From Serinicoccus hydrothermalis (GTDB lineage: Bacteria > Actinomycetota > Actinomycetes > Actinomycetales > Dermatophilaceae): a stretch of DNA of 64,000 nucleotides. Below, piece after piece: positions 1 to 64,000 of the stretch. The DNA lies in the NCBI RefSeq assembly GCF_001685415.1, contig NZ_CP014989.1:558001-622000 (forward strand). The letters run 5' to 3'. Position numbers and translations under genes: made by a program. How positions within the stretch are numbered: position 1 is the first letter of the stretch; every line of letters begins with the position of its first letter. The notes below the pieces were generated by a model. It was given only the letters and a program-made list of their open reading frames with translations. It did no database searches and was not told where the DNA came from.

Positions 1-198
1 CGCCTCCGGCCGGCGCGCGAGCACCGCCTCGGCCCCCACGTCGACCTCGCACCCCGCGACCCGGGCACCGCGCAGCTTGCCCCCGGCCCGGTCGCTGCCC
101 TCCAGCACCGTCACCGCCGCGCCGGGGTCCTGCTCGAGCACCGCCAGCGCCGCCGCGAGACCGCTGATGCCGCCACCGATGACCAGCCAGGACGTCAT
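1..198 (-). CDS. hemY: Protoporphyrinogen/coproporphyrinogen oxidase, N-terminal part (HemY/HemG type)
   Basis: Only the first 66 codons are present; the gene runs off the window edge. The product starts MTSWLVIGGGISGLAAA, a Rossmann FAD-binding GxGxxG-type loop. Around residue 35 comes an ExSDRAGGKL stretch, and then GAEAVLARRPE, which is typical of actinobacterial HemY-type flavoenzymes. These oxidise coproporphyrinogen III or protoporphyrinogen in haem synthesis, which fits hemE 1.1 kb away, although the two genes point in opposite directions. The ATG at 198 lies 7 bases after a GACGCT hexamer, suggesting a leaderless transcript. Whether the substrate is copro- or protoporphyrinogen cannot be decided from this fragment. 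Confidence 0.85.
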   Translation of the reverse strand, partial: MTSWLVIGGGISGLAAALAVLEQDPGAAVTVLEGSDRAGGKLRGARVAGCEVDVGAEAVLARRPEA

Positions 199-363
199 AC
201 CGCCCAGCGTCTCATCACTCGTACGTCACCACGTCGTGACCCCGGCCCGGCCATCGTGACGCGATCGTGACCCGAGGGGTGGAACGTCCCGCCAGGACGA
301 TGCCGTCGCAGGGGCAGTGCCGCAACGGCCAGCGTGCGGGCGAGACGGAGGGAAGGCGGGACC

Positions 364-1296
364 ATGAGGACCAGGACGATCACGGCGATGGTGCTGGTGC
401 TGCTGATGCTGCTCGTGGGCGGTTGCAGCATGAGCGGGGGCACCGACTCAGCAGGGGGTGACGCCGCGGATCAGGCTCCCGCCGGGGACGAGGCGGTCGG
501 GGAAGAGGCGGCCGGCGACGACGGTGGGGGCGAGGCCGGCAGCGAGGCCGCTGAAGCCGCCGCGCAGATCGGCGAGGGATCGGTCGCCGCCGACAGTGAA
601 GCACCGCTCATGGTGCGTCGCGTCGAGCTGGAGGTCGTCGTCGAGGACGTCGGTGCCGCCGTCACCCGGGCCCGCGCCACCGCGACCGGGGTGGGTGGCT
701 ACGTCTCCTCCGAGGACGTGCGACCCGGGACGCCGGAGCGCGACGGCTACGGATCGGTGGTGCTCCGGGTGCCCTCGGCCGAACTCGACGCGGTCGTGAC
801 CAGCCTCGGCGAGCTCGGCGAGGTGCAGTCGACGAGCAGCAACGCCGAGGACGTCACCACGGAGTACCGCGACGTCGAGGCCCGGATCGCCACCCTGGAG
901 GCCGGAGCGACCCGGCTGCGCGACCTCGTCGAGGAGGCCCCCGACGTCGAGTCGATCGCCGCCCTGGAACGCGAGCTGTCCACCCGCGACTCCGAGCTGG
1001 ACGCGCTCAAGGCGCGGATGCAGGTGCTCTCGGACGACGTGGCCCGATCCACCATCACCCTGCACCTGGCGGAGGGGTCCGCGGACCTGGCCGAGGTCGC
1101 TTCCGACTCCGGCTTCGTCGCCGGGCTGGCCCAGGGGTGGTCGGCCTTCACCACCTCGGTCACCGTACTGCTCACGGCGCTCGGGGCGCTGCTCCCCTTC
1201 CTGGTCCTCGCCTCCGTCGTCCTCCTCCCGGTGCTGGTGTGGCGCCGTCGTCGCAAGGCCGGCGCCGTCCCCGACCGTGGGACAATCGAGGGGTGA
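364..1296 (+). CDS. DUF4349-domain lipoprotein with C-terminal membrane anchor
   Basis: A 310-residue protein with a lipoprotein signal peptide (hydrophobic stretch ending LLVGGC, with Cys about residue 19). An acidic Gly/Ala/Glu-rich linker to about residue 85 follows. Next comes a DUF4349 domain ([14 protein letters not shown] and later [10 protein letters not shown]) with a predicted coiled coil about residues 175-225. A C-terminal transmembrane helix ends in RRRRK. It is likely tethered outside the cytoplasmic membrane; no function is established for the family. The ATG at 364 is preferred over an upstream in-frame ATG at 334 because GGAAGGCGGG lies just before it and the lipobox then sits at a normal distance. 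Its stop overlaps the hemE start by 4 bp (GTGA). Confidence 0.8.
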
Positions 1297-2360
1297 CCTC
1301 ACCCTCGACCCCCACGCTCGACCCGCACCGCGCCACCTCCGACAGCACCCTGGTGCGGGCCGCCCGGCAGCTCCCCACGACGCACACCCCGGTGTGGTTC
1401 ATGCGGCAGGCGGGACGGTCGCTGCCGGAGTACCGCGAGGTGCGCCGGGACGTGCCCATGCTCACCGCCTGCCGCACGCCGGAGCTGGTCACCGAGATCA
1501 CGCTGCAGCCGGTCCGGCGGCACGGCGTCGACGCGGCGATCTTCTTCAGCGACATCGTCGTGCCGCTCATGGCGGTGGGCGTCGACCTCGACATCGTCGC
1601 CGGCACGGGGCCGGTCATCGCCGAGCCGATCCGCACCCGCGCCGACCTCGACCGCCTGCCGGAGCTGACCCCGGAGCACGTCCCCGACATCGCGGAGTCG
1701 GTGCGGCTGCTCGTCGGCGAGCTGGGGCATACCCCGCTCATCGGGTTCGCCGGCGCCCCCTTCACCCTCGCGTCCTACCTCGTCGAGGGCGGCCCGTCGA
1801 AGAACCACGAGCGCACCAAGGCGCTCATGCACGGCGACCCGCAGCTGTGGAGCGACCTGTGCGCGCGGCTGGCGCAGATCTCGGGCGCGTTCCTGCGGGT
1901 GCAGGCCGAGGCGGGCGCGAGCGCGGTGCAGCTCTTCGACTCCTGGGCGGGGCACCTGTCGCGCGCGGACTACCTGCGCCACGTCGAGCCGCACAGCCGC
2001 ACCGTCCTCGAGGGCGTCGGCGACCTCGGGGTGCCGCGCATCCACTTCGGGGTCGGCACCGGCGAGCTGCTGCCGGCGATGGCCGACGCGGGCGCCGACG
2101 TCATCGGGATCGACTACCGCGTCAGCCTCGCCGACGGCGCGCAGCGGGCCGGCGGGCGGTATGCCGTCCAGGGCAACCTCGACCCCGCCCTCCTCTTCGC
2201 CCCCTGGGAGCCGCTGGCCGCCCGGGTGCGCGAGATCGTCGACGAGGGGCGGGAGGCACCGGGTCACATCTTCAACCTGGGCCACGGCGTGCTGCCGGAC
2301 ACCGATCCCACCGTGCTGACCCGGGTGGTCGAGCTGGTGCACGAGCACTCCGCTCGCTGA
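1293..2360 (+). CDS. hemE: Uroporphyrinogen decarboxylase
   Basis: This cytoplasmic enzyme of haem synthesis removes the four acetate carboxyls of uroporphyrinogen III to give coproporphyrinogen III. The 355-residue length is normal. The N-terminal signature [16 protein letters not shown] carries the substrate-binding arginines, and [13 protein letters not shown] follows near residue 150. Other family blocks include [19 protein letters not shown] and [13 protein letters not shown]. The GTG start at 1293 removes a long non-homologous extension. It lies 6 bases after GACAAT (1281-1286), so it could be made from its own leaderless transcript as well as by coupling to the upstream gene. hemY lies divergently upstream. 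Confidence 0.96.
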
Positions 2361-2361
2361 G

Positions 2362-2450
2362 GGCCACCATTCCGGACGTCCGGTGCGGGTCGCGGCCACC
2401 AGAACGGACGTCCGGTGCGGGTCGCGGCCGCCAGGACGGACGTCCGGTGG
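2362..2450. repeat. Three 32-bp tandem repeats between convergent hemE and rnd
   Basis: Units begin at 2362, 2394 and 2426 (the last is truncated). Each contains the perfect palindrome CGGACGTCCG followed by GTGCGGGTCGC or a variant. The array fills the gap between the hemE stop and the stop of the convergent ribonuclease D gene. It may act as a two-way terminator, but there is no T-tract. Confidence 0.8.
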
Positions 2451-2452
2451 GC

Positions 2453-3712
2453 TCAGGGGTGCGCGGCGAGCGCCTCGACGAGGATCGGGACCACGAGCTC
2501 GCGCTGCCACGGGCGGGCACCGAGCTCGGCGGTCGCGGCGTCGACCGCCTGCGCGTCCCGCTCGTCCGGCGTCCGCCACAGGACGCGCCTGACGACGTCG
2601 GGGGTCATGAGGTTCTCGACCGGGATCTCGAGGCGCTCGGAGAGCTCGGCCAGGCCGGCCCGCACCCGGGTGAGCCGCTCGGCGGCGGCGGGCTCCCGCT
2701 CGGCCCAGGCGCGTGGCGGCGGCGGGGTGTCACCGCGACGGGCGGGCTCGGGTAGCTCCTCCTCGGGCAGCTCGGCGGCGGTCCTGACCGCGGCCAGCCA
2801 AGCCCTCTGGTGGCGCAGCAGCCCCTGCTCGGCCCGTCGCTGCCGGGTCCGCGAGCTCTCCTTGCGGCCCGAGGCCAGCCCCGAGGCCTGCGTCGGCATC
2901 CGGTGCGCGAGGTCGACGAGGGTCCCGTCCGGCAGCACCCGCCCCGGGGGCACGTCGCGCTCCCGGGCGATCTCGTCCCGGGTCTCCCACAGCTCGCGCA
3001 GCGCCGCGAGGGAGCGCGGCTTGCGCACCCGGTGGATGCCGGTGGTGCGCCGCCAGGCGTCCGGGTCCTCGGGCCCGGGAGGGCCGGTGAAGTCGCACAG
3101 CGCGGCGAACTCCTGCTCGGCCCACTCCAGCTTGCCCTGCTCACGCAGGTCCCGCTCCATCCGCTCGCGCAGCTCGACGAGCAGCTCGACGTCGAGCGCC
3201 GCATACCGCAGCCAGGGCTCCGGCAGCGGCCGGGTGGACCAGTCCACCGCCGAGTGCTCCTTGGCGAGCGTGACCCCGAGGTAGTACTCGAGCACCGCCG
3301 ACAGCCCGACCCGGGGGAGCCCGGCCAGGCGCGCGCCCAGCTCGGTGTCGAAGAGCGCCCGTGGGCGCATCCCGACCTCGGCCAGGCACGGTATGTCCTG
3401 GGTCGCCGCGTGGATCACCCACTCGGCCTCGGCGAGCGCGGTGTCGACCCGGGCCAGGTCACCGAAGGGGACCGGGTCGACGAGCCAGGTCCCGGCGCCG
3501 CCGCGCCGCAGCTGGATGAGGTAGGCCTTCTGGCCGTAGCGGTAGCCCGAGGCCCGCTCGGCGTCGACGGCGACCGGGCCCTCGCCCGAGCGGAGCGCGG
3601 AGAGCAGCTCCTCCAGGCCCGCCTCGGTGTCCACGACGACGGGGACGCCACCGGGCGGGGTCTCCAGACGGTCGAAGTCGCTGCTGGGGTCCTCCTCGCT
3701 CACACCGCTCAT
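2453..3712 (-). CDS. rnd: Ribonuclease D-like 3'-5' exonuclease with HRDC domain
   Basis: A 419-residue DEDD-family exonuclease. Exo I motif: VAVDAERASGYRYGQKAYLIQ (about residues 45-65). Exo II motif: WVIHAATQDIPCL. Exo III motif: the LRYAALDVELLVELRE segment. A helical HRDC region (LRELWETRDEIARERDVPPGRVLPD) and a second HRDC-like C-terminal segment follow. RNase D enzymes trim the 3' ends of stable RNAs. The ATG at 3712 starts 2 bp after the stop of the DUF3000 gene, so the pair is probably an operon, an order seen in other actinobacteria. The stop lies next to the tandem repeats behind hemE. Confidence 0.9.
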   Translation of the reverse strand: MSGVSEEDPSSDFDRLETPPGGVPVVVDTEAGLEELLSALRSGEGPVAVDAERASGYRYGQKAYLIQLRRGGAGTWLVDPVPFGDLARVDTALAEAEWVIHAATQDIPCLAEVGMRPRALFDTELGARLAGLPRVGLSAVLEYYLGVTLAKEHSAVDWSTRPLPEPWLRYAALDVELLVELRERMERDLREQGKLEWAEQEFAALCDFTGPPGPEDPDAWRRTTGIHRVRKPRSLAALRELWETRDEIARERDVPPGRVLPDGTLVDLAHRMPTQASGLASGRKESSRTRQRRAEQGLLRHQRAWLAAVRTAAELPEEELPEPARRGDTPPPPRAWAEREPAAAERLTRVRAGLAELSERLEIPVENLMTPDVVRRVLWRTPDERDAQAVDAATAELGARPWQRELVVPILVEALAAHP

Positions 3713-3714
3713 CG

Positions 3715-4356
3715 TCAGCGGCGGACCCCGGAGAGCGCCACGACACCGTCGGGCAGGGGCGGCAGCCCGGCGAGGGTGCAGAGCAGGTCGCCCCAGGCAC
3801 CGAGGTGCGCCGCGAGCTCGCGGGCCTCGTCCCCCTCGCTGAGCACCGGCGTCCAGGACGCGCGGATCTCCAGCTCGACGGTCGGCTCCCGGTCGGCCAG
3901 CGCACCGAAGCTCTCCGAGGTGACGCAGGTGACGGTGCCCGCGGCGGCGGCCCAGCCCAGCTGCGCCTCGTCGAGGGCGTCCGTCAGCCACGACCACCCG
4001 GCCTGCCCGGCCAGCGGGTCGTGACCCACCTCCGGCTCCATCTGCGCCTTGGCGTAGGTCACCGCGCGCCACGTGCCCTCCCACGGCTCGGGCGCGTCGG
4101 GGTCGTGCAGCACGACGAAGCGGCCGGTGGCGATCGGGTCCTCGTCCTCCACCCGGGACGGGACGACCTCGCCGGACAGCGCCACGGCGTGCGGCGCCAG
4201 CCGGGTCGGGGCCGGCACCTCCTCGAGGACGAGCTCGGGCCGGACCTGCGCGGCGCGTATGCCCTGCAGGCCGCGCGCGAAGGCACCCGGCTCGGGCGCA
4301 CCCTGGCCGGCCGCGGAGCGCTGCCGCGGTCGCTGGTCGGAGATCCGGCTCACCAC
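3715..4356 (-). CDS. DUF3000-family protein
   Basis: About 213 residues, matching the conserved actinobacterial DUF3000 family as I recognise it (APEPGAFARGLQGIRAAQVRPE near the N-terminus, RFVVLHDPDAPEPWEGTWR in the middle). No catalytic motif or membrane segment is visible and the function is unknown. The GTG at 4356 is chosen because TAGGCT lies 7 bases upstream (4364-4369), the leaderless pattern used repeatedly here; the next codon, GTG at 4353, is an alternative. It lies upstream of the ribonuclease D gene and is divergent from the HTH-MurA gene. Confidence 0.8.
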   Translation of the reverse strand: MVSRISDQRPRQRSAAGQGAPEPGAFARGLQGIRAAQVRPELVLEEVPAPTRLAPHAVALSGEVVPSRVEDEDPIATGRFVVLHDPDAPEPWEGTWRAVTYAKAQMEPEVGHDPLAGQAGWSWLTDALDEAQLGWAAAAGTVTCVTSESFGALADREPTVELEIRASWTPVLSEGDEARELAAHLGAWGDLLCTLAGLPPLPDGVVALSGVRR

Positions 4357-4466
4357 AACGTCCAGCCTAGGACGCGCTAGCCTGTCCAGGAAGGAACGCA
4401 ACGCCGCGAGCGGCGCAGCAGTCCTCATCCGGACCCTCCCGACACCCCGGCCATCCACCCAGACTT

Positions 4467-4482
4467 ATCTCATATATGTGAT
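4467..4482. promoter_or_regulatory. AT-rich palindrome upstream of the HTH-MurA gene (candidate operator/promoter)
   Basis: ATCTCATATATGTGAT is a 16-bp palindrome with one mismatched pair, ending 13 bases before the ATG at 4496. It is strikingly AT-rich for this DNA. It lies between the divergent DUF3000 and HTH-MurA genes and could carry the -10 region and a site for the gene's own helix-turn-helix domain. The autoregulation is inferred. Confidence 0.5.
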
Positions 4483-4495
4483 CTACAGTGGCGGG

Positions 4496-6025
4496 ATGAC
4501 CGAGAGCTACCTCTCCCGCATCGGCGGGCTCATCCGTGATGCCCGTCGCCACAAGGACCTCACCCAGGCCGAGCTGGCCGAGCTGCTGAGCACGAGCCAG
4601 AGCGCCGTCGCCCGCATCGAGCAGGGCAAGCAGAACCTCTCCCTGGAGATGATCGCCCGCATCGGCGAGAAGCTGGACTCCGAGATCGTCCAGGTCTCCT
4701 CGGGCATACCCCAGAACCTGCGGATCGAGGGCGGCACCAAGCTGTCCGGCGGCATCGACGTGCGCACCTCCAAGAACGCCGCCGTCGCCCTCCTCTGCGC
4801 CTCCCTGCTCAACAAGGGCCGCACGACGCTGCGCAACCTCGCGCGGATCGAGGAGGTCAACCGCATCACCGAGGTGCTGACGAGCATCGGCTACAAGATC
4901 CGCTGGCTCCCCGACTCCTCCGACCTCGAGATCGTGCCGCCGGAGAAGATCGACCTCGCCTCGATGGACGAGGCGGCGGCACGGCGCACCCGCACGATCA
5001 TCATGTTCCTCGGCCCGCTCATGCACGAGTTCGGCACCTTCGAGCTCCCGTATGCCGGGGGCTGCGACCTCGGCACCCGCACCGTCGAGCCGCACATGAT
5101 CGCGCTGCGCCACTTCGGCCTCGACGTCACCGCGACCACCGGCAGCTACCACGCGACCGTGGACGACGCCGTCTCCCCCGACAAGCCGATCGTGCTCACC
5201 GAGCGCGGCGACACCGTCACCGAGAACGTCCTGCTCGCCGCGGCCCGGCACACCGGCACCACGGTCATCCGCAACGCCAGCTCCAACTACATGGTCCAGG
5301 ACCTGTGCGTCTTCCTGCAGCAGCTCGGCGTGCGGATCGAGGGCCTGGGCACCACCACCCTCACGGTGACCGGCGTCGAGGAGATCGACACCGACATCGA
5401 GTACGCCCCCTCCGAGGACCCCATCGAGGCGATGAGCCTGCTGGCGGCCGCGGTCGTCACCGGCAGCGAGATCACCATCCGCCGGGTGCCGATCGAGTTC
5501 ATGGAGATCGAGCTGGCCGTCCTCGGCACGATGGGTTTCGAGTGCGAGCTGTCGGACGAGTACGCCAGCGCGAACGGGCATACCCGGCTGGTCGACCTCA
5601 CCACCTCCCCCGGCCCGCTCAAGGCGCCGCTGGACAAGATCCACCCGCTGCCCTTCCCCGGGCTCAACATCGACAACCTGCCGTTCTTCGCGATCATCGC
5701 GGCCTGCGCGCAGGGGTCGACGCTCATCCACGACTGGGTCTACGAGAACCGCGCGATCTACCTCACCGAGCTCACCACCCTCGGTGCCAAGGTGCACCTC
5801 ATGGACCCGCACCGGGTGATGATCGAGGGGCCGACGCGGTGGCGCGCCGGCGAGATCATGTGCCCGCCCGCGCTGCGCCCCGGCGTCGTCATCCTGCTGG
5901 CGATGCTCGCGGCGCCCGGCACCTCGGTGCTGCGCAACGTCTACGTCATCAACCGCGGCTACGAGGACCTCGCGACCCGGCTCAACGCCCTCGGCGCGCA
6001 GATCCAGACCTTCCGCGACATCTGA
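4496..6025 (+). CDS. Helix-turn-helix domain fused to a MurA-type enolpyruvyl transferase
   Basis: A 509-residue protein. Residues about 8-65 form an XRE-family helix-turn-helix (DLTQAELAELLSTSQSAVARIEQGKQNLS). The rest is an EPSP-synthase/MurA fold. The MurA Lys-Asn pair is present (SKNAAVALL, K93/N94), as is the loop Cys (YAGGCDLGTR, C190), equivalent to the Cys that MurA uses with PEP. NIDNLPFFAI and PALRPGVVILLAM are further family blocks. It may be an active UDP-GlcNAc enolpyruvyl transferase, or a regulator that senses UDP-GlcNAc through an enzyme fold; the sequence alone does not decide. The ATG at 4496 directly precedes the HTH domain. Confidence 0.85.
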   Translation: MTESYLSRIGGLIRDARRHKDLTQAELAELLSTSQSAVARIEQGKQNLSLEMIARIGEKLDSEIVQVSSGIPQNLRIEGGTKLSGGIDVRTSKNAAVALLCASLLNKGRTTLRNLARIEEVNRITEVLTSIGYKIRWLPDSSDLEIVPPEKIDLASMDEAAARRTRTIIMFLGPLMHEFGTFELPYAGGCDLGTRTVEPHMIALRHFGLDVTATTGSYHATVDDAVSPDKPIVLTERGDTVTENVLLAAARHTGTTVIRNASSNYMVQDLCVFLQQLGVRIEGLGTTTLTVTGVEEIDTDIEYAPSEDPIEAMSLLAAAVVTGSEITIRRVPIEFMEIELAVLGTMGFECELSDEYASANGHTRLVDLTTSPGPLKAPLDKIHPLPFPGLNIDNLPFFAIIAACAQGSTLIHDWVYENRAIYLTELTTLGAKVHLMDPHRVMIEGPTRWRAGEIMCPPALRPGVVILLAMLAAPGTSVLRNVYVINRGYEDLATRLNALGAQIQTFRDI

Positions 6026-6026
6026 G

Positions 6027-6821
6027 GTGGAGATCGTCCGGGACGAGCGCGGTGGCGCCACGGTCGTCCGGGACGGCCACCCGCAGTCCTACGTCGACCT
6101 CGACGACCCCGAGCTGCTCGTCTTCGAGTACGTCGAGCACCTGGCGCTCGTGCTGGGCGCGCTGCGCCCCGACCCGGCACCGCTGGCGGTGACGCACGTC
6201 GGCGGCGCGGGTATGACGCTGGCCCGCTGGGTGCACCGCACCCACCCCGGCTCGCCCCAGATCGTGCTGGAGCCGGACGCCGCGCTCACCGAGCTGGTCC
6301 GTCGGGAGCTGCCGCTGCCCCGTGGCCACCGCATCCGGGTGCGACCGCAGCGCGGCGAGGAGGGTGTGACCGGGCTGCGCGACGGGTCGGCCGACGTCGT
6401 CGTGGTGGACGCCTACGACGAGGGCCGGGTGCCCGGCGCCCTCGCGGGGCAGGCCTTCGCCGCCGAGCTGGCCCGGGTCGTGGCGCCCGACGGGCTCGTC
6501 CTCGTCAACGGCGCCGACCTGCCCGGGCTGCGCTGGGCCGCACGGCTGGGCGCCACGCTGCGCACCGTGCTGCCGCACGTCGGGCAGCTCGTGCTGCGCG
6601 AGGTGGCCACCGGCAAGCGCTACGGCAACGTCGTGCTCGTGGCCTCCCCCCGCCCGCTGGACGACGTGACGCTCACCCGGCACGCCGCACGCGCCACCTT
6701 CCCCACCCGCTGGCGGACCAGCGCAGAGCTCGCCCGCGCCGAGCGCGGGGTCCGGCCCTTCGGGGACGTCGGGGAGCCCTCACCCCCTCCCCCGGACTCC
6801 GGGCCGCTGCGGCTGCGCTGA
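6027..6821 (+). CDS. Spermidine synthase-like SAM-fold protein
   Basis: 264 residues resembling the Rossmann core of spermidine synthases and related methyltransferases. A VTHVGGAGMTLARW loop occupies the motif I position (about residues 57-70), IVLEPDAALTEL gives the acidic strand end, and ADVVVVDAYDEGRVPGAL occupies the catalytic-loop region. VLREVATGKRYGNVVLVASP follows. The C-terminus is a Pro-rich tail. The product and substrate are unknown. Actinobacterial members often lack polyamine synthesis activity, so a generic name is safer. The GTG at 6027 begins 1 bp after the stop of the HTH-MurA gene, indicating co-transcription. Confidence 0.75.
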   Translation: MEIVRDERGGATVVRDGHPQSYVDLDDPELLVFEYVEHLALVLGALRPDPAPLAVTHVGGAGMTLARWVHRTHPGSPQIVLEPDAALTELVRRELPLPRGHRIRVRPQRGEEGVTGLRDGSADVVVVDAYDEGRVPGALAGQAFAAELARVVAPDGLVLVNGADLPGLRWAARLGATLRTVLPHVGQLVLREVATGKRYGNVVLVASPRPLDDVTLTRHAARATFPTRWRTSAELARAERGVRPFGDVGEPSPPPPDSGPLRLR

Positions 6822-6875
6822 GCCCCACGCCCCCGGGGAAACCTCGCCGTCATCTGCCGGGCCTAGCCTTGGACC

Positions 6876-7694
6876 ATGCGGACCCGCGACGACATCGACG
6901 CCTGGCTGACCGACATGGACGGCGTCCTGGTGCACGAGAACCGCGCGCTGCCCGGCGCGCGCGACCTCATCGACCACTGGGAGACGACCCACACGCCCTA
7001 CCTCGTCCTCACCAACAACTCGATCTTCACCGCCCGGGACCTCGCCGCGCGGCTGCACCACTCCGGCCTGCCGGTGCCCGAGGAGCGCATCTGGACCAGC
7101 GCCCTGGCGACGGCCGACTTCCTCGCCACGCAGAAGCCGGGCGGCTCGGCATACGTCGTCGGGCAGGCCGGCATCATCACGGCCCTGCACGAGGCCGGCT
7201 TCACCATGACCGAGAAGGACCCCGACTTCGTCGTCATCGGCGAGACCCGGCAGTACTCCTTCGAGGCCATCACCACCGCGGTCCGCCTCGTCGACGACGG
7301 CGCCCGCTTCATCGCCACCAACCCGGACGCCACCGGGCCGAGCGCCGACGGGATCCTCCCGGCGACCGGGGCGATCAGCGCGCTCGTCACCAAGGCGACC
7401 GGCCGTGAGCCGTATGTCGTGGGCAAGCCCAACCCCATGATGTTCCGGTCCGCGCTCAACACCATCGGCGCGCACAGCGAGACCACCGGCATGATCGGCG
7501 ACCGCATGGACACCGACATCGTCGCCGGGATGGAGGCCGGGCTGCACACCGTGCTCGTCATGACCGGCATCAGCAGCGCCGACACCCTCGCGGCCTACCC
7601 CTTCCGGCCCGACGAGATCCTGCAGGGCGTCGGTGAGCTGGTGCCCCGGGACCCGGAGACCACCGTCTTCGAGCAGCCGCGCAGCGACGTCTGA
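6876..7694 (+). CDS. NagD-type HAD-IIA phosphatase
   Basis: 272 residues. HAD motif I is DMDGVLVHE (Asp nucleophile about residue 13), motif II is VLTNNS, and the C-terminal metal loop is GKPNPMMF plus IGDRMDTDIVAGMEAG. The arrangement is that of the NagD/4-nitrophenylphosphatase subgroup with a C2 cap. These hydrolyse small sugar or nucleotide phosphates; the substrate cannot be read from the sequence. The ATG at 6876 is 6 bases after TAGCCT (6864-6869), so the mRNA is probably leaderless. A 31-bp inverted repeat follows the stop. Confidence 0.88.
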   Translation: MRTRDDIDAWLTDMDGVLVHENRALPGARDLIDHWETTHTPYLVLTNNSIFTARDLAARLHHSGLPVPEERIWTSALATADFLATQKPGGSAYVVGQAGIITALHEAGFTMTEKDPDFVVIGETRQYSFEAITTAVRLVDDGARFIATNPDATGPSADGILPATGAISALVTKATGREPYVVGKPNPMMFRSALNTIGAHSETTGMIGDRMDTDIVAGMEAGLHTVLVMTGISSADTLAAYPFRPDEILQGVGELVPRDPETTVFEQPRSDV

Positions 7695-7708
7695 GCCCCC
7701 AGCCCTCC

Positions 7709-7782
7709 GGAGTGCGGTCACCTTCCTGCAACCTCCATCGCGCTAGAGGGTGATGGAGGTTGCTGGAAGGTGACCGCACTCC
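7709..7782. repeat. 31-bp inverted repeat with 12-nt loop
   Basis: Arms 7709-7739 and 7752-7782 are complementary at 30 of 31 positions, enclosing a 12-base loop. The element lies between the NagD-type gene and the glpQ-like gene, upstream of the latter's -10 hexamer at 7809. It could end the upstream transcript, but no T-run follows and the stem is unusually long. A repetitive extragenic palindrome or mini mobile element is an alternative. Confidence 0.85.
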
Positions 7783-7820
7783 CGGGCCGCAGGGAGGGCC
7801 GCAGCGGCTAGGCTCGACGG

Positions 7821-8609
7821 GTGCGGACGGCATACCTGGACCACCCCGGCCCGATCCCGATGGCCCACCGCGGGTTCGACCGGGAGCGCGTGGGCCTGGA
7901 GAACTCCCTGGCCGCCTTCCAGGCGGCTGTCGACCTCGGCTACCGCTACGTCGAGACCGACGTGCACGCGACGCGGGACGGCGTGGTCGTGGCCTTCCAC
8001 GACGAGACCCTGGACCGGGTCACCGACCGGCGCGGCGCGATCCCCGAGCTGTCCTGGCGGGAGGTGTCCCGGGCCAGGATCGGCGGGCAGGAGCCGGTCC
8101 CGCGTCTCGAGGAGCTGCTGGCGAGCTTCCCCGACCTGCGGGTCAACATCGACATCAAGACCCCGGGTGCGATCGTGCCGCTGGTGCGCGTCATCGAGCG
8201 CGCCCGCGCCCACGAGCGGGTCTGCGTGACCAGCTTCTCCGACCAGCGCCGGGACGCGGCCGTCATGCGGCTGACCCGGCCGGTGGCCACCTCGGCGGGG
8301 CAGCGCAGCACCGCCTCGTTCCGGGCCGCCGCCGAGCTCCCGCCGCTCATCCGGGCCTCGGTCGCCGCGCGGGCCCTGCGCTCGGTCGACGCGCTGCAGG
8401 TGCCGCCGCAGCACCACGGCATCGAGGTGGTGACCCCCAAGGCGCTCGCAGCGGCGCACGAGATCGGCAAGTCCGTGCACGTCTGGACGATCGACGACCC
8501 GGTCGAGATGCATCGCCTGCTCGACCTCGGTGTCGACGGGATCATGACCGACCGGGCCGACGTCCTCAAGGACGTGCTCACCCAGCGCGGCCAGTGGGTC
8601 GCGGCCTGA
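7821..8609 (+). CDS. Glycerophosphodiester phosphodiesterase
   Basis: 262 residues of the GDPD TIM-barrel family, which splits glycerophosphodiesters into glycerol-3-phosphate and an alcohol. Visible catalytic elements: AHRGF (His14/Arg15 region), ENSLAAF, the ETDVHATRDG metal-binding strand and VVAFHDETLDRVT with the second catalytic His. NIDIKTPG and SVHVWTIDDP are later family blocks. There is no signal peptide, so it is probably cytoplasmic. The GTG at 7821 lies 6 bases after TAGGCT (7809-7814), another leaderless start. The next gene, cysJ, converges on it. Confidence 0.92.
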   Translation: MRTAYLDHPGPIPMAHRGFDRERVGLENSLAAFQAAVDLGYRYVETDVHATRDGVVVAFHDETLDRVTDRRGAIPELSWREVSRARIGGQEPVPRLEELLASFPDLRVNIDIKTPGAIVPLVRVIERARAHERVCVTSFSDQRRDAAVMRLTRPVATSAGQRSTASFRAAAELPPLIRASVAARALRSVDALQVPPQHHGIEVVTPKALAAAHEIGKSVHVWTIDDPVEMHRLLDLGVDGIMTDRADVLKDVLTQRGQWVAA

Positions 8610-8654
8610 CGATCTCTCGGCGGCCCCCTCTCCCCACCAGTCACGACCTGCCGG

Positions 8655-8700
8655 GATATCCCGATCCGCGCAGGCTATGGCGTGGGCGGATCGGGATGTC
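8655..8700. repeat. Inverted repeat between convergent genes (candidate terminator)
   Basis: Arms 8655-8669 and 8686-8700 (15 bp, one mismatch) surround a 16-base loop. The hairpin sits in the 199-bp gap between the ends of the convergent glycerophosphodiesterase and cysJ genes. It is a plausible two-way terminator without a T-tract. I see nothing else in this gap. Confidence 0.6.
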
Positions 8701-8808
8701 GTGGCATCGAGGGACGCGTGGGGCGTCTGGGGTTGGAGGGGTGCGCACGGACCCGCGAGCGCCGGCGGCCGACGGCCGGAACCAGGACCGGCGAGGACGG
8801 GGCCTGAC

Positions 8809-10620
8809 TCAGTAGACGTCGCGCTGGTAGCGCCGGTCGTCGCGCAGCGCGGACAGGTAGTCCTCGGCCGCCTCGGCGTCCATCCGCCCGTGCTCGGCGA
8901 CCACCTCGACCAGCGCCGCGTGCACGTCCTTGGCCATGCGGTTGGCATCGCCGCAGACGTAGACGTGCGCCCCGCGCTCGAGCCAGTCGAAGACCTCGGC
9001 GCCGTGCTGGGTGATCCGGTGCTGGACATACACCTTCTCCGCCTGGTCCCGGCTGAAGGCGACGTCCATCCGGGTCAGCAGCCCCGACTTCAAGTAGGCC
9101 TGCATCTCGACCTGGTAGAGGAAGTCCTGGGTGAAGTGCGGGTTGCCGAAGAGCAGCCAGTTGTCACCGTCGGCCCCCTGCGCCTCGCGCTCCTGCAGGA
9201 AGGCACGGAAGGGCGCGATGCCCGTCCCGGGGCCGATCATGATCGTCGGCACGCCGGGGTCGGGCGGCAGCCGGAAGTGGTCCCCCGGCTCGACGTAGAC
9301 CCGCACCTCGTCGCCCTCCTGGGCACGCCGGACGTGGCCCGAGCACCCGCCGAGGTGGGCGCGGCCGAAGCCGTGCCACTCGACGACGCCGACGGTGAGG
9401 TGCACCTCGTCCTCCACCTCGCTCTGGCTGGAGGCGATGGAGTAGAGCCGCGGCTGCATCTTGCGCAGCGAGTCGACGAGCTGCTGCCCGGTGATCCGCG
9501 CGGGGTGCTCGTGCACGACGTCGTAGATCTGCCGCTCCTCGAGGAAGGCGCGCAGGGCCGGCTTGTCCTCGACCAGCTCGGCCAGCGCCTCGACCGGCTC
9601 GGCCGCGGCACCGACGTACTTCTCGACGAAGCCGGGGTAGGACTGGGTGAGCTCCAGGTCCTCGGTCAGGGCGGCGCGCAGCGTCTTGGTCTGCTCCCCG
9701 AGGGTGACCTCCGCTCCCCCGTCGAGGCCGAGTGCGTCCAGCATGGCCTGGACCGCCTCGGCGTCGTTGTGGAAGAAGACGCCGAGCGAGTCGCCGGGCC
9801 GGTAGGTCAGCCCGGAGCCCTCGAGCGAGATCTCCACGTGCCGGACGTCCTTGGAGCTGTCCCGGCCGGTGATCTTCTGCACCTCGGAGATCTCCGCGGT
9901 GAACGGGTTCCGCTTGGAGTATGCCGTCGGCGCGGCCGCCGAGAGTCCCGGCAGCTGCACGACGGTGCCCCCGGCGGGGCTCACGGCGTTGAGCTCGGGC
10001 TCGAAGACGTCGAGCGTGGACTCCACCCACCCGGGGACCTGGTCCTCGTAGTCGACGTCCAGCAGGAGGCGGTCGGCGACGACGCTCGCGCCGAGCGCGC
10101 GCAGCCGGTCCTCGAAGTCGACGGCGGCCTGGCAGTAGAACTCGTAGCTGGAGTCCCCGAGGCCGAGGACGCTCACCTGCGTGCCGGTGAGGTCGGGCGC
10201 CTTCTTCGAGGCGAGGAAGGCGTGAAGCTTCTCCGCGCTCTCGGGCGGGTCGCCCTCGCCGTGGGTGGAGACGACGACGGTGAGGAACTTCTCGTGCTTG
10301 AGCTGGGTGGGCTTGAGGTCGGCCATGTCGGTCAGCGCGACGGTGAGGCCGCGGGCCGAAGCGGCCGAGGCCAGCTCGCCGGCGACGTGCTTGGCGTTGC
10401 CGGTCTGCGAGCCGTAGAGCACGGTCAGGGTGGCCGGCTCCGCCGCGGCCGCCGGGGCGGCGCCGGCCGGCGCTCCCGCCTCCGCGCTGCCGGCGAGGTA
10501 GCCGCTGAGCCACACCTTCTGCATCGGCGTCAGCGAGGCCGCCAGCTCGAAGAACTTCTGGTGCTGGTCCGGCGAGAGCGGGCTGGTGCCCTGGGACAGG
10601 TCGGTGCTGGTGATCGTCAT
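8809..10620 (-). CDS. cysJ: Assimilatory sulfite reductase flavoprotein (CysJ)
   Basis: 603 residues. After an Ala/Pro-rich linker comes a flavodoxin domain (LYGSQTGNAKHVAGELA, then STHGEGDPPE, residues about 70-210). Next is the ferredoxin-reductase-like FAD domain (RLYSIASS with GCSGHV) and the NADPH domain (MIGPGTGIAPFRAFLQER, YVCGDANRMAKDV), ending DVY as in other diflavin reductases. It passes electrons from NADPH to the CysI haemoprotein, completing sulfite reduction to sulfide. The ATG at 10620 follows the cysH stop by 1 bp. Gene order on the minus strand is cysI-cysH-cysJ. Confidence 0.94.
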   Translation of the reverse strand: MTITSTDLSQGTSPLSPDQHQKFFELAASLTPMQKVWLSGYLAGSAEAGAPAGAAPAAAAEPATLTVLYGSQTGNAKHVAGELASAASARGLTVALTDMADLKPTQLKHEKFLTVVVSTHGEGDPPESAEKLHAFLASKKAPDLTGTQVSVLGLGDSSYEFYCQAAVDFEDRLRALGASVVADRLLLDVDYEDQVPGWVESTLDVFEPELNAVSPAGGTVVQLPGLSAAAPTAYSKRNPFTAEISEVQKITGRDSSKDVRHVEISLEGSGLTYRPGDSLGVFFHNDAEAVQAMLDALGLDGGAEVTLGEQTKTLRAALTEDLELTQSYPGFVEKYVGAAAEPVEALAELVEDKPALRAFLEERQIYDVVHEHPARITGQQLVDSLRKMQPRLYSIASSQSEVEDEVHLTVGVVEWHGFGRAHLGGCSGHVRRAQEGDEVRVYVEPGDHFRLPPDPGVPTIMIGPGTGIAPFRAFLQEREAQGADGDNWLLFGNPHFTQDFLYQVEMQAYLKSGLLTRMDVAFSRDQAEKVYVQHRITQHGAEVFDWLERGAHVYVCGDANRMAKDVHAALVEVVAEHGRMDAEAAEDYLSALRDDRRYQRDVY

Positions 10621-10621
10621 G

Positions 10622-11362
10622 TCAGCCCTGCTCCACGTGCAGGCCGCACTCCCGGACGAGCCCGAAGAAGCGGGTGCTCTCCTCGCTGAGCTCGTCCGTG
10701 GCCCGGCGCGTCGTGTGCGTGTCGCCGATGCTCAGGTAGCCCTCGTGGAAGAGCGGGTGGTAGGGCAGGTCGTGCTCGGTGAGGTAGCGGTGCACGTCGC
10801 GGCTGCTCCAGTCGACGATGGGGTGCACCTTGGCCCGGCCGTTCTGCAGCTCGACCACCTCGCGGTCGGCCCGGCCGTCGGACTGCTCGCGGCGCAGCCC
10901 GCTGAACCACGTGCTGATCCCGAGATCCGTCATGGCCCGCTGCATCGGCTCGACCTTGTTCATGCGGTTGTACTCGGTGATGCCGTCCACGCCCTGCTCC
11001 CAGAGCCGGCCGAACCTCGCCTCCTGCCACGCTGCGGACATCTCGGGGCGGTAGACGTGCAGGTTGAGTCCCAGCCGCTCGGTCAGCTCGTCCACGAAGC
11101 GGTAGGTCTCCGGGAAGAGGTAACCGGTGTCGAAGAGTAGGACCGGGATGTCCGGGACCGCACGCGTCACCAGGTGCAGCATGACGGCGGACTGGACCCC
11201 GAAGCTTGAGGTGACGGCATACCCACCGGGCAGACGCTCCATCGCCCAGGCGACGCGCTCCTGCGCGCTGCGCCCGTCGAGCCACGCGCTCGCCGCGCCC
11301 AGGTCGTGCGGCATGAGCGGGGTCGGGGTGCAGCAGTCGTCGTTCCTGGCCAGAGCCGTCAT
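10622..11362 (-). CDS. cysH: Phosphoadenylyl-sulfate (PAPS) reductase
   Basis: 246 residues. PP-loop-type ATP-pyrophosphatase fold: [14 protein letters not shown] about residue 50, [11 protein letters not shown], and [10 protein letters not shown]. The reductase-typical ECGLHVEQG sits at the very C-terminus and carries the catalytic Cys. The CC...CxxC cluster cysteines of APS reductases are not seen in the core. This favours a PAPS-type, thioredoxin-dependent enzyme, although kinases are outside the window. The ATG at 11362 has GAGAGGACG just upstream. It lies between cysI and cysJ. Confidence 0.88.
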
Positions 11363-11381
11363 GATTCGTCCTCTCGGCTGG

Positions 11382-13097
11382 TCATGCATGGAAGTCGGTG
11401 CGGGAGATCTTGACCTCGGCCACGACCCCGGTGCGGATGAGGAAGTCGCCGAAGCCCTCGCCCTCCTCGCGCCCGGAGACCCACAACCCGATGAGGTGGT
11501 CGAGCTCCTCGAGGATGACCTCGGGGCTGACGTTCTCGCGGTAGAGCTTGGGCACCCGGGTCCCGATCCGGTCGCCCCCGAGGTGCAGGTTGTACTTCCC
11601 CGGGCCCTTGCCGACGAGGCCGACCTCGGCGAGCATCGCCCGGGAGCACCCGTTGGGGCAGCCGGACACCCGGAGCACGATGTGGTCATCGGGTATGCCG
11701 TGGCCCGCCAGGAGCTGCTCCACCTGCTCGACGAAGCCGGGCAGGAAGCGCTCGGACTCGGCCATCGCCAGCGGGCAGGTGGGGAAGGACACGCACGCCA
11801 TCGAGTTGCGCAGCTGCGGCGTCGTCGTGTCGTCGACGAGGCCGTGCTCGCGGGCGAGCCGGTCGATGACCCGCTTCTGCCGCGGGGGGACGCCGGCGAT
11901 GACGAGGTTCTGGTTCGCGGTGAGCCGGAAGTCGCCCTGGTGGACCTCGGCGATCTTGCGCAGGCCGGTCTTGATCGGCGCCTCGGGCCGGTCCTTGATC
12001 CGGCCGTTGAGGATGAAGACCGTGAGGTGCCAGTTGCCGTCGTGGCCCTTGACCCAGCCGAAGCGGTCGCCGCGAGAGGTGAACTCGTAGGGCCGGGAGG
12101 GCTCGAAGGTGACGCCGGCGCGGCGCTCCACCTCGGCCTTGAAGACGTCGGTGCCGACCCGGTCCAGGGTGTACTTCGTCTTGGCGTTCTTGCGGTCGAC
12201 CCGGTTGCCCCAGTCCCGCTGCACGGTGACGACGTGCTCGGCGACGGCGAGGGTGTGCTCCAGGGGGACGAAGCCGAAGTCGTCGGCCCGGCGCGGGTAG
12301 GTCGCGGTGTCGCCGTGGGTCATCGCCAGGCCGCCGCCGACGAGGACGTTCCACCCCACGAGCTCGCCGTCCTCGACGATCCCCACGAAGTTGAGGTCGT
12401 TGGCGTGCACGTCGACCTCGTTGTTGGGCGGCAGCGAGACCGTGGTCTTGAACTTGCGGGGCAGGTAGGTGCTGCCCAGGATCGGCTCCTGCGTGCTCTT
12501 GGCCTTCTCGCCGTCGAGGAAGATCTCGACGTAGGCCCGGGTCCGCGGCAGCAGGTGCTCGCTGATCCGGGTGGACCACTCGTAGACCTCGGCGTGCAGC
12601 TGGGACTCCAGCGGGTTGCTGGTGCAGAGCACGTTGCGGTTGACGTCGCCGGCGGTCGCGATGGAGTCGATGCCCGCGGCGTTGATCGCCTGGTGGGTGT
12701 CCTTGATGTCCGGCTTGAGCACCCCGTGGTACTGGAACGTCTGCCGGGTCGTGAGCCGCACCGAGCCGTACATCGTGTGCTGCTCGGCCCAGTCCTCGAC
12801 GACGAGCCACTGCTCGGGGGTGATGACGCCGCCGGGCATCCGCGCGCGGAGCATGACGTTGATGAGCGGCTCGAGCTTCTGCTGGGAGCGCTCGGAGCGC
12901 AGGTCGCGGTCGTCCTGCTGGTACATCCCGTGGAAGCGGATGAGCTGGAAGTTGTCCGGCCCGAAGCCCCCGGTGATCTGGTCGCGCAGGTCCTCCTCGA
13001 TCGTCCCGCGCAGGAAGTTGCTCTCGCGCTTGAGACGCTCGTTGTCGGACAACGGCCCGTCGACGATCAGCGGGGCGTCCTGCTGGCTCTGCGTCAT
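11382..13097 (-). CDS. cysI: Sulfite reductase haemoprotein beta subunit (CysI)
   Basis: 571 residues, the usual length. Duplicated siroheme-binding halves are visible. Cluster cysteines are in the C-terminal half: [13 protein letters not shown] (CxxxxxC) and [14 protein letters not shown] (CxxxC), which ligate the 4Fe-4S centre bridged to siroheme. The [12 protein letters not shown] segment supplies the substrate/siroheme arginines. It reduces sulfite to sulfide with electrons from CysJ. The ATG at 13097 has an AC-GGAAAG purine stretch upstream and is preceded by a 13-codon leader ORF and hairpin. The gene heads the operon cysI-cysH-cysJ. Confidence 0.95.
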
Positions 13098-13118
13098 CTG
13101 GTGCGGCTTTCCGTCCGG

Positions 13119-13160
13119 TCACAAGGGTGAGCAGGCACCCACGTCGGTGTGCCTGCTCAT
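13119..13160 (-). CDS. Candidate leader peptide upstream of cysI
   Basis: A 13-codon ORF reads MSRHTDVGACSPL and ends 21 nt before the cysI start. Its ATG lies on one arm of a perfect 10-bp hairpin and its Cys-Ser codons lie on the other arm, so ribosome movement over it would change the fold. It could sense cysteine supply or simply couple translation. Support is positional only; no homologue is assumed. Confidence 0.4.
   Translation of the reverse strand: MSRHTDVGACSPL
13129..13158 (-). promoter_or_regulatory. Hairpin in the cysI leader
   Basis: GAGCAGGCAC (13129-13138) pairs perfectly with GTGCCTGCTC (13149-13158) across a 10-base loop. On the cysI transcript it overlaps the leader ORF almost exactly. 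A possible attenuator or ribosome-access switch; not a classical terminator because no U-run follows. Confidence 0.6.
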
Positions 13161-13168
13161 CGGTAAGC

Positions 13169-13188
13169 AAGGATTATGCCTAACCTTA
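13169..13188 (-). promoter_or_regulatory. Promoter region of cysI with partial DtxR/IdeR-like site
   Basis: On the minus strand TAAGGTTAGGCATAATCC contains a -10-like CATAAT. It also contains AGGTTAGGC, one good half of the DtxR/IdeR consensus (TTAGGTTAGSCTAACCTAA); the other half is degenerate. Iron control of a siroheme/Fe-S enzyme would make sense but is weakly supported. The rest of the gap up to 13313 shows nothing clear. Confidence 0.35.
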
Positions 13189-13313
13189 TTCCCTGGCATG
13201 GTTGATGCGTCAAACCGGCGCGCCCGTCCGGCGTGGCTTCGGGCGTCCTGCCCGCCGGCCGCACGGTATGCGGGCGCGACCGGCCCGGAGGAGGGATCCT
13301 CCTGCGCGGGTGG

Positions 13314-15383
<2,070 letters not shown>

Positions 15384-15433
15384 GGGGCCAGTCTGTCAGG
15401 CCCGGGGCGGGCCGTCGCTGCCCATCGCCGAAG

Positions 15434-15481
15434 ACACAAGATGTAGGGGTTACATCCGTGTGGTTTTCGTGTATATAGTGT
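15434..15481 (+). promoter_or_regulatory. Pair of NrdR boxes over the nrdAB promoter
   Basis: Box 1 (15434-15449, ACACAAGATGTAGGGG) matches 12 of 16 positions of the NrdR consensus acaCwAtATaTwGtgt as I know it. Box 2 (15466-15481) has a perfect downstream half, TATATAGTGT. Their centres are 32 bp apart, the three-turn spacing typical of NrdR pairs. Box 2 overlaps a -10 candidate TATAGT (15474-15479), so NrdR binding would block transcription of nrdAB. Confidence 0.75.
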
Positions 15482-15514
15482 CTCCTGCAGCTGGTTCGAC
15501 CAGGGCGACCGGGA

Positions 15515-15700
15515 CACTCCGGAGGCTCTGGTCGTCGCAAGAGGGAACCCGGTGAGAACCCGGGACTGCCCCGCAGCGGTGAACGGGAACGACCGTCGCA
15601 TCAGGCACTGCGCCCTTGTCGGGGCGTGGGAAGCCGCGACCAGTAGGAACCGGGAGGCGAGAGCCCACCGAACGCCCGTGAGTCCGAAGACCTGCCAGTG
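15515..15700 (+). ncRNA. Cobalamin (B12) riboswitch upstream of nrdA
   Basis: The conserved adenosylcobalamin-aptamer elements occur in order: AGAGGGAA, CCGGTGAGAACCCGGGACTG, CCCCGCAGCGGTGA (B12-box region) and GAGTCCGAAGACCTGCC. The closing P1 stem pairs CACT...GGAGG near 15515 with CCTGCCAGTG ending at 15700. A CACGGGC/GCCCGTG hairpin (15701-15725) follows as possible expression platform. In Streptomyces coelicolor such a riboswitch turns off class I nrdAB when B12 is available for the class II enzyme; the same logic is inferred here. The rest of the leader to 15837 holds one GGCATACC octamer and the ribosome site. Confidence 0.93.
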
Positions 15701-15837
15701 CACGGGCGCCCCGATGGTGCCCGTGGCTCGCGACCGCGAGGGACGGTCTGGGGCTGGACGCGGCATACCCGCGACCCCCTCGCCTCCCCTGCGTGACCCG
15801 AGCGCGTCGCAGCAGTCGAGTTCACGAGGGGTGAACG

Positions 15838-18444
15838 ATGAGCATTGGTGTCATCAAGCGCGACGGGACCCGCGCGGAGTACGACGGGTCCGAGATCGCC
15901 CGGTCCATCGAGGCGGCGGCGCGGGGTCTGGACGACGCCGTGGTGCGCGCCACCCAGCTGCAGTCCGAGCTGGAGATCACCCTCTTCGACGGGATCACCA
16001 GCGAGCAGCTGGACGAGGCCGTCATCCAGGTGGCCCTGCAGAACGTCAAGGACGACCCCGCCTTCGACACCATCGCCTCGCGCCTGCTGGTGAAGACGAT
16101 GTACAAGGCCGTCTTCGGCGACACCCGCGACCTGCTCGGCGAGGACGACCCCGAGGTCATCGCCGCCAAGCACCGCCAGTACTTCCCCGGCGTGGTCGCC
16201 CGGGGCGTGCGCACGGGCCTGCTCGACCCGCGGCTGACCGAGCTCTTCGACCTCGAGGTGCTGGCCGACGCGCTCGACCCCTCGCGCGACGACCTGCTGC
16301 GCTACATCGGCGCGCAGACGCTGCGCACGCGGTATGCCCTCAACGACTCCGACCGGGCGAAGACCGTGCTGGAGACGCCGCAGTTCTTCTGGATGCGCGT
16401 CTCGATGGGCCTGGCCCTCAACGAGGCCGACCCCACGACCGCCGCGCTGCAGTTCTACGACGCCATGTCCCGCCTGGAGTACCTCGCGGCCGGGTCCACG
16501 CTGGTCAACGCGGGCACCGCCTACAGCCAGCTCTCCAACTGCTTCGTCATGCAGATGGAGGACGACATCGAGCACATCGCCAAGAGCGTGCGCGACGTCA
16601 TGTGGCTCACCAAGGGCACCGGCGGCATCGGTCTGTCGGTCTCCAAGCTGCGCTGCGAGGGCAGCCCGATCCGGTCCAACAACACCACCTCGACCGGCCC
16701 GATCCCCTTCATGCACACCATCGACTCCACGCTGCGCGCGGTGAGCCGCGGCGGCAAGAAGTTCGGCGCCCTGTGCTTCTACATGGAGAACTGGCACCTG
16801 GACTTCCCGGCCCTCCTCGACCTGCGCCAGAACTCCGGCGACCCCTACCGCCGCACCCGCACCGCCAACACCGCGGTGTGGTTGAGCGACGAGTTCATGA
16901 AGCGCGTCGCGGCCGACGACGAGTGGTTCCTCTTCGACCCGCTGGAGACCCCCGACCTGGTCGAGGCCACCGGCGCGGACTTCTCCGCCCGGTATGCCGG
17001 TTACGTCGCCCAGGCCAAGGCCGGCCGGCTGCGGCACAAGAAGCTGCGTGCGCGGGAGCAGTGGAAGGCCATCCTCATCTCGCTGCAGACCACCAGCCAC
17101 CCCTGGCTGACCTGGAAGGACTCGATCAACACCCGGGCGCTCAACAACAACACCGGGACGATCCACTCCTCCAACCTGTGCACCGAGATCACGCTGCCGC
17201 AGGACCGCGACAACGTCTCGGTCTGCAACCTGGCCTCGATCAACCTCTCCCGCCACGTCCACGGCCGGCACAGCACCGGCGAGGTGACCATCGACTGGGA
17301 CCGCCTGGCCCACTCGGCCCGGCTGGCCGTGCGGCAGCTGGACAACCTCATCGACATCACCATCAGCTCGGTGCCCGAGTCCGAGCGCTCCAACGAGCTC
17401 AACCGGGCGCTCGGCCTGGGTGTCATGGGCTTCACCGACCTGGTCGAGCGCTTCGGCCTGTCCTACGAGTCGACCGAGGCCTACGACCTCATCGACCGGA
17501 TGGTGGAGTTCGTCTCCTGGCACGCCATCGACGCCAGCGCCGACCTGGCCCGCGAGCGCGGCGCATACCCCAACTTCGAGGGGTCGCGCTGGAGCGAGGG
17601 CATGGTGCCCGTCGACACCATCGAGCTCATGGAGGCCGACCGTGGCCTGACCGTCGAGGTCGACCGCGGCAGCGCCATGGACTGGGACGTGCTGCGCGAG
17701 AAGGTCCGGGGCGGGATGCGCAACTCCACCCTCATGGCCATCGCGCCGACCGCCTCCATCGGCCTGGTCGCCGGCACTACGCCGGGGCTGGACCCGCAGT
17801 TCAGCCAGATCTTCAGCCGGGCCACCAGCGCCGGCAAGTTCCTCGAGGTCAACCGCAACCTCGTCGAGGACCTGCGCAAGCTGGGCCTGTGGGAGCAGGT
17901 GCGCGAGGACCTGCTGCGGCACCAGGGCGACCTGTCCAAGGTGGAGGGGGTGCCGGCCGAGCTCACCGAGATCTACCGCACCAGCTTCCAGCTCTCGCCC
18001 TACGCCTTCCTGCACGTGGCCGCCCGCGCGCAGAAGTGGATCGACCAGGCGATCAGCCGCAACATCTACCTCGCGAGCCGCGACGTCGGCTCGATGCAGG
18101 AGCTCTACTCCGCGGCCTGGCGGATGGGTGTCAAGACGACCTACTACCTGCACATGATGCCGCGGCACACCGCGGAGCAGTCGACGGTCAAGGTCAACAA
18201 GGCGGCCCAGCCCACCTCGAACGGCGGTGGCGGTGCCCGACGCGGCTTCGGCGCCAGCGGCGGCGGCAGCGCGCCCGCCCGCTCGGGCTTCGGCGCGGCC
18301 GCCCGCCCCTCGGCGACCCCGACCCCGGCCCCCGTCGCCGAGGCGCCGCCGCAGGTCGAGCAGCTGCCCGTCGTCGACGAGGTCGACGGCCAGCAGTGCC
18401 CGATCGACCCGATGGAGCGCCTGCAGTGCGACTCCTGCCAGTGA
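15838..18444 (+). CDS. nrdA: Ribonucleoside-diphosphate reductase, large subunit
   Basis: 868 residues. An N-terminal ATP-cone (residues about 1-95, IKRDGTRAEYDGSEIARSIEAA) is the dATP/ATP activity switch. The catalytic barrel has Cys235 (LSNCFVMQ), the thiyl-radical Cys448 and Glu450 (SNLCTEITLP), and GVMGFTDL. A long Gly/Ala/Pro linker (about 790-845) leads to the C-terminal shuttle cysteines C864 and C867 (QCDSCQ). It reduces ribonucleoside diphosphates using a radical supplied by NrdB. The ATG at 15838 follows GAGGGGTGAACG. Control is by two NrdR boxes and a B12 riboswitch. Confidence 0.96.
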   Translation: MSIGVIKRDGTRAEYDGSEIARSIEAAARGLDDAVVRATQLQSELEITLFDGITSEQLDEAVIQVALQNVKDDPAFDTIASRLLVKTMYKAVFGDTRDLLGEDDPEVIAAKHRQYFPGVVARGVRTGLLDPRLTELFDLEVLADALDPSRDDLLRYIGAQTLRTRYALNDSDRAKTVLETPQFFWMRVSMGLALNEADPTTAALQFYDAMSRLEYLAAGSTLVNAGTAYSQLSNCFVMQMEDDIEHIAKSVRDVMWLTKGTGGIGLSVSKLRCEGSPIRSNNTTSTGPIPFMHTIDSTLRAVSRGGKKFGALCFYMENWHLDFPALLDLRQNSGDPYRRTRTANTAVWLSDEFMKRVAADDEWFLFDPLETPDLVEATGADFSARYAGYVAQAKAGRLRHKKLRAREQWKAILISLQTTSHPWLTWKDSINTRALNNNTGTIHSSNLCTEITLPQDRDNVSVCNLASINLSRHVHGRHSTGEVTIDWDRLAHSARLAVRQLDNLIDITISSVPESERSNELNRALGLGVMGFTDLVERFGLSYESTEAYDLIDRMVEFVSWHAIDASADLARERGAYPNFEGSRWSEGMVPVDTIELMEADRGLTVEVDRGSAMDWDVLREKVRGGMRNSTLMAIAPTASIGLVAGTTPGLDPQFSQIFSRATSAGKFLEVNRNLVEDLRKLGLWEQVREDLLRHQGDLSKVEGVPAELTEIYRTSFQLSPYAFLHVAARAQKWIDQAISRNIYLASRDVGSMQELYSAAWRMGVKTTYYLHMMPRHTAEQSTVKVNKAAQPTSNGGGGARRGFGASGGGSAPARSGFGAAARPSATPTPAPVAEAPPQVEQLPVVDEVDGQQCPIDPMERLQCDSCQ

Positions 18445-18481
18445 CCACCCGCCGACCAGACCTCCCGGAGGAGACGACCCC

Positions 18482-19498
18482 ATGACCGACACCCTCGACA
18501 CGACCACCACCGGCAACGGCATCCTTGGCACCGGCATCCGCGAGGGCCTGCTGCTCAAGCCCGTCACCTACCCGTGGGCCATGGAGCTCTACGACCAGGC
18601 CGTCGCCAACACCTGGTTCCCCAACGAGGTGCAGCTGGGCGAGGACCTCGGCGACTTCGAGCGGATGAGCGAGGACGAGCGGCACGCGCTCACCTTCCTC
18701 ATGAGCTACTTCAACCCCAACGAGCTGCTGGTCAACAAGGCGCTGGCCTTCGGCGTCTACCCCTACGTCAACGCGGCCGAGTGCCACCTCTACCTCGCCA
18801 AGCAGATGTGGGAGGAGGCCAACCACTGCATGAGCTTCGAGTACGTGCTGGAGACCTTCCCCATCGACCGGGAGGCGGCATACAACTCGCACGTCGAGGT
18901 GGCGTCCATGGCGGCGAAGGAGGAGTTCGAGGTTCGCTTCATCAAGCGGATGACCGAGCAGACGCTGGACATCTCCACGACCGAGGGCAAGCAGGACTTC
19001 GTCCGCAACCTGGTCGCCTACAACGTCATCCTCGAGGGCATCTGGTTCTACTCCGGCTTCATGGTGGCGCTGAGCTTCCGGCAGCGCAACCTGCTGCGCA
19101 ACTTCGGGTCCCTCATCGACTGGATCGTCCGCGACGAGAGCCTGCACCTGAAGTTCGGCATCAACCTCATCCTCACCGTGCTCGAGGAGAACCCGGACGT
19201 CGCGACGCCGGAGTTCGCCGACGAGATCCGCGGGATGATCCTGCACGCGGTGGAGATGGAGGAGGCCTACAACCGGGACATGCTGCCCCACGGCATCCTC
19301 GGGCTCAACGCCGACTACATCAACACCTACGTCCGCTACCTCGCGGACCGGCGGCTGGAGGAGCTGGGCTTCGAGCCGGAGTACGGCGTCGCCAACCCGG
19401 CCAAGTGGATGGCCGCGGCCAACGACACCCTGCAGCTGGTCAACTTCTTCGAGTCGATCAACACCTCCTACGAGGTCAACACCCGCGCCGACTCCTGA
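18482..19498 (+). CDS. nrdB: Ribonucleoside-diphosphate reductase, small subunit, class Ic-like (Phe at radical site)
   Basis: 338 residues of the ferritin-like R2 family. Candidate metal ligands are E81 (FNPNELL), E112 and H115 (WEEANHCMSF), the Glu of LEGIWFYSG, and the Glu and His of RDESLHLKF. The residue spaced like E. coli Tyr122 (E-x2-H-x3-Y) is Phe119, and the first ligand is Glu instead of Asp. Both changes mark the Mn/Fe class Ic proteins known from Chlamydia. The ATG at 18482 follows GGAGGAGACGACCC and is 37 bp behind nrdA. A tyrosine two residues later (Y121) is out of register. Cofactor type is inferred. Confidence 0.93.
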   Translation: MTDTLDTTTTGNGILGTGIREGLLLKPVTYPWAMELYDQAVANTWFPNEVQLGEDLGDFERMSEDERHALTFLMSYFNPNELLVNKALAFGVYPYVNAAECHLYLAKQMWEEANHCMSFEYVLETFPIDREAAYNSHVEVASMAAKEEFEVRFIKRMTEQTLDISTTEGKQDFVRNLVAYNVILEGIWFYSGFMVALSFRQRNLLRNFGSLIDWIVRDESLHLKFGINLILTVLEENPDVATPEFADEIRGMILHAVEMEEAYNRDMLPHGILGLNADYINTYVRYLADRRLEELGFEPEYGVANPAKWMAAANDTLQLVNFFESINTSYEVNTRADS

Positions 19499-19507
19499 GG
19501 AGCGGGG

Positions 19508-19933
19508 ATGTCCTGCGTCACCTTCCTCACCGACGAGCAGCGCCGGCGGCTGCACCTGGCGGCGCTGGACGGCACGCCGGTGTCCACCTTCCGCTCGCCG
19601 GAGGTGACCGGGTCGACGCTGCGGCGTCTCCGTGCGCTGGCCCAGGACCCCCGACCGGGGATCCGGGCCAGCGCGGCGGCGCACCGGCACGCCCCGGCCG
19701 ACCTGCTGCACACCCTCGCGGACGACGAGGACACCCGGGTCCGGGTCGCTCTGGCGCGCAACGCCTGGGCCGGCCCGGACCTGCTGGACCGGCTCGCCGG
19801 GGACGCTGCCGCGGCGGTGCGCCAGTGGGTGGCGGTGCACCCGGCCGCGCCGGCGCAGGCGCGGAAGAGGTTGGCGCAGGACGAGGACCCGCAGGTGCGT
19901 GCGGTCCTCGCCATGGTCACGAGCAGCCGGTGA
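19508..19933 (+). CDS. Small HEAT/leucine-rich-variant repeat protein
   Basis: 141 residues, with about four helical repeats of roughly 24 residues (LAQDPRPGIRASAAAHRHAP, LADDEDTRVRVALARNAW, LAGDAAAAVRQWVAVHP, LAQDEDPQVRAVLAM). This is the leucine-rich-variant/HEAT pattern in which each unit ends RxAVAxN-like. It is probably a protein-binding scaffold; the function is unknown. It begins 9 bp after nrdB with AGGAGCGGGG before the ATG and is likely co-transcribed with nrdAB. Its 3' end overlaps the convergent DUF6541 gene by 17 bp. Confidence 0.72.
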   Translation: MSCVTFLTDEQRRRLHLAALDGTPVSTFRSPEVTGSTLRRLRALAQDPRPGIRASAAAHRHAPADLLHTLADDEDTRVRVALARNAWAGPDLLDRLAGDAAAAVRQWVAVHPAAPAQARKRLAQDEDPQVRAVLAMVTSSR

Positions 19934-21932
19934 ACTCCCAGAGGGAGGCGTGCCCGCCCTCGTCGACCAGCGTCCAGGCGTCCGCCCCGGCGTCGCCGCC
20001 GCTGCCCTTCCCGCCCGCCGGGTCCAGCAGGTAGAGGCCCTGCGTGCCGGCCTCGTACTTCGCGTTGAGCTCGTCGTAGTAGCTGAGCGAGTCGGCATAC
20101 ACGTGCGTGACACCGAGCTCGCGCACCGCCTCGCAGACGGTCGGGTCGGTCGCCCACTGGTCGAAGCGGTCCTCGAGGACCGCCCGCGCGGGGCTGTCCG
20201 GGATGGGGCTGAGCTGGGGGAAGACGACGTCGACCCCCGCGCGGTGCAGCAGGTAGGGCGAGCCCGCGACCGGTTCGCCGAGGACGACGGCGTCGTCGGG
20301 CAGGGTGTCGGCGGCCCGGTCGATCATCGCGATCTCCTCCGGCTCCAGCATCGTGCCCCAGGCGATGGGGTAGGTCGTGTAGGTCGAGGCCATGACCTGG
20401 ACCTGGCTGGTCCATCGCAGCCCCGAGGTGAGGACGACGAGGGCCAGCACGAACCCGGCGGCGACCCACTCCACCCGCACCTGCAGGACCCGCGTCAGCC
20501 GGCCGCAGAGCCACCCGCCGGCGCCGGCCGCGAGCATGATCGCGGGGACGAGCACGAGCTGGTTGATCCGGGAGGCCTGCGTGTACCAGAAGCCGGCCAG
20601 CACGCGCAGCGGCTGCTCCGGCGGTCCGGCCGCCAGGAGCGTGAGGACCACGGCGGCGACGAGGGAGACGACCAGCCAGCGGGCGTGCCGCCACCGCAGC
20701 GTGAGCGCGATCCCCAACCAGACGAGCAGCGTGACGACGAGGTTGACCGAGGTGATCTTGTAGACGTAGACGAGCGGGTGGTCGATCGCCAGGGAGCCCA
20801 GGCCCGGCAGGTAGCTGTCCTGACCGCCGCGCTGGTAGTCCATGATCGCGAGGACCGGGGGGAAGGTGAGCAGGAAGGCGGCGACGGCCAGCACCCCGAC
20901 CGCGCCGCCGACGCCCACGCCGATCGCGGCGGCCCGGCGGCCCAGGCGGAACTGCCGCCGCAGCTGGCGCGCGAGCAGCACGCTGAGCAGCGGCAGCGCC
21001 AGCAGCGCGAGGGAGAAGAGGCCGGAGGCGTGCGCGAGCACCACCCCGGCCACCGCCCAGGCCAGGCCCAACGCGAGCGAGAGGTGCATCCGCCAGGTCA
21101 GGACGCCCCGCAGGCTGGCGATGAGCAGCGCGATGGTGCCCGGCAGGCAGGCGGTGGACAGCGCGAACGGCCACACCGCGAGCATGGAGACGGCGATCGC
21201 CGGGAAGGTCACGAAGGTCGCGGCGAGCACGGGGACCAGGACGGTCGGCAGGGCCCGGGCCGGCCAGACCACCCGGGCGAGCGCCACCAGGCCGGCGATC
21301 CAGACCACGGAGCCGAGCACCACCGAAGAGGCGTTGGCGGCCTCGGTGACGCCCGCGAAGCCCGGCGCGATGGCGACGAGCGAGTGCCACACGGCGGGGT
21401 AGAAGGGTGCGGCCTGGTCGGCATACATCGGGGAGAGACCGCCGAGCGAGCTGGCGTCGCCGCTCTCCCGCACGAACCACAGCGAGTTGAGGTGGAAGAC
21501 GGCGTCCCACGCCTGGGGCGGCTGGTCCGCGCGCCCCATGCCAGTCATCATCGTCGCGGCCAGGGTCCCACCGCCGAGCGACCAGGTGAGGGCGAGCCAG
21601 CCGCGCTCGGAGGGACGCAGCGCGCGCTCCCCCGCGACCGTGACGCCCCTCGGGTCACGGATCGTGCCGAGGGCGGCACCGACGAGGCCGGCGGCGACGA
21701 CGGCGAGCAGGGCGCCCAGGCCGAAGGTCAGCAGCCGCCACGGCACCCCGAGCAGGGCGTAGCCGATGGCGAGCACCCCGGCGAGCCCGGTGGTCACCGC
21801 CGGGGCGGCGCCGAGCGCCAGCAGGCCGCGGGCACCCAGGGCGCGCAGCACGGCATACCCCGGGAGGACCCAGAGGGCCGCCAGGGCGAGGATCCCGGGC
21901 GCCACGGCCGCCCAGCCGACGCCCTCGCTCAT
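19917..21932 (-). CDS. DUF6541-type multi-spanning membrane protein
   Basis: 671 residues with about 12-14 hydrophobic segments through residue 510 and a C-terminal soluble domain of about 140 residues. I recognise the DUF6541 layout found in actinobacterial cell-surface glycan loci. The loop AWDAVFHLNSLWFVRESGDASSLGG resembles the first extracytoplasmic loop of GT-C glycosyltransferases, with an acidic residue soon after a membrane helix. It probably uses lipid-linked sugars on the outer face, but the reaction is unknown. The ATG at 21932 starts 10 bp after the stop of the nucleotide-sugar dehydrogenase gene, suggesting one transcript. Confidence 0.75.
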   Translation of the reverse strand: MSEGVGWAAVAPGILALAALWVLPGYAVLRALGARGLLALGAAPAVTTGLAGVLAIGYALLGVPWRLLTFGLGALLAVVAAGLVGAALGTIRDPRGVTVAGERALRPSERGWLALTWSLGGGTLAATMMTGMGRADQPPQAWDAVFHLNSLWFVRESGDASSLGGLSPMYADQAAPFYPAVWHSLVAIAPGFAGVTEAANASSVVLGSVVWIAGLVALARVVWPARALPTVLVPVLAATFVTFPAIAVSMLAVWPFALSTACLPGTIALLIASLRGVLTWRMHLSLALGLAWAVAGVVLAHASGLFSLALLALPLLSVLLARQLRRQFRLGRRAAAIGVGVGGAVGVLAVAAFLLTFPPVLAIMDYQRGGQDSYLPGLGSLAIDHPLVYVYKITSVNLVVTLLVWLGIALTLRWRHARWLVVSLVAAVVLTLLAAGPPEQPLRVLAGFWYTQASRINQLVLVPAIMLAAGAGGWLCGRLTRVLQVRVEWVAAGFVLALVVLTSGLRWTSQVQVMASTYTTYPIAWGTMLEPEEIAMIDRAADTLPDDAVVLGEPVAGSPYLLHRAGVDVVFPQLSPIPDSPARAVLEDRFDQWATDPTVCEAVRELGVTHVYADSLSYYDELNAKYEAGTQGLYLLDPAGGKGSGGDAGADAWTLVDEGGHASLWEFTGCS

Positions 21933-21942
21933 GCTCCGTGCC

Positions 21943-23277
21943 TCATGCGGTGACCGGCTCGCCCCCGCCGATGGTCAGCCGGGGGACCCCGGTGAAGCGG
22001 TCGGGGTCGGTGACGCGGCGGCCGTCGAGGAGCAGCCGCAGCCCGGGCAGGTCGGCGGCGGACAGGGTGGCGTACTCGGGGTGGTCGGCCTGCACGATCG
22101 CCACGTCGACCGGCTCGCCGGGCTCGCCCGGGGCCCAGGCGTAGGGCTCCCAGCCGTAGGCGGACAGCTCCTGCGCGGTGTACATCGGGTCGTGCACGAG
22201 CACCTGCGCGCCGCGGGTGCGCAGCGCCTCGACGGTGGCGAAGACCCCGGAGAAGGCGGTCTCCTTGACCCGGCCGCGGTAGGACGCGCCGAGGACGAGC
22301 ACGCGCAGGCCCTCGAGCCGGCCGAGCAGGGACTCGGCCCGGGCGACGGCATACTCCGGCATGGCGGCGTTGGCCTCGCGTGCGGTGCGCACGACGGTGG
22401 CCTCGGCGTCGGTCGAGAGGTAGAGCCGCGGGTAGACGGGGATGCAGTGGCCGCCGACCGCGATGCCGGGCTGGTGGATGTGGCTGTAGGGCTGGGAGTT
22501 GCAGGCCGCGATGACCCGGTGCACGTCGATGCCGACGCTGTCGGCGAAGCGGGCGAACTGGTTGGCCAGGCCGATGTTGACGTCGCGGTAGGTCGTCTCG
22601 GCGAGCTTGGCCATCTCGGCCGCCTCGGCGCTGCCCATGTCCCACACGCCGTTGGGCCGCGGGAGGTCGTCGCGCCGGTCGAAGTCGAGCACCGCCTCGT
22701 AGTACGCGACGGCTCGTCGCGTGCCTTCCACGGTGAGGCCGCCGACCAGCTTGGGGTAGCGCCGCAGGTCGGCGAGGACGCGGCCGGTGAGGACGCGCTC
22801 GGGGCTGAAGACGAGGTGGAAGCCGTGGTCGCCCCCCTCGCGCAGCCCGGAGATCTCCTCGATCATGGGCTTCCAGCGGCCACGCGTCGTGCCGACCGGG
22901 AGGGTGGTCTCGTAGGAGACAAGCGTGCCGGGGGTGAGGTGCTGGGCCAGGCTCTGGGTCGCCGCGTCCATCCAGCCGAAGTCGGGGGCGCCGGTGACCT
23001 CGTCGACGAAGAGGGGCACGACCACGATGACCGCGTCGGCGCCCGGGACGCCCTCCGCGTAGTCCGTCGTCGCCCGGAGCCGGCCGGCCGGCACCAGCTC
23101 GGCGAGCTTGTCCGCGAGGTGCGCCTCCCCCGGGAAGGGCTCGTGGCCCTCGTTGATCGTCGCCACCGTCTGGGCGTTGACGTCGATCCCGACGACCTCG
23201 TGCGAGGGGTCGGCGTCGGCGAACTGCACCGCCAGCGGCAGCCCGATCTTGCCCATCGCGACAACGGCGATCTTCAT
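21943..23277 (-). CDS. Nucleotide-sugar 6-dehydrogenase (UDP-GlcNAc/UDP-ManNAc type)
   Basis: 444 residues. NAD-binding start MKIAVVAMGKIGLPLAVQFA, then VVVPLFVDE and SPERVLTGR. The central MGSAEAAEMAKLAETTYRDVNIGLANQ carries the catalytic Lys region. The active-site Cys is in AVGGHCIPVYP. The C-terminal UDP-binding domain begins about residue 310. These enzymes oxidise C6 of a UDP-N-acetylhexosamine to the uronic acid. With the epimerase at 27800 it could be a WecC-type step. With the genes at 37-40 kb it fits the WbpA step of the diacetamido-uronate pathway. TATCCT about 35 bases upstream is a possible -10. Confidence 0.9.
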   Translation of the reverse strand: MKIAVVAMGKIGLPLAVQFADADPSHEVVGIDVNAQTVATINEGHEPFPGEAHLADKLAELVPAGRLRATTDYAEGVPGADAVIVVVPLFVDEVTGAPDFGWMDAATQSLAQHLTPGTLVSYETTLPVGTTRGRWKPMIEEISGLREGGDHGFHLVFSPERVLTGRVLADLRRYPKLVGGLTVEGTRRAVAYYEAVLDFDRRDDLPRPNGVWDMGSAEAAEMAKLAETTYRDVNIGLANQFARFADSVGIDVHRVIAACNSQPYSHIHQPGIAVGGHCIPVYPRLYLSTDAEATVVRTAREANAAMPEYAVARAESLLGRLEGLRVLVLGASYRGRVKETAFSGVFATVEALRTRGAQVLVHDPMYTAQELSAYGWEPYAWAPGEPGEPVDVAIVQADHPEYATLSAADLPGLRLLLDGRRVTDPDRFTGVPRLTIGGGEPVTA

Positions 23278-23394
23278 CCGTGCTGTGTCCGTCCTGGTCG
23301 GCGATCCCTGCCGGGCCAGGATACGTGGGCGGGTGGACCCGGCGGTCCGGCTCCCCGGCGCGCCCGCGCCCGGTCGATCAGGGATCATCGGGGC

Positions 23395-24339
23395 ATGTCC
23401 GACAGCACCTTCGTCCTGTCCACCCCCGACGGCAGCCAGGTCCACCTCACCACGTGGCTGCCCGAGGGCGCGCCTCGCGCCGTCGTCCTCGTCGCGCACG
23501 GCATGGTCGAGCACGCCGCGCGCTACGAGCACCTCGCGCGGCGCCTCCTCGACCACGGGTATGCCGTCTACGCGCCCGACCACCGGGGGCACGGGCATAC
23601 CGTCAGCGGGCGGGGCGAGCGCGGGCTGCTCGGGCACATGGCGGACCAGGACGGCTTCGCCTCGGTCGTCGACGACCTGCTGGCGCTCACCGACCGGATC
23701 GAGGCCGACCTGCCTGGCGTGCCCGTCGTGCTGCTGGGGCACAGCATGGGCTCGTTCCTGGCCCGCGCCTACGCCGCGCGCTACGGCGACCGGCTCGCGG
23801 CGCTGATCCTGTCCGGCACCGCCGGCGCCCCGGGGGTGCTGGCGAACCTCGGCCTCGGCGTCGCCTCGCTCGAGGCGCGACTGCGCGGGCCGCGGGCCCC
23901 GAGCCACCTCATGACGACGCTGACGATGGGGCCCTACAACGCGCGCTTCCGCCCCAACCGGACCCGCTCCGACTGGCTCTCACGGGACACGGCGCAGGTC
24001 GACGCCTACGAGGCCGACCCGCTGTCCGGCGCGACCGCCAGCGCGGGCTTCTACCGCGACCTACTCACCGGGCTGCGCTGGGTGAGCCAGCGCTCGGTCG
24101 CCGCGCAGATGCCGAAGGAGCTGCCGGTGCACCTCGTCGCGGGCGAGGTCGACCCCGTGGGCGGAGAGGCCGGGACCGAGGAGGTCGCCGCACTGTTCCG
24201 CGACGTGGGCATGCAGGACGTCACGACGCGGATCTGGCCCGGCGCCCGCCACGAGGTGCTGCAGGAGGTCAACCGCGACGAGGTCGAGACCGAGCTCCTC
24301 GCCTGGCTCGACGCCCACGTCCCCACCTCCACCCCCTGA
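23395..24339 (+). CDS. Monoacylglycerol lipase-like alpha/beta hydrolase
   Basis: 314 residues. The oxyanion region is VAHGMVEHAARYE. YAPDHRGHGHT is typical of the Hydrolase_4/lysophospholipase group. The nucleophile elbow is GHSMGSF (Ser about residue 121). The late acidic residue is in VHLVAGEVDPVGG and the catalytic His in WPGARHEVLQE. No signal peptide. It likely releases fatty acids from mono- or lysoglycerolipids in the cytoplasm. The ATG at 23395 sits 6 bases after GATCAT, a leaderless arrangement. The polysaccharide genes around it run in other directions, so it looks inserted among them. Confidence 0.9.
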   Translation: MSDSTFVLSTPDGSQVHLTTWLPEGAPRAVVLVAHGMVEHAARYEHLARRLLDHGYAVYAPDHRGHGHTVSGRGERGLLGHMADQDGFASVVDDLLALTDRIEADLPGVPVVLLGHSMGSFLARAYAARYGDRLAALILSGTAGAPGVLANLGLGVASLEARLRGPRAPSHLMTTLTMGPYNARFRPNRTRSDWLSRDTAQVDAYEADPLSGATASAGFYRDLLTGLRWVSQRSVAAQMPKELPVHLVAGEVDPVGGEAGTEEVAALFRDVGMQDVTTRIWPGARHEVLQEVNRDEVETELLAWLDAHVPTSTP

Positions 24340-24352
24340 CCCCCTCCTAACC

Positions 24353-24511
24353 GACCGGCCGCACGGTTTGTGTCGACCGGCCGCACGGTTTGTCGCGACC
24401 GGCCGCACGGTTTGCGTCCACCGACCGCACGACTTGCCTCGACCGACCGCGTGGCGCGGCCAGTCGGTGCAAAGTGCGCGGCCGGTCGGTGCAAAGTGCG
24501 CGGCCGGTCGG
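24353..24511. repeat. Tandem and inverted ~22-bp repeat array between convergent genes
   Basis: Three near-identical units ACCGGCCGCACGGTTTG start near 24354, 24376 and 24399, each followed by 4-5 variable bases. Two degenerate units follow (ACCGACCGCACGACTTG, then ACCGACCGCGTGG). Two copies of GCAAAGTGCGCGGCCGGTCG then run in the inverted sense. The array fills the space between the ends of the lipase and glycosyltransferase genes and could form many alternative hairpins. Spacers are far too short for CRISPR. Confidence 0.85.
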
Positions 24512-24512
24512 G

Positions 24513-26891
24513 TCAGGGGCGGGGTCGCCGGGAGGCGCGGAGGGAGGCGGGCATGAAGCGCAGCGGCGCCTCGGGGTCCAGGGCGTGCCGCCACGACGAG
24601 GGCAGCAGGGTGCGGGGGGTGCCGTGGCGCCGGCGGGCGCGGGCGAGCTCGACCAGGCGAGGCGCGGGGACGCCGGGGTCGAGCGCGGCGGCGAGCAGGT
24701 CGCGGTCGGCGAGGCTGAGCGGGGCCGCACACCCCGGCGCGGCCACGAGCACGCGGCGGGTCACCCGGGCCATCTCGGCCCGCTCCTGCGCCGTCCACCA
24801 CCACGGGTCCGGCCGCCCGAGGATCGCGCCGAAGACCTGGATCCGCAGCACCTTCGTGCCCACCGCGCGCCGCTCCTGCTCGGTGAGCCGCGACATCCAC
24901 GGCAGGTCCCAGAGGACGTCCGCCGTCTCCAGCTGCTCGCTGATCGGCCGCGGCCGGCCGGTGATCCGGTCGGGCGCGTCCTCGTGGATGAGGTATGCCG
25001 GGGCGCCGGTCGCGAGGATCACGCGGGCCTGGGCATACAGCGCGGTCATCATCGGCAGGTCCTCCCCCACCCTGGCCCCGGGGTGCAGCCGCGTGCCGGG
25101 CAGGCTGAGCGCGCCCCTGGAGATGAGGCCGAGCGGTGCGGAGCGGTAGCTGAGCCGGTCTCGCACCAGGTCCTGCGCCCGGGACGCGCCGCGGCGCGCG
25201 GAAGGGCCCACCCTGCTCGGGGGCGTCGGCACGCGGCGCCCGGACAGCTCCAGCCGCGGCAGCACGACGACGGGCTCGTCCGGGGCGGCGCCGTCGGCGG
25301 CGTCCAGCCAGCCGGCCAGCGCGCCGGGGGCCAGCGCGTCGTCGGAGCCCATGATCGCGACCCACGGGGCGGTGGCCGCGTCGATCCCGGCGTTGAACGG
25401 CCCGCTCGGGCTCGGTATGCCGTCGCGCACCTCCAGCACGCGGACGCGAGGGTCGTCCGCCTGGTCCCCGAGCTGCTCCCGGACCGTGCCGGCAGGCAGG
25501 TTGTGCGCGACGACGCTCACCCGCACGGCCAGGTCCGGCGAGCCGTCGAGCACCGAGCGCACGGCGCGTCCGACGTCGCGCTCCGTGCTGTGCACGGCGA
25601 TGACGACGTCGACCTCCGGGTCAGCACCGCCCTTCTCCCCCACAGCCACCGCGGTGGCTCCGTGTCGCCGGGGCAGCACCTTGCCACCGCGGTCGGTGCG
25701 AGCGGCGCGGTCGGTGCGACTGGCGCGATCGGTGCGGGCAGCGCGGGTGGTGGCGAGGGCATACACCTCGTCGACCCGGTCGGCGTAGGCCTCGGCGCCG
25801 AAGCGCTCGCGCAGCGGCCGCGCCACGTCGTCGGCGGCGAGCGCGGCGGCGGCCGCCCAGACCCGCTCGACCGCGTCCGCCCAGTCCCCGGCGGGCGCGC
25901 CGGGCGGCACGAGCGCACCCGTCGGGGGCGCGACGAAGTCGCGTGGCCCCTCGACGTCGCCCACGACGACCGGGCGGCCGGACGCCAGCGCCTCCGCCGC
26001 CGCGAGGCAGAAGGTCTCGGCCCGCGTGGGCAGCAGGAGCAGGTCGGCACCCTCCAGCGCCGCCTGCACCTCTCCCGGCGGCAGCGACCCGGTCAGTCGG
26101 AGCGGCACCGCGTGCGCCCGCGCCTCGCGCTCGACCTCGTCCCGCAGGACGCCCTCCCCGACCCAGGTGAGCCGTGCCTCCACCCCGCGCCGGCGCAGCT
26201 CGGCCGCGGCGAGGACGGCCCGCACCGGGTCCTTGCGCGGGATGAGCCCCCCGACGGCCACGAGCTCGAGCGCACCACGCCCGCTCAGCGGCAGGTCGGG
26301 GTCGCGCCGGGGCGCCGGCTCGGTCGGGGCCGGGACGATGTTGGGCACGACGCGCACCGGCCCCCGCCGGAGCCGGCGGACCTCCCGCGCCAGGCCCTGC
26401 CCCACCACGGCGACGACGTCCGGGCGGGCGAGCAGCGGGCGCACCACCTGCCGCGCCGCCCGCAGCGTCCGCGACAGCGTGCCCGGCGCGGCGAGCCCGG
26501 ACCAGTGCTCGGTATGCACCCAGGGCTGCGGCGGGCGACGCCCGGCGAACGGCAGCAGCGCCGAGACCGCCATCGTGTGGACCAGGTCGGCCCGGCCCTG
26601 CAGCTGCGCGACCCGCCGGGCGGCCCGGGCGACGTGGTCGGGTCGGCGCGGGTCCATGACGAGCTGCTCCACCGGGACCGAGGGCACCGGGTCCCCGGTC
26701 GCGACGTCAACGGGGAGCTCGACGGTGGTGGGCCCCCGCGACCCCGCCCGGTCGGCCAGCCGAGGCGCGACCAGGTGCAGCACGACGACCTGGTGCCGGC
26801 CCGCGATCGCCGCCACGTCGCGGGCGACGAAGACACCGGTCCCAGGTGACGCCGAGGTCGGCCACCACGTCGTCACCACCAGGACCCGCAC
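24513..26891 (-). CDS. Bifunctional glycosyltransferase: GT4 domain followed by GT2 domain
   Basis: 792 residues. Residues about 1-375 form a GT-B glycosyltransferase of family 4 type: start MRVLVVTTWWPTS, VAVGGLIPRKDPVRAVLAA, and LLLPTRAETFCLAAAEALASG with the conserved acidic donor-binding segment. A low-complexity linker with repeated RTDRA units follows (about 385-405). Then comes a GT-A family 2 domain: VDVVIAVHSTERDVGRAVRSV, SGPFNAGIDAATAPWVAIMGSDDAL (DxD-like DD). The C-terminal 200 residues are helical. It probably adds two sugars in sequence to a surface glycan. The GTG at 26891 lies 6 bases after TAGCGT. Confidence 0.85.
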   Translation of the reverse strand: MRVLVVTTWWPTSASPGTGVFVARDVAAIAGRHQVVVLHLVAPRLADRAGSRGPTTVELPVDVATGDPVPSVPVEQLVMDPRRPDHVARAARRVAQLQGRADLVHTMAVSALLPFAGRRPPQPWVHTEHWSGLAAPGTLSRTLRAARQVVRPLLARPDVVAVVGQGLAREVRRLRRGPVRVVPNIVPAPTEPAPRRDPDLPLSGRGALELVAVGGLIPRKDPVRAVLAAAELRRRGVEARLTWVGEGVLRDEVEREARAHAVPLRLTGSLPPGEVQAALEGADLLLLPTRAETFCLAAAEALASGRPVVVGDVEGPRDFVAPPTGALVPPGAPAGDWADAVERVWAAAAALAADDVARPLRERFGAEAYADRVDEVYALATTRAARTDRASRTDRAARTDRGGKVLPRRHGATAVAVGEKGGADPEVDVVIAVHSTERDVGRAVRSVLDGSPDLAVRVSVVAHNLPAGTVREQLGDQADDPRVRVLEVRDGIPSPSGPFNAGIDAATAPWVAIMGSDDALAPGALAGWLDAADGAAPDEPVVVLPRLELSGRRVPTPPSRVGPSARRGASRAQDLVRDRLSYRSAPLGLISRGALSLPGTRLHPGARVGEDLPMMTALYAQARVILATGAPAYLIHEDAPDRITGRPRPISEQLETADVLWDLPWMSRLTEQERRAVGTKVLRIQVFGAILGRPDPWWWTAQERAEMARVTRRVLVAAPGCAAPLSLADRDLLAAALDPGVPAPRLVELARARRRHGTPRTLLPSSWRHALDPEAPLRFMPASLRASRRPRP

Positions 26892-26897
26892 CCGGCC

Positions 26898-26933
26898 ACG
26901 CTATCGCGGCGCCTCCCGAGCAGCCTCTAGGCT
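26898..26933. promoter_or_regulatory. Divergent pair of leaderless promoters
   Basis: On the minus strand TAGCGT (26898-26903) lies 6 bases from the GTG of the glycosyltransferase gene. On the plus strand TAGGCT (26928-26933) lies 7 bases from the ATG of the MNT gene. Only 24 bases separate the two hexamers, so polymerases would compete for the site. Confidence 0.55.
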
Positions 26934-26940
26934 GGCGGAC

Positions 26941-27378
26941 ATGTCGATGACGCACACGCGCGACGGAGCGGCGGCCCTCGCGCGCCTCCGTCGGGCGCTG
27001 GCCGACGGCTCCCTCGCCGACCTCGCCGAGAGGCACGGGCTCGCCCTCATGGTGCTGTTCGGCAGCGCCGCGGACCCCCGTGAGACATCGCCCGGTGACC
27101 TGGATCTCGCGGTGGCGTGGAAGAGCGGGACCGGGACCGGCGATGTCGTCGGCGTGACGAGCGACCTGCTCGCTCTCCTGGGCGACGGGGTCGACGTCCT
27201 CGATCTGGACCGCGGCAGCCCGGTCGTCCGCCAACGGGCCCTCACCTGCGGAGAGGTGCTCCTGGAGCGCGAAGCGGGCGCCTTCGCGACCCGTCAGATG
27301 ATGGCCATCCGGGACCACGTCGACACGGCGCACCTGCGTCGCCGGCAGCTCGAGCTCCTCACGGAGCCGCGCCCATGA
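26941..27378 (+). CDS. mntA: MNT-domain nucleotidyltransferase antitoxin (MntA-like)
   Basis: 145 residues. The minimal nucleotidyltransferase signature GS-x10-DxD is intact (LFGSAADPRETSPGDLDLAV, about residues 40-59), with a later acidic VDVLDLD. Family knowledge: MntA transfers AMP to a tyrosine of the partner HEPN toxin and so silences it. The gene overlaps hepT by ATGA, the normal antidote-toxin arrangement. It is preceded by its own TAGGCT -10 and is leaderless. Codon choice is a little less G+C-biased than that of its neighbours, compatible with recent arrival. Confidence 0.88.
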   Translation: MSMTHTRDGAAALARLRRALADGSLADLAERHGLALMVLFGSAADPRETSPGDLDLAVAWKSGTGTGDVVGVTSDLLALLGDGVDVLDLDRGSPVVRQRALTCGEVLLEREAGAFATRQMMAIRDHVDTAHLRRRQLELLTEPRP

Positions 27379-27803
27379 CTCCCTGTGATCTCGACGCCGA
27401 CGTCGTCCTCGCGCGGCTCGCGCACCTGGACGAGCTGATGCGCATCCTCACCGACATGGGTCGTCCCACGCTGGCGGGGGACCCGGTGGCCCGGCTGGCC
27501 ACCGAGCGAATCCTGAGCCAGTCGGTCGAGATCGTGGTGGACATCTGCAGCCACGTCATGGCCACGCAGTCCGGCCGGGCTCCGGCGACCTATCGGGAGG
27601 CGGTCGAGGGAGCGGCCTCCGTCGGTGTCATCCCGCCGGAGACCGCGGCCGACCTCGGCCGTGCCGTCGGGATGCGCAACATCCTGGTCCACGAGTACCT
27701 CGCGGTCGACGTCACTCTCGTCGAACGGGCGGCGGCCGATGCGCCGGAGCTGCTGGGTGACTTCGGCCGCACCGTCGCAGGGTGGCTGGAGGCTCGCAGG
27801 TGA
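27375..27803 (+). CDS. hepT: HEPN-domain RNase toxin (HepT-like)
   Basis: 142 residues, mostly helical. The HEPN catalytic motif R-x4-H-x-Y is present as RNILVHEY about residues 100-107. Arg and His form the RNase site, and the Tyr is the residue AMPylated by MntA in the characterised Shewanella pair. The sequence ERILSQSVEIVVDICSHV is typical of the DUF86 group. It begins in an ATGA overlap with mntA and ends in a GTGA overlap with the epimerase gene. The toxin stop therefore lies inside the start of a biosynthesis gene, which is unusual. Tyr codon TAT-CGG here departs from neighbouring usage. Confidence 0.88.
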   Translation: MTPCDLDADVVLARLAHLDELMRILTDMGRPTLAGDPVARLATERILSQSVEIVVDICSHVMATQSGRAPATYREAVEGAASVGVIPPETAADLGRAVGMRNILVHEYLAVDVTLVERAAADAPELLGDFGRTVAGWLEARR

Positions 27804-28867
27804 AGGTCCTGTCCGTCGTCGGCGCCCGCCCGCAGTTCGTCAAGCTCGCACCGATCGCTGCCGAGTGCGCGGCCCGCGGGGTGGAGCACGTCATCGTGCA
27901 CACCGGTCAGCACTACGACCCGATGCTCTCCGACGTCTTCTTCGCCGACCTCGGCATCCCCGACCCGGACGTCCACCTCGGGGTCGGCTCCGGGGGTCAC
28001 GGCGCCCAGACCGGCGCGATCCTCGCCGCCATGGACGACGTCCTGGCCGAGCACGCCCCCGACTGGGTGCTCGTCTACGGCGACACCAACTCCACCCTCG
28101 CCGGCGCGCTGTCCGCAGTGAAGCTGCACCTGCCGGTCGCGCACCTGGAGGCCGGGCTGCGCTCGTTCAACCGGCGTATGCCCGAGGAGCACAACCGCGT
28201 CCTCACCGACCACGCCGCCGACCTGCTGCTGGCGCCGACCGCGGTCGCGGCCGCCCACCTGGCCGACGAAGGGCTCGCCGGGCGCACCGTCGTCGTGGGC
28301 GACGTCATGATCGACGTGCTGCACCGGGTCCGGGACGAGCTGGTCAATATCGAGGCGGTCCTGGACGACCTCGGTATGCCCGCGGGCGGCTTCTCCGTCG
28401 CGACGATCCACCGGGCGGAGAACACCGACGACCCGCAGCGCCTGGCCGCGATCGTCACCGCGCTGCAGCAGGTCGACCACCCGGTCGTCCTGCTCGCCCA
28501 CCCGCGGCTGCGCGCCCGGGCCACCGAGCAGGGGCTGGACCTCGACGGCGGTGCGCTGCGCACCCGCGACCCCCTGGCATACCCGCAGCTGGTGGGCGCG
28601 GTCAGCCGGGCGCGCGGGGTCATCACCGACTCCGGCGGGCTGCAGAAGGAGGCCTTCGCGCTGCGGGCGCCGTGCACCACGGTGCGCACCGAGACCGAGT
28701 GGGTGGAGACGGTCGAGCTGGGGTGGAACGTCCTCGTCGAGCCCGGTCCGGCGCTGCGCGAGGCGGCGTCCCGTCCCGCGCCCGGGCCCACGGACGCGGC
28801 GCCCTACGGCGACGGCCACGCGGCCGCGGCGGTGCTGGACGCCCTGGCCGACGCCGCGAGGCGCTAG
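27800..28867 (+). CDS. UDP-N-acetylglucosamine 2-epimerase, non-hydrolysing
   Basis: 355 residues. Family blocks: VVGARPQFVKLAPI at the start, VHTGQHYDPMLSDVFF, VYGDTNSTLAGALSA, HLEAGLRSFNRRMPEEHNR and TDSGGLQKEAF. It inverts C2 of UDP-GlcNAc or a derived uronate through a 2-acetamidoglucal intermediate. Two roles are possible: the WecB step (UDP-ManNAc), or the WbpI step (UDP-diacetamido-mannuronate), given the wbpB/E/D-like genes at 37-40 kb. The GTG at 27800 overlaps the hepT stop by 4 bp, so its translation depends on the toxin-antitoxin message unless a promoter lies inside hepT. Confidence 0.92.
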   Translation: MKVLSVVGARPQFVKLAPIAAECAARGVEHVIVHTGQHYDPMLSDVFFADLGIPDPDVHLGVGSGGHGAQTGAILAAMDDVLAEHAPDWVLVYGDTNSTLAGALSAVKLHLPVAHLEAGLRSFNRRMPEEHNRVLTDHAADLLLAPTAVAAAHLADEGLAGRTVVVGDVMIDVLHRVRDELVNIEAVLDDLGMPAGGFSVATIHRAENTDDPQRLAAIVTALQQVDHPVVLLAHPRLRARATEQGLDLDGGALRTRDPLAYPQLVGAVSRARGVITDSGGLQKEAFALRAPCTTVRTETEWVETVELGWNVLVEPGPALREAASRPAPGPTDAAPYGDGHAAAAVLDALADAARR

Positions 28868-28876
28868 GGCACCGAG

Positions 28877-30025
28877 TCAGCCGTTGACCCGCGCCGCGAG
28901 CGTGTCGACCGCCCGCTCCCAGCCGCGCACCTGCTGCTCGGCGGACAGCTCGTGGGCGGCCTCGTCGGCGGCGGCCTTGAAGCCCGCCACCTGCTCCGCG
29001 TCGAGCGAGTCCAGGGTCGCGGCCAGTGCCTGGGCGGTGAAGTCCGCGCTCACGAGCCCCAGACCGTGCCGCCTCACGAGGGCCGACATCTCCGGGCTCG
29101 GCCCGACGACGAGCGCGAGCCGCCCCTGGACGAAGTCGAAGATCTTGTTGGGCAGCGCCCACAGGTGGTTGAAGGACACCGGCGGGAGCACGTAGACCCC
29201 GACGTCGTGCGCGTTGAGCGTCGCCGGCAGCTCGTGCGGCGCGACCGGGGGGTGTATCTGCACCGAGGCCGACCCGGCATACCGCTCCCGCAGCTGCTCG
29301 AGGTAGGCCGGGTCGTTCGGCATGAGGTAGAGGTCGAGGGTCATCGGCCGGGTGACGAGCTCCATCGCCTCGAGGATGACGTCGAGGCGGTGCCGCTGGG
29401 CGTTGCCGGAGTGCACCAGGCGCAGCGGTGCACCCCCCTCGACCGGACGTGGGTCGAGGTCGACGAACTGCGGGGCGTTGACCACGACCCCGGCGCGCAG
29501 CCCGAAGCGCAGCCGGTACTCCCGCGCGATGCCCTCCCCCACCGTCGTCACCGAGTCGGCGAGCGGCCCGTAGCGCCGCACCAGCCAGCGGTAGTAGGGC
29601 GCGACGAAGGTGCGCCAGCGCCGCGACTCCTCGTTCTGCCGGGGGTGGTACTCGTGCAGGTCGGCGTGCACGCCGCCGGTCGGCGCGAGGTCGAGGGCGA
29701 GCGGCAGGGTGTCGATGTCGTCGGCGAGGACGACGACGAAGCGCCGCTGCCCCGCGAGCAGCTCGGCCGCCTCCAGCGTCACCGGCGCGCTGCGGTATGC
29801 CGCCTCGAACCGGCGCAGCACGAGCAGCCGGCGGTCCTTGTGCCAGTGGACGACCTCGTCGGGCAGGCGCAGGTGCTCCACGACGCCGTCGGGGGCCTCG
29901 CCGTAGCCGAGCGTGGTCACGGCGTAGCGCGAGGAGAACAGCCGGATCTGCCGCAGCACGCGAGCGTCCGACCGCAGCGTGCTCCAGGCCATGATGAGCA
30001 GCCGGGGCCGCGGGTCAGCCGGCAC
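28877..30025 (-). CDS. Family-4-like glycosyltransferase
   Basis: About 382 residues, GT-B fold. It starts RLLIMAWSTLRSDARVLRQIR. HADLHEYHPRQ lies about residue 125 and LRLVHSGNAQRHRLDVILEAM opens the C-terminal domain. LPNKIFDFVQGRLALVVGPSPEM is the conserved donor-site region. It is clearly related to the C-terminal half of the neighbouring fusion protein (30015-32396), which has LPNKVFDYVQARLGLLVGPSPEM. The acceptor is unknown; cell-surface glycan assembly is inferred from context. The GTG at 30025 gives an 11-bp overlap with the upstream gene; GTG at 30040 is an alternative start. Confidence 0.8.
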   Translation of the reverse strand: MPADPRPRLLIMAWSTLRSDARVLRQIRLFSSRYAVTTLGYGEAPDGVVEHLRLPDEVVHWHKDRRLLVLRRFEAAYRSAPVTLEAAELLAGQRRFVVVLADDIDTLPLALDLAPTGGVHADLHEYHPRQNEESRRWRTFVAPYYRWLVRRYGPLADSVTTVGEGIAREYRLRFGLRAGVVVNAPQFVDLDPRPVEGGAPLRLVHSGNAQRHRLDVILEAMELVTRPMTLDLYLMPNDPAYLEQLRERYAGSASVQIHPPVAPHELPATLNAHDVGVYVLPPVSFNHLWALPNKIFDFVQGRLALVVGPSPEMSALVRRHGLGLVSADFTAQALAATLDSLDAEQVAGFKAAADEAAHELSAEQQVRGWERAVDTLAARVNG

Positions 30026-32396
30026 GGCCACCCCGCGCACCGTCGGCGACGGCCTGGACCGCGCGCACCCAGGCCGGGGACTGGCGCTCGTCGGAGAGCT
30101 CCCGGGCGGCCCGCGCCGCGGCCTGCTTCCACCCCGCCACGCGGTCTGCCTGGACCTGCGCGACAGCCGCGGTGACGGCGGCCACGTCGAAACCGTCCGC
30201 CACGACGCCCACCCCGTGCTCCCTCACGAGGCGCGCCATCTCGGGGCTGGGGCCGACGAGGAGCCCTAGCCGCGCCTGGACGTAGTCGAAAACCTTGTTG
30301 GGCAGCGCGTGCGTGTTGTTGAAGGACAGCGGGGGCAGCACGTGGATGCCGACGTCGTGCGCGTTGAGCACGCCGATGAGGTCGGCGTAGGGGACGGCGT
30401 CGTGCACCCTCACCACGCCACCGCTCTCCCGCGCGGCCCGGCGCAGCTCCTCGAGGTGGCCCGGGTCGTTGGAGGTGAGGTAGAGGTCGAGGGTCACCGG
30501 GGACCCCGCCGCCGCGGCGGCGACGACGGCCTCGGTCATGACCGGCAGGTGCCGGTTGCGCAGGCACGCGCCGGAGTGGACCAGCCGCACGGGTGCGTGG
30601 ACCGGGGTCGGGGTGAGGGCGGCATACGGGCTTGCGTTGGTGACCACGCCGACCTCGACCCCGCAGCGCGCGGTGTACTCCGCCGCGATCCGCCCGCTCA
30701 CCGTGGTGACCGAGGCGCACCGCGGCAGGAAGGTCCGGCACAGCCACTCCTGGTAGGGCGAGATGCGCCGCATCCAGGCCTCGTCCTCCTCGTGCAGCAG
30801 CGGGAAGAACTCGTGCAGGTCCGCGTGCACCCCCGCCCGCGGCGCGAGCCACAGCGCCAGCGGAACAGCGTCGAGGTCGTTGGCGAGCACGACGTCCGCC
30901 GCGCCGCGCGGCAGGTGCCGCAGCGCCCAGCGGACGCCGGCCTGCGCGGTGTAGGCGGCGCGGTAGCTGCGCAGCGTGATGAGCCGGCCGTCCAGGGCGT
31001 TCTGCCGGTCGGCCGGCACCTCGACGTGCCCGACCACCCCGTCCGGCGCCGGCCCGTAGCCGCAGGTCACGACGTCGAACTCCCGCGACAGGTGGCGGAC
31101 CTGCTTGAGCACCCGGGCGTCCCGCGCAATCGGGCTGAAGGACAGCACGAGCACGCGCGGGCGCTGCGCGTCGTGGAGGGTATGCCGCCCGCCCACCGCG
31201 GTGCGCACCTTGCCGACCACGTCGCTCACCGCGGCCTCGGCGTGGGCGCGCACGGTGGCCTCGGGGGCGAGGTTGGCACGGGGGTCGGGGGTGAGCAGGA
31301 TGTCCCAGCGCGAGGCCTCGCCTCGGGCCGCCGAGGCGGCGGCGAGCGCGTCGGTGTCGGGGGCGACGAGCACCGCGTCGAGCAGGGCCCGGTCGGCGCG
31401 GTGCAGGGCGCGCTCCGCTCCCGGGGCCATGGTGAGCAACCCGCGGGTCAGGTCGCGGACGAAGGCGGCCTCGCCGGGCGACCAGTCCAGCGGCGCCGGA
31501 CGCCGTCGCACGGCAGCCAGCACGTGGATCCGCAGCGTCTTGACCGCGATCGCCTCCCGCGCCGGCTCGGGCAGCGCCCGCACCCAGCGCAGGTCGAGCA
31601 GCCGGGCGTGCGCGGCCAGCTCGTCGGCGACCGGGCGGGTGGTCGAGGTCGTCCTGCTCTCGCCGCGGGTCCCGATGACGTAGGCCGGGGCCTCGCGGGC
31701 CAGGTCGACCCGCTCCCCGGAGGCGGCGAGCCGCAGCGAGAGCTCGACGTCCTCCCCGGTCTGCAGCCCGGTCGTGAGCGGGCCGTCGCCCTCGAGCAGC
31801 CCCAGCCCGTCCAGCGCCTCGCGCCGCAGCAGGCCGAGCGGTGCGGTGCGGTAGGCCAGCCGGTCGGCCACGAGGTCGAGGTCCCGGCTGCGCCCGGGCC
31901 GGGTCCGGGGGGTCGGCACCGCCTCGCCGTCCTCGGTCTCGACGCGCGCCATGAGCCACGCCGACCCCAGCTCGTCAGCCAGCCGCACCCATGCGGGGAG
32001 CGCACCGTCGGCATACCGGTCGTCCGAGCCGATGATGCTGACGTAGCGCCCGTCGGCGGCCAGGATGCCCGCGTTGAACGGGCCCGCCGGACTGCGCAGC
32101 CCGTCGCGCACGGTCAGGTAGCGCACGTGCGCCGCGAGCTCGGAGGCGTCCTCGCCACGACCGGCGAGACCGTCCTCCATGCGACGGCGCACCTCCCGCT
32201 CGTCGACCTCGTGGCAGGCGACGGTCACCCGGATGCGCGGCCCCCCGGCGACGACGCCGCGCAGGTCGGCGCCGCGCAGCGCGGAGTGCACCACCTGCCA
32301 GACCGGGCGGGCGACGTCGTGGACCGCCACGACGACGTCGACGTCGACAGCGGGCAGCACCGGCCCGGCGACCCCCTCGGCAGCACCCGTGCTCAT
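30015..32396 (-). CDS. Bifunctional glycosyltransferase: GT2 domain followed by GT4-like domain
   Basis: 793 residues. The GT-A family 2 domain is first: VDVDVVVAVHDVARPVWQVV, then AGPFNAGILAADGRYVSIIG with DD just after. A helical middle follows, and from about residue 415 a GT-B domain beginning RPRVLVLSFSPIARDARVLK. GVHADLHEFFPLL and LPNKVFDYVQARLGLLVGP match the next gene downstream. The order is the reverse of the fusion at 24513-26891, and the GT2 halves are homologous. The ATG at 32396 overlaps the ABC gene stop by ATGA. Probably two consecutive sugar transfers to the same glycan. Confidence 0.82.
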   Translation of the reverse strand: MSTGAAEGVAGPVLPAVDVDVVVAVHDVARPVWQVVHSALRGADLRGVVAGGPRIRVTVACHEVDEREVRRRMEDGLAGRGEDASELAAHVRYLTVRDGLRSPAGPFNAGILAADGRYVSIIGSDDRYADGALPAWVRLADELGSAWLMARVETEDGEAVPTPRTRPGRSRDLDLVADRLAYRTAPLGLLRREALDGLGLLEGDGPLTTGLQTGEDVELSLRLAASGERVDLAREAPAYVIGTRGESRTTSTTRPVADELAAHARLLDLRWVRALPEPAREAIAVKTLRIHVLAAVRRRPAPLDWSPGEAAFVRDLTRGLLTMAPGAERALHRADRALLDAVLVAPDTDALAAASAARGEASRWDILLTPDPRANLAPEATVRAHAEAAVSDVVGKVRTAVGGRHTLHDAQRPRVLVLSFSPIARDARVLKQVRHLSREFDVVTCGYGPAPDGVVGHVEVPADRQNALDGRLITLRSYRAAYTAQAGVRWALRHLPRGAADVVLANDLDAVPLALWLAPRAGVHADLHEFFPLLHEEDEAWMRRISPYQEWLCRTFLPRCASVTTVSGRIAAEYTARCGVEVGVVTNASPYAALTPTPVHAPVRLVHSGACLRNRHLPVMTEAVVAAAAAGSPVTLDLYLTSNDPGHLEELRRAARESGGVVRVHDAVPYADLIGVLNAHDVGIHVLPPLSFNNTHALPNKVFDYVQARLGLLVGPSPEMARLVREHGVGVVADGFDVAAVTAAVAQVQADRVAGWKQAAARAARELSDERQSPAWVRAVQAVADGARGGRAG

Positions 32397-34168
32397 GCCA
32401 GCCCCGACAGCCGCGCCTGGGTCGCGAACTCCGGGTGGGCGGCGACGACCTGCTCGAAGTCGCCGCGGGCGACGATCGTGCCGTCCTTCATGAAGCACAC
32501 CTGGTCGCTGTGCCGCACCGTGGAGAGGCGGTGCGCGACGGCGATGACGGTGACCTGGCCGTGCAGGTCGCGGATCGCGGTGGCGACGGCGTCCTCGGTC
32601 GCGGTGTCGAGCGCGGAGGTCGCCTCGTCGAGCACGAGCACGAGCGGGTCGGCATACAGGGCGCGGGCGATGCCGAGGCGCTGCCGCTGCCCGCCGGACA
32701 GGGCCAGTCCGCGCTCGGCGACGCGCACGCGCAGCCCCCCGCGCTCGGTCACCACGTCCATCAGCTGGGCCCGTTCCAGGGCCTGGGTGACCGCGGCCTC
32801 GTCGATGTCCTCGCCCCAGGTGAGGGCGACGTTCTGGGCGATGGTCCCGTCGAAGAGGTTGACCTCCTGCGGCACGTAGCCCACCCGCGACCGCCAGGCG
32901 CCGAGCACCTCCGGCAGCGGCCGCTCATCGACCCGGATCTCCCCGGCCGACGGGGTGAGCAGGCCGAGCAGGAGGTCGACGAGGGTGGACTTGCCCGCCC
33001 CGGAGGCGCCGACCAGGGCCACCGAGGAGCCGAGCGGGATGTCCAGGTCGAGGTCGTGCACCGCGGGCTCGGGGGCACCGGGGTAGAAGAAGGCGACGTC
33101 GCGCAGCGCGAGCAGGCGCGGCTCGTCCGGCAACGGCTCGGTGCCGAGCTGCTCGGCCGCCGCGACATAGCCCTGCGCGTCCTGGATGTCGGTGATGACC
33201 GCCTCCGCGTGCGGGAGCGTCGAGGCCGTCTGGGTGATGATCGACTGGAAGCGGTTGACGCTGGGGATCATCCGCATCCCCGCGACCGCGAAGAGCGCGA
33301 CCGCCTCGAAGGCCTGGTCCGCCCCGCCGAGGAGGTATGCCGCTCCCCCCACCACCGCGAAGCCCAGCACGAGCCCGGTGTCGGTGACGAACTTGGGGAC
33401 GGTGTTGAGGAACATGAGGTGCGAGCGCGCCCGCGTCGCGTGCACCCGGTTGGCGTGCACCTCGGCGGCGACCTCGCTCGCCTTGCCGCGCAGCGTGACC
33501 TCCTTGAGCGCGCCCATCATCTCGGTCATGAGCCCGGCCACCTTGAACGAGTAGTCGCGGCCGACGCGCCCGGCGACGACCGCGCGCGGGGAGATGACGA
33601 CGTACATGAGGACCGCGAGGCCGCCGAGGTAGGCGAAGGTGACCAGCGCGGTGAGTGGCTGGGCGACGAGCAGCACCACGAGCACGGCGCCGAAGGTCGC
33701 CAGCTCGGCGGGCAGCGAGGCGGCGGGCAGCAGCAGCCCGGTCGTCGTGTTGGCGATGCCGACGTCGGCGAGCCGCACCAGCTGGGAGGTGTTGCGGCGC
33801 AGCCGCTCGGTCCACGGGGCGCGGATGTAGGCGCCGAAGAGCCTGTCGCCGATGACGAGGTCGTAGGCCGCGAGCCGCTTCGCGACCGCCCACTGCAGGG
33901 CCATGGTTGCCAGCCCCTTGACGACGACGAGGGCGCAGATGCCGCCCAGCAGCCAGGCATACCGCTCCGGCGGCACCGCCCCGAGCAGCGGCAGCTGCAC
34001 CGGGTTGCCCTGGATCATCGGGGCCAGGGTGAGCGCCAGCAGCGAGAGCGCGAGGATGTCGACGACGGCGAGCACGCTGGAGGCCGCGGCGAAGCCGAGG
34101 AGGAACCAGCGCGTGCTCGGCGGCAGCAGCGGCAGCAGGCGACGCAGGGCCCGCAGCAACCGGATCAT
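32393..34168 (-). CDS. ABC exporter, fused membrane and ATPase domains (MsbA/PglK type)
   Basis: 591 residues. Six transmembrane helices fill residues about 20-310. The ATPase domain has Walker A GASGAGKSTLVDLL, the Q-loop YVPQEVNLFDG, signature LSGGQRQRLGIARAL, Walker B LVLVLDEATSALD, and the switch His in VAHRLST. The half-transporter acts as a dimer. Its place beside glycosyltransferases suggests it flips a lipid-linked oligosaccharide, as PglK does; this is inferred. The ATG at 34168 is reached after a 6-codon upstream ORF beginning at 34185 (MTRRPA) whose stop overlaps this ATG. Confidence 0.9.
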   Translation of the reverse strand: MIRLLRALRRLLPLLPPSTRWFLLGFAAASSVLAVVDILALSLLALTLAPMIQGNPVQLPLLGAVPPERYAWLLGGICALVVVKGLATMALQWAVAKRLAAYDLVIGDRLFGAYIRAPWTERLRRNTSQLVRLADVGIANTTTGLLLPAASLPAELATFGAVLVVLLVAQPLTALVTFAYLGGLAVLMYVVISPRAVVAGRVGRDYSFKVAGLMTEMMGALKEVTLRGKASEVAAEVHANRVHATRARSHLMFLNTVPKFVTDTGLVLGFAVVGGAAYLLGGADQAFEAVALFAVAGMRMIPSVNRFQSIITQTASTLPHAEAVITDIQDAQGYVAAAEQLGTEPLPDEPRLLALRDVAFFYPGAPEPAVHDLDLDIPLGSSVALVGASGAGKSTLVDLLLGLLTPSAGEIRVDERPLPEVLGAWRSRVGYVPQEVNLFDGTIAQNVALTWGEDIDEAAVTQALERAQLMDVVTERGGLRVRVAERGLALSGGQRQRLGIARALYADPLVLVLDEATSALDTATEDAVATAIRDLHGQVTVIAVAHRLSTVRHSDQVCFMKDGTIVARGDFEQVVAAHPEFATQARLSGLA

Positions 34169-34202
34169 GCGGGCCGCCTGGTCATGGGCCCCATCGTAGG
34201 CT
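34165..34202. promoter_or_regulatory. Overlapping divergent -10 elements and a six-codon upstream ORF
   Basis: Minus-strand TACGAT (34193-34198) and plus-strand TAGGCT (34197-34202) share two base pairs. The plus element is 6 bases from the GTG of the glycosyltransferase at 34209. The minus element is 7 bases from an ATG at 34185 that reads MTRRPA-stop, ending in ATGA on the ABC exporter start at 34168. Polymerase cannot open both at once. Confidence 0.5.
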
Positions 34203-34208
34203 GCGGGC

Positions 34209-35426
34209 GTGGCCCTACCCGTCAACCGACTGCGGCGGCTCGCCTGGCGCGGGCTCGCCGCGCTGCCCGCGCCGGTGCGCGACCTGGCCGCCCTGCCGGT
34301 GCGGCGGCGGGCGGACGCGGAGCTGCGGGCGCTGGCCCCCATGCCCGCGGCGGCGCGGCGGCTCTACGTCGGGCCGTGGAACACCGCCGGCCAGGGGTAT
34401 GCCTGGGCGCACGCCGCGCAGGAGCACCTCACCGGCGTGGCGGCCCAGAACCTCGCCGCCGCCCGCTCCCTCGCGCAGCCGGGCTTCCGCTTCCCGGCCG
34501 ACCACGAGCTGTCGGTGCTCGCGCAGCGCGGGCACGTCCGCTCGATCCACGGCGAGCGGGTGCTGCGGGAGGCCACGCACGTGCTCTTCGAGTCCGGCCG
34601 GCCGGTGCTGGGCGACCTGCACGCCCGGTCGATGCTCGACGACGTGGCGGCCCTCGACGCGGCCGGCGTCCGGCACGCGGTGGTCTACCACGGCAGCGAG
34701 ATCCGTGACCTGCGCCAGCACGCCGCGGCCTACCCGCACAGCCCGTTCGGCGGCGAGTGGGACGACTACCTGCGGACCCTGCAGGAGGTGGTCGGGCGCA
34801 ACGCGCGCGACCTCGCGGCCTACCCCGGGACGGTCCTCGTCTCCACCCCAGACCTGCTCGACGTGCTCCCCGGGGCGACCTGGCTGCCGCTCGTGGTCGA
34901 CGTCGACAGGTTCGCCGCGGCGCCCGGGCGACGGGCGCTCGGGCGCGAACGCCCGGTGGTGCTGCACGCCCCGTCCAACCCGCGGCTCAAGGGCACCGAG
35001 GTGGTCGAGCGGGTGCTGGAGGGTCTGCAGTCGGCCGGGCTGGTGGAGTACCGCCGGCTCGCCGGGGTCCCGCACGAGCAGATGGCCGCCTTCGTCGCCG
35101 ACGCCGACGTCGTGGTCGACCAGGTCGTGCTCGGCAACCCGGGCGTGCTGCTCGCCGAGACCCTCGCCGCCGGCCGGCTCGCCGTGGCGCACCTGGCGGC
35201 CGGGGTGCGGGAGCGCATGGCCCGCGCCGACCGTGACCTGGGCGGCGACGGGGTGGTGCCGGTGGTCGAGGCCGACGCCGGGACGCTGGAGCAGGCGCTG
35301 CGCGACGTCCTCGCCGACCGCGACGGGCATACCACTCTCGCCTCGCGAGGCCCCGCCTGGGCGGGGCGCCACCACGACGGCCGCCGCGCCGCCGCCGTGC
35401 TCGATCAGGTGCTCCTCTCCCCCTGA
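34209..35426 (+). CDS. Glycosyltransferase, GT4-like
   Basis: 405 residues with a GT-B look. N-terminal half: RLYVGPWNTAGQGYAWAHAA and RHAVVYHGSEIRDLRQHAAAYPHSPF. C-terminal half: VVLHAPSNPRLKGTEVVERVLEGL, VDQVVLGNPGVLLAETLAAG (donor-binding acidic segment). It lacks a signal peptide and probably works at the inner face of the membrane. It is a single gene, divergent from the ABC exporter; the GTG at 34209 is leaderless (TAGGCT 6 bases away). The donor and acceptor cannot be inferred. Confidence 0.75.
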   Translation: MALPVNRLRRLAWRGLAALPAPVRDLAALPVRRRADAELRALAPMPAAARRLYVGPWNTAGQGYAWAHAAQEHLTGVAAQNLAAARSLAQPGFRFPADHELSVLAQRGHVRSIHGERVLREATHVLFESGRPVLGDLHARSMLDDVAALDAAGVRHAVVYHGSEIRDLRQHAAAYPHSPFGGEWDDYLRTLQEVVGRNARDLAAYPGTVLVSTPDLLDVLPGATWLPLVVDVDRFAAAPGRRALGRERPVVLHAPSNPRLKGTEVVERVLEGLQSAGLVEYRRLAGVPHEQMAAFVADADVVVDQVVLGNPGVLLAETLAAGRLAVAHLAAGVRERMARADRDLGGDGVVPVVEADAGTLEQALRDVLADRDGHTTLASRGPAWAGRHHDGRRAAAVLDQVLLSP

Positions 35427-35427
35427 T

Positions 35428-35490
35428 CCCCCACCGAGCGTCCGGTCTGGCGCCGCCCATCCCCCACCGAGCGTCCAGAGTGGCGGCCTG
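35428..35490. repeat. Two 33-bp direct repeats between convergent genes
   Basis: TCCCCCACCGAGCGTCC occurs at 35428 and again at 35461, each followed by a variant of GGTCTGGCGCC. The period (33 bp) is close to that of the array behind hemE. It lies between the ends of the glycosyltransferase and DUF1992 genes. A terminator role is possible. Confidence 0.7.
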
Positions 35491-35499
35491 ACCCTGCTG

Positions 35500-36003
35500 T
35501 CAGCCCCCGCCTCGCGCCTCCCGCCACGCCTGCACCATCTCCTCTGCGTCGAGGCGCCCCACCACCGGCGGCGACGTCGGACCGGCGGACGGGCGCCGGC
35601 GGTCGGCGAGCACCCGCTCGTTGAAGTCCGCCACCACCGTGCGCACCGACTCCTCGTCGGGCAGCGGGAAGAGCGACTGCGGATAGGTCGCCTTCTCCCG
35701 GCGCAGCTGCATCACGCCCGGCAGCGCCCCGGAGAGGTCGAGCTGCTCGCGGGCGATGAGGCTCTTGACCCACCAGTCCGGGTCGCTACGGGTGTCGACG
35801 TCGCGCAGCGGCTTTCCCGCTCCGGGCAGGTTGTCGAAGGCACCCCGTCGCTGCGCCGCCTCGATGCTCTGGTCCACCCAGCTCTGCACCGCCCGGGCCG
35901 TCGTGGCCGCCGGCGGTCGGCGCCCCTTGACTCCCTGGTCGGCCAGCTGGTCCTCGGCCTTGGGCGCACCCGGCCGCTCCCCCGCTCTGCCGAAACGTGC
36001 CAT
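35500..36003 (-). CDS. DUF1992-domain protein (DnaJ-C28-like)
   Basis: 167 residues. The DUF1992 core is clear: VDQSIEAAQRRGAFDNLPGAGKPL about residues 43-66, followed by WWVKSLIAREQLDL. This domain occurs alone in bacteria and in the eukaryotic DNAJC28 protein; its role is not established. Expression is probably independent: TAGACT and GAGGAGGACC sit between the ATG at 36003 and the upstream glycosyltransferase stop. It looks like an ordinary gene lying within the polysaccharide locus. Confidence 0.85.
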   Translation of the reverse strand: MARFGRAGERPGAPKAEDQLADQGVKGRRPPAATTARAVQSWVDQSIEAAQRRGAFDNLPGAGKPLRDVDTRSDPDWWVKSLIAREQLDLSGALPGVMQLRREKATYPQSLFPLPDEESVRTVVADFNERVLADRRRPSAGPTSPPVVGRLDAEEMVQAWREARGGG

Positions 36004-36033
36004 GACCGGTCCTCCTCATCGCCGGCCCCCAGT

Positions 36034-37230
36034 CTACGGGCGGGCCCGCAGCACCACCCGGGCCGCCGCCTCCCCGGTCGCGGCCAGGCTCCGGTGCTCG
36101 TGCACCCACCGGACGCGGCGTCCCGCCTCGGCGGGGTCGGGACCGGCCCGCAGCGCCTCGGTCATCGCTGCCGCCACGGGCTGCACGTCGTACTCGACGG
36201 CGGCGCCCAGCCGGTGCTCGCGCACGTCCTGCGCGGCGGGGCCGGGACCGGCGAAGACGACGGGGGTCCCGCAGGCCAGCGCCGCGACGACCTTCGTCGG
36301 GTAGGCGAAGTCGTAGCCGACCCCGGGCCGGACGCTCACCAGCGCCGCTGCGGCCCCGCGCAACCAGGCCGCCGCCTCCTCCGGCGGCACCAGCGGACGC
36401 AGCTCGACCGCTCCCCCGGGCAGGTCCGCGGCGATCCGCTCCAGCGCGCGCCAGGACGACCCCTGACCGAGGAAGACCAGCCGCGCCCCGGGCGCCTCCC
36501 GCACGACCTCGCGCATCGCCTCGGCGAAGACCTCGGCACCCTGCCACTCCGAGGCGGTCCCGGCATACACGAGGTATGCCGTGCCCGGCGCCTCCGGGTG
36601 CACGTCACCGTCCGGGGTGAAGACCGCGGTGTCGACCCCGTTGGGCACGACGCTCACCGGGGCGTCCGGACCGGCCAGGGCCCGGACACGGTCGGCGACC
36701 CCGTCGCTCACCGCGACGACGTCGCGCGCCCCGCGCAGCGCGAAGGCCTCCACCGCCCGCATGAGCCGGACCACGGGCTGTGGTGCCCCCATCGAGGCCG
36801 TGGCGTCGGACCAGACGTCGGCGGCGTAGTAGACGTAGGGGGTGCGGCGCCGCGGGGAGAGGAGCGAGCGGAGCCCGAGCGCCACCCGGGTCACGGCCCC
36901 GGTCGTGGGCGGCGGCTCGACGACGGCGACGTCGGCCCGCGGACCGATGAGCAGCCGCAGCGCGAGCGGGAGGTCGAAGGACAGGTAGGGCAGGTAGCCG
37001 CGGACATAGCCGGTCCGGTCACGCAGCACCGGCCACCGGGAGACGGTGACCTCGCCGGTCGGCCCGCTCCCCCGGCCGCGCAGCGCCGGGGGCGGCGTCG
37101 TCGTGAGCACCCGGACCCGGGCCCGGTCACCCAGGGAGCGGACGAGGGCCCGCAGCCGGAAGGTCGCGGCCGCCGCCTCCGGGGCATAGATCCGCGTGGC
37201 GAGCACCACGAGCGGCGGACGGTCGGTCAC
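36034..37230 (-). CDS. Glycosyltransferase family 4 (WbuB-like)
   Basis: 398 residues, GT-B. It starts LVVLATRIYAPEAAAATFRLRAL, which resembles WbuB-type enzymes acting on N-acetylated amino sugars. YVYYAADVWSDAT lies about residue 145 and VSVVPNGVDTAVF about residue 205. VYAGTASEWQGAEVFAEAM opens the C-terminal domain, and YDFAYPTKVVAALACGTPVVFA is the donor-site segment. It is the last gene of the acetyltransferase-aminotransferase-dehydrogenase operon, with a GTGA overlap at 37227-37230. It is therefore the best candidate for transferring the sugar that operon makes. Confidence 0.85.
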   Translation of the reverse strand: MTDRPPLVVLATRIYAPEAAAATFRLRALVRSLGDRARVRVLTTTPPPALRGRGSGPTGEVTVSRWPVLRDRTGYVRGYLPYLSFDLPLALRLLIGPRADVAVVEPPPTTGAVTRVALGLRSLLSPRRRTPYVYYAADVWSDATASMGAPQPVVRLMRAVEAFALRGARDVVAVSDGVADRVRALAGPDAPVSVVPNGVDTAVFTPDGDVHPEAPGTAYLVYAGTASEWQGAEVFAEAMREVVREAPGARLVFLGQGSSWRALERIAADLPGGAVELRPLVPPEEAAAWLRGAAAALVSVRPGVGYDFAYPTKVVAALACGTPVVFAGPGPAAQDVREHRLGAAVEYDVQPVAAAMTEALRAGPDPAEAGRRVRWVHEHRSLAATGEAAARVVLRARP

Positions 37231-38225
37231 AGGGTCTGGGTGCTGCCGGCGGCGGCGGAGGCGAGCACCGCCTCGACGACCTCGAGGGTGTGCACGCCCT
37301 CGGCCATCGACACGACGTCCGCCTCGCGGCCGCGGAGGGCGTCGCGGAAGTTCTCCTGCTCGACGCGCAGCGGCTCGCGGCGGGCGATGGCATACCGGAT
37401 CGAGTCGCCCTCGGAGACCCCGCGGAAGGTGGCGGCGCGCTCCCACTCCGAGCGGACGTCGCCGTTCGCGACGAAGGTGAGGTCGCCGTGGAGCGTGTCC
37501 GCGACGAAGGCGCCCTTCTCCCCCGTCGCGACGGTCTCGCGCACCTTGCGCGGGCTGAGCCAGTTGACCGTGTGGGACACGATGATGCCGTTCTCCAGCC
37601 GCCCCGTGGCGAGCACCATGTCCTCGTGCTCCCGGCCCGAGCGGTGCGTGACCTGGGCGGCCACGGTGGCGTAGGGCGACCGGGCGATCCACGCGGTGAG
37701 GTCGATGTCGTGCGTCGCGAGGTCCTTGACCACCCCCACGTCGGCGATCCGCGCGGGGAAGGGCCCCTGCCGCGAGGTCGTGATCTGGTAGACCTCCCCG
37801 AGCTCGCCGTCGGCGATGCGCCGGCGCATCTCCAGCAGCGCCGGGTTGCAGCGCTCGACGTAGCCGACGCAGCCCAGCAGCCCAGCCTGCGTGAAGGCCT
37901 GCTCCACGCGCCGGCCGGACTCCACGGTCGCGGCGATCGGCTTCTCCACCATGGTGTGCACGCCGGCTTCGGCGAGCGCGAGCGCGACCTCCTCGTGCAG
38001 GTAGGTCGGCACCGCCACCATGGCCGCGTCGATGCCCTCGGCGATGAGCCCCTCGACGTCGCCGAGGACGGGCAGCCCGCCCGCCACGCCGTGCTTGTCG
38101 CCGTAGGGGTCGGCCACCGCGACCAGCTCCATCCCCTCGACCTCGCGGATGACGCGGGCGTGGTGGCGGCCCATCGACCCCAGCCCGATGAGGCCCATCC
38201 GGACCGTCTTTCCCTCCTCGATCAT
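37227..38225 (-). CDS. Gfo/Idh/MocA dehydrogenase (WbpB/WlbA-like)
   Basis: 332 residues. Rossmann start VRMGLIGLGSMGRHHARVIRE, then VEKPIAATVESGRRVEQAF with the EKP motif (catalytic Lys region). GYVERCNPALLEMRR and DLATHDIDLTAWI (active-site His/Asp) follow. In the WbpB/WlbA pathway such an enzyme oxidises C3 of UDP-N-acetylglucosaminuronic acid, preparing it for transamination. The neighbours on both sides supply the matching next steps. It sits 10 bp after the aminotransferase stop, and its own stop overlaps the glycosyltransferase start. Confidence 0.85.
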   Translation of the reverse strand: MIEEGKTVRMGLIGLGSMGRHHARVIREVEGMELVAVADPYGDKHGVAGGLPVLGDVEGLIAEGIDAAMVAVPTYLHEEVALALAEAGVHTMVEKPIAATVESGRRVEQAFTQAGLLGCVGYVERCNPALLEMRRRIADGELGEVYQITTSRQGPFPARIADVGVVKDLATHDIDLTAWIARSPYATVAAQVTHRSGREHEDMVLATGRLENGIIVSHTVNWLSPRKVRETVATGEKGAFVADTLHGDLTFVANGDVRSEWERAATFRGVSEGDSIRYAIARREPLRVEQENFRDALRGREADVVSMAEGVHTLEVVEAVLASAAAGSTQTL

Positions 38226-38235
38226 CGCGCCTCCC

Positions 38236-39360
38236 CTACGCACCGGCACCGACGACGGCCTGCACCGCGGTCGCGACCCGCTCCAGGTCACCGGGGGTGA
38301 GCGAGGGGTGCACCGGCAGGCTGATGACCTCGGCGGCCGCCCGGGCGGTCTCCGGCAGCTCGCCGGCGGGTGCGAAGCGCGCGAGCGAGACCAGCTCGTG
38401 GTTGGGCGTGGGGTAGTAGACGCCGCAGCCGACCCGGTGCTCCTCGCGCAGCGCGGTGACGACCTCGTCCCGCTGCTCGCCCGTCGCACCGTCGATGCGC
38501 ACGGTGTACTGGTGGTAGACGTGCGTGCACCCCTCCCGCACGGTCGGGACGACGACCCCGTCCACCTGCCCCAGGTGCTCGTCGAGCCAGCGGGCGTTGT
38601 CCTGCCGCGCCTCGGTCCAGGCACCGACCTTGGTCAGCTGGACCCGGCCGATGGCGGCGTGGATGTCGGTCATCCGGTTGTTGAGCCCGATCACCTCGTT
38701 GGCGTACTGCTTCTCCATCCCCTGGTTGCGCAGCAGCCGCACCCCCCGGGCGATCTCCTCGTCGGCGCAGGCGACCATCCCGCCCTCCCCGGAGGTCATG
38801 TTCTTCGTCGGGTAGAGGCTGAACATCGCGAACGAGCCGAACCTCCCCACCGGCTTGCCGTGGTAGGTCGCGCCGTGCGCCTGCGCGGCGTCCTCGAACA
38901 GCTGGATGCCGTGCTCGGCGGTCACCGCCCGCAGCGCGTCCATGTCCGCGGGGTGTCCGTAGAGGTGGACCGGCATGACCGCCGCGGTCCGGTCGGTGAG
39001 CGCGGCGCGCACGGACTCCGGGTCGAGGTTGAAGGTGTCCGGGCTGATGTCGGCGAAGACCGGGGTCGCGCCGGTGAGCGCCACCGCGTTGGCGGTCGCC
39101 GCGAAGGTGAAGCTCGGCACGACGACCTCGTCGCCGGCGCCGATCCCGCAGGCGAGCAGCCCCAGGTGCAGGCCCGACGTGCCGGAGTTGACCGCGACGC
39201 AGGCGCGCCCGCCGACCAGCTGCGCGCCGAACTCGCCCTCGAAGGCCGCGACCTCGGGCCCCTGCGCCACCATCCCCGAGCGCAGCACCCGGTCGACGGC
39301 GGCGCGCTCGTCCTCCCCGATGAGCGGCTTGGCCGCCGGGATCATGGGCTGCTCGGTCAT
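38236..39360 (-). CDS. DegT/DnrJ/EryC1 aminotransferase (WbpE/WlbC-like)
   Basis: 374 residues, PLP fold type I. Phosphate-loop SGTSGLHLGLLA about residue 60, ASFTF-like VPSFTFAATANAV, and EDAAQAHGATYHGKPVG (the Asp that binds PLP N1). The Schiff-base Lys is in SLYPTKNMTSGEGGM. CTHVYHQYTVR is a later block. It would aminate the 3-keto sugar acid made by the neighbouring dehydrogenase, normally from glutamate. Start ATG 39360 overlaps the acetyltransferase stop by ATGA. Confidence 0.9.
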   Translation of the reverse strand: MTEQPMIPAAKPLIGEDERAAVDRVLRSGMVAQGPEVAAFEGEFGAQLVGGRACVAVNSGTSGLHLGLLACGIGAGDEVVVPSFTFAATANAVALTGATPVFADISPDTFNLDPESVRAALTDRTAAVMPVHLYGHPADMDALRAVTAEHGIQLFEDAAQAHGATYHGKPVGRFGSFAMFSLYPTKNMTSGEGGMVACADEEIARGVRLLRNQGMEKQYANEVIGLNNRMTDIHAAIGRVQLTKVGAWTEARQDNARWLDEHLGQVDGVVVPTVREGCTHVYHQYTVRIDGATGEQRDEVVTALREEHRVGCGVYYPTPNHELVSLARFAPAGELPETARAAAEVISLPVHPSLTPGDLERVATAVQAVVGAGA

Positions 39361-39971
39361 GCGGTCTCCTCATCGGTCTCGGCTCGGCGCAGGGCACCGT
39401 CGCTCTCGAGGTATGCCGTCCCCGTCTGCGGGCAGCGCCACTCACCGGGCGTGCCGCTCGGCTCGAGCGGTCGGCCGGCGTGCCCGACCCAGCCGATCTG
39501 CCGGGCCGGCACCCCGATGACGAGCGCGTGCGCGGGGACGTCCTTGGCCACGACTGCGCCGGCGGCGACGGTCGCCCAGGGGCCGATCTCGACCGGGGCG
39601 ATGCAGACCGCCCGGGCCCCGATCGAGGCCCCGTCGCCCACGGTGACGCCCACGGCGTCCCAGTCGCTCGCGTCCTTGAGCGAGCCGTCCGGGTTCACCG
39701 CGCGGGGGAAGGTGTCGTTGGTGAGCACCGCCGCCGGGCCGACGAAGACGCCGTGCCCGAGCTTGGCGGGCTCGTAGACGAGCGCGTAGTTCTGCAGCTT
39801 GCAGTGGTCCCCCAGGTGCACCCCGGTGCCGACGTAGGCCCCGCGCCCCACCACGCATCCCGCACCGAGGACCGCGTCCTCGCGCACCTGCGCCAGGTGC
39901 CAGATCGAGCTGCCGTCGCCGATGCTCGCGCTGTCCGCGACATCGGCGCTGTCGACGATGCGTGTCGTCAC
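39357..39971 (-). CDS. Hexapeptide-repeat N-acetyltransferase (WbpD/WlbB-like)
   Basis: 204 residues. Left-handed beta-helix repeats fill the middle (SIGDGSSIWHLAQV, VVGRGAYVGTGVHLGDHCKLQN, VTVGDGASIGARAVCIAPVEIGP). The block NYALVYEPAKLGHGVFVGPAAVLTND is characteristic of the WbpD/WlbB acetyltransferases that acetylate the 3-amino group of UDP-3-amino-GlcNAc-uronate. The last 40 residues (GEWRCPQTGTAYLES) form a small tail. The GTG at 39971 follows GGGAG and is the first gene of this four-gene minus-strand operon; TGCATTGT about 30 bases upstream could be its -10. Confidence 0.88.
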   Translation of the reverse strand: MTTRIVDSADVADSASIGDGSSIWHLAQVREDAVLGAGCVVGRGAYVGTGVHLGDHCKLQNYALVYEPAKLGHGVFVGPAAVLTNDTFPRAVNPDGSLKDASDWDAVGVTVGDGASIGARAVCIAPVEIGPWATVAAGAVVAKDVPAHALVIGVPARQIGWVGHAGRPLEPSGTPGEWRCPQTGTAYLESDGALRRAETDEETA

Positions 39972-39996
39972 GGGACTCCCGGGGGTGCTGGTGGGG

Positions 39997-40002
39997 GACA
40001 AT
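39997..40002 (+). promoter_or_regulatory. -10 hexamer of the GT2 gene (leaderless)
   Basis: GACAAT lies exactly 6 bases before the ATG at 40009. The same hexamer and spacing precede hemE (1281-1286). Its complement overlaps CATTGT, a candidate -10 for the divergent acetyltransferase operon. Confidence 0.5.
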
Positions 40003-40008
40003 GCAGGC

Positions 40009-40692
40009 ATGACTCTATCGCCCGTGCAGGAGGACACCTGGCTGGTGATCCCCCTGTTCGACGAGGCGCAGGTCATCGAGGAGGTGCTGCGCGAGGCCCG
40101 CGCGTTCTTCCCCCACGTCGTCTGCGTGGACGACGCCTCCCACGACGCCTCCGCCGAGCGCGCCCGCGCGGCCGGGGCGCTCGTCGTGCAGCACCCGTTC
40201 AACCTCGGCCAGGGGGCCGCGCTGCAGACGGGGATGCGCTACGTCCTGGACGCGACGGACGCGGCATACCTCGTCACCTTCGACGCCGACGGGCAGCACC
40301 GTCCGGCGGACGCGGCGGAGATGGTGCAGCGCGCCCGGGAGGAGGACCTCGCGATCGTCTTCGGCTCGCGCTTCCTCGACGACCGGACCCACCCGGGCCG
40401 GCTGAAGAAGGTGGTGCTCAAGGTCGCCGTCTGGCTCACCAACCAGCAGACGGGGATGCGCCTCACCGACGCGCACAACGGGCTGCGGGTCATCCGCCGC
40501 GACGCGGCGCAGCGGCTGGACCTGCGGCAGAACCGCATGGCGCACGCCACCGAGATCGTCCTGCAGCTGGGTCGCACCCGGCTGCCCTGGGCCGAGCACC
40601 CGGTGCACGTGCTCTACACCGACTACAGCCGGGGCAAGGGCCAGTCGCTCATGAACTCGGTCAACATCCTCGTCGACACCATCCTGAAGTGA
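40009..40692 (+). CDS. Family 2 glycosyltransferase, polyprenol-phosphate type
   Basis: 227 residues, a single GT-A domain without membrane anchors. TWLVIPLFDEAQVIEEVLRE at the start, VCVDDASHDAS (first Asp pair), FNLGQGAALQTGM, and FDADGQHRPADA (DxD metal motif). DAHNGLRVIRR comes near the C-terminus. It resembles DPM1-like synthases that load a sugar onto polyprenyl phosphate. The DUF2304 gene 15 bp downstream encodes a small membrane protein often paired with such enzymes, which may anchor or assist it. Confidence 0.88.
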   Translation: MTLSPVQEDTWLVIPLFDEAQVIEEVLREARAFFPHVVCVDDASHDASAERARAAGALVVQHPFNLGQGAALQTGMRYVLDATDAAYLVTFDADGQHRPADAAEMVQRAREEDLAIVFGSRFLDDRTHPGRLKKVVLKVAVWLTNQQTGMRLTDAHNGLRVIRRDAAQRLDLRQNRMAHATEIVLQLGRTRLPWAEHPVHVLYTDYSRGKGQSLMNSVNILVDTILK

Positions 40693-40707
40693 CAGAGAGG
40701 CGCTGAC

Positions 40708-41085
40708 GTGCTCGACCAACCCGTCATCAAGCTGGTGCTGCTCGTCAGCGTCGTCGTCGTGACCGCGATGCTCACCCGCTCCACCGCGGGGGTGCGACAC
40801 CAGGCCGTGCGACGGCTGCTGCTCGTGGGCTTCGTCGTGCTGGCGGCGATGGCGATCCTCTTCCCCCGACTGCTCACCCAGATGGCCCAGCTGCTGGGCG
40901 TCGGGCGTGGGGCGGACCTGCTCCTCTACGGCCTGACCGTCGTCTTCCTCGGGTATGTCGCGGCCTCCTACCGCCGCATGCGCCAGCTGGAGCAGCAGGT
41001 CACGACGCTGGCGCGCGAGCTCGCGCTGCGCGCCGCCGTGCACGACACGACCGAGCACGACCCGCCGGGGGCTCAGGAACCCTGA
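40708..41085 (+). CDS. DUF2304 small membrane protein
   Basis: 125 residues: three hydrophobic helices (about 8-22, 38-54, 68-85), then an amphipathic coiled segment YRRMRQLEQQVTTLARELAL and a charged tail. DUF2304 proteins accompany polyprenol-phosphate glycosyltransferases in surface-glycan loci. The GTG at 40708 follows AGAGAGG and is 15 bp after the GT2 stop, so they form an operon. Its last 13 bases overlap the convergent inositol-phosphatase-like gene. Confidence 0.85.
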   Translation: MLDQPVIKLVLLVSVVVVTAMLTRSTAGVRHQAVRRLLLVGFVVLAAMAILFPRLLTQMAQLLGVGRGADLLLYGLTVVFLGYVAASYRRMRQLEQQVTTLARELALRAAVHDTTEHDPPGAQEP

Positions 41086-41855
41086 ACCAACCGGTCCAGG
41101 ACCGCCTGGCCGGACGTGGCCAGGATGCCCTCGGGGTCGCTGCGCGGCGTGTATGCCTCCCCCTGCGTCGTCGCGACGACGCCGCCGACCTCGTGGACCA
41201 GCAGGGCACCCGGCACGTGGTCCCACGGACGGGTCCCGCGGTAGACCAGCGCGTCGCAGGCGCCCTCGGCGAGGTGGGGATAGTCGATGCCGCAGCTCAC
41301 CCAGGTCAGCGACATGGGCGGGGTGCCGGCGAGCGACTCGCCCACCTGGCGACGGGAGGAGGTGCGCACCCGCCAGCGCGCGGGGTCGGCGTCGGGGCGC
41401 AGGACGGGCAGGCGCTCGCCGTTGCGGGTCGCCCCCGCGCCGCGCTCGGCGACGTAGGCCAGACGGTGCTGCGGCTGCCAGATCCAGGAGCGCACCGTCT
41501 GCCCGCCCCGTGTCTCGGCGACCATGACCGCGTGGTCCGGAGAGCCGTGCACGAAGTTGCGGGTGCCGTCGACCGGGTCGACGGTGAAGGCGTGCTCGGC
41601 GCTGCGGAATGCCTCCATGATGCCCGGGTCGTCGGCGAAGGCCTCCTCCCCGAGGACGGCGGCGTCCGGGTAGGCGGCCCGCAGCTCCCGGGTGATGAGG
41701 ACCTCGGCCTCCCGGTCGGCCACCGTCACCAGGTCGCCCGGGTGGCTCTTGGAGCCGATCTCGTCCTCGTCCAGGTCACGGAAGCGAGGGGTGATGACCT
41801 CCTCGGCGACCTCCTGGAGCAGGGTCAGGACGGCATCCGTCGTCAGCGCGGCCAC
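41073..41855 (-). CDS. Inositol monophosphatase family protein
   Basis: 260 residues. The two metal-binding signatures are intact: DPVDGTRNFVHG (about residues 93-104) and WDHVPGALLVHEVGG (about 212-226). GEEAF supplies the first Glu. Family members dephosphorylate inositol-1-phosphate, histidinol phosphate or similar small molecules; which one cannot be told. The GTG at 41855 lies 6 bases after CACAGT, a leaderless arrangement. It converges on DUF2304. Confidence 0.9.
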   Translation of the reverse strand: MAALTTDAVLTLLQEVAEEVITPRFRDLDEDEIGSKSHPGDLVTVADREAEVLITRELRAAYPDAAVLGEEAFADDPGIMEAFRSAEHAFTVDPVDGTRNFVHGSPDHAVMVAETRGGQTVRSWIWQPQHRLAYVAERGAGATRNGERLPVLRPDADPARWRVRTSSRRQVGESLAGTPPMSLTWVSCGIDYPHLAEGACDALVYRGTRPWDHVPGALLVHEVGGVVATTQGEAYTPRSDPEGILATSGQAVLDRLVQGS

Positions 41856-41874
41856 AGCACCACTGTGTCACGCC

Positions 41875-42285
41875 TCACCGGTACGTGAGCACGCGCAGGG
41901 CAGGGATCTTCGCGAAGTGCGAGGGGTTGGCCGTGAGCAGGGGTGCCTGCGCGTTGAGCGCGGTGCACCCGATGAGAAGATCCATCACCGCGACCGGGGT
42001 GCCGAGGCTCGCCAGGCCTGCGTGCACCGTGGCGTAGGTCCCGGCCAGCCGGGCGTCAGGGAGGACCATCGGCAGATCGCCGCAGGCACGCTCGACCCGT
42101 GCGCGCTCGCGCGCCGGGTCCGCGTGCCGCTCGGCCCCCACGAGCATCTCGGCCATCACGAAGACGCTGAGGGCCAGCGCCTCGTCGTCGTGGTCGGCCA
42201 GCCACGCGCGCGCCGGCCCCTCCTGGTCGCGGCGGCTCTCGCGCAGAGCGTCCACCAGGAACGACGTATCGAGATGGATCACCAC
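41875..42285 (-). CDS. vapC: PIN-domain toxin (VapC-like)
   Basis: 136 residues. The PIN acidic residues are in place: LDTSFLVDAL (Asp about 6), VMAEMLVGAERH (Glu about 45), VAVMDLLIGCTAL (Asp about 100), with TANPSHFAKIP near the end. VapC proteins are RNases, often cutting tRNA or rRNA. Its start overlaps the vapB stop by 7 bp. It ends 20 bp from the inositol-phosphatase-like start. Confidence 0.88.
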   Translation of the reverse strand: MVIHLDTSFLVDALRESRRDQEGPARAWLADHDDEALALSVFVMAEMLVGAERHADPARERARVERACGDLPMVLPDARLAGTYATVHAGLASLGTPVAVMDLLIGCTALNAQAPLLTANPSHFAKIPALRVLTYR

Positions 42286-42512
42286 GTAGGTTCGCGGACC
42301 GCGTCCAGCCGACGCTCGCCGACGACGTCCGCCACGGCGTCCAGCGTCTCGTCGGAGACGTCAGAGGCGTCGAGGGCCGCCCGCAGGTCCCGCGCTGTGG
42401 ATCCGGCGGCGGGCAGGTATTTCTTGATGACCTGCGAGAAGGACGTCCCGTCCTTGAGACGACTCAGCCTCTCGTACGCCTCGAGGTCGATGGTGATCGT
42501 CTTGACAGCCAT
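42279..42512 (-). CDS. vapB: VapB-type antitoxin
   Basis: 77 residues. The N-terminus MAVKTITIDLEAYERLSRLKD is typical of the VAPB_antitox family. The acidic C-terminal half would bind and inhibit VapC. The start at 42512 (not the in-frame ATG at 42527) gives TATGGT 6 bases upstream (42519-42524), a leaderless promoter. Such antitoxins usually repress their own promoter. Confidence 0.85.
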   Translation of the reverse strand: MAVKTITIDLEAYERLSRLKDGTSFSQVIKKYLPAAGSTARDLRAALDASDVSDETLDAVADVVGERRLDAVREPTW

Positions 42513-42534
42513 GCACTTACCATACACGGACCGC

Positions 42535-42882
42535 TCAGCGGGGGGCTTTCACGGCGAGCACCGGGGCCCCCGCCTCGAGCAGGATCTGCTGGGCCGAGGA
42601 GCCGAGGATGAGCTTGCCGATCGCGGTGCGGTGCTTGACCCCGATGACGATGAGCGAGGCGTCCTCCTCCGCCGCGATGTCGAGGAAGTCGCCGACGACG
42701 TCGCGGTCCCGCTCGTCGGGCTCGCGCACCCTCACCTCCACCCCCTCGGCGTCCACCTGGGGCCGGCCCTCCTGCATCGGCACGACCACCAGCCCCAGCG
42801 ACCTCCGGCGCGCCTCGGCCACCGCCGTCTCCTGGGCGGCCTGTCCCTCCGGCGTGGTCGTCCATGCGAGCACCACGGTCAT
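42535..42882 (-). CDS. Universal stress protein (UspA fold)
   Basis: 115 residues, short for the family. A TVVLAWTTTPEG strand begins the fold. The ATP-binding signature G-x2-x-G-x9-G-S appears as GVKHRTAIGKLILGSSAQQIL, then GAPVLAVK. It probably binds ATP and modulates stress or transport. It is divergent from the tctCBA operon, with which it shares a 79-bp gap; Usp genes commonly neighbour transporters. Confidence 0.88.
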   Translation of the reverse strand: MTVVLAWTTTPEGQAAQETAVAEARRRSLGLVVVPMQEGRPQVDAEGVEVRVREPDERDRDVVGDFLDIAAEEDASLIVIGVKHRTAIGKLILGSSAQQILLEAGAPVLAVKAPR

Positions 42883-42912
42883 CGCGGCTCTCCGTCCTGT
42901 TGCTTGTCAGTT

Positions 42913-42925
42913 GACGTTGCGTCAG
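42913..42925. promoter_or_regulatory. Palindrome TGACG-N3-CGTCA upstream of tctC
   Basis: TGACGTTGCGTCA is a perfect 5-bp inverted repeat around a 3-base centre. It overlaps a -35-like TTGACG (42912-42917) and lies in the 79-bp divergent gap between the universal stress gene and tctC. A regulator site is plausible; no regulator gene is next to it. Confidence 0.4.
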
Positions 42926-42961
42926 TGATAGTAGTCGCAGGCTGACCAGCGAAGGAGCAGG

Positions 42962-43972
42962 ATGAGCGGGGAGCAGGCACGCAGCGGACGAGCACGGTGG
43001 CCGATGGTGGTGTATGCCGTCGTCGCCGTCCTCGTCGTCGGGTGGGCGTTCGCCCTCTCGGCGCAGTCCGCGCAGGACGGTGACTCCGACCTCCGCTCGA
43101 GCCTCACCCTCATCGCGCCGGCCAGCCCGGGCGGCGGGTGGGACACCTTCACCCGCGAGCAGCAGGCCGCGATGCGCGCCGACGGGATCGTCAACAACGT
43201 CACGGTGCTCAACATCGCCGGGGCGGGCGGCACGATCGGGCTCGGCAAGTTCTCCACCCTGGACGGCCAGGCGAGCAACCTGCTCACGACCGGCACCGTC
43301 ATGACCGGTGCCATCGCGCTCAACGACTCCCCCGTCGCGATGACCGACGTCCGGCCCCTGGCCCGCATCAGCGAGGAGTACGACATCATCGTCGTCCCCG
43401 CGGACTCCCCCTACGAGACCATCGACGACCTCGTCGCCGACTGGGAGCAGGACCCGGGCGCGTTCCCCTTCACCGGGGGCTCGGCCGGCGGCCTGGACCA
43501 CCTCATCGTCGCCGACCTGGCGATCCAGGCGGGCATCGACCCCACCCAGATCACCTACCTCCCGCAGTCCGGTGGGGGCGAGGCCATCCAGGTGCTCTCC
43601 TCGGGCGACGCCCGGGCGGCGGTGTCGGGCTACAACGAGTTCGCCGACCAGATCGAGGCCGGCCGGATGCGCGGCCTGGCCGTCGTCTCCCCGGAGCGGC
43701 AGGAGGGGATCGACCTGCCGACCCTCATCGAGCAGGGCTACGACGTCTCCATGACCAACTGGCGCGGCTTCCTGGCCCCGGCCGGGATCACCGACGAGGA
43801 GTTCGCCGAGCTCGAGGCCATCGTCACCGAGACGGCGCAGAGTCCGGAGTGGCAGGAGGCGATGGAGCGCAACCGGTGGACCGACGTCTTCCTCACCGGG
43901 CCCGACCTCGTCGACTTCATCGAGGAGGACACGCGCCAGAACGAGGCGCTGATCGAGGAGCTGGGGCTGTGA
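42962..43972 (+). CDS. tctC: Tripartite tricarboxylate transporter substrate-binding protein
   Basis: 336 residues. The N-terminal helix (VVYAVVAVLVVGWAFALSA) serves as signal or anchor. The TctC fold follows with LIAPASPGGGWDTFTREQQ (about residues 50-68), the substrate-loop family signature, and ITYLPQSGGGEAIQVLSSGDA. It binds a carboxylate, classically citrate or a similar tri- or dicarboxylate, and delivers it to TctAB. AAGGAGCAGG precedes the ATG. Its stop overlaps tctB by GTGA. Confidence 0.9.
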   Translation: MSGEQARSGRARWPMVVYAVVAVLVVGWAFALSAQSAQDGDSDLRSSLTLIAPASPGGGWDTFTREQQAAMRADGIVNNVTVLNIAGAGGTIGLGKFSTLDGQASNLLTTGTVMTGAIALNDSPVAMTDVRPLARISEEYDIIVVPADSPYETIDDLVADWEQDPGAFPFTGGSAGGLDHLIVADLAIQAGIDPTQITYLPQSGGGEAIQVLSSGDARAAVSGYNEFADQIEAGRMRGLAVVSPERQEGIDLPTLIEQGYDVSMTNWRGFLAPAGITDEEFAELEAIVTETAQSPEWQEAMERNRWTDVFLTGPDLVDFIEEDTRQNEALIEELGL

Positions 43973-44478
43973 GCGACACCGGCTTCTGGCACGGCCGCTC
44001 CGGACTCGTCGTCCCCGGGCTGCTGGCCGCGTGGACGACCTACCTGCTCGTGGGCGTGCTCACCATGGAGGTGCCCGAGGGCACCGACTTCCCCGGGCCT
44101 CGCTTCTTCCCCAACATCCTCATCGTGGCGGGCTACCTGCTCTCGGCACTCCTCGTGCTGCACTACCTGCGCCACCCGGAGCCGGTGGACGCCGAGGACC
44201 CCGAGCAGCCCGACGCGCCGCGGTGGCGCACCTTCACCGACTGGCAGGCGGTCGCCTGGTGCGTGGGCGGCTTCCTCGTCTTCGCGCTGACGATCGAGCT
44301 GCTGGGCTGGATCATCGCCGCCGCCGTGCTCTTCTGGTGCGTGGCCCGCGGCATCGGCTCCACCCGGCCGCTCTTCGACGCCTCGCTCTCCCTGGTCGTC
44401 TCGGCGGCGGTCTACCTCGCCTTCGCCCAGGGACTGGGGCTCAACCTGCCGGCCGGCTTCCTCGTGGGAGGGATGTAA
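43969..44478 (+). CDS. tctB: Tripartite tricarboxylate transporter small membrane subunit
   Basis: 169 residues with four hydrophobic helices and the TctB pattern GPRFFPNILIVAGYLLSALLVLHYL after the first helix. It is poorly conserved but always sits between tctC and tctA, as here. It supports the TctA permease. GTG start 43969 in a GTGA overlap; tctA starts 2 bases after its stop. Confidence 0.9.
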   Translation: MSDTGFWHGRSGLVVPGLLAAWTTYLLVGVLTMEVPEGTDFPGPRFFPNILIVAGYLLSALLVLHYLRHPEPVDAEDPEQPDAPRWRTFTDWQAVAWCVGGFLVFALTIELLGWIIAAAVLFWCVARGIGSTRPLFDASLSLVVSAAVYLAFAQGLGLNLPAGFLVGGM

Positions 44479-44479
44479 A

Positions 44480-45985
44480 ATGGAGTCGTTGTCGCTGCTC
44501 ATGGAGGGCTTCTCCGGGGCCCTCCACCCGATCAACCTGCTCTGGGTGGTGCTGGGCTGCCTGCTCGGCACCGCCGTGGGCGTCATGCCCGGCCTCGGCA
44601 GCTCCATGGCCGTCGCCCTCCTGCTCCCCATGACCTTCGCCCTGGAGCCGACCGCCGCCTTCATCATGTTCGCCGGCGTCTACTTCGGCGGCCTCTTCGG
44701 CGACTCGACGATGGCCATCCTCATGAACACCCCCGGTCAGGCCTCGGCCATCGCCTCGACCTTCGAGGGGCACCGGATGGCCAAGGACGGGCGCGCGCCC
44801 CAGGCCCTGGCCACCGCCGCGCTCGGGGCCTTCATCGGTGGGTTCTGCGCCGCCGTCGTGGTGGTCTTCCTCGCCCCGTCCCTCGCCGACGTGGCCGCGA
44901 GCTTCGGTGCGGCGGAGTACTTCGCGCTCGCGCTCTTCGCCTTCGTGGCGACCTCCTCGATCGTCGGCGACTCGGCGGTCAAGGGGGTCGCCGCGCTCGT
45001 CGTCGGGCTGGGGATCGCGACCGTCGGCATGGACCCCACCTCGGCCACCGAGCGCGCGACCCTGGGCATACCCGAGCTCTTCGACGGGATCTCCATCGTC
45101 ACGGTCACGGTCGCGGTCCTCGCGCTCGGCGAGGTCTTCCACATCGCCTCACGTGTGCGCCGCGACCCCAAGACCGTGGCGATGAAGACCGGTGGTCGGG
45201 CCTGGCTCTCGCGCAGCGAGTTCCGCGAGGCCGCGCCCGCCTGGGCCCGTGGCACGGCGATCGGCCTGCCCTTCGGCATCATCCCCGTCGGCGGCTCCGA
45301 GGTGCCGACGTTCATGGCCTACGACGTCGAGCGGCGGCTCGACCGCAAGCGCCCGAGCCCGAAGTTCGGCAAGGGCGCGATCAGGGGGCTGGCCGCCCCC
45401 GAGGCCGCGGGCAACGCGACCACGGGCACCGCGATGGGCGCGCTGCTGGCCCTCGGCCTGCCGGTCTCGGCGACCGCCGCGATCATGCTGGCGGCCTTCA
45501 ACCAGTACGGCCTGCAGCCCGGCCCCCTGCTCTTCGACCGCGCTCCCGACCTGGTGTGGTCCCTGCTCGCGAGCTTCTTCGTCGCGCTCGTGGTGCTGCT
45601 CATCATCAACCTGCCCTTCGCCCAGCTGTGGTCCAAGCTTCTCCTCATCCCCGCGCCGTACCTCTACGGCGGCATCACGGTCTTCTGCGGCCTCGGGGTG
45701 TATGCCCTCTCCGCCGCGCAGTTCGACCTCTACCTGCTGCTGCTCATCGGCATCGTCGGCTTCGTCATGCGGCGCCACGACATCCCGCTGGCGCCGCTCA
45801 TGATCGGCATGGTGCTCGGGCCGCTGGCCGAGAGCCGGCTGCGCGAGGCGCTGCTGTCGTCCAACGGCGACTACTCGGTCCTCGTGAGCAGCTGGATCAC
45901 CTGGCTGCTCTACGGGATCCTCGCGGTCGTGCTCATCCTCACCGTGAGGTCGAAGCTGCGCGGCCGTCGCGGCGCGGACGTCTAG
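44480..45985 (+). CDS. tctA: Tripartite tricarboxylate transporter large permease
   Basis: 501 residues, about 11-12 helices. The TctA signatures are clear: GVMPGLGSSMAVALLLPMTF near residue 34, and IPVGGSEVPTFMAYDVE later, mirroring the usual inverted-repeat architecture. LGLPVSATAAIMLAAFNQYGLQPGPLLF is another family block. It moves the carboxylate bound by TctC, driven by an ion gradient. It is the last gene of tctCBA; the nhaC-like gene 46 bp later has its own -10. Confidence 0.94.
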   Translation: MESLSLLMEGFSGALHPINLLWVVLGCLLGTAVGVMPGLGSSMAVALLLPMTFALEPTAAFIMFAGVYFGGLFGDSTMAILMNTPGQASAIASTFEGHRMAKDGRAPQALATAALGAFIGGFCAAVVVVFLAPSLADVAASFGAAEYFALALFAFVATSSIVGDSAVKGVAALVVGLGIATVGMDPTSATERATLGIPELFDGISIVTVTVAVLALGEVFHIASRVRRDPKTVAMKTGGRAWLSRSEFREAAPAWARGTAIGLPFGIIPVGGSEVPTFMAYDVERRLDRKRPSPKFGKGAIRGLAAPEAAGNATTGTAMGALLALGLPVSATAAIMLAAFNQYGLQPGPLLFDRAPDLVWSLLASFFVALVVLLIINLPFAQLWSKLLLIPAPYLYGGITVFCGLGVYALSAAQFDLYLLLLIGIVGFVMRRHDIPLAPLMIGMVLGPLAESRLREALLSSNGDYSVLVSSWITWLLYGILAVVLILTVRSKLRGRRGADV

Positions 45986-46031
45986 CTCTGGCCACGACTA
46001 GTCTGGGCACCACCGCCGCCGAGGAGGCACC

Positions 46032-47669
46032 ATGACCGAGGACCTGCCGATCCTGACGCTGCTGCCGCCGATCATCGCGATCGGGCTGGTCATCGCGACG
46101 AAGAAGGTGCTGCTGAGCCTCGGCGCCGGTGTCCTGGCCAGCGCCCTGCTCGTCGCCAACTTCAACCCGCTGGAGACGCTGCGCCTCGTCTGGACCAACT
46201 TCTCCGTCATCTTCTGGGAGGAGGGTGCGGTCAACACCTACTACGTCTACATCCTGCTCTTCACCCTCGCCCTCGGTGTCATCGCCTCCCTCATCCTCAT
46301 GTCCGGCGGCAGCCAGGCCTTCTCCGACTGGGCGATCCAGCGCATCCGCACCCGCCGCGGCGCGCAGGCGCTCGGCGCCGGGCTGGGCATCGCGATCTTC
46401 ATCGACGACTACTTCAACGCCCTGGCCGTCGGCCAGGTCGCCCGCCCGGTGACCGACCGCCACCACGTCGCCCGGGCCAAGCTGGCCTACCTCATCGACT
46501 CCACGTCGGCGCCGGTCGCGGTGCTCGTGCCGTTCTCCAGCTGGGGGGCCAGCATCATCGGCATCATGGCCCCGCTCGTCGCCGCCTCGACGCTGAGCGT
46601 GAGCGACGTCGGGGCCTTCCTCGGCGCCGCGGGGATGAACTACTACGCGATCGCCGCGGTCCTGCTGGTCTGGGTCGTCGTCGTCCTCGGCCTCGACTTC
46701 GGCCCCATGCGCGGCCAGGAACGCCGCGCGATCATGGAGGGCGAGACCTACGACGACAGCGAGGAGATCCCCGGCGAGATCGCCGAGGACCTCCCGGTCC
46801 ACTCCCCCGGCGCCAAGCGTGCGCTGGTCATCCCCTTCCTGCTCCTCGTCGCCGGGGTGCTCGGCGGCATCGTCTGGACCGGCTACCGCGGCGCCGTCAC
46901 CGCCGAGGACCACGTCGCCGGCAGCGGGGTCGGCGTCCTCGACGTCATGGCCTCCACCGACGTCACCCAGGCGCTCATCTACGGCGCCGTGCTCGGGCTG
47001 GCGTCGGCCTTCTACTACTACGTGCGCTACACCTCCTCCAACCCCCGCTTCTCCACGAGCACGCTGGGCCGCGGGGTGTGGAGCGGGCTGCAGTCGATGC
47101 TCCCGGCCGTCTACATCCTGCTGCTCGCGTGGATGCTCGGCGGCCTCATCGGCCAGCTCGGCACCGGCGAGTACCTCGGCGGGCTGGTCGAGAGCGCCAA
47201 CATGGCGCCGCAGTGGCTCGTGCCGGTGATGTTCGTCCTGGCCGGCGCGATGGCCTTCTCGACCGGCACCTCGTGGGGCTCCTTCGGCATCCTGCTCCCC
47301 ATCGCCGGCGACATCATGGTCAACGTCAGCGGCGGTGACGAGCTGCTGCTCGCGGCCTTCGGCGCGGTCCTCGCCGGCGCGGTCTGGGGCGACCACTGCT
47401 CCCCCATCAGCGACACGACGATCCTGTCCAGCACCGGCGCGAGCTGCAACGTCATCACCCACGTCATGACCCAGCTCCCGTATGCCATCTCCGGCGCCGT
47501 CATCGCGCTCATCGGCTACGTCGTCTTCGCCGCCACCGGCAGCGGCTGGCTCGGCTTCGTGGCGGTGCTCGTCGGGCTGGTCGGCGTCGCCGTCCTGGGC
47601 AAGACGGTGCTGCAGCGGCTCGAGGACGAGATCCCCGAGGAGGAGCAGGCCAAGCGCTCGCTCTCCTGA
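46032..47669 (+). CDS. NhaC-family Na+/H+ antiporter
   Basis: 545 residues, about 12 helices. IFIDDYFNALAVGQVARPVTDR (about residues 121-142) and AVWGDHCSPISDTTILSSTGA (about 455-475) are the acidic and polar ion-path motifs of NhaC/MleN-type carriers. Some family members exchange malate-lactate or other organic acids for Na+/H+, which is interesting beside a tricarboxylate transporter. TAGTCT (45999-46004) and GAGGAGGCACC indicate its own leadered promoter. Confidence 0.88.
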   Translation: MTEDLPILTLLPPIIAIGLVIATKKVLLSLGAGVLASALLVANFNPLETLRLVWTNFSVIFWEEGAVNTYYVYILLFTLALGVIASLILMSGGSQAFSDWAIQRIRTRRGAQALGAGLGIAIFIDDYFNALAVGQVARPVTDRHHVARAKLAYLIDSTSAPVAVLVPFSSWGASIIGIMAPLVAASTLSVSDVGAFLGAAGMNYYAIAAVLLVWVVVVLGLDFGPMRGQERRAIMEGETYDDSEEIPGEIAEDLPVHSPGAKRALVIPFLLLVAGVLGGIVWTGYRGAVTAEDHVAGSGVGVLDVMASTDVTQALIYGAVLGLASAFYYYVRYTSSNPRFSTSTLGRGVWSGLQSMLPAVYILLLAWMLGGLIGQLGTGEYLGGLVESANMAPQWLVPVMFVLAGAMAFSTGTSWGSFGILLPIAGDIMVNVSGGDELLLAAFGAVLAGAVWGDHCSPISDTTILSSTGASCNVITHVMTQLPYAISGAVIALIGYVVFAATGSGWLGFVAVLVGLVGVAVLGKTVLQRLEDEIPEEEQAKRSLS

Positions 47670-47727
47670 CCCCGACCCGGCACAAAACCCGTTGCCGTGG
47701 CGGCGATGGCCGCGCCAGAGTTCCAGG

Positions 47728-48588
47728 GTGCCGACCTCCCACCCCACGGGCGACCTCGACCCGTTCTTCGTCGTCGACTGGACGCCGCTGACCGCGGCGG
47801 ACGACCTCACCGCCGACCAGCGTGTCACCACCTACTGGGACGTCGAGGCGGGCCACCGCGGCCCCGACCCCGTCCCGTCCTGGGTCGTGCAGGACTCCGG
47901 CGCGATCGACACCGAGCTCGGCGTGCTCAAGACCGGTAAGGAGGCCGACGTCTTCCTCGTCGAGCGCAGCGCGAGCACCCCCGGGACGGACGCGAGCTGC
48001 CTGCTCGCCGCGAAGCGCTACCGCGACGCCGACCACCGCTCCTTCCACCGCAGCGCGGTGTATGCCGAGGGCCGCGGCGTGCGCCGGTCCCGCGACCAGC
48101 GCGCGCTGGCCCGGGGCACGGCCTACGGGCGCGCCGTGGCCGCCGGCCGGTGGGCGCAGGCCGAGTGGGAGGCGATGTGCCACGCCTGGGAGGCGGGCGT
48201 CCACGTCCCCTACCCCGTCTCGCTGGAGGGCACCGAGCTGCTCATGGAGTTCGTGGGCGAGCCGAGCGGCGCCGCCGCGCCGCGGCTGGCGCAGGTCCGC
48301 GGTGACCACGGGCTCCTGGTCCATCTGTGGGAGCAGACCCGCGACGTCGTCCTCGGGCTGGCGGAGGCGGGCTGGGCGCACGGGGACCTCTCGGCCTACA
48401 ACCTGCTGGTCCAGGGCGAGACGCTGGTCGTCATCGACCTGCCGCAGGTGGTGGACCTCGTGGCCAACCCCCAGGGGGCGGCGCTGCTGCACCGCGACTG
48501 CGCGAACGTGGCCAGGTGGTTCACCCAGCACGGGGTCGCCGCCGACGGCGAGGAGCTCTTCGCCGAGGCGGTCGTGCTGGGGTTCTGA
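47728..48588 (+). CDS. RIO-type protein kinase
   Basis: 286 residues. Nucleotide-loop region GVLKTGKEADVFLVER (about residues 56-71), the invariant Lys in LLAAKRYRD, and catalytic loop AHGDLSAYNLLV (HGDLSxYN). The metal motif is VIDLPQVVD, the RIO replacement for DFG. Bacterial RIO-like kinases are poorly understood; ribosome assembly is suggested by archaeal and eukaryotic relatives. The start is uncertain: GTG 47728 has CAGAGT 6 bases upstream, fitting the leaderless pattern. Confidence 0.88.
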   Translation: MPTSHPTGDLDPFFVVDWTPLTAADDLTADQRVTTYWDVEAGHRGPDPVPSWVVQDSGAIDTELGVLKTGKEADVFLVERSASTPGTDASCLLAAKRYRDADHRSFHRSAVYAEGRGVRRSRDQRALARGTAYGRAVAAGRWAQAEWEAMCHAWEAGVHVPYPVSLEGTELLMEFVGEPSGAAAPRLAQVRGDHGLLVHLWEQTRDVVLGLAEAGWAHGDLSAYNLLVQGETLVVIDLPQVVDLVANPQGAALLHRDCANVARWFTQHGVAADGEELFAEAVVLGF

Positions 48589-48660
48589 GGTCCGGGCCTC
48601 CTCGGGGCGACGCGTGACGCATCCCACAATTAGCGCGGTCCATCCATGCCGAAAGATGAC

Positions 48661-48679
48661 TCAGGTTAGGGTTACCTTG
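48661..48679 (+). promoter_or_regulatory. DtxR/IdeR-like iron box upstream of the siderophore importer
   Basis: TCAGGTTAGGGTTACCTTG agrees with the DtxR/IdeR consensus TTAGGTTAGSCTAACCTAA at about 14 of 19 positions and overlaps a -10-like TAGGGT (48667-48672). An Fe2+-loaded repressor bound here would shut off the operon that starts at 48731. The rest of the gap from 48589 shows nothing else clear. Confidence 0.8.
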
Positions 48680-48730
48680 TCGGGCGCGGAGAGGCCGCGG
48701 CCGACCACCCGACCCTGGAGGAGAAGGATC

Positions 48731-49807
48731 ATGCACCTGCGACGATCGCGCGGTGGCCTCGTGGCCGTCGCGACCGCCGCCGCGCTCACCCTGGCCGCCT
48801 GCGGCAGCGACGAGGGCACCGACACCGCCGCGGAGGGCGAGTCCGCCGCCGACGGCGACGCCGCTGCCGCCGAGGAGACCGAGGGGTCCGCCGACGAGTC
48901 GGCCGAGGACGGCGGCGAGGAGGCCGCGTCCGGGACCGTCGAGGTGACCGACTTCCAGGGCACCGTCGAGGTGCCGGTCCCCGCCGAGCGGATCATGGTG
49001 ACCGACAACCGCGTGGTGCGCGCCATGGACGAGTGGGGCGTCGAGATCGTCGCGGCCCCGCTGGACATCTTCCCCGGCGACCTGTCGTATGCCAGCGACG
49101 ACGCGGTGACCAACCTGGGCAACCACGGCGAGCCGGACCTCGAGGCGATCGTCGCCGCCGACCCGGACCTGGTCCTCACCGGCTACCGCTTCCAGGACTA
49201 CTACGGCGACATCCAGGACCTCGCCCCGGACGCGGCGATCGTCGACACCACGACCGACTACGAGAACGCCCCGCTCGACGAGGAGCTCATCCGGCAGCTC
49301 GAGCTCGTCGGCCAGTCCCTGCAGCACGAGGACGAGGCCCAGGCGATGATCGACGAGTTCAACGCCTCGATCGACGCCGCGACCCAGGCCTACGACAGCG
49401 AGCAGACCGTCATGGGGCTGCTCACCTCCGGCGGCGACATCTCCTACGTCGCCCCGGTGACCGGCCGCTCCATCGGCCCGGTCTTCGAGGTGCTCGGCCT
49501 CACCCCCGCCCTCGAGCAGGAGGGTGGCGACTCCGGCCACGGCGACGACATCTCCGTCGAGGCCATCGCCGAGGCGAACCCCGACTGGCTGGTCGTCATG
49601 GACCGCGACGCGGCCATCGCGGCCGAGGGCGACGAGTACTCCAGCGCGGAGGAGCTCATCGCGGAGTCCGAGGCGCTGCAGAACGTCACCGCCGTGCGGT
49701 CAGGCAACATCGTCTACCTGCCGGCCGACTTCTACCTCACCGAGGACATGCAGGCCTACACCGAGCTGTTCAACTCCATGGCGCAGGCCATGGGTTCGGC
49801 CCGCTGA
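48731..49807 (+). CDS. Iron-siderophore ABC transporter substrate-binding lipoprotein
   Basis: 358 residues. Lipoprotein signal with lipobox LAAC (Cys about residue 22), then a long Glu/Ala/Asp-rich linker to about residue 70. A class III periplasmic-binding fold follows: NHGEPDLEAIVAADPDLVLTG is the typical FepB/FhuD-like segment. It is anchored outside the membrane and delivers ferric siderophore to the permease pair. GGAGGAGAAGG precedes the ATG at 48731, and an iron box lies 52 bases upstream. First gene of a four-gene operon. Confidence 0.92.
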   Translation: MHLRRSRGGLVAVATAAALTLAACGSDEGTDTAAEGESAADGDAAAAEETEGSADESAEDGGEEAASGTVEVTDFQGTVEVPVPAERIMVTDNRVVRAMDEWGVEIVAAPLDIFPGDLSYASDDAVTNLGNHGEPDLEAIVAADPDLVLTGYRFQDYYGDIQDLAPDAAIVDTTTDYENAPLDEELIRQLELVGQSLQHEDEAQAMIDEFNASIDAATQAYDSEQTVMGLLTSGGDISYVAPVTGRSIGPVFEVLGLTPALEQEGGDSGHGDDISVEAIAEANPDWLVVMDRDAAIAAEGDEYSSAEELIAESEALQNVTAVRSGNIVYLPADFYLTEDMQAYTELFNSMAQAMGSAR

Positions 49808-49814
49808 CCTGCCG

Positions 49815-50846
49815 GTGACCTCGGGCACGTCCACGAGACCGACCCCCGACCCCGCCCCTTCCCCCGGCCACGCCACGCCGGGGCGAGGGGGCGCGGGCCG
49901 GGGGTCCTCGGCGTGGACCCTGCCCCTCGCCGTCCTGCTCACCGCCGGGCTGCTCGCGGTCTCGCTGTCGGTCGGCGTCTACGACATCACCGCGGGCGAG
50001 GACGGCTGGGCGATGTTCGGCATCACCCGGGTGCCGCGCACGATCTCCCTCGTGCTCGCCGGGGCCGCCATGTCCATGTGCGGCCTCGTCATGCAGCTGC
50101 TCACCCAGAACCGCTTCGTCGAGCCCACCACCACCGGCACCACCGAGTGGGCCGGGCTGGGGCTGCTGCTCGTCCTCATCCTCGTCCCGGGCGCCAGCCT
50201 GCTGACGAGGATGACCGGGGCGGTCGTCATGGCCTTCCTCGGCACCATGGTCTTCTTCCTCTTCCTGCGCCGGGTGTCGCTGAAGTCCTCGCTCATCGTC
50301 CCCATCGTCGGGATCATGATCGGTGCCGTCGTCGGCGCCGTGTCGACCTACCTCGCCATGGCCACGGACATGCTGCAGCAGATGGGCATCTGGTTCGCCG
50401 GCAGCTTCACCTCCGTCGTGCGCGGGCGCTACGAGATGCTCTGGATCGTCCTCGTGGTGACGGTCCTCGTCTTCCTCATCGCGGACCGGCTCACCGTGGC
50501 CGGGCTGGGCAAGGACATCGCCACCAACGTCGGTCTCGACTACGACCGGATCATCCTCATGGGGGTCGCGATGGTGTCGGTGGCCACCGGCATCGTCACC
50601 GTGGTCATCGGCTCGCTGCCCTTCCTCGGCCTCATCGTCCCCAACGTCGTCTCCCTCATCCGCGGGGACAACCTGCGCAGCAACCTGCCCTGGGTCTGCC
50701 TGCTCGGCGTCTGGGTGGTGACGATCTGCGACATCATCGGGCGCACGATCATCATGCCCTTCGAGGTGCCGGTCTCGCTCATCCTCGGCGTCCTCGGCGC
50801 CTTCTTCTTCATCGCCCTGCTCGTCATCAGGCAGCGCCGTGCCTGA
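49815..50846 (+). CDS. FecCD-family siderophore permease, subunit 1
   Basis: 343 residues, about 9-10 helices. FecCD/BtuC motifs: RVPRTISLVLAGAAMSMCGLVMQLLTQN (about residues 72-99), and GSLPFLGLIVPNVVSLIRGDN, the conserved cytoplasmic loop that contacts the ATPase. Resembles the CeuB/YclN branch, a catecholate-type importer. GTG start 49815 is 7 bases after the substrate-binding gene; its 3' end overlaps the next permease by 8 bp. Confidence 0.9.
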   Translation: MTSGTSTRPTPDPAPSPGHATPGRGGAGRGSSAWTLPLAVLLTAGLLAVSLSVGVYDITAGEDGWAMFGITRVPRTISLVLAGAAMSMCGLVMQLLTQNRFVEPTTTGTTEWAGLGLLLVLILVPGASLLTRMTGAVVMAFLGTMVFFLFLRRVSLKSSLIVPIVGIMIGAVVGAVSTYLAMATDMLQQMGIWFAGSFTSVVRGRYEMLWIVLVVTVLVFLIADRLTVAGLGKDIATNVGLDYDRIILMGVAMVSVATGIVTVVIGSLPFLGLIVPNVVSLIRGDNLRSNLPWVCLLGVWVVTICDIIGRTIIMPFEVPVSLILGVLGAFFFIALLVIRQRRA

Positions 50847-51903
50847 GACGAGGACCGCCGCCACCGACGCGCCGACGCAGGCCTCCGGGCATACCTCCGG
50901 GGAAAGGCGCACCGGACCCTTCGTGCGCGGCCGCGACCGGGTCCGGTATGCCGTGATCATGGCCGTGCTGGTGGTCCTTGCCGTGGGCTTCACCGCCGGG
51001 ATCCTCGCCTACGGCAACCCGATGCCGGTGGGCAGCGACGGCTTCTGGCGGATCGCCGAGCTGCGCGTCACGAGCATCGCGGTCATCCTCGTCGTCGCCT
51101 TCTGCCACGCCTTCGCCACGGTGAGCTTCCAGACCGCGACGAGCAACCGCATCATCACCCCCTCGATCATGGGTTTCGAGACGCTCTACGTCGTCGTGCA
51201 GACCGGCGCGGTCTTCGTCTTCGGCGCCTCGGGCGTCGCGATGGTCACCGGCACGACGCAGTTCCTGCTCCAGGCCGCGCTCATGGTCGTCCTGGCCACG
51301 ATCCTCTACGGCTGGCTGCTCTCGGGGCGCTTCGGCAACATCCACGTCATGCTGCTCGTCGGGGTCATCCTCGGTGGCGGCCTGGGCGCGCTGTCGACCT
51401 TCATGCAGCGGCTGCTCACCCCGAGCGAGTTCGACATCCTCACGGCCCGGCTCTTCGGCAACATCGGCAACGCCGACGCGGACTACCTGCCCTACGCCGT
51501 CCCGATCGCGCTCGCCGCCGGGGGCACGCTGTTCTGGCGGGCCCGGCGGCTCGACGTGCTCGCCCTCGGGCGGGACGCGACGACCAACCTCGGGCTGAAC
51601 CACAAGCGCGAGGTCATCGTCGTGCTCTTCCTCGTCTCCCTGCTCATGGCGATGACCACCTCGCTGGTCGGGCCGATGACCTTCCTCGGCTTCCTCGTCG
51701 CCATGCTCGCCTACCAGTTCGCCGACACCTACAGCCACCGGCTGCTGCTGCCCATGGCCTTCCTCCTGGGGTATGTCGTGCTGTCCGGGGCCTACTTCGT
51801 GCTGCGGCACGTCTTCTACGCGCAGGGCATGGTCACCATCATCATCGAGCTCATCGGTGGGCTGACCTTCCTCGTCTACATCATGCGAAAGGGCCGCCTG
51901 TGA
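50839..51903 (+). CDS. FecCD-family siderophore permease, subunit 2
   Basis: 354 residues, about 9 helices after a 30-residue polar N-terminus. RVTSIAVILVVAFCHAFATVSFQTATSNRI is the first FecCD block, and LVGPMTFLGFLVAMLAYQFAD is the ATPase-contact loop. It resembles the CeuC/YclO partner of subunit 1, so the channel is a heterodimer. It overlaps both neighbours (8 bp and GTGA), indicating translational coupling. Confidence 0.9.
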   Translation: MPETRTAATDAPTQASGHTSGERRTGPFVRGRDRVRYAVIMAVLVVLAVGFTAGILAYGNPMPVGSDGFWRIAELRVTSIAVILVVAFCHAFATVSFQTATSNRIITPSIMGFETLYVVVQTGAVFVFGASGVAMVTGTTQFLLQAALMVVLATILYGWLLSGRFGNIHVMLLVGVILGGGLGALSTFMQRLLTPSEFDILTARLFGNIGNADADYLPYAVPIALAAGGTLFWRARRLDVLALGRDATTNLGLNHKREVIVVLFLVSLLMAMTTSLVGPMTFLGFLVAMLAYQFADTYSHRLLLPMAFLLGYVVLSGAYFVLRHVFYAQGMVTIIIELIGGLTFLVYIMRKGRL

Positions 51904-52655
51904 TCGAGCTCGTCGACGTCGCCAAGAACTACGGCACCGAGACCCGGATCGGGCCGGTGACGACGCAGATCCCCGCCGGCGGGATCACCGCGCTCATCGG
52001 GCCCAACGGTGCCGGCAAGTCGACGGTGCTCACGATGATCGGCCGGCTGCTCGGGCTGGACGAGGGCCGGATCACCGTCGCCGGCCACGACGTGGTCCAC
52101 ACCCCCTCCAAGGCGATCGCGAAGATCCTGTCGATCCTGCGGCAGGAGAACCACTTCATCACCCGGCTCACCGTCCGCCAGCTCGTCGGCTTCGGGCGCT
52201 TCCCGCACAGCCACGGGCGGCTGACGCCGGAGTGCGAGCGGCACATCAGCGAGGCGATCGACTTCCTCAACCTCACCGGGCTCGAGCACCGCTACCTCGA
52301 CGAGCTCTCCGGCGGGCAGCGGCAGCGGGCCTACGTCGCCATGGTGCTCGCCCAGGACACCGACTACGTGCTGCTGGACGAGCCGCTCAACAACCTCGAC
52401 ATGCAGCACTCGGTGCAGATGATGCGCCAGCTGCGGGCGGCGGCCGACGAGCTGGGCCGGACGATCGTCATCGTGCTGCACGACATCAACTTTGCGGCCC
52501 GCTACGCCGACCAGATCATGGCGATGAACGAGGGCCGGATCACCGAGTTCGGACCCCCCTCGCAGATCCTCACCGACGCGACCCTCACCCGGGTCTTCCA
52601 CACCCCGGTCAAGGTCATCGACGGGCCCGACGGCCCGCTCGCCGTCTACTACTGA
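51900..52655 (+). CDS. Siderophore ABC transporter ATP-binding protein
   Basis: 251 residues. Walker A GPNGAGKSTVLTMI (about residues 38-51), Q-loop SILRQENHF, signature LSGGQRQRAYVAMVLAQ, Walker B YVLLDEPLNNLD, and switch His in VLHDINFAARYADQ. The CeuD/YclP type matches the two permeases. It powers uptake of the ferric complex. The siderophore-interacting protein at 62058 could release the iron inside. Confidence 0.93.
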   Translation: MIELVDVAKNYGTETRIGPVTTQIPAGGITALIGPNGAGKSTVLTMIGRLLGLDEGRITVAGHDVVHTPSKAIAKILSILRQENHFITRLTVRQLVGFGRFPHSHGRLTPECERHISEAIDFLNLTGLEHRYLDELSGGQRQRAYVAMVLAQDTDYVLLDEPLNNLDMQHSVQMMRQLRAAADELGRTIVIVLHDINFAARYADQIMAMNEGRITEFGPPSQILTDATLTRVFHTPVKVIDGPDGPLAVYY

Positions 52656-52679
52656 CTCCGGGTATGCCCAGATGCCGCC

Positions 52680-53105
52680 TCAGCCGCTCCACCCGGGGCC
52701 GCGTCGCAGCCGGATGGGCCCGATCGCGGTGGAGGGGTCGACCACGCGGCCGCCCTGGGTGATCTCCACCCGGCCGGAGACCACGAGCCGCCGCGCCGCG
52801 CGGCGGGCCGGCTCCATGAGCTCGCGCCAGGCCTCGGGCTCCCCGGCACCCTCGCCGCCCTGCCCCTGGGTGCGGGCGACCTCCCGGGCGGCCTCCGACG
52901 GGCAGATCGTCGAGCGGGCGGCGCGTGCCGACAGCAGCCGGACGATCGTCGCCTCGAGCTCGCGGTCGACCGGACGCACGCCCCGCTTCCGGCAGGCGGC
53001 GGAGCAGTAGCGCACCTGCTCCCAGGAGCGCTCCCACTTCTTGCGCCACTCGATCCGGCGCCCGCAGGAGGCGCACCACTTCTCGGTGGGCGGGTCCGCG
53101 CTCAT
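52680..53105 (-). CDS. DUF2256/DUF3253 protein with zinc-finger-like N-terminus
   Basis: 141 residues. The N-terminal DUF2256 has [30 protein letters not shown], a CxxC...CxxxC metal-binding pattern with conserved Trp spacing (residues about 10-39). The C-terminal DUF3253 ([31 protein letters not shown]) is winged-helix-like and ends [15 protein letters not shown] nucleic-acid-binding role is possible but unproven. The ATG at 53105 overlaps the sugar permease stop (ATGA), an odd partner. Confidence 0.85.
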
Positions 53106-53947
53106 CGCAGCCCGCTGCGGGAGAAGCCCTGGACGAACCAGCGCTGGGCCAGCAGGAAGACGAGCACCATGGGCGCCACCGTGATGAGCGCGAAGGCCAT
53201 CGTCGCGCCGAAGTCGGGCCCGAACTGCCCCTGCAGGAAGAGCAGCCCGACGGGCAGCGTGTAGAGCGCGTTCTCCCGCAGCGCGATGAGCGGCCAGGCG
53301 AAGTCGTTCCACGTCTGCAGCATGCTCATGAAGAAGAGCACCGCGATGAGCGGACGCGAGAGCGGCAGCACGATCCGCCAGAAGATCTGCAGGTGGGAGG
53401 CCCCGTCGATGCGGGCCGCCTCGATGAGCTCGCGCGGGATGGTGAGGATGAACTGCCGGGCGAGGAAGACCCCGAAGGCCGAGGCCGCGGTCGGCAGGAT
53501 CACCGCCCAGTAGCTGCCGTAGAGCCCGAGGTCGGTGACGAGCCGGAACAGCCCGACCATGATGACCTGCACCGGCAGCATGAGCGTGGACAGCGCCACG
53601 AGCAGCAGCACCCCGGAGCCGGGGAAGCGCAGGTGGGCGAAGGCATACCCGGCCAGGAGGTTGACCAGCACGATGATGACCGAGGTCACCAGGGCGATCG
53701 CCAGCGAGTTGCCGAACCACGTGAGCACCGGGAAGGAGTCGAAGACGCGCCGGAAGTTGTCCAGCGTCGTCTGCTCCGGCCAGAGCCGGAAGCCCCCTCC
53801 GGAGAGCGAGGACCGGCTCGAGAAGGCGACGACCGCCATCCAGTAGAGCGGGAAGAGGATGACCACCGCGGCCAGCAGCACTCCTGCGAGGCGCAGTGCC
53901 GCGCCCGTGCGACGCCGTGTGGCAGGACCCTGCGGATAACTGTTCAC
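53102..53947 (-). CDS. Carbohydrate ABC transporter permease, MalG type
   Basis: 281 residues, six helices. The ATPase-contact EAA loop is [27 protein letters not shown] (about residues 180-206). The N-terminus [18 protein letters not shown] is typical of CUT1-family MalG-like subunits. It pairs with the MalF-type subunit in a GTGA overlap. The family usually shares an MsiK-type ATPase, which would explain why no ATPase gene is here. Confidence 0.9.
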
Positions 53948-54819
53948 TCCGTCTCCTCCCGCCGCCGCTCGGCGCGCCAGCGCAGGCCGGTGACGACCAG
54001 CGTGACGGCCAGGAGCACCACGCCGATGGCCGCGGCATACCCCTGGTCGCGGGTGACGAAACCGGTGTCGTAGGCGTAGGTGACGAGCACCGTGGTGGCC
54101 CGCTCCGGCCCGCCGCCGGTCATGACGAAGACGATGTCGAAGACCTGGAAGGAGTAGATGATGTTGAGGATGACGAGGAAGAACGACTGCGGCTTGAGCT
54201 GGGGCACCGTGACGTGGAGCAGCCGCTGCCAGGAGTTGGCGCCGTCGAGCCGCGCCGCCTCGTGCAGCTCGTGCGAGATCCCCTGCAGCCCGGCCAGGTA
54301 GATGAGCATGTTGAAGCCCACCCGCCACCACAGCGTCATGATGACGACGGAGGCGAACGCCGCCGGCCCGTGCGTCTGCCAGTCGATCTGGGGCAGCCCC
54401 AGGACCCGGGCGGCCTCGGTGAGGAAGCCGCTGTTCTCGTCGAAGATCAGCACCCCCATGAGCGCCGTCGCGACCCCCGAGATCGCCATGGGCAGGATGA
54501 GCACCGAGCGCAGCAGCCCTCGCGCCGGGAGCGCCGAGTTCAGCAGCAGCGCCAGGCCCAGCCCGATGGCCATCGCCGCCGGGGTGACCAGCACCGTGTA
54601 GAGCGCGGTGTTGACCGTGGCACGCCAGAAGACCGGGTCCTGCACGAGGCGCCGGTAGTTGTCCAGGCCGACGAAGGTGCCCTCGCCGAAGCCGTTGGTC
54701 TCCTGCAGGCTGATGGCCATCGCGCCGCCGAGGGGCAGCAGCACGAAGACCCCGAGCAGGAGCAGGGTCGGCGCGGCGAAGGAGTAGCCCGCCAGCGCCT
54801 CACGAGCGCGCGCCGTCAC
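53944..54819 (-). CDS. Carbohydrate ABC transporter permease, MalF type
   Basis: 291 residues, six helices. [26 protein letters not shown] is the typical first extracytoplasmic block. The EAA loop is [27 protein letters not shown]. It forms the channel with the MalG-type subunit. GTG start 54819 in a GTGA overlap with the binding-protein gene. Confidence 0.9.
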
Positions 54820-56111
54820 TGCGTCGCGGTCCCGATGCCCTCGGACAGCGTGGCGAGGGTGGTCTCGACGTCGGCGTCGCCGAGGAAGCTCGCCTCCAGG
54901 CCGTCCTGGAGCACCGTGATGATCGAGGACATGTCCGGCGAGGCGACCTGCCCCGAGTCCTGCGGCAGGACCGCGCTGGACTGCTCCAGGAAGACCTGCG
55001 ACAGCTCGGGGCGGACGTCGAACTCGATGCCCTCCTCGACGAGGTCGGCGCGGGTCGGCAGGAGCGAGGACCCGGCGCAGAACTCGCGCATCTGCTCGGC
55101 CTCGGTGACGAACTCCAGGAAACGGGCGACCAGCTCGGGCTGCTCGGTCTGGGCGGTGGCGACGAGGGCGTTGCCGCCGAAGTCGCCGGCCGAGCGCTCG
55201 CGCCGCGGCGGGAAGGTCGCCGCCCACTCCCGCTCGTAGGTCGCCTCGGCGTCCGGCAGCAGGAAGGCCCCGGCGAAGACCATGGGCACCGTCCCCGCGA
55301 ACCAGCTGTCCGCGGCATACGTCGAGGAGCTGATCGAGTTGTTGCGTGGGACCAGGCCGTCCCGGAAGAAGCTCGTCGTGAACTCGACCGCGGCGGCCCC
55401 GGCCTTTGAGTCGATCGCCGGCGTCACCAGGTCCTCCTCCAGGAAGCGGCCGTCGGCCTCGAAGAGCCAGCTCAGCCACCGGGTCACCCCGTTGCCCTGC
55501 CAGTTGTAGGCGAAGGGCGAGCGGTCCGAGGACAGCGACTCCTGCAGCCGGCGCGCGACGTCGGCGAACTCCTCCCAGGTCCAGGCCTCCTCCAGCGTCT
55601 GCGGGACGGAGTCGATCCCGGCGTCGGCGAGGGCCTGCACGTCGTAGAGGATCGCCGTGGTGTCGGTGTGGTGGGGCAGCCCGAAGGGCGAGCCGCCGCT
55701 CTGCACGGCGGCCCACGCCTGCGGGGTGAACCGGTCCGCCACGTCCGCCGACAGGTGCGGTGAGAGGTCGAGCAGCTGGTCGCGCCCGGCGTAGCTGCCG
55801 AAGGTGTAGTAGGGCACCCGGAAGACGTCCGGCGGGTTGCCGGCCTGCAGCTGGGCGTCGATGTTGGTGAACATCTGCTCGTAGGGGACGGCGTTGAGGC
55901 TCACGCTGGCCCCGTCGTTGGCGGCCTCGAAGGCGGCGATCGCGGACCGGAAGCCGGCCAGCTCGGCGTCCGTCCCCCACGTGGTGAAGGACAGCGTGCC
56001 CTCGCTGGAGGCGGACCCGGACCCGGTGGAGAAGCCCCCGCAGCCACCGAGGACGGTGGGGGTGGCTGCCGCTCCCAGGGCAGCGAGGAACGAACGTCTG
56101 GTGAGTCGCAT
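54816..56111 (-). CDS. Carbohydrate ABC transporter substrate-binding lipoprotein (Tat-type signal)
   Basis: 431 residues. The signal peptide has a twin-arginine start (MRLTRRSFLAALG) and a lipobox LGGC (Cys about 24), so it may be exported folded by Tat and then lipidated. The mature part is an extracellular solute-binding family 1 protein (LSFTTWGTDAELAGFRSAIAAFEA, TDTTAILYDVQALADAGID, FAGAFLLPDAEATYE). The sugar is unknown. First gene of the operon; no regulator gene is adjacent. Confidence 0.9.
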   Translation of the reverse strand: MRLTRRSFLAALGAAATPTVLGGCGGFSTGSGSASSEGTLSFTTWGTDAELAGFRSAIAAFEAANDGASVSLNAVPYEQMFTNIDAQLQAGNPPDVFRVPYYTFGSYAGRDQLLDLSPHLSADVADRFTPQAWAAVQSGGSPFGLPHHTDTTAILYDVQALADAGIDSVPQTLEEAWTWEEFADVARRLQESLSSDRSPFAYNWQGNGVTRWLSWLFEADGRFLEEDLVTPAIDSKAGAAAVEFTTSFFRDGLVPRNNSISSSTYAADSWFAGTVPMVFAGAFLLPDAEATYEREWAATFPPRRERSAGDFGGNALVATAQTEQPELVARFLEFVTEAEQMREFCAGSSLLPTRADLVEEGIEFDVRPELSQVFLEQSSAVLPQDSGQVASPDMSSIITVLQDGLEASFLGDADVETTLATLSEGIGTATQ

Positions 56112-56166
56112 GGATACTCCGTTTTCGAGCGCGGTCGAGGGCAGCGCCGTGCGGGGAGCGGCTCGG

Positions 56167-57336
56167 TCAGCGTATCCGCAGACTCGCCTCCTCGTCGGAC
56201 AGAACGACCTCGAGGTGCTCGCGCTGCTGCGGGTCGAGGTCGAGCAGCTCCAGCCCGGTCCGGGTGGCGCGTGCGACCTGCTGCGCCTGGTCCGCCGTGA
56301 GCAGGCCGAGGCGGTGCGCGTGGGCGGCGGCACCGGCATACGTGTCGAAGACGTGGACGCCGCGCGCGGCCCAGTCGGCACGCGCCTGCGCGTCGAGGCC
56401 GGTGACGTCGTGGAGCAGCGTGCCGGCCACGTGGTCGTGCGGGCGGGCGGCCATCTGCGCGCCGACGTCGCCGTCGGCCTGCCCGCTGTCCCCGATGAAG
56501 ACCATGCGGCACTCGGGGAAGAGCAGGTGGTCGCGCTCCATGTTCTGCAGCTTGCGCTCGGCGATGGCCGCCTTGGTGTGCAGGTTGAGCAGGGACCCGC
56601 CGAGGACCGCGTGCGGCGGGAGTCCGAGCTCGGCGAGCCCGTCGCGGGTGTACTCCTCGACCAGGCCCGCCGGGCCGCCGGGGCGGGCGGTGACGAAGGT
56701 GAGGTCACCCACCCGGCCCGGGTCCGCGGCGGCACCCTGGTCCAGCTGGGTCAGCAGCTCGACCACGCCCGGGTAGACGGTCCCTCTCGGGTAGCGGTCG
56801 TCGTGCAGGGCGCACCGGACCGTGTCGTCGATGTCGCAGAGCACCCGCAGGTCCGACGTGGGGTGGGCCGCCGCCTGCTCGGCGATGTGCTCGAGCACCT
56901 GCTCCTGGAGGTCCTCCTCGAGGTCCCGGAAGACGAGGTGCTCCAGGTCGTGGTGGTCCCTGGCGGTGTTGAGGCGGTACTTCAGGTCGTGGAACCGCCG
57001 GCCACGCAGGGCGAGCAGCACGCCGGCGATGGCCTCCTGGTGGCCGCGCGGGGTCGGGCCGGCGTGCAGGGAGGCGATCACCCGCGCGAGGGTCGGCGTC
57101 GACAGCTCCTCCCGCCGGTCCTGCAGCAGCAGGTCCAGCAGCTGCGTGCGGTGGTCCGGGCCCCAGAGGTGGTCGTCGACGTCGCCGATGACCTTGTCGA
57201 GGTCGAGGTCGGCGAGGACCGCGTCGAGCTCGCCGCGGGGCACAACACGCAGGATCTGCAGGATCTGCTCCTCCTGCGCCCGGTCGGTCCGCCAGCCCGA
57301 GCTCAGCGCGGCGATCTGCACGGCGCGAGGGTCCAT
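56167..57336 (-). CDS. App1-like (LNS2/DUF2183) HAD-superfamily phosphatase
   Basis: 389 residues. After a helical N-terminal half comes the HAD nucleophile motif VLCDIDDTVRCAL (DxDDT, about residue 168). TFVTARPGG follows (motif II Thr), then MVFIGDSGQADGDV (motif IV, GDSGxxD). The pattern is that of the yeast App1/LNS2 phosphatidate phosphatases, which dephosphorylate phosphatidic acid. A lipid role fits the diacylglycerol-kinase-like gene nearby. The N-terminal 140 residues have no obvious match. Confidence 0.78.
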   Translation of the reverse strand: MDPRAVQIAALSSGWRTDRAQEEQILQILRVVPRGELDAVLADLDLDKVIGDVDDHLWGPDHRTQLLDLLLQDRREELSTPTLARVIASLHAGPTPRGHQEAIAGVLLALRGRRFHDLKYRLNTARDHHDLEHLVFRDLEEDLQEQVLEHIAEQAAAHPTSDLRVLCDIDDTVRCALHDDRYPRGTVYPGVVELLTQLDQGAAADPGRVGDLTFVTARPGGPAGLVEEYTRDGLAELGLPPHAVLGGSLLNLHTKAAIAERKLQNMERDHLLFPECRMVFIGDSGQADGDVGAQMAARPHDHVAGTLLHDVTGLDAQARADWAARGVHVFDTYAGAAAHAHRLGLLTADQAQQVARATRTGLELLDLDPQQREHLEVVLSDEEASLRIR

Positions 57337-57360
57337 GGGGTCAGCCTCCCAGGCGCGGGC

Positions 57361-57648
57361 TCAGGGGCGCAGCAGCACCCCCGCACGGCGGGTCGCGAAG
57401 GCCGCGAGGTCGAGGTAGGCGAGCAGCTCCTGAAACGGTGTCACGGCCGGGTCGGTCAGGGCCCTCCAGGCCGCGGCCTCGCCGGGCAGCGCGCGCACCG
57501 TGCCCCGGTCGTCGCGGATGAGGGTCACCTCGCCGAGGCGGTGCACGACCTCCGGCCCCTGCCCCCGCCGGGTGAGCTCGTCGACGTCGGTGGTCGGGAC
57601 GGCGACGAGCTCACCGGCGGGCGGTGCGTCGGACAGGGATCGGGTCAT
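57361..57648 (-). CDS. Hypothetical protein, 95 residues
   Basis: Not recognised. The start is well supported: GAGGAGGAGAGC directly precedes the ATG at 57648. The protein is mixed alpha/beta with no Cys pair or membrane segment. It ends 24 bp before the App1-like gene on the same strand and 63 bp after the lipid kinase, so all three may be co-transcribed. Confidence 0.6.
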   Translation of the reverse strand: MTRSLSDAPPAGELVAVPTTDVDELTRRGQGPEVVHRLGEVTLIRDDRGTVRALPGEAAAWRALTDPAVTPFQELLAYLDLAAFATRRAGVLLRP

Positions 57649-57711
57649 GCTCTCCTCCTCGGTATGCCGGGGAAGAGTCCCGGGGCCGGCGCCAGATACG
57701 TGCCGGTCCCC

Positions 57712-58626
57712 TCAGGTCGTCGGCGCCGCCACCCGCAGGCCCCCGGGCCGGATCTCGACCCGTGCGGACACGCAGCCGGGCAGCACGTCGCCGTCGACCT
57801 GCACCGGCCCCGGTGCGCCCAGCCGGAGCACGGCGACCCGCCCCTGCCGGTAGCGCAGCGCCGGGTGCTCCCGGTGCGGCGCCCCCAGCCCGGTCGCCGC
57901 GACCCGCCCCCAGTCCGCGAGCCGGCGCGGCCCGACGACCGCGACGTGGAGCAGGCCGTCGTCCATCCGCGCCCCCGGCACCAGCCGCGCGCCGAGCGGC
58001 AGCCGGCCGCCGTTGACGGCCAGGACGCTCCACGCCGGCTCCTCCTGCTCGGCGGCGTCGTCGACCCGCAGGCCCACCGGCCGCCCCGGACGGCGCAGCC
58101 GGCTCAGCCCCGGGGTCACATAGGCCAGCCACCCCAGCCTCCGCTTCGCCTCGGGGATCATCGTCGCGAGCACCTCGGCGTCCTGGCCGACGCCGACCAC
58201 CACGAGGAAGGGCAGGCTGGTCGATGACCCGTCCTCGTGCGAGGCCTCCACCCGGCCCAGGTCCACCCGGCGCCCCGGCCCGGCGACGGCCAGCCGGGCG
58301 GCCGCGGTCGTGCTCCGCAGCGGCAGCCCGAGGTTGCGGGCGGCGAGGTTGGCGGTGCCGCACGGCACGACCCCCAGGACCGCGCGGTCGCCGACGGCAC
58401 CGGCCACCTCGCGCAGCGTCCCGTCTCCCCCGGCGACGACGACGCGGGTGCAGCCCAGCGCCAGCAGCTCCCGCGCCTGGGCGGCCCCGGGCTCGGCGAC
58501 GGTGGTGGAGCGGATCTCGGGCGGGGGCATACCGGCCTCGGCGCAGGCGATGACCACCTCGCGCCGGGCGCGCTGCGCGCCGCGCGACGCGGGGTTGAGG
58601 ACGAGCGCGACCGGGTCCACGGCCAC
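57712..58626 (-). CDS. Diacylglycerol/lipid kinase family protein
   Basis: 304 residues. The ALVLNPASRG start and the GGDGTLREVAGAV nucleotide motif (about residues 67-79) define the DAGK catalytic family, with VVPCGTANLAARNLGLP following. A C-terminal beta-sandwich holds AVNGGRLPLGARLVPGARMDDG. It probably phosphorylates diacylglycerol or a related lipid alcohol; the App1-like phosphatase two genes downstream would reverse this. GTG start 58626 follows the dxs stop by 10 bp. Confidence 0.88.
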   Translation of the reverse strand: MAVDPVALVLNPASRGAQRARREVVIACAEAGMPPPEIRSTTVAEPGAAQARELLALGCTRVVVAGGDGTLREVAGAVGDRAVLGVVPCGTANLAARNLGLPLRSTTAAARLAVAGPGRRVDLGRVEASHEDGSSTSLPFLVVVGVGQDAEVLATMIPEAKRRLGWLAYVTPGLSRLRRPGRPVGLRVDDAAEQEEPAWSVLAVNGGRLPLGARLVPGARMDDGLLHVAVVGPRRLADWGRVAATGLGAPHREHPALRYRQGRVAVLRLGAPGPVQVDGDVLPGCVSARVEIRPGGLRVAAPTT

Positions 58627-58636
58627 GTCCGTCGGC

Positions 58637-60520
58637 TCAGCCGAGCCTGGCGGACAGCGAGGTCGCCACCGCGTCCGGCGTCAGGCCGATGCGGTCGAGC
58701 ACCTGCTCGCGGGACCCGTGGTCGAGGAACTCCTGGGGTATGCCGTAGCCGTGCACCGGCACGTCGACCTCGGCCGCCGCGAGCGTCTGCGAGACCGCGC
58801 TGGCGATCCCGCCACCGACGATGTTGTCCTCGATGACGGCCACGCGGCCCGCGCCGCGGGCGAGGTCGACGAGGTCCGGGCTCACCGGCAGCACCCAGCG
58901 CGGGTCGACGACCATGACGCGGCGCCCCTCGGCCCGCAGCTTGTCGGCCACCTCCAGCGCGGTCCCGGCCATGGATCCCACGCCCACGAGGAGCAGCTCG
59001 AGGTCGCTCTCCGGGCCGTCCTGGTCGTCGAGGTCGCGGAGCACGTCGAGCGTGCCGACCTGGCGGACGGCCTCGATCGGGGCGCCGGCGCTGCCCTTGG
59101 GGAAGCGCACCACGCTGGGGCCGTCATCGATGTCGACCGACTCACGCAGCGCGAGCGCCACCTGCTGGCCGTCGCGCGGGGCGGCGACCCGGATCCCGGG
59201 GACGATCCCAGTCAGGGTGAGATCCCACATACCGTTGTGGCTGGCGCCGTCGGTGCCGGTGATCCCGGCGCGGTCGAGCACGAAGGTGACGCCCTGGCGG
59301 TGCAGCGCGCAGTCCATGAGCAGCTGGTCGAAGGCGCGGTTGAGGAAGGTGGCGTAGACGCAGACCACCGGGTGCATGCCGGTGAAGGACAGGCCGGAAG
59401 CCATTGCCACGGCGTGCTGCTCGGCGATGCCGACGTCGAAGACCCGCTCCGGGTAGCGCTCGGCGAAGGGCTGCAGGCCGACCGGGATGAGCATGGCGGC
59501 GGTGAGGGCCACGATGTCGTCGCGCTCCCGGCCCAGCCGCACCAGCTCGTCGCTGAACTCGTCGGTCCAGGAGCGCCCGGACACCTCCAGCGGCAGACCG
59601 GTCTCGGGGTTGATCTTGCCGACGGCGTGGAAGCGGTCGACCTCGTCGGCGGTCGCCGGGTCGTAGCCGTGGCCCTTCTCGGTGATCGCGTGGACGAGCA
59701 CCACGCCGCCGAAGTCGTGGGCGCGGCGCAGCGCGGTCTCCATCGCCTCGACGTCGTGCCCGTCGACCGGGCCGAGGTACTTCAGCCCCAGGTCCTCGAA
59801 CATGCCCTGCGGGCTGACGATGTCCTTGAGCCCCTTCTTCACGCCGTGCAGCGCCTCGTAGACCTGGCGCCCCACCACCGGCGTGCGGGACAGCTGCCGC
59901 TTGCCCCAGGACAGCATGTGCTCGTACTCCTGGGTGGCCCGCAGCGAGGCGAGGTACTCCGCCATGCCGCCGCGGGTGGGGGCGTACGAGCGCTCGTTGT
60001 CGTTGATGACGATGATGAGCGGCAGGTCCGGCTGGTCGGCGATGTTGTTGAGCGCCTCCCACACCATGCCGCCGGTGAGCGCTCCGTCGCCGATGACCGC
60101 GACGGTGTGCCGGTCGGTCTCGCCACGCAGCTTGCGGCCGGTGGCGATGCCGATGGCCCAGGACAGCGAGGAGCTGGCGTGCGAGTTCTCCACGACGTCG
60201 TGGTCGGACTCGGCCCGGCTCGGGTAGCCCGAGAGCCCGCCCTGCTTGCGCAGCGTGGACAGGTCGTGCCGGCCGGTCAGCAGCTTGTGGACGTAGGAGA
60301 TGTGCCCGGTGTCGAAGAGCAGGGTGTCGCGGGGGGAGTCGAAGACCCGGTGCAGCGCGATGGTCAGCTCGACGACGCCGAGGTTGGGGCCGAGGTGGCC
60401 ACCGGTCTGCGAGACCGAGGAGATGAGGTAGGCCCGGATCTCCTCCGCGAGGGCGCTCACCTGACCCTGCGTCAACCCTTTGAGGTCGGACGGCCCGGTG
60501 ATGGTGCGCATCAGTGCCAC
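58637..60520 (-). CDS. dxs: 1-deoxy-D-xylulose-5-phosphate synthase
   Basis: 627 residues, normal length. Catalytic His region [16 protein letters not shown], thiamine-diphosphate motif [17 protein letters not shown] (GDG...N), [16 protein letters not shown] and [15 protein letters not shown]. It condenses pyruvate and glyceraldehyde-3-phosphate, the first step of the MEP isoprenoid pathway. The GTG at 60520 is 7 bases after CGGAGG; TAGACT about 40 bases upstream is a likely -10. Product isoprenoids feed the polyprenyl carriers used by the glycan genes in this window. Confidence 0.96.
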
Positions 60521-60667
60521 GTGTCGTCCTCCGGCGTCGTCGGCGTCGTGTCCAGCCCCGCCAGTCTACGTGGGCGGCCCTGGGAGGACGCTGCACCCGG
60601 CGGGCCGGGCCGGGAGGGCGGGCCGCTCGCGGTGGACGTCCCCCGTCCCGCGCCCGACGCTGGTGGG

Positions 60668-61045
60668 ATGAGTGAGCAGCAGGGTCCGAGGGTCATCGGC
60701 GTCTACAACGCCAAGGGAGGCGTCCTGGGCGAGGCGGCCTACGTGTGGGGCAAGGCCCGCGGCAGCTCGCACTGCTCGCTGTGCGACATCACCCACGCCA
60801 CGGTGCGGCGCAAGAAGGAGTGGGAGCAGATGGTGGCCGGTCTCGAGCTGCGGCACCTCAACGAGCTCACGCCCACGCAGGAGGCCGCGGTCGAGGAGGC
60901 CGGCGCCCCGGTGGTCCTCGCCGAGGGCGAGGGCGGCGGGCATACCGTGCTGCTGAGCCGTGCCGACCTCGACGAGCTCGGGGGCGACGTCACGCGCTTC
61001 GAGCAGGCCCTGCGCCGGCGCCTTGCGGACCACACCGGCACCTGA
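60668..61045 (+). CDS. Hypothetical protein with HC-x2-C-x3-H motif (paralogue 1)
   Basis: 125 residues. RVIGVYNAKGGVLGEAAYVWGK begins the fold. SSHCSLCDITHATVRRKKEWEQM carries the motif HCxxCxxxH (about residues 35-43), a possible metal or redox site. It ends LDELGGDVTRFEQALRRRL. The next gene on the strand is a diverged copy. The ATG at 60668 lies 6 bases after GACGCT. I know similar short bacterial proteins with a C-x-x-C-x-x-T-H/Y core, but no function for them. Confidence 0.7.
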   Translation: MSEQQGPRVIGVYNAKGGVLGEAAYVWGKARGSSHCSLCDITHATVRRKKEWEQMVAGLELRHLNELTPTQEAAVEEAGAPVVLAEGEGGGHTVLLSRADLDELGGDVTRFEQALRRRLADHTGT

Positions 61046-61166
61046 GGTATGCCGGCTGCCAGCCGGTTCGTCCTCTGAGCGCCGGTTCGTCACCGGTGAG
61101 CCTGTTCGAGGGGGCTCTCACATGACGAAGAGGCTGCCAGTCGGGCTGACGCCCTACGCTGAGGCG

Positions 61167-61586
61167 ATGCCGCCGCCGGTCCGTCTCGTCATCGGCGTCT
61201 ATGCCGTGTCCACCGGGCCGGCCGCCGAGCTGGAGCACGCGGTGAACCGGCGGACCGGTGGGCCCCGCTGCCCCCTCTTCGAGATCTCCCACAGCGTCCT
61301 CGGGCAGCGGCGCGCGTGGCGCCGGATGGAGCAGCAGCTCCCCGTGCCGCTGCGGATGCTGCGGCAGGACCAGGTGCCGCGGGAGCTGGTCCCGGTCCTG
61401 CGTCGCAGCGGCCTCCCTGTCGTCCTGGGAGCCTCGGCACCGACGGCCCAGGAGCCGGAGTGCGGGTCGGGCAGTGCCCGGCCGGACGACTACCAGGTTC
61501 TCATCGGGCGCACCGAGCTGTTCGGGCTGGCCGGCGATGTCGACGCCTTCGCCGAGCTGCTCTCCTGGAGACTGACGGGGCGGTAG
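61167..61586 (+). CDS. Hypothetical protein, diverged tandem paralogue of the preceding gene
   Basis: 139 residues. It aligns with the preceding protein over its length: VRLVIGVYAVSTGPAAELE, CPLFEISHSVLGQRRAWRRM, LPVVLG, YQVLIGRTELFGLAGDVDAF and LSWRL. The HCxxCxxxH motif has decayed to RCPLFEISH; the second Cys is Phe. The ATG at 61167 is preferred because TACGCT is 6 bases upstream (61155-61160), mirroring the promoter of the paralogue; ATG 61122 is an alternative. Function unknown. Confidence 0.68.
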   Translation: MPPPVRLVIGVYAVSTGPAAELEHAVNRRTGGPRCPLFEISHSVLGQRRAWRRMEQQLPVPLRMLRQDQVPRELVPVLRRSGLPVVLGASAPTAQEPECGSGSARPDDYQVLIGRTELFGLAGDVDAFAELLSWRLTGR

Positions 61587-61589
61587 GGG

Positions 61590-61949
61590 TCAGGCGATCG
61601 GGGCGCGCAGGCGCAGCGCCTCGAGCAGCAGGCCGGCGGCCCGGTGGTTGGCGCGCAGCCGCAGACCCTCGCGGGCCAGGGACTCCAGGACGTCGCCGAT
61701 GGTTCCGGGCGGCAGCGCCGGGCCGAGCTCGGGACGGACGTCGCGCCAGGCTCCGCGCATGGCCTCGAGCTGGGCCTCCAGGTGGCGGGTCGCCATCCAG
61801 GCGAGCGCGGCCGGGTGCCGGCGCCAGGCGGCATACGCCCGGTAGTCGGCCGGGCACTGGTCGAGCAGCCAGGAGACCGCGGCCTGCTCCCAGCCGGCGA
61901 CCCCGGCCGGGGGGACCCGATCGGGCCATCCGGGCGGTCCGCTGCTCAT
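61590..61949 (-). CDS. Hypothetical helical protein
   Basis: 119 residues, mostly alpha-helical (WEQAAVSWLLDQCPADYRAYAAWRRHP, HLEAQLEAMRGAWRDVRPELG). It resembles short actinobacterial proteins of unknown function. The ATG at 61949 has TACACT 7 bases upstream on the minus strand, in line with leaderless neighbours. It converges on the paralogue gene with a 3-bp gap. No functional call. Confidence 0.62.
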   Translation of the reverse strand: MSSGPPGWPDRVPPAGVAGWEQAAVSWLLDQCPADYRAYAAWRRHPAALAWMATRHLEAQLEAMRGAWRDVRPELGPALPPGTIGDVLESLAREGLRLRANHRAAGLLLEALRLRAPIA

Positions 61950-62057
61950 GCGAACAAGTGTACGACGACCTGCCCACGCCCCGCTGCTCGCCATCCGCAG
62001 CACGCCTCCTCTATTATGAGCACGCAGATCTTCGCTATTTCGACGAACGGGACCACC

Positions 62058-62897
62058 ATGACCAGCGCCGCCCCCGCCGCCCTGCAGCGGAGCCGTCAGC
62101 TCCACCCGCTCCACGTCCGCCGCGCCGGCGTCAGCCACGTCGAGCAGCTCGGCGGGCGGATGCGGCGCATCACGCTCGGGCTCGAGGCCGGCGCGCCGCC
62201 GATCCCCTGGGTGCCGCTGGCCGTCGGCGACCACGTCAAGGTCGCCTTCCCGCACCCGACCACCGGCGAGCTCACGCTCCCGACCGTCGTCGACGACCGG
62301 CCCAGCCTCCCCGAGGGCGCGCAGCGCCCGGTGACCCGCGACTACACCGTGCGCGGGGTCCACGACGCGGACCAGACCCAGCAGGTCACGATCGACTTCG
62401 TCGTGCACGGCACCGGCCCGGCGAGCACCTGGGCGAGCGGCGCCAGGAAGGGCGACGTCGTCGGCCTGCTCGGCCCGCGCGGGTCGATGACCGAGCCGGC
62501 CGACGCGCGGCGCTACGTCTGCCTGGCCGACGAGACCGCCCTGCCCGCCGTCGGACGCTGGCTCGAGGAGGCTCCCGCCGGCATACCCCTGGAGGTCGTG
62601 GTCCAGGTCCCGGACGCGACCTGCCTGGTGCCCCTGCCCCAGCGCGCGGACGCCCGCGTCACCTGGCTCATGGACGAGGAGGAGGGCACGCTCGCCGAGT
62701 CGCTGCGGTCCCTGCCCCCAGAGCCGGGCGACTACGTGTGGGCCGCGGGCGAGGCCGGCGCGATGGTCCAGGTGCGCCGTGCGGCCGCCGAGCTCGGCGT
62801 CGGTGGGGAAGCCCTGCAGCCCAGCGCGCTGCAGGTGGACGGCTACTGGCGGCGCGGCGTCGCCGGACGCGACCACCACGAGCCGCTGGAGAGCTGA
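62058..62897 (+). CDS. Siderophore-interacting protein (ViuB/SIP-type ferric reductase)
   Basis: 279 residues. FAD-binding half with the flavin motif RDYTVR (RxYT/S) and the GPASTWASGARKGDVVGLLGPRG block. The SIP C-terminal half ends with AAGEAGAMVQVRRAAAELGV and DGYWRRG, the SIP hallmarks. It reduces ferric siderophore in the cytoplasm to free iron, likely serving the importer at 48.7-52.7 kb. The ATG at 62058 follows GAACGGGACC; an in-frame ATG at 62016 would add 14 atypical residues. TATTAT at 62012-62017 is a possible -10. No convincing iron box seen. Confidence 0.9.
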   Translation: MTSAAPAALQRSRQLHPLHVRRAGVSHVEQLGGRMRRITLGLEAGAPPIPWVPLAVGDHVKVAFPHPTTGELTLPTVVDDRPSLPEGAQRPVTRDYTVRGVHDADQTQQVTIDFVVHGTGPASTWASGARKGDVVGLLGPRGSMTEPADARRYVCLADETALPAVGRWLEEAPAGIPLEVVVQVPDATCLVPLPQRADARVTWLMDEEEGTLAESLRSLPPEPGDYVWAAGEAGAMVQVRRAAAELGVGGEALQPSALQVDGYWRRGVAGRDHHEPLES

Positions 62898-62937
62898 GCC
62901 TCTTCACGACGCGCCGTCGTAGTGGCACGATGACCCC

Positions 62938-63840
62938 ATGGCGACGCGCAGCAACGCGAAGAAGACCGAGGGGACCACGGGCGGGAGCACCGCAGGACCG
63001 GTGCCGCGGCTGAACAAGAAGGTCTACGAGGACGAGCTGCTCCGGCTCCAGGAGCAGCTCGTCGAGATGCAGACCTGGATCAAGGAGACCGGCCACCGGC
63101 TCGTCGTGGTCTTCGAGGGTCGGGACGCAGCCGGCAAGGGCGGGGCGATCAAGCGGGTCACCGAGTACCTCTCCCCCCGCGACGCCCAGATCGTGGCCCT
63201 GCCGACCCCGACCGAGCGGCAGAAGACGCAGTGGTACTTCCAGCGCTACATCGAGCACCTGCCCGCCGCCGGCGAGACCCGGCTCTTCGACCGCTCCTGG
63301 TACAACCGCGGCGGGGTCGAGCGGGTCATGGGCTACTGCACCCCGGAGGAGCACCGGCGCTGGCTGCAGCAGACCCCGATCTTCGAGCGGATGCTCATGG
63401 ACGACGGGATCATGCTGCGCAAGTACTGGTTCTCCGTCTCCGACGACGAGCAGGAGCGCCGCTTCCGGTCCCGGATGGAGGACCCGATGCGCCGCTGGAA
63501 GCTCTCCCCCACCGACCTGGAGTCGCTGACCCGGTGGGAGGACTACAGCCGGGCCAAGGACGAGATGTTCGTCCACACCGACATCCCCGAGGCCCGGTGG
63601 AACGTCGTGCCGTCCGACGACAAGCGCTCGGCCCGCATCAACATGATCGCCCACCTGCTCTCCACGGTCCCCTACGAGCAGGTGGACCAGGACGAGCTGC
63701 GTATGCCGGAGCGCCCCGACTCGACCGGCTACCAGCGCACCGACCGGCGGCTGCAGCTGCCGGTCCCCGACCACGCCGCGGCGGTCGGGGAGGCGGCGGG
63801 CAAGCCGGTGGAGCGCCGCTCCCAGCAGGACCTCAGCTAG
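62938..63840 (+). CDS. ppk2: Polyphosphate kinase 2
   Basis: 300 residues, single-domain PPK2. Walker A VFEGRDAAGKGGAIKRV (about residues 57-73), Walker B-like RLFDRSWYNRGGVERVMGYC, the lid region RMEDPMRRWKLSPTDLES, and SDDKRSARINMIAHLL. It transfers phosphate between polyphosphate and nucleotides. The N-terminal 25 residues are a Lys/Thr/Gly-rich tail. The ATG at 62938 lies 6 bases after CACGAT. It is 40 bp after the siderophore-interacting gene but probably separate. Confidence 0.93.
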   Translation: MATRSNAKKTEGTTGGSTAGPVPRLNKKVYEDELLRLQEQLVEMQTWIKETGHRLVVVFEGRDAAGKGGAIKRVTEYLSPRDAQIVALPTPTERQKTQWYFQRYIEHLPAAGETRLFDRSWYNRGGVERVMGYCTPEEHRRWLQQTPIFERMLMDDGIMLRKYWFSVSDDEQERRFRSRMEDPMRRWKLSPTDLESLTRWEDYSRAKDEMFVHTDIPEARWNVVPSDDKRSARINMIAHLLSTVPYEQVDQDELRMPERPDSTGYQRTDRRLQLPVPDHAAAVGEAAGKPVERRSQQDLS

Positions 63841-63849
63841 CCGCCGCGC

Positions 63850-64000
63850 TCAGTCGATCTGCAGCTCGCCCATCGGCTCCCAGCCGTCGCCCTCGACCTG
63901 CCGGGAGACGATCTGCGGGGTGCCGGTGAGGTGCGGGCGCATCGCCTCGATGCCCTCGGTGAAGTGCGGGCTCTCGACGTGCTTGGCCGCGCCCTCGTCG
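63850..64000 (-). CDS. C-terminal part of an antibiotic-biosynthesis-monooxygenase-like protein
   Basis: Only the last 49 or so codons are in the window. The reading is EGAAKHVESPHFTEGIEAM, then PQIVSRQVEGDGWEPMGELQID-stop. The KHVESPHF block matches the small ABM/quinol-monooxygenase fold, in which a His follows an acidic helix. The start lies beyond position 64000, so function and size cannot be judged. Confidence 0.6.
   Translation of the reverse strand, partial: DEGAAKHVESPHFTEGIEAMRPHLTGTPQIVSRQVEGDGWEPMGELQID

What the first reader, a model, noticed from the sequence alone, without database searches (positions are those of the whole stretch)
1726..62587. GGTATGCC behaves like a selected DNA word (uptake-, Chi- or packaging-type signal)
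Seen: about 42 exact copies in 64 kb by eye (19 forward, 23 reverse). Assuming about 72% GC and independent bases, roughly 2 are expected. The word appears in different frames and imposes codons this genome otherwise avoids: Gly-Ile-Pro as GGC-ATA-CC (4703, 45065, 62580; on the minus strand 11692, 25414, 58737), Gly-His-Thr as GGG-CAT-ACC (1726, 5577, 23594, 35326, 50888, 60939), Tyr-Ala as TAT-GCC, Ala-Tyr as GCA-TAC. Selection at DNA level is the simplest reading. Balanced strands resemble DNA-uptake sequences of Neisseria and Pasteurellaceae more than polar KOPS or Chi. I know of no such word described in actinobacteria (my knowledge only).
Basis: partly seen in the sequence, partly recalled or inferred. 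Interest (0 to 1): 0.82.

Follow-up and report, generated by a model that had tools for sequence, protein, structure and literature searches.

The report
Actinobacterial DNA word resembling uptake signals
A short DNA word is repeated about two thousand times through this bacterium's genome, with changed 'dialect' versions in its relatives, and looks like a self-recognition tag for taking up DNA, a kind of signal known to us only from two Gram-negative families.

Summary
In a 464-kb sample 250 copies lie in predicted genes; synonymous shuffles give 9-16. The word is denser outside genes and shows no replichore polarity. It is a family trait: the GTATGCC core is abundant in 46 of 79 family genomes; 15 others carry changed words such as GGATGCCG, GTACGCCG and CGAAGGGG, three of them weakly supported singly. 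A foreign island in Marihabitans lacks the native word and carries another group's. Same-strand copies repel within 1 kb, opposite-strand copies do not. Best reading: a DNA-uptake signal for Tad/ComEA-ComEC transformation, as known from Micrococcus luteus; type IV pilus markers are nearly absent, so the Neisserial receptor type is not available. KOPS and RecBCD-Chi are disfavoured. A second tad ATPase is unmatched in 9 of 79 genomes, 8 of them wordless or undetermined, but five word-rich genomes show only fragments of it. Uptake is untested and the reader protein unknown.

The parts
1726..1733 (-). GGTATGCC copy 1, in ORF 1293-2360(+), Gly-His-Thr
2158..2165 (+). GGTATGCC copy 2, in ORF 1293-2360(+), Arg-Tyr-Ala
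4703..4710 (-). GGTATGCC copy 3, in ORF 4478-6025(+), Gly-Ile-Pro via ATA
5577..5584 (-). GGTATGCC copy 4, in ORF 4478-6025(+), Gly-His-Thr
7829..7836 (-). GGTATGCC copy 5, in ORF 7821-8609(+)
11216..11223 (-). GGTATGCC copy 6, in ORF 10622-11314(-)
11692..11699 (+). GGTATGCC copy 7, in cysI-like ORF 11382-13097(-), Gly-Ile-Pro via ATA
13615..13622 (-). GGTATGCC copy 8, in NAD synthase-like ORF 13314-15383(-)
15762..15769 (-). GGTATGCC copy 9, outside predicted ORFs
16331..16338 (+). GGTATGCC copy 10, in ribonucleotide reductase alpha-like ORF 15838-18444(+)
16991..16998 (+). GGTATGCC copy 11, same ORF 15838-18444(+)
21852..21859 (-). GGTATGCC copy 12, in ORF 19917-21932(-)
23558..23565 (+). 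GGTATGCC copy 13, in ORF 23395-24339(+); inverted pair with copy 14
23594..23601 (-). GGTATGCC copy 14, in ORF 23395-24339(+)
24992..24999 (+). GGTATGCC copy 15, in ORF 24513-26891(-)
25414..25421 (+). GGTATGCC copy 16, in ORF 24513-26891(-), Gly-Ile-Pro via ATA
28373..28380 (+). GGTATGCC copy 17, in ORF 27800-28867(+), Gly-Met-Pro
28576..28583 (-). GGTATGCC copy 18, in ORF 27800-28867(+)
29276..29283 (-). GGTATGCC copy 19, in ORF 28877-30040(-)
29794..29801 (+). GGTATGCC copy 20, in ORF 28877-30040(-)
31179..31186 (+). GGTATGCC copy 21, in ORF 30015-32360(-)
32010..32017 (-). GGTATGCC copy 22, in ORF 30015-32360(-)
33334..33341 (+). GGTATGCC copy 23, in ORF 32393-34168(-)
33956..33963 (-). 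GGTATGCC copy 24, in ORF 32393-34168(-)
34396..34403 (+). GGTATGCC copy 25, in ORF 34209-35426(+)
35326..35333 (-). GGTATGCC copy 26, in ORF 34209-35426(+), Gly-His-Thr
36573..36580 (+). GGTATGCC copy 27, in ORF 36034-37230(-)
37389..37396 (-). GGTATGCC copy 28, in ORF 37227-38225(-)
39410..39417 (+). GGTATGCC copy 29, in ORF 39357-39971(-)
40263..40270 (-). GGTATGCC copy 30, in ORF 40024-40692(+)
45065..45072 (-). GGTATGCC copy 31, in ORF 44480-45985(+), Gly-Ile-Pro via ATA
50888..50895 (-). GGTATGCC copy 32, outside the ORF as called; inverted pair with copy 33
50945..50952 (+). GGTATGCC copy 33, in ORF 50923-51903(+)
52661..52668 (+). GGTATGCC copy 34, outside predicted ORFs
53642..53649 (-). 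GGTATGCC copy 35, in ORF 53102-53881(-)
54034..54041 (-). GGTATGCC copy 36, in ORF 53944-54819(-)
57661..57668 (+). GGTATGCC copy 37, outside predicted ORFs
58526..58533 (-). GGTATGCC copy 38, in ORF 57712-58626(-)
58737..58744 (+). GGTATGCC copy 39, in dxs ORF 58637-60511(-), Gly-Ile-Pro via ATA
60939..60946 (-). GGTATGCC copy 40, in ORF 60668-61045(+), Gly-His-Thr
61046..61053 (+). GGTATGCC copy 41, outside predicted ORFs
62580..62587 (-). GGTATGCC copy 42, in ORF 62016-62897(+), Gly-Ile-Pro via ATA

Best explanation
GGTATGCC is the Serinicoccus dialect of a family-wide DNA-uptake signal. Inferred mechanism: the cell's DNA-uptake machine, built here from Tad (Flp) pili plus ComEA and ComEC and not from type IV pili, binds or pulls in DNA better when the DNA carries the local word; imported homologous fragments replace resident alleles, so any chance copy of the word near a recombination tract is favoured, and the word accumulates wherever the protein sequence tolerates it (molecular drive). 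When the reader protein changes its preference, the whole genome drifts to a new word, which gives the dialects. Shown here: enrichment, DNA-level pressure, lack of polarity, dialects, a foreign-island watermark, per-strand spacing, presence of ComEC and Tad-type ATPase genes.
For: (1) 2,180 copies against 11 for the reversed word, one per 1.65 kb; Neisserial genomes carry roughly one DUS per 400-1100 bp (PMC7371117, passages). (2) Synonymous shuffles 9-16 against 250 in CDS; tripeptides GIP, GMP, GYA at 2.9, 2.4, 2.0 times composition. (3) Density outside (or straddling) predicted genes 1.74 times that inside (53 in 50 kb, 250 in 414 kb; p=6e-4). (4) No bias between chromosome halves: 71/80 and 77/75. 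(5) Dialects of one layout; CGAAGGGG 1,813-3,180 copies in 5 of 79 genomes and 84-386 in the other 74, and those 5 have the GTATGCC core at 19-88. (6) Marihabitans 21.7-kb island: 0 native words, 9 GTATGCCG, lower GC, type I restriction-like and TniB-like genes; flanks hold 31 native words in 18.3 kb. (7) ComEC in 78 of 79; a Tad-type ATPase over the family cut-off in 71 of 79; T4P markers PilM over cut-off in 4 of 79 and prepilin peptidase N-domain in 2 of 79. Micrococcus luteus needs two tad loci for transformation and apparently lacks other T4P genes (PMC4322843, sections 8 and 11). (8) A second Tad ATPase class has no match at E<=1e-60 in 9 of 79 genomes, 8 of them wordless or undetermined (Fisher p=1.3e-5 by genome, 9e-5 by genus; not corrected for phylogeny). 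(9) Word sites are kept exactly in 128 of 230 site-genome pairs, against 30 of 98 for other SSTATSSS-type 8-mers and 1,526 of 4,249 for 8-mers with two weak bases inside. (10) Same-strand copies within 1 kb: 53 against 88 by permutation.
Against: No uptake or transformation experiment for these species turned up in my searches. The reader protein is unknown and the known receptor type (a T4 minor pilin) is not available. ComEC is near-universal and does not separate word-rich from wordless genomes. The loose Tad ATPase match (79 of 79 at E<=0.001) is not specific: it also rings in 13 of 14 control genomes. Ten of the 18 wordless or undetermined genomes keep the second tad ATPase, one word-rich genome (G067) has no match, and five word-rich genomes (G021, G025, G037, G047, G051) show only fragments of it; counting those as lacking weakens the association to p=0.002, and as they keep their words the link could be indirect. 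Against a looser control (other 8-mers with three A/T) retention is not clearly higher in two of seven relatives (G028 0.42 against 0.44, G029 0.46 against 0.44). Same-strand repulsion suggests that orientation matters, whereas uptake in H. influenzae was reported independent of orientation (PMC1939737, passages).
Confidence: 0.66

Rival explanations
1. A Chi-type recombination signal read by RecBCD or another helicase-nuclease.
For: Short, non-palindromic, abundant; RecC is present in all 21 genomes of the window's genus that were searched, G000 included.
Against: Strand counts are balanced in both halves of the chromosome (71/80 and 77/75); a 75% bias, as I recall it for E. coli Chi, is excluded (p below 1e-8). 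RecC is absent from 21 of 46 core-rich genomes and present in 10 of 18 wordless or undetermined ones. Other helicase-nucleases (AdnAB, AddAB) were not tested.
Confidence: 0.09
2. A binding site for a chromosome-organising or cell-cycle protein (nucleoid protein, KOPS-like translocase guide).
For: Spread through the sampled chromosome; presence varies by lineage.
Against: No polarity, so not KOPS. Two-way turnover of sites and replacement of the word by others between genera are, in my judgement, unusual for such sites. Same-strand but not opposite-strand repulsion is not expected for a packing site.
Confidence: 0.11
3. A self mark for a modification-dependent defence system (word methylated, protected or required).
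For: Lineage-specific asymmetric words are typical of type I, III, ISP and BREX specificities (recalled); inverted neighbours recall two-site enzymes (recalled).
Against: I recall no restriction-type target enriched this strongly in its own genome. No methylome was available. The word persists across many genera, whereas restriction specificities turn over quickly (recalled).
Confidence: 0.07
4. A mutational or repair bias that creates the word (VSP-like).
For: Would act on both strands and in all frames.
Against: An 8-base target with tolerance mainly at its edges is longer than the repair biases I know; several sites present in only one of two genomes differ at two or more bases; per-strand spacing is not expected.
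Confidence: 0.04
5. Codon, dicodon or amino-acid usage artefact.
For: High-GC codon bias makes many 8-mers common: control genera give top words with shuffle z up to 7.5, and inside the family codon-pair words such as CGAGCAGC reach z 10.7 at about 3-fold excess.
Against: 250 against 9-16 in shuffles, z about 78; five of six frame classes carry it in quantity; denser outside genes.
Confidence: 0.01

Closest known systems
DNA uptake sequence (DUS) of Neisseriaceae and its dialects (PMC3630211, passages)
   Same: Thousands of copies, dialects that differ around fixed positions and follow lineages, five family genomes without any such word, foreign islands recognised by the wrong dialect (PMC7371117, passages), no orientation bias and an excess in non-coding DNA (PMC1939737, passages).
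   Different: Unrelated sequence; Actinomycetota; the receptor type ComP, a T4 minor pilin, is not available because T4 pilus markers are nearly absent; same-strand copies repel within about 1 kb; transformation not shown.
Uptake signal sequence (USS) of Pasteurellaceae
   Same: Density class, balanced strands, non-coding excess, enriched mismatched forms (PMC1939737, passages); even spacing was reported (PMC1939737, passages); one orientation is commoner in reading frames (PMC2346458, passages; here 112 on the coding strand and 138 on the other).
   Different: Different sequence and machinery; no A/T-rich flank among the 42 window copies; uneven-pair avoidance here concerns copies on the same strand only.
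Flp/Tad-pilus natural transformation of Micrococcus luteus (PMC4322843)
   Same: Actinobacterium with ComEA/ComEC and two tad loci, apparently no other T4P genes (section 11).
   Different: The term 'uptake sequence' does not occur in this paper nor in PMC8467076; its genome was not examined here.
HIP1 of cyanobacteria (recalled)
   Same: Highly repeated octamer spread through coding DNA.
   Different: HIP1 is a palindrome (recalled); this word is not and is strand-specific in its spacing.

Membership tests
DNA uptake sequence / uptake signal sequence | DNA bearing the word is taken up or transformed preferentially | not testable with these tools
   needs a transformation assay
DNA uptake sequence / uptake signal sequence | hundreds to thousands of dispersed copies far above expectation | tested here: met
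   2,180 against 11 reversed-word control; 250 against 9-16 in shuffled CDS
DNA uptake sequence / uptake signal sequence | no orientation bias along the chromosome | tested here: met
   71/80 and 77/75 in the two halves by GC skew, 464-kb sample; origin and terminus not mapped directly
DNA uptake sequence / uptake signal sequence | higher density in non-coding DNA | tested here: met
   rate ratio 1.74, p=6e-4
DNA uptake sequence / uptake signal sequence | dialects following lineages around fixed positions | tested here: met
   no tree was built
DNA uptake sequence / uptake signal sequence | competence machinery present | tested here: met
   ComEC 78 of 79; Tad-type ATPase over cut-off 71 of 79; ComEA with SLBB and HhH domains in G000
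Neisserial DUS proper | receptor ComP, a T4 minor pilin, with T4 pilus machinery | tested here: not met
   PilM over cut-off in 4 of 79, prepilin peptidase N-domain in 2 of 79, G000 in neither; ComP itself was not searched
Neisserial DUS proper | the Neisserial 10-mer consensus with its CTG core | tested here: not met
   the word is GGTATGCC; consensus from PMC3630211 passages
Chi (RecBCD) | reader RecBCD present wherever the word is | tested here: not met
   RecC absent from 21 of 46 core-rich genomes
Chi (RecBCD) | orientation bias with replication | tested here: not met
KOPS | strong polarity toward the terminus | tested here: not met

The most novel reading that the evidence does not exclude
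An independently evolved, oriented DNA-uptake language in Gram-positive actinobacteria, read by a Tad/Flp-pilus or ComEA-linked protein on one strand with a reach of about 1 kb, with at least six dialects (GGTATGCC, [AC]GTATGCCG, GTACGCCG, GGATGCCG, CGAAGGGG, GTAGCGGC) that act as mating barriers between genera and reveal the origin of islands.
Probability: 0.48. Interest if true: 0.93.

Novelty: new variant of a known kind. Interest (0 to 1): 0.86.

Why it matters
Abundant self-recognition words for DNA uptake are known to me only from two proteobacterial families, both with type IV pili. A third, separate origin in actinobacteria with Tad-type machinery would make the evolution of such words testable by comparison: how a receptor and thousands of genomic sites change together, whether drive or benefit keeps them, and whether dialects isolate species. 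It would also predict which of these little-studied actinobacteria can be transformed, and with what DNA.

Tried and rejected
Local repeat family: rejected, the flanks of the 42 copies are unrelated. Codon artefact: rejected by synonymous shuffles. KOPS and RecBCD-Chi: disfavoured. Transcription terminators: 9 of 282 neighbour intervals in the 464-kb sample are under 60 bp, all 9 inverted; in 6 of the 9 the two copies pair in the minimum-energy fold and 3 lie wholly between predicted genes, so this is at most a side use. ComEC as the switch: rejected, near-universal. Codon-typicality of genes as a proxy for foreign DNA gave no clean trend (words per kb 0.61, 0.75, 0.80, 0.45, 0.45 from least to most typical fifth). 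A low-density stretch (L020, 4 words in 20 kb) was looked at for an island; I saw no sign by eye and ran no annotation. The literature search for the bare word found 400 papers, of which the 20 listed looked unrelated by title.

Full report
Check of the observation. The window holds exactly 42 copies of GGTATGCC, 19 forward and 23 reverse, at the places given; 100 dinucleotide shuffles gave 0.63 on average and 3 at most. The flanks of the copies are unrelated. The window lies at 558-622 kb of a chromosome of 3,597,394 bases in one contig; it holds 1,065 forward and 1,115 reverse copies, and 4 and 7 of the reversed word. That family f1 of the tool is the GTDB family Dermatophilaceae is my inference from record names.

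It is a DNA-level signal. I sampled 464 kb from 21 places. GGTATGCC is the top 8-mer against an order-3 model, 303 against 16; against order 4, which already contains most of the word, it is third with 303 against 151. My own gene caller put 250 copies inside predicted coding sequence. Shuffling synonymous codons within genes leaves 16 on average (26 at most in 100 shuffles), across genes 9 (17 at most). The six frame-and-strand classes hold 87, 58, 45, 35, 23 and 2 copies, the last being Val-Cys. Proteins bend too: Gly-Ile-Pro, Gly-Met-Pro and Gly-Tyr-Ala stand at 2.9, 2.4 and 2.0 times composition, while Gly-Leu-Pro, Gly-Val-Pro and Gly-Phe-Ala stand at 1.0-1.2 and Gly-His-Ala at 0.8; 45 of 71 ATA codons lie in the word. 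Density outside or straddling predicted genes is 1.74 times that inside (53 in 50 kb, 250 in 414 kb; p=6e-4). Tolerated changes lie mainly at the edges: every other base at position 1 is enriched (C 60 against 9, T 48 against 2, A 20 against 2), positions 7 and 8 less so, and changes in the inner GTATG stand at about 1.7-fold or below, except for words expected fewer than once.

No polarity. By GC skew of the samples I divided the chromosome in two; word strands are 71/80 in one half and 77/75 in the other, and a 75% bias is excluded. Origin and terminus were not mapped directly.

Distribution. One search counted the word in 196 genomes, G000 included. It is rich in most of the genus and in many genera of the family (118 genomes); in the 78 genomes of 19 other families it stays at 1-123 copies (reversed control 0-132). 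The GTATGCC core was counted in 79 of the family genomes, which I chose among the more complete ones: 46 have 661-4,856 copies and 33 have 19-350. The reversed control is not clean for this core, because CCGTATG is part of the C dialect. Named genomes: S. chungangensis 1,887, two Ornithinimicrobium 1,113 and 1,771, two Terrabacter 2,455 and 2,414, Terracoccus 2,350, Arsenicicoccus 1,513 (reversed control 764); Marihabitans 88, Janibacter massiliensis 30, Mobilicoccus 87.

Dialects. From 20- to 80-kb samples: Serinicoccus GGTATGCC; Ornithinimicrobium AGTATGCCG (A at 12 of 21 core sites); Terrabacter and Terracoccus CGTATGCCG (C at 23 of 32); Arsenicicoccus the same (5 of 8); G045 a 12-mer CGTATGCCGCTG (15 to 17 of 18 core sites at each added position). 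In genomes without the core I looked for other words by synonymous shuffle plus intergenic counts: GGATGCCG in G056 and G046 (together 69 in CDS against 11, 37 outside genes against 1.5); GTACGCCG in G053 (25 against 4.9), G070 (43 against 8.7; with G106 62 against 16) and in G077 with G109 (56 against 12.5; G109 alone only 20 against 5.5); GTACGCC[CG] in G054 (GGCGTACG 19 against 6.5, 16 outside genes against 0.75); CGAAGGGG in G067, G103, G068 and Marihabitans (G067 with G103 52 against 9, 28 outside genes against 1.3); GTAGCGGC in G022, of the window's own genus (52 against 10, 14 outside genes against 1.2); GTACGGCG in G098 (44 against 14, 12 outside genes against 0.9); GTATGCGG in G050 (6 against 0.6, 20 kb only). 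Too weak to count: CGATG[CG]GG in G086, GTACGCCG in G106. The method has a background: Streptomyces, Kitasatospora and Cellulomonas loci give top words with z up to 7.5, and codon-pair words in family genomes reach z 10.7 at about 3-fold excess; I therefore lean on fold excess together with excess outside genes, and regard G050, G098 and G109 as weak singly. CGAAGGGG was then counted in all 79 genomes: 3,180, 2,201, 2,589, 1,813 and 2,925 in G067, G068, G103, G104 and Marihabitans, 84-386 in the other 74; those five have the GTATGCC core at 19-88. The other dialects were not counted genome-wide. Written in one register the words read [GC][TG]A[TCA]G[CG][CG][GC]; GTAGCGGC fits only with a shift, and G033 also accepts other bases at position 6. 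I count 46 genomes with the GTATGCC core, 15 with another word and 18 with none found or undetermined; of the 18, G085 was not sampled, G036 and G066 were sampled by 16-20 kb only, and G078 and G090 were matched to the named Janibacter and Mobilicoccus loci by identical counts. No tree was built.

A foreign island keeps another word. In Marihabitans C1:327,652-349,350 the native word CGAAGGGG is absent (31 copies in the 18.3 kb on both sides), GTATGCCG occurs 9 times, and GC drops from about 0.72 to 0.65. The stretch encodes proteins with type I restriction (EcoEI_R_C, HsdM) domains, a TniB-like ATPase and a sub-threshold integrase match. The same logic is used for Neisserial islands (PMC7371117, passages).

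Sites turn over but are held. In seven relatives at 84-87% identity over the window, word copies are kept exactly in 128 of 230 site-genome pairs, against 30 of 98 for other 8-mers of the form SSTATSSS (either strand) and 1,526 of 4,249 for 8-mers with two weak bases in that place. Against all 8-mers with three A/T (0.40-0.51 kept) the excess is smaller and not clear in two of seven relatives (G028, G029). Sites differ both ways (G021: 30 window sites aligned, 20 kept; 27 of its own sites aligned, 7 not in the window). Pairs are not independent, as the relatives share history.

Same-strand repulsion. Within 1 kb the sampled chromosome has 53 same-strand pairs and 126 opposite-strand pairs; permuting orientations gives 88 same-strand pairs (sd 6.3; none of 2,000 permutations as low). 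Below 100 bp there are 0 same-strand pairs against 10 expected, and 11 opposite against 10. Among 51 other 8-mers with 250-350 copies the same-strand share is 0.38-0.75; for the word it is 0.30. Other samples lean the same way, most of them weakly: GGATGCCG 25 against 36 (p=0.002), CGAAGGGG 48 against 58 (p=0.02), GTACGCCG 42 against 50 (p=0.05), GTATGCCG 46 against 53 (p=0.08), one relative (G026) 7 against 11 (p=0.07), GTAGCGGC 8 against 9 (p=0.46). I read this as an oriented signal whose value saturates at one copy per strand per kilobase. Even spacing was reported for the Haemophilus word, and uptake there as independent of orientation (PMC1939737, passages), so a strand-specific spacing would be a difference.

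Machinery. ComEC is found in 78 of 79 genomes; the one miss has 760 contigs. The G000 locus has ComEA with SLBB and helix-hairpin-helix domains and ComEC with Competence and lactamase-type domains. T4 pilus markers are nearly absent: PilM over its cut-off in 4 of 79, only G055 over the full length, and the prepilin peptidase N-domain in 2 of 79. A Tad-type ATPase is over the family cut-off in 71 of 79; the looser match in 79 of 79 also rings in 13 of 14 control genomes and says little. A second Tad ATPase class, taken from a tad cluster of G012, has a match in 70 of 79 at E<=1e-60; of the 9 without, 8 are wordless or undetermined and one (G067) is word-rich; Fisher p=1.3e-5 by genome and 9e-5 by genus, or 5e-4 if G067's genus is counted as lacking it. 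Five word-rich genomes show only fragments; counting them as lacking gives p=0.002. None of this is corrected for phylogeny. Micrococcus luteus needs two tad loci for transformation (PMC4322843, sections 8 and 11 read); that it belongs to the same order is recalled. RecC is found in 44 of 79: 25 of 46 core-rich, 9 of 15 with another word, 10 of 18 without, so it does not follow the word.

Conclusion. By anatomy this works like the uptake sequences of Neisseriaceae and Pasteurellaceae. It is not a member of the Neisserial DUS: the sequence differs and the receptor type is missing. Preferential uptake is untested. That it is unreported rests on these searches of an open-licence library: 'DNA uptake sequence' with 'Actinomycetota', none; 'DNA uptake sequence', 'Actinobacteria', 'overrepresented', 'genome', none; 'uptake signal sequence', 'natural transformation', 'actinobacteria', one review of pathogens seen in the listing; 'Ornithinimicrobium' with 'natural competence', none; genus and family names with 'uptake sequence', 114 papers with any two terms, 8 listed, none of the 8 with 'uptake sequence'; 'uptake sequence', 'overrepresented', 'genomes', 'octamer', four papers seen in the listing, of which I read passages of one.

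Noticed in passing
L180/L181 (Marihabitans C1:327652-349350): Island with type I restriction-like genes, a TniB-like ATPase and a sub-threshold integrase match, free of the native word and carrying the word of another dialect group.
   Followed up: partly
G000 464-kb sample: GGCATGCC, one base from the word and palindromic, is depleted (12 against 49 by an order-2 model), perhaps restriction avoidance.
   Followed up: no
L152, L153 (G045): The word extends to a 12-mer CGTATGCCGCTG (15-17 of 18 core sites at each added position).
   Followed up: no
L202, L203, L210, L211 (g48): GAGCGGGC occurs 20 times outside genes against 1.6 expected and at chance in genes; terminator-like or regulatory, not explained.
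   Followed up: no
G055, G035: Only these two of 79 family genomes have a T4-type prepilin peptidase N-domain; G055 also has a full-length PilM match.
   Followed up: no
G067: Carries 3,180 copies of CGAAGGGG but no match to the second Tad ATPase, unlike G103 of the same genus.
   Followed up: no
G021, G025, G037, G047, G051: Word-rich genomes in which the second Tad ATPase is found only as fragments, one with an internal stop; described only.
   Followed up: no
window 46032-47669: ORF resembling a Na+/H+ antiporter-type transporter family, far below the cut-off of the Tet(35) model (252 of 750 bits), so no resistance claim.
   Followed up: no
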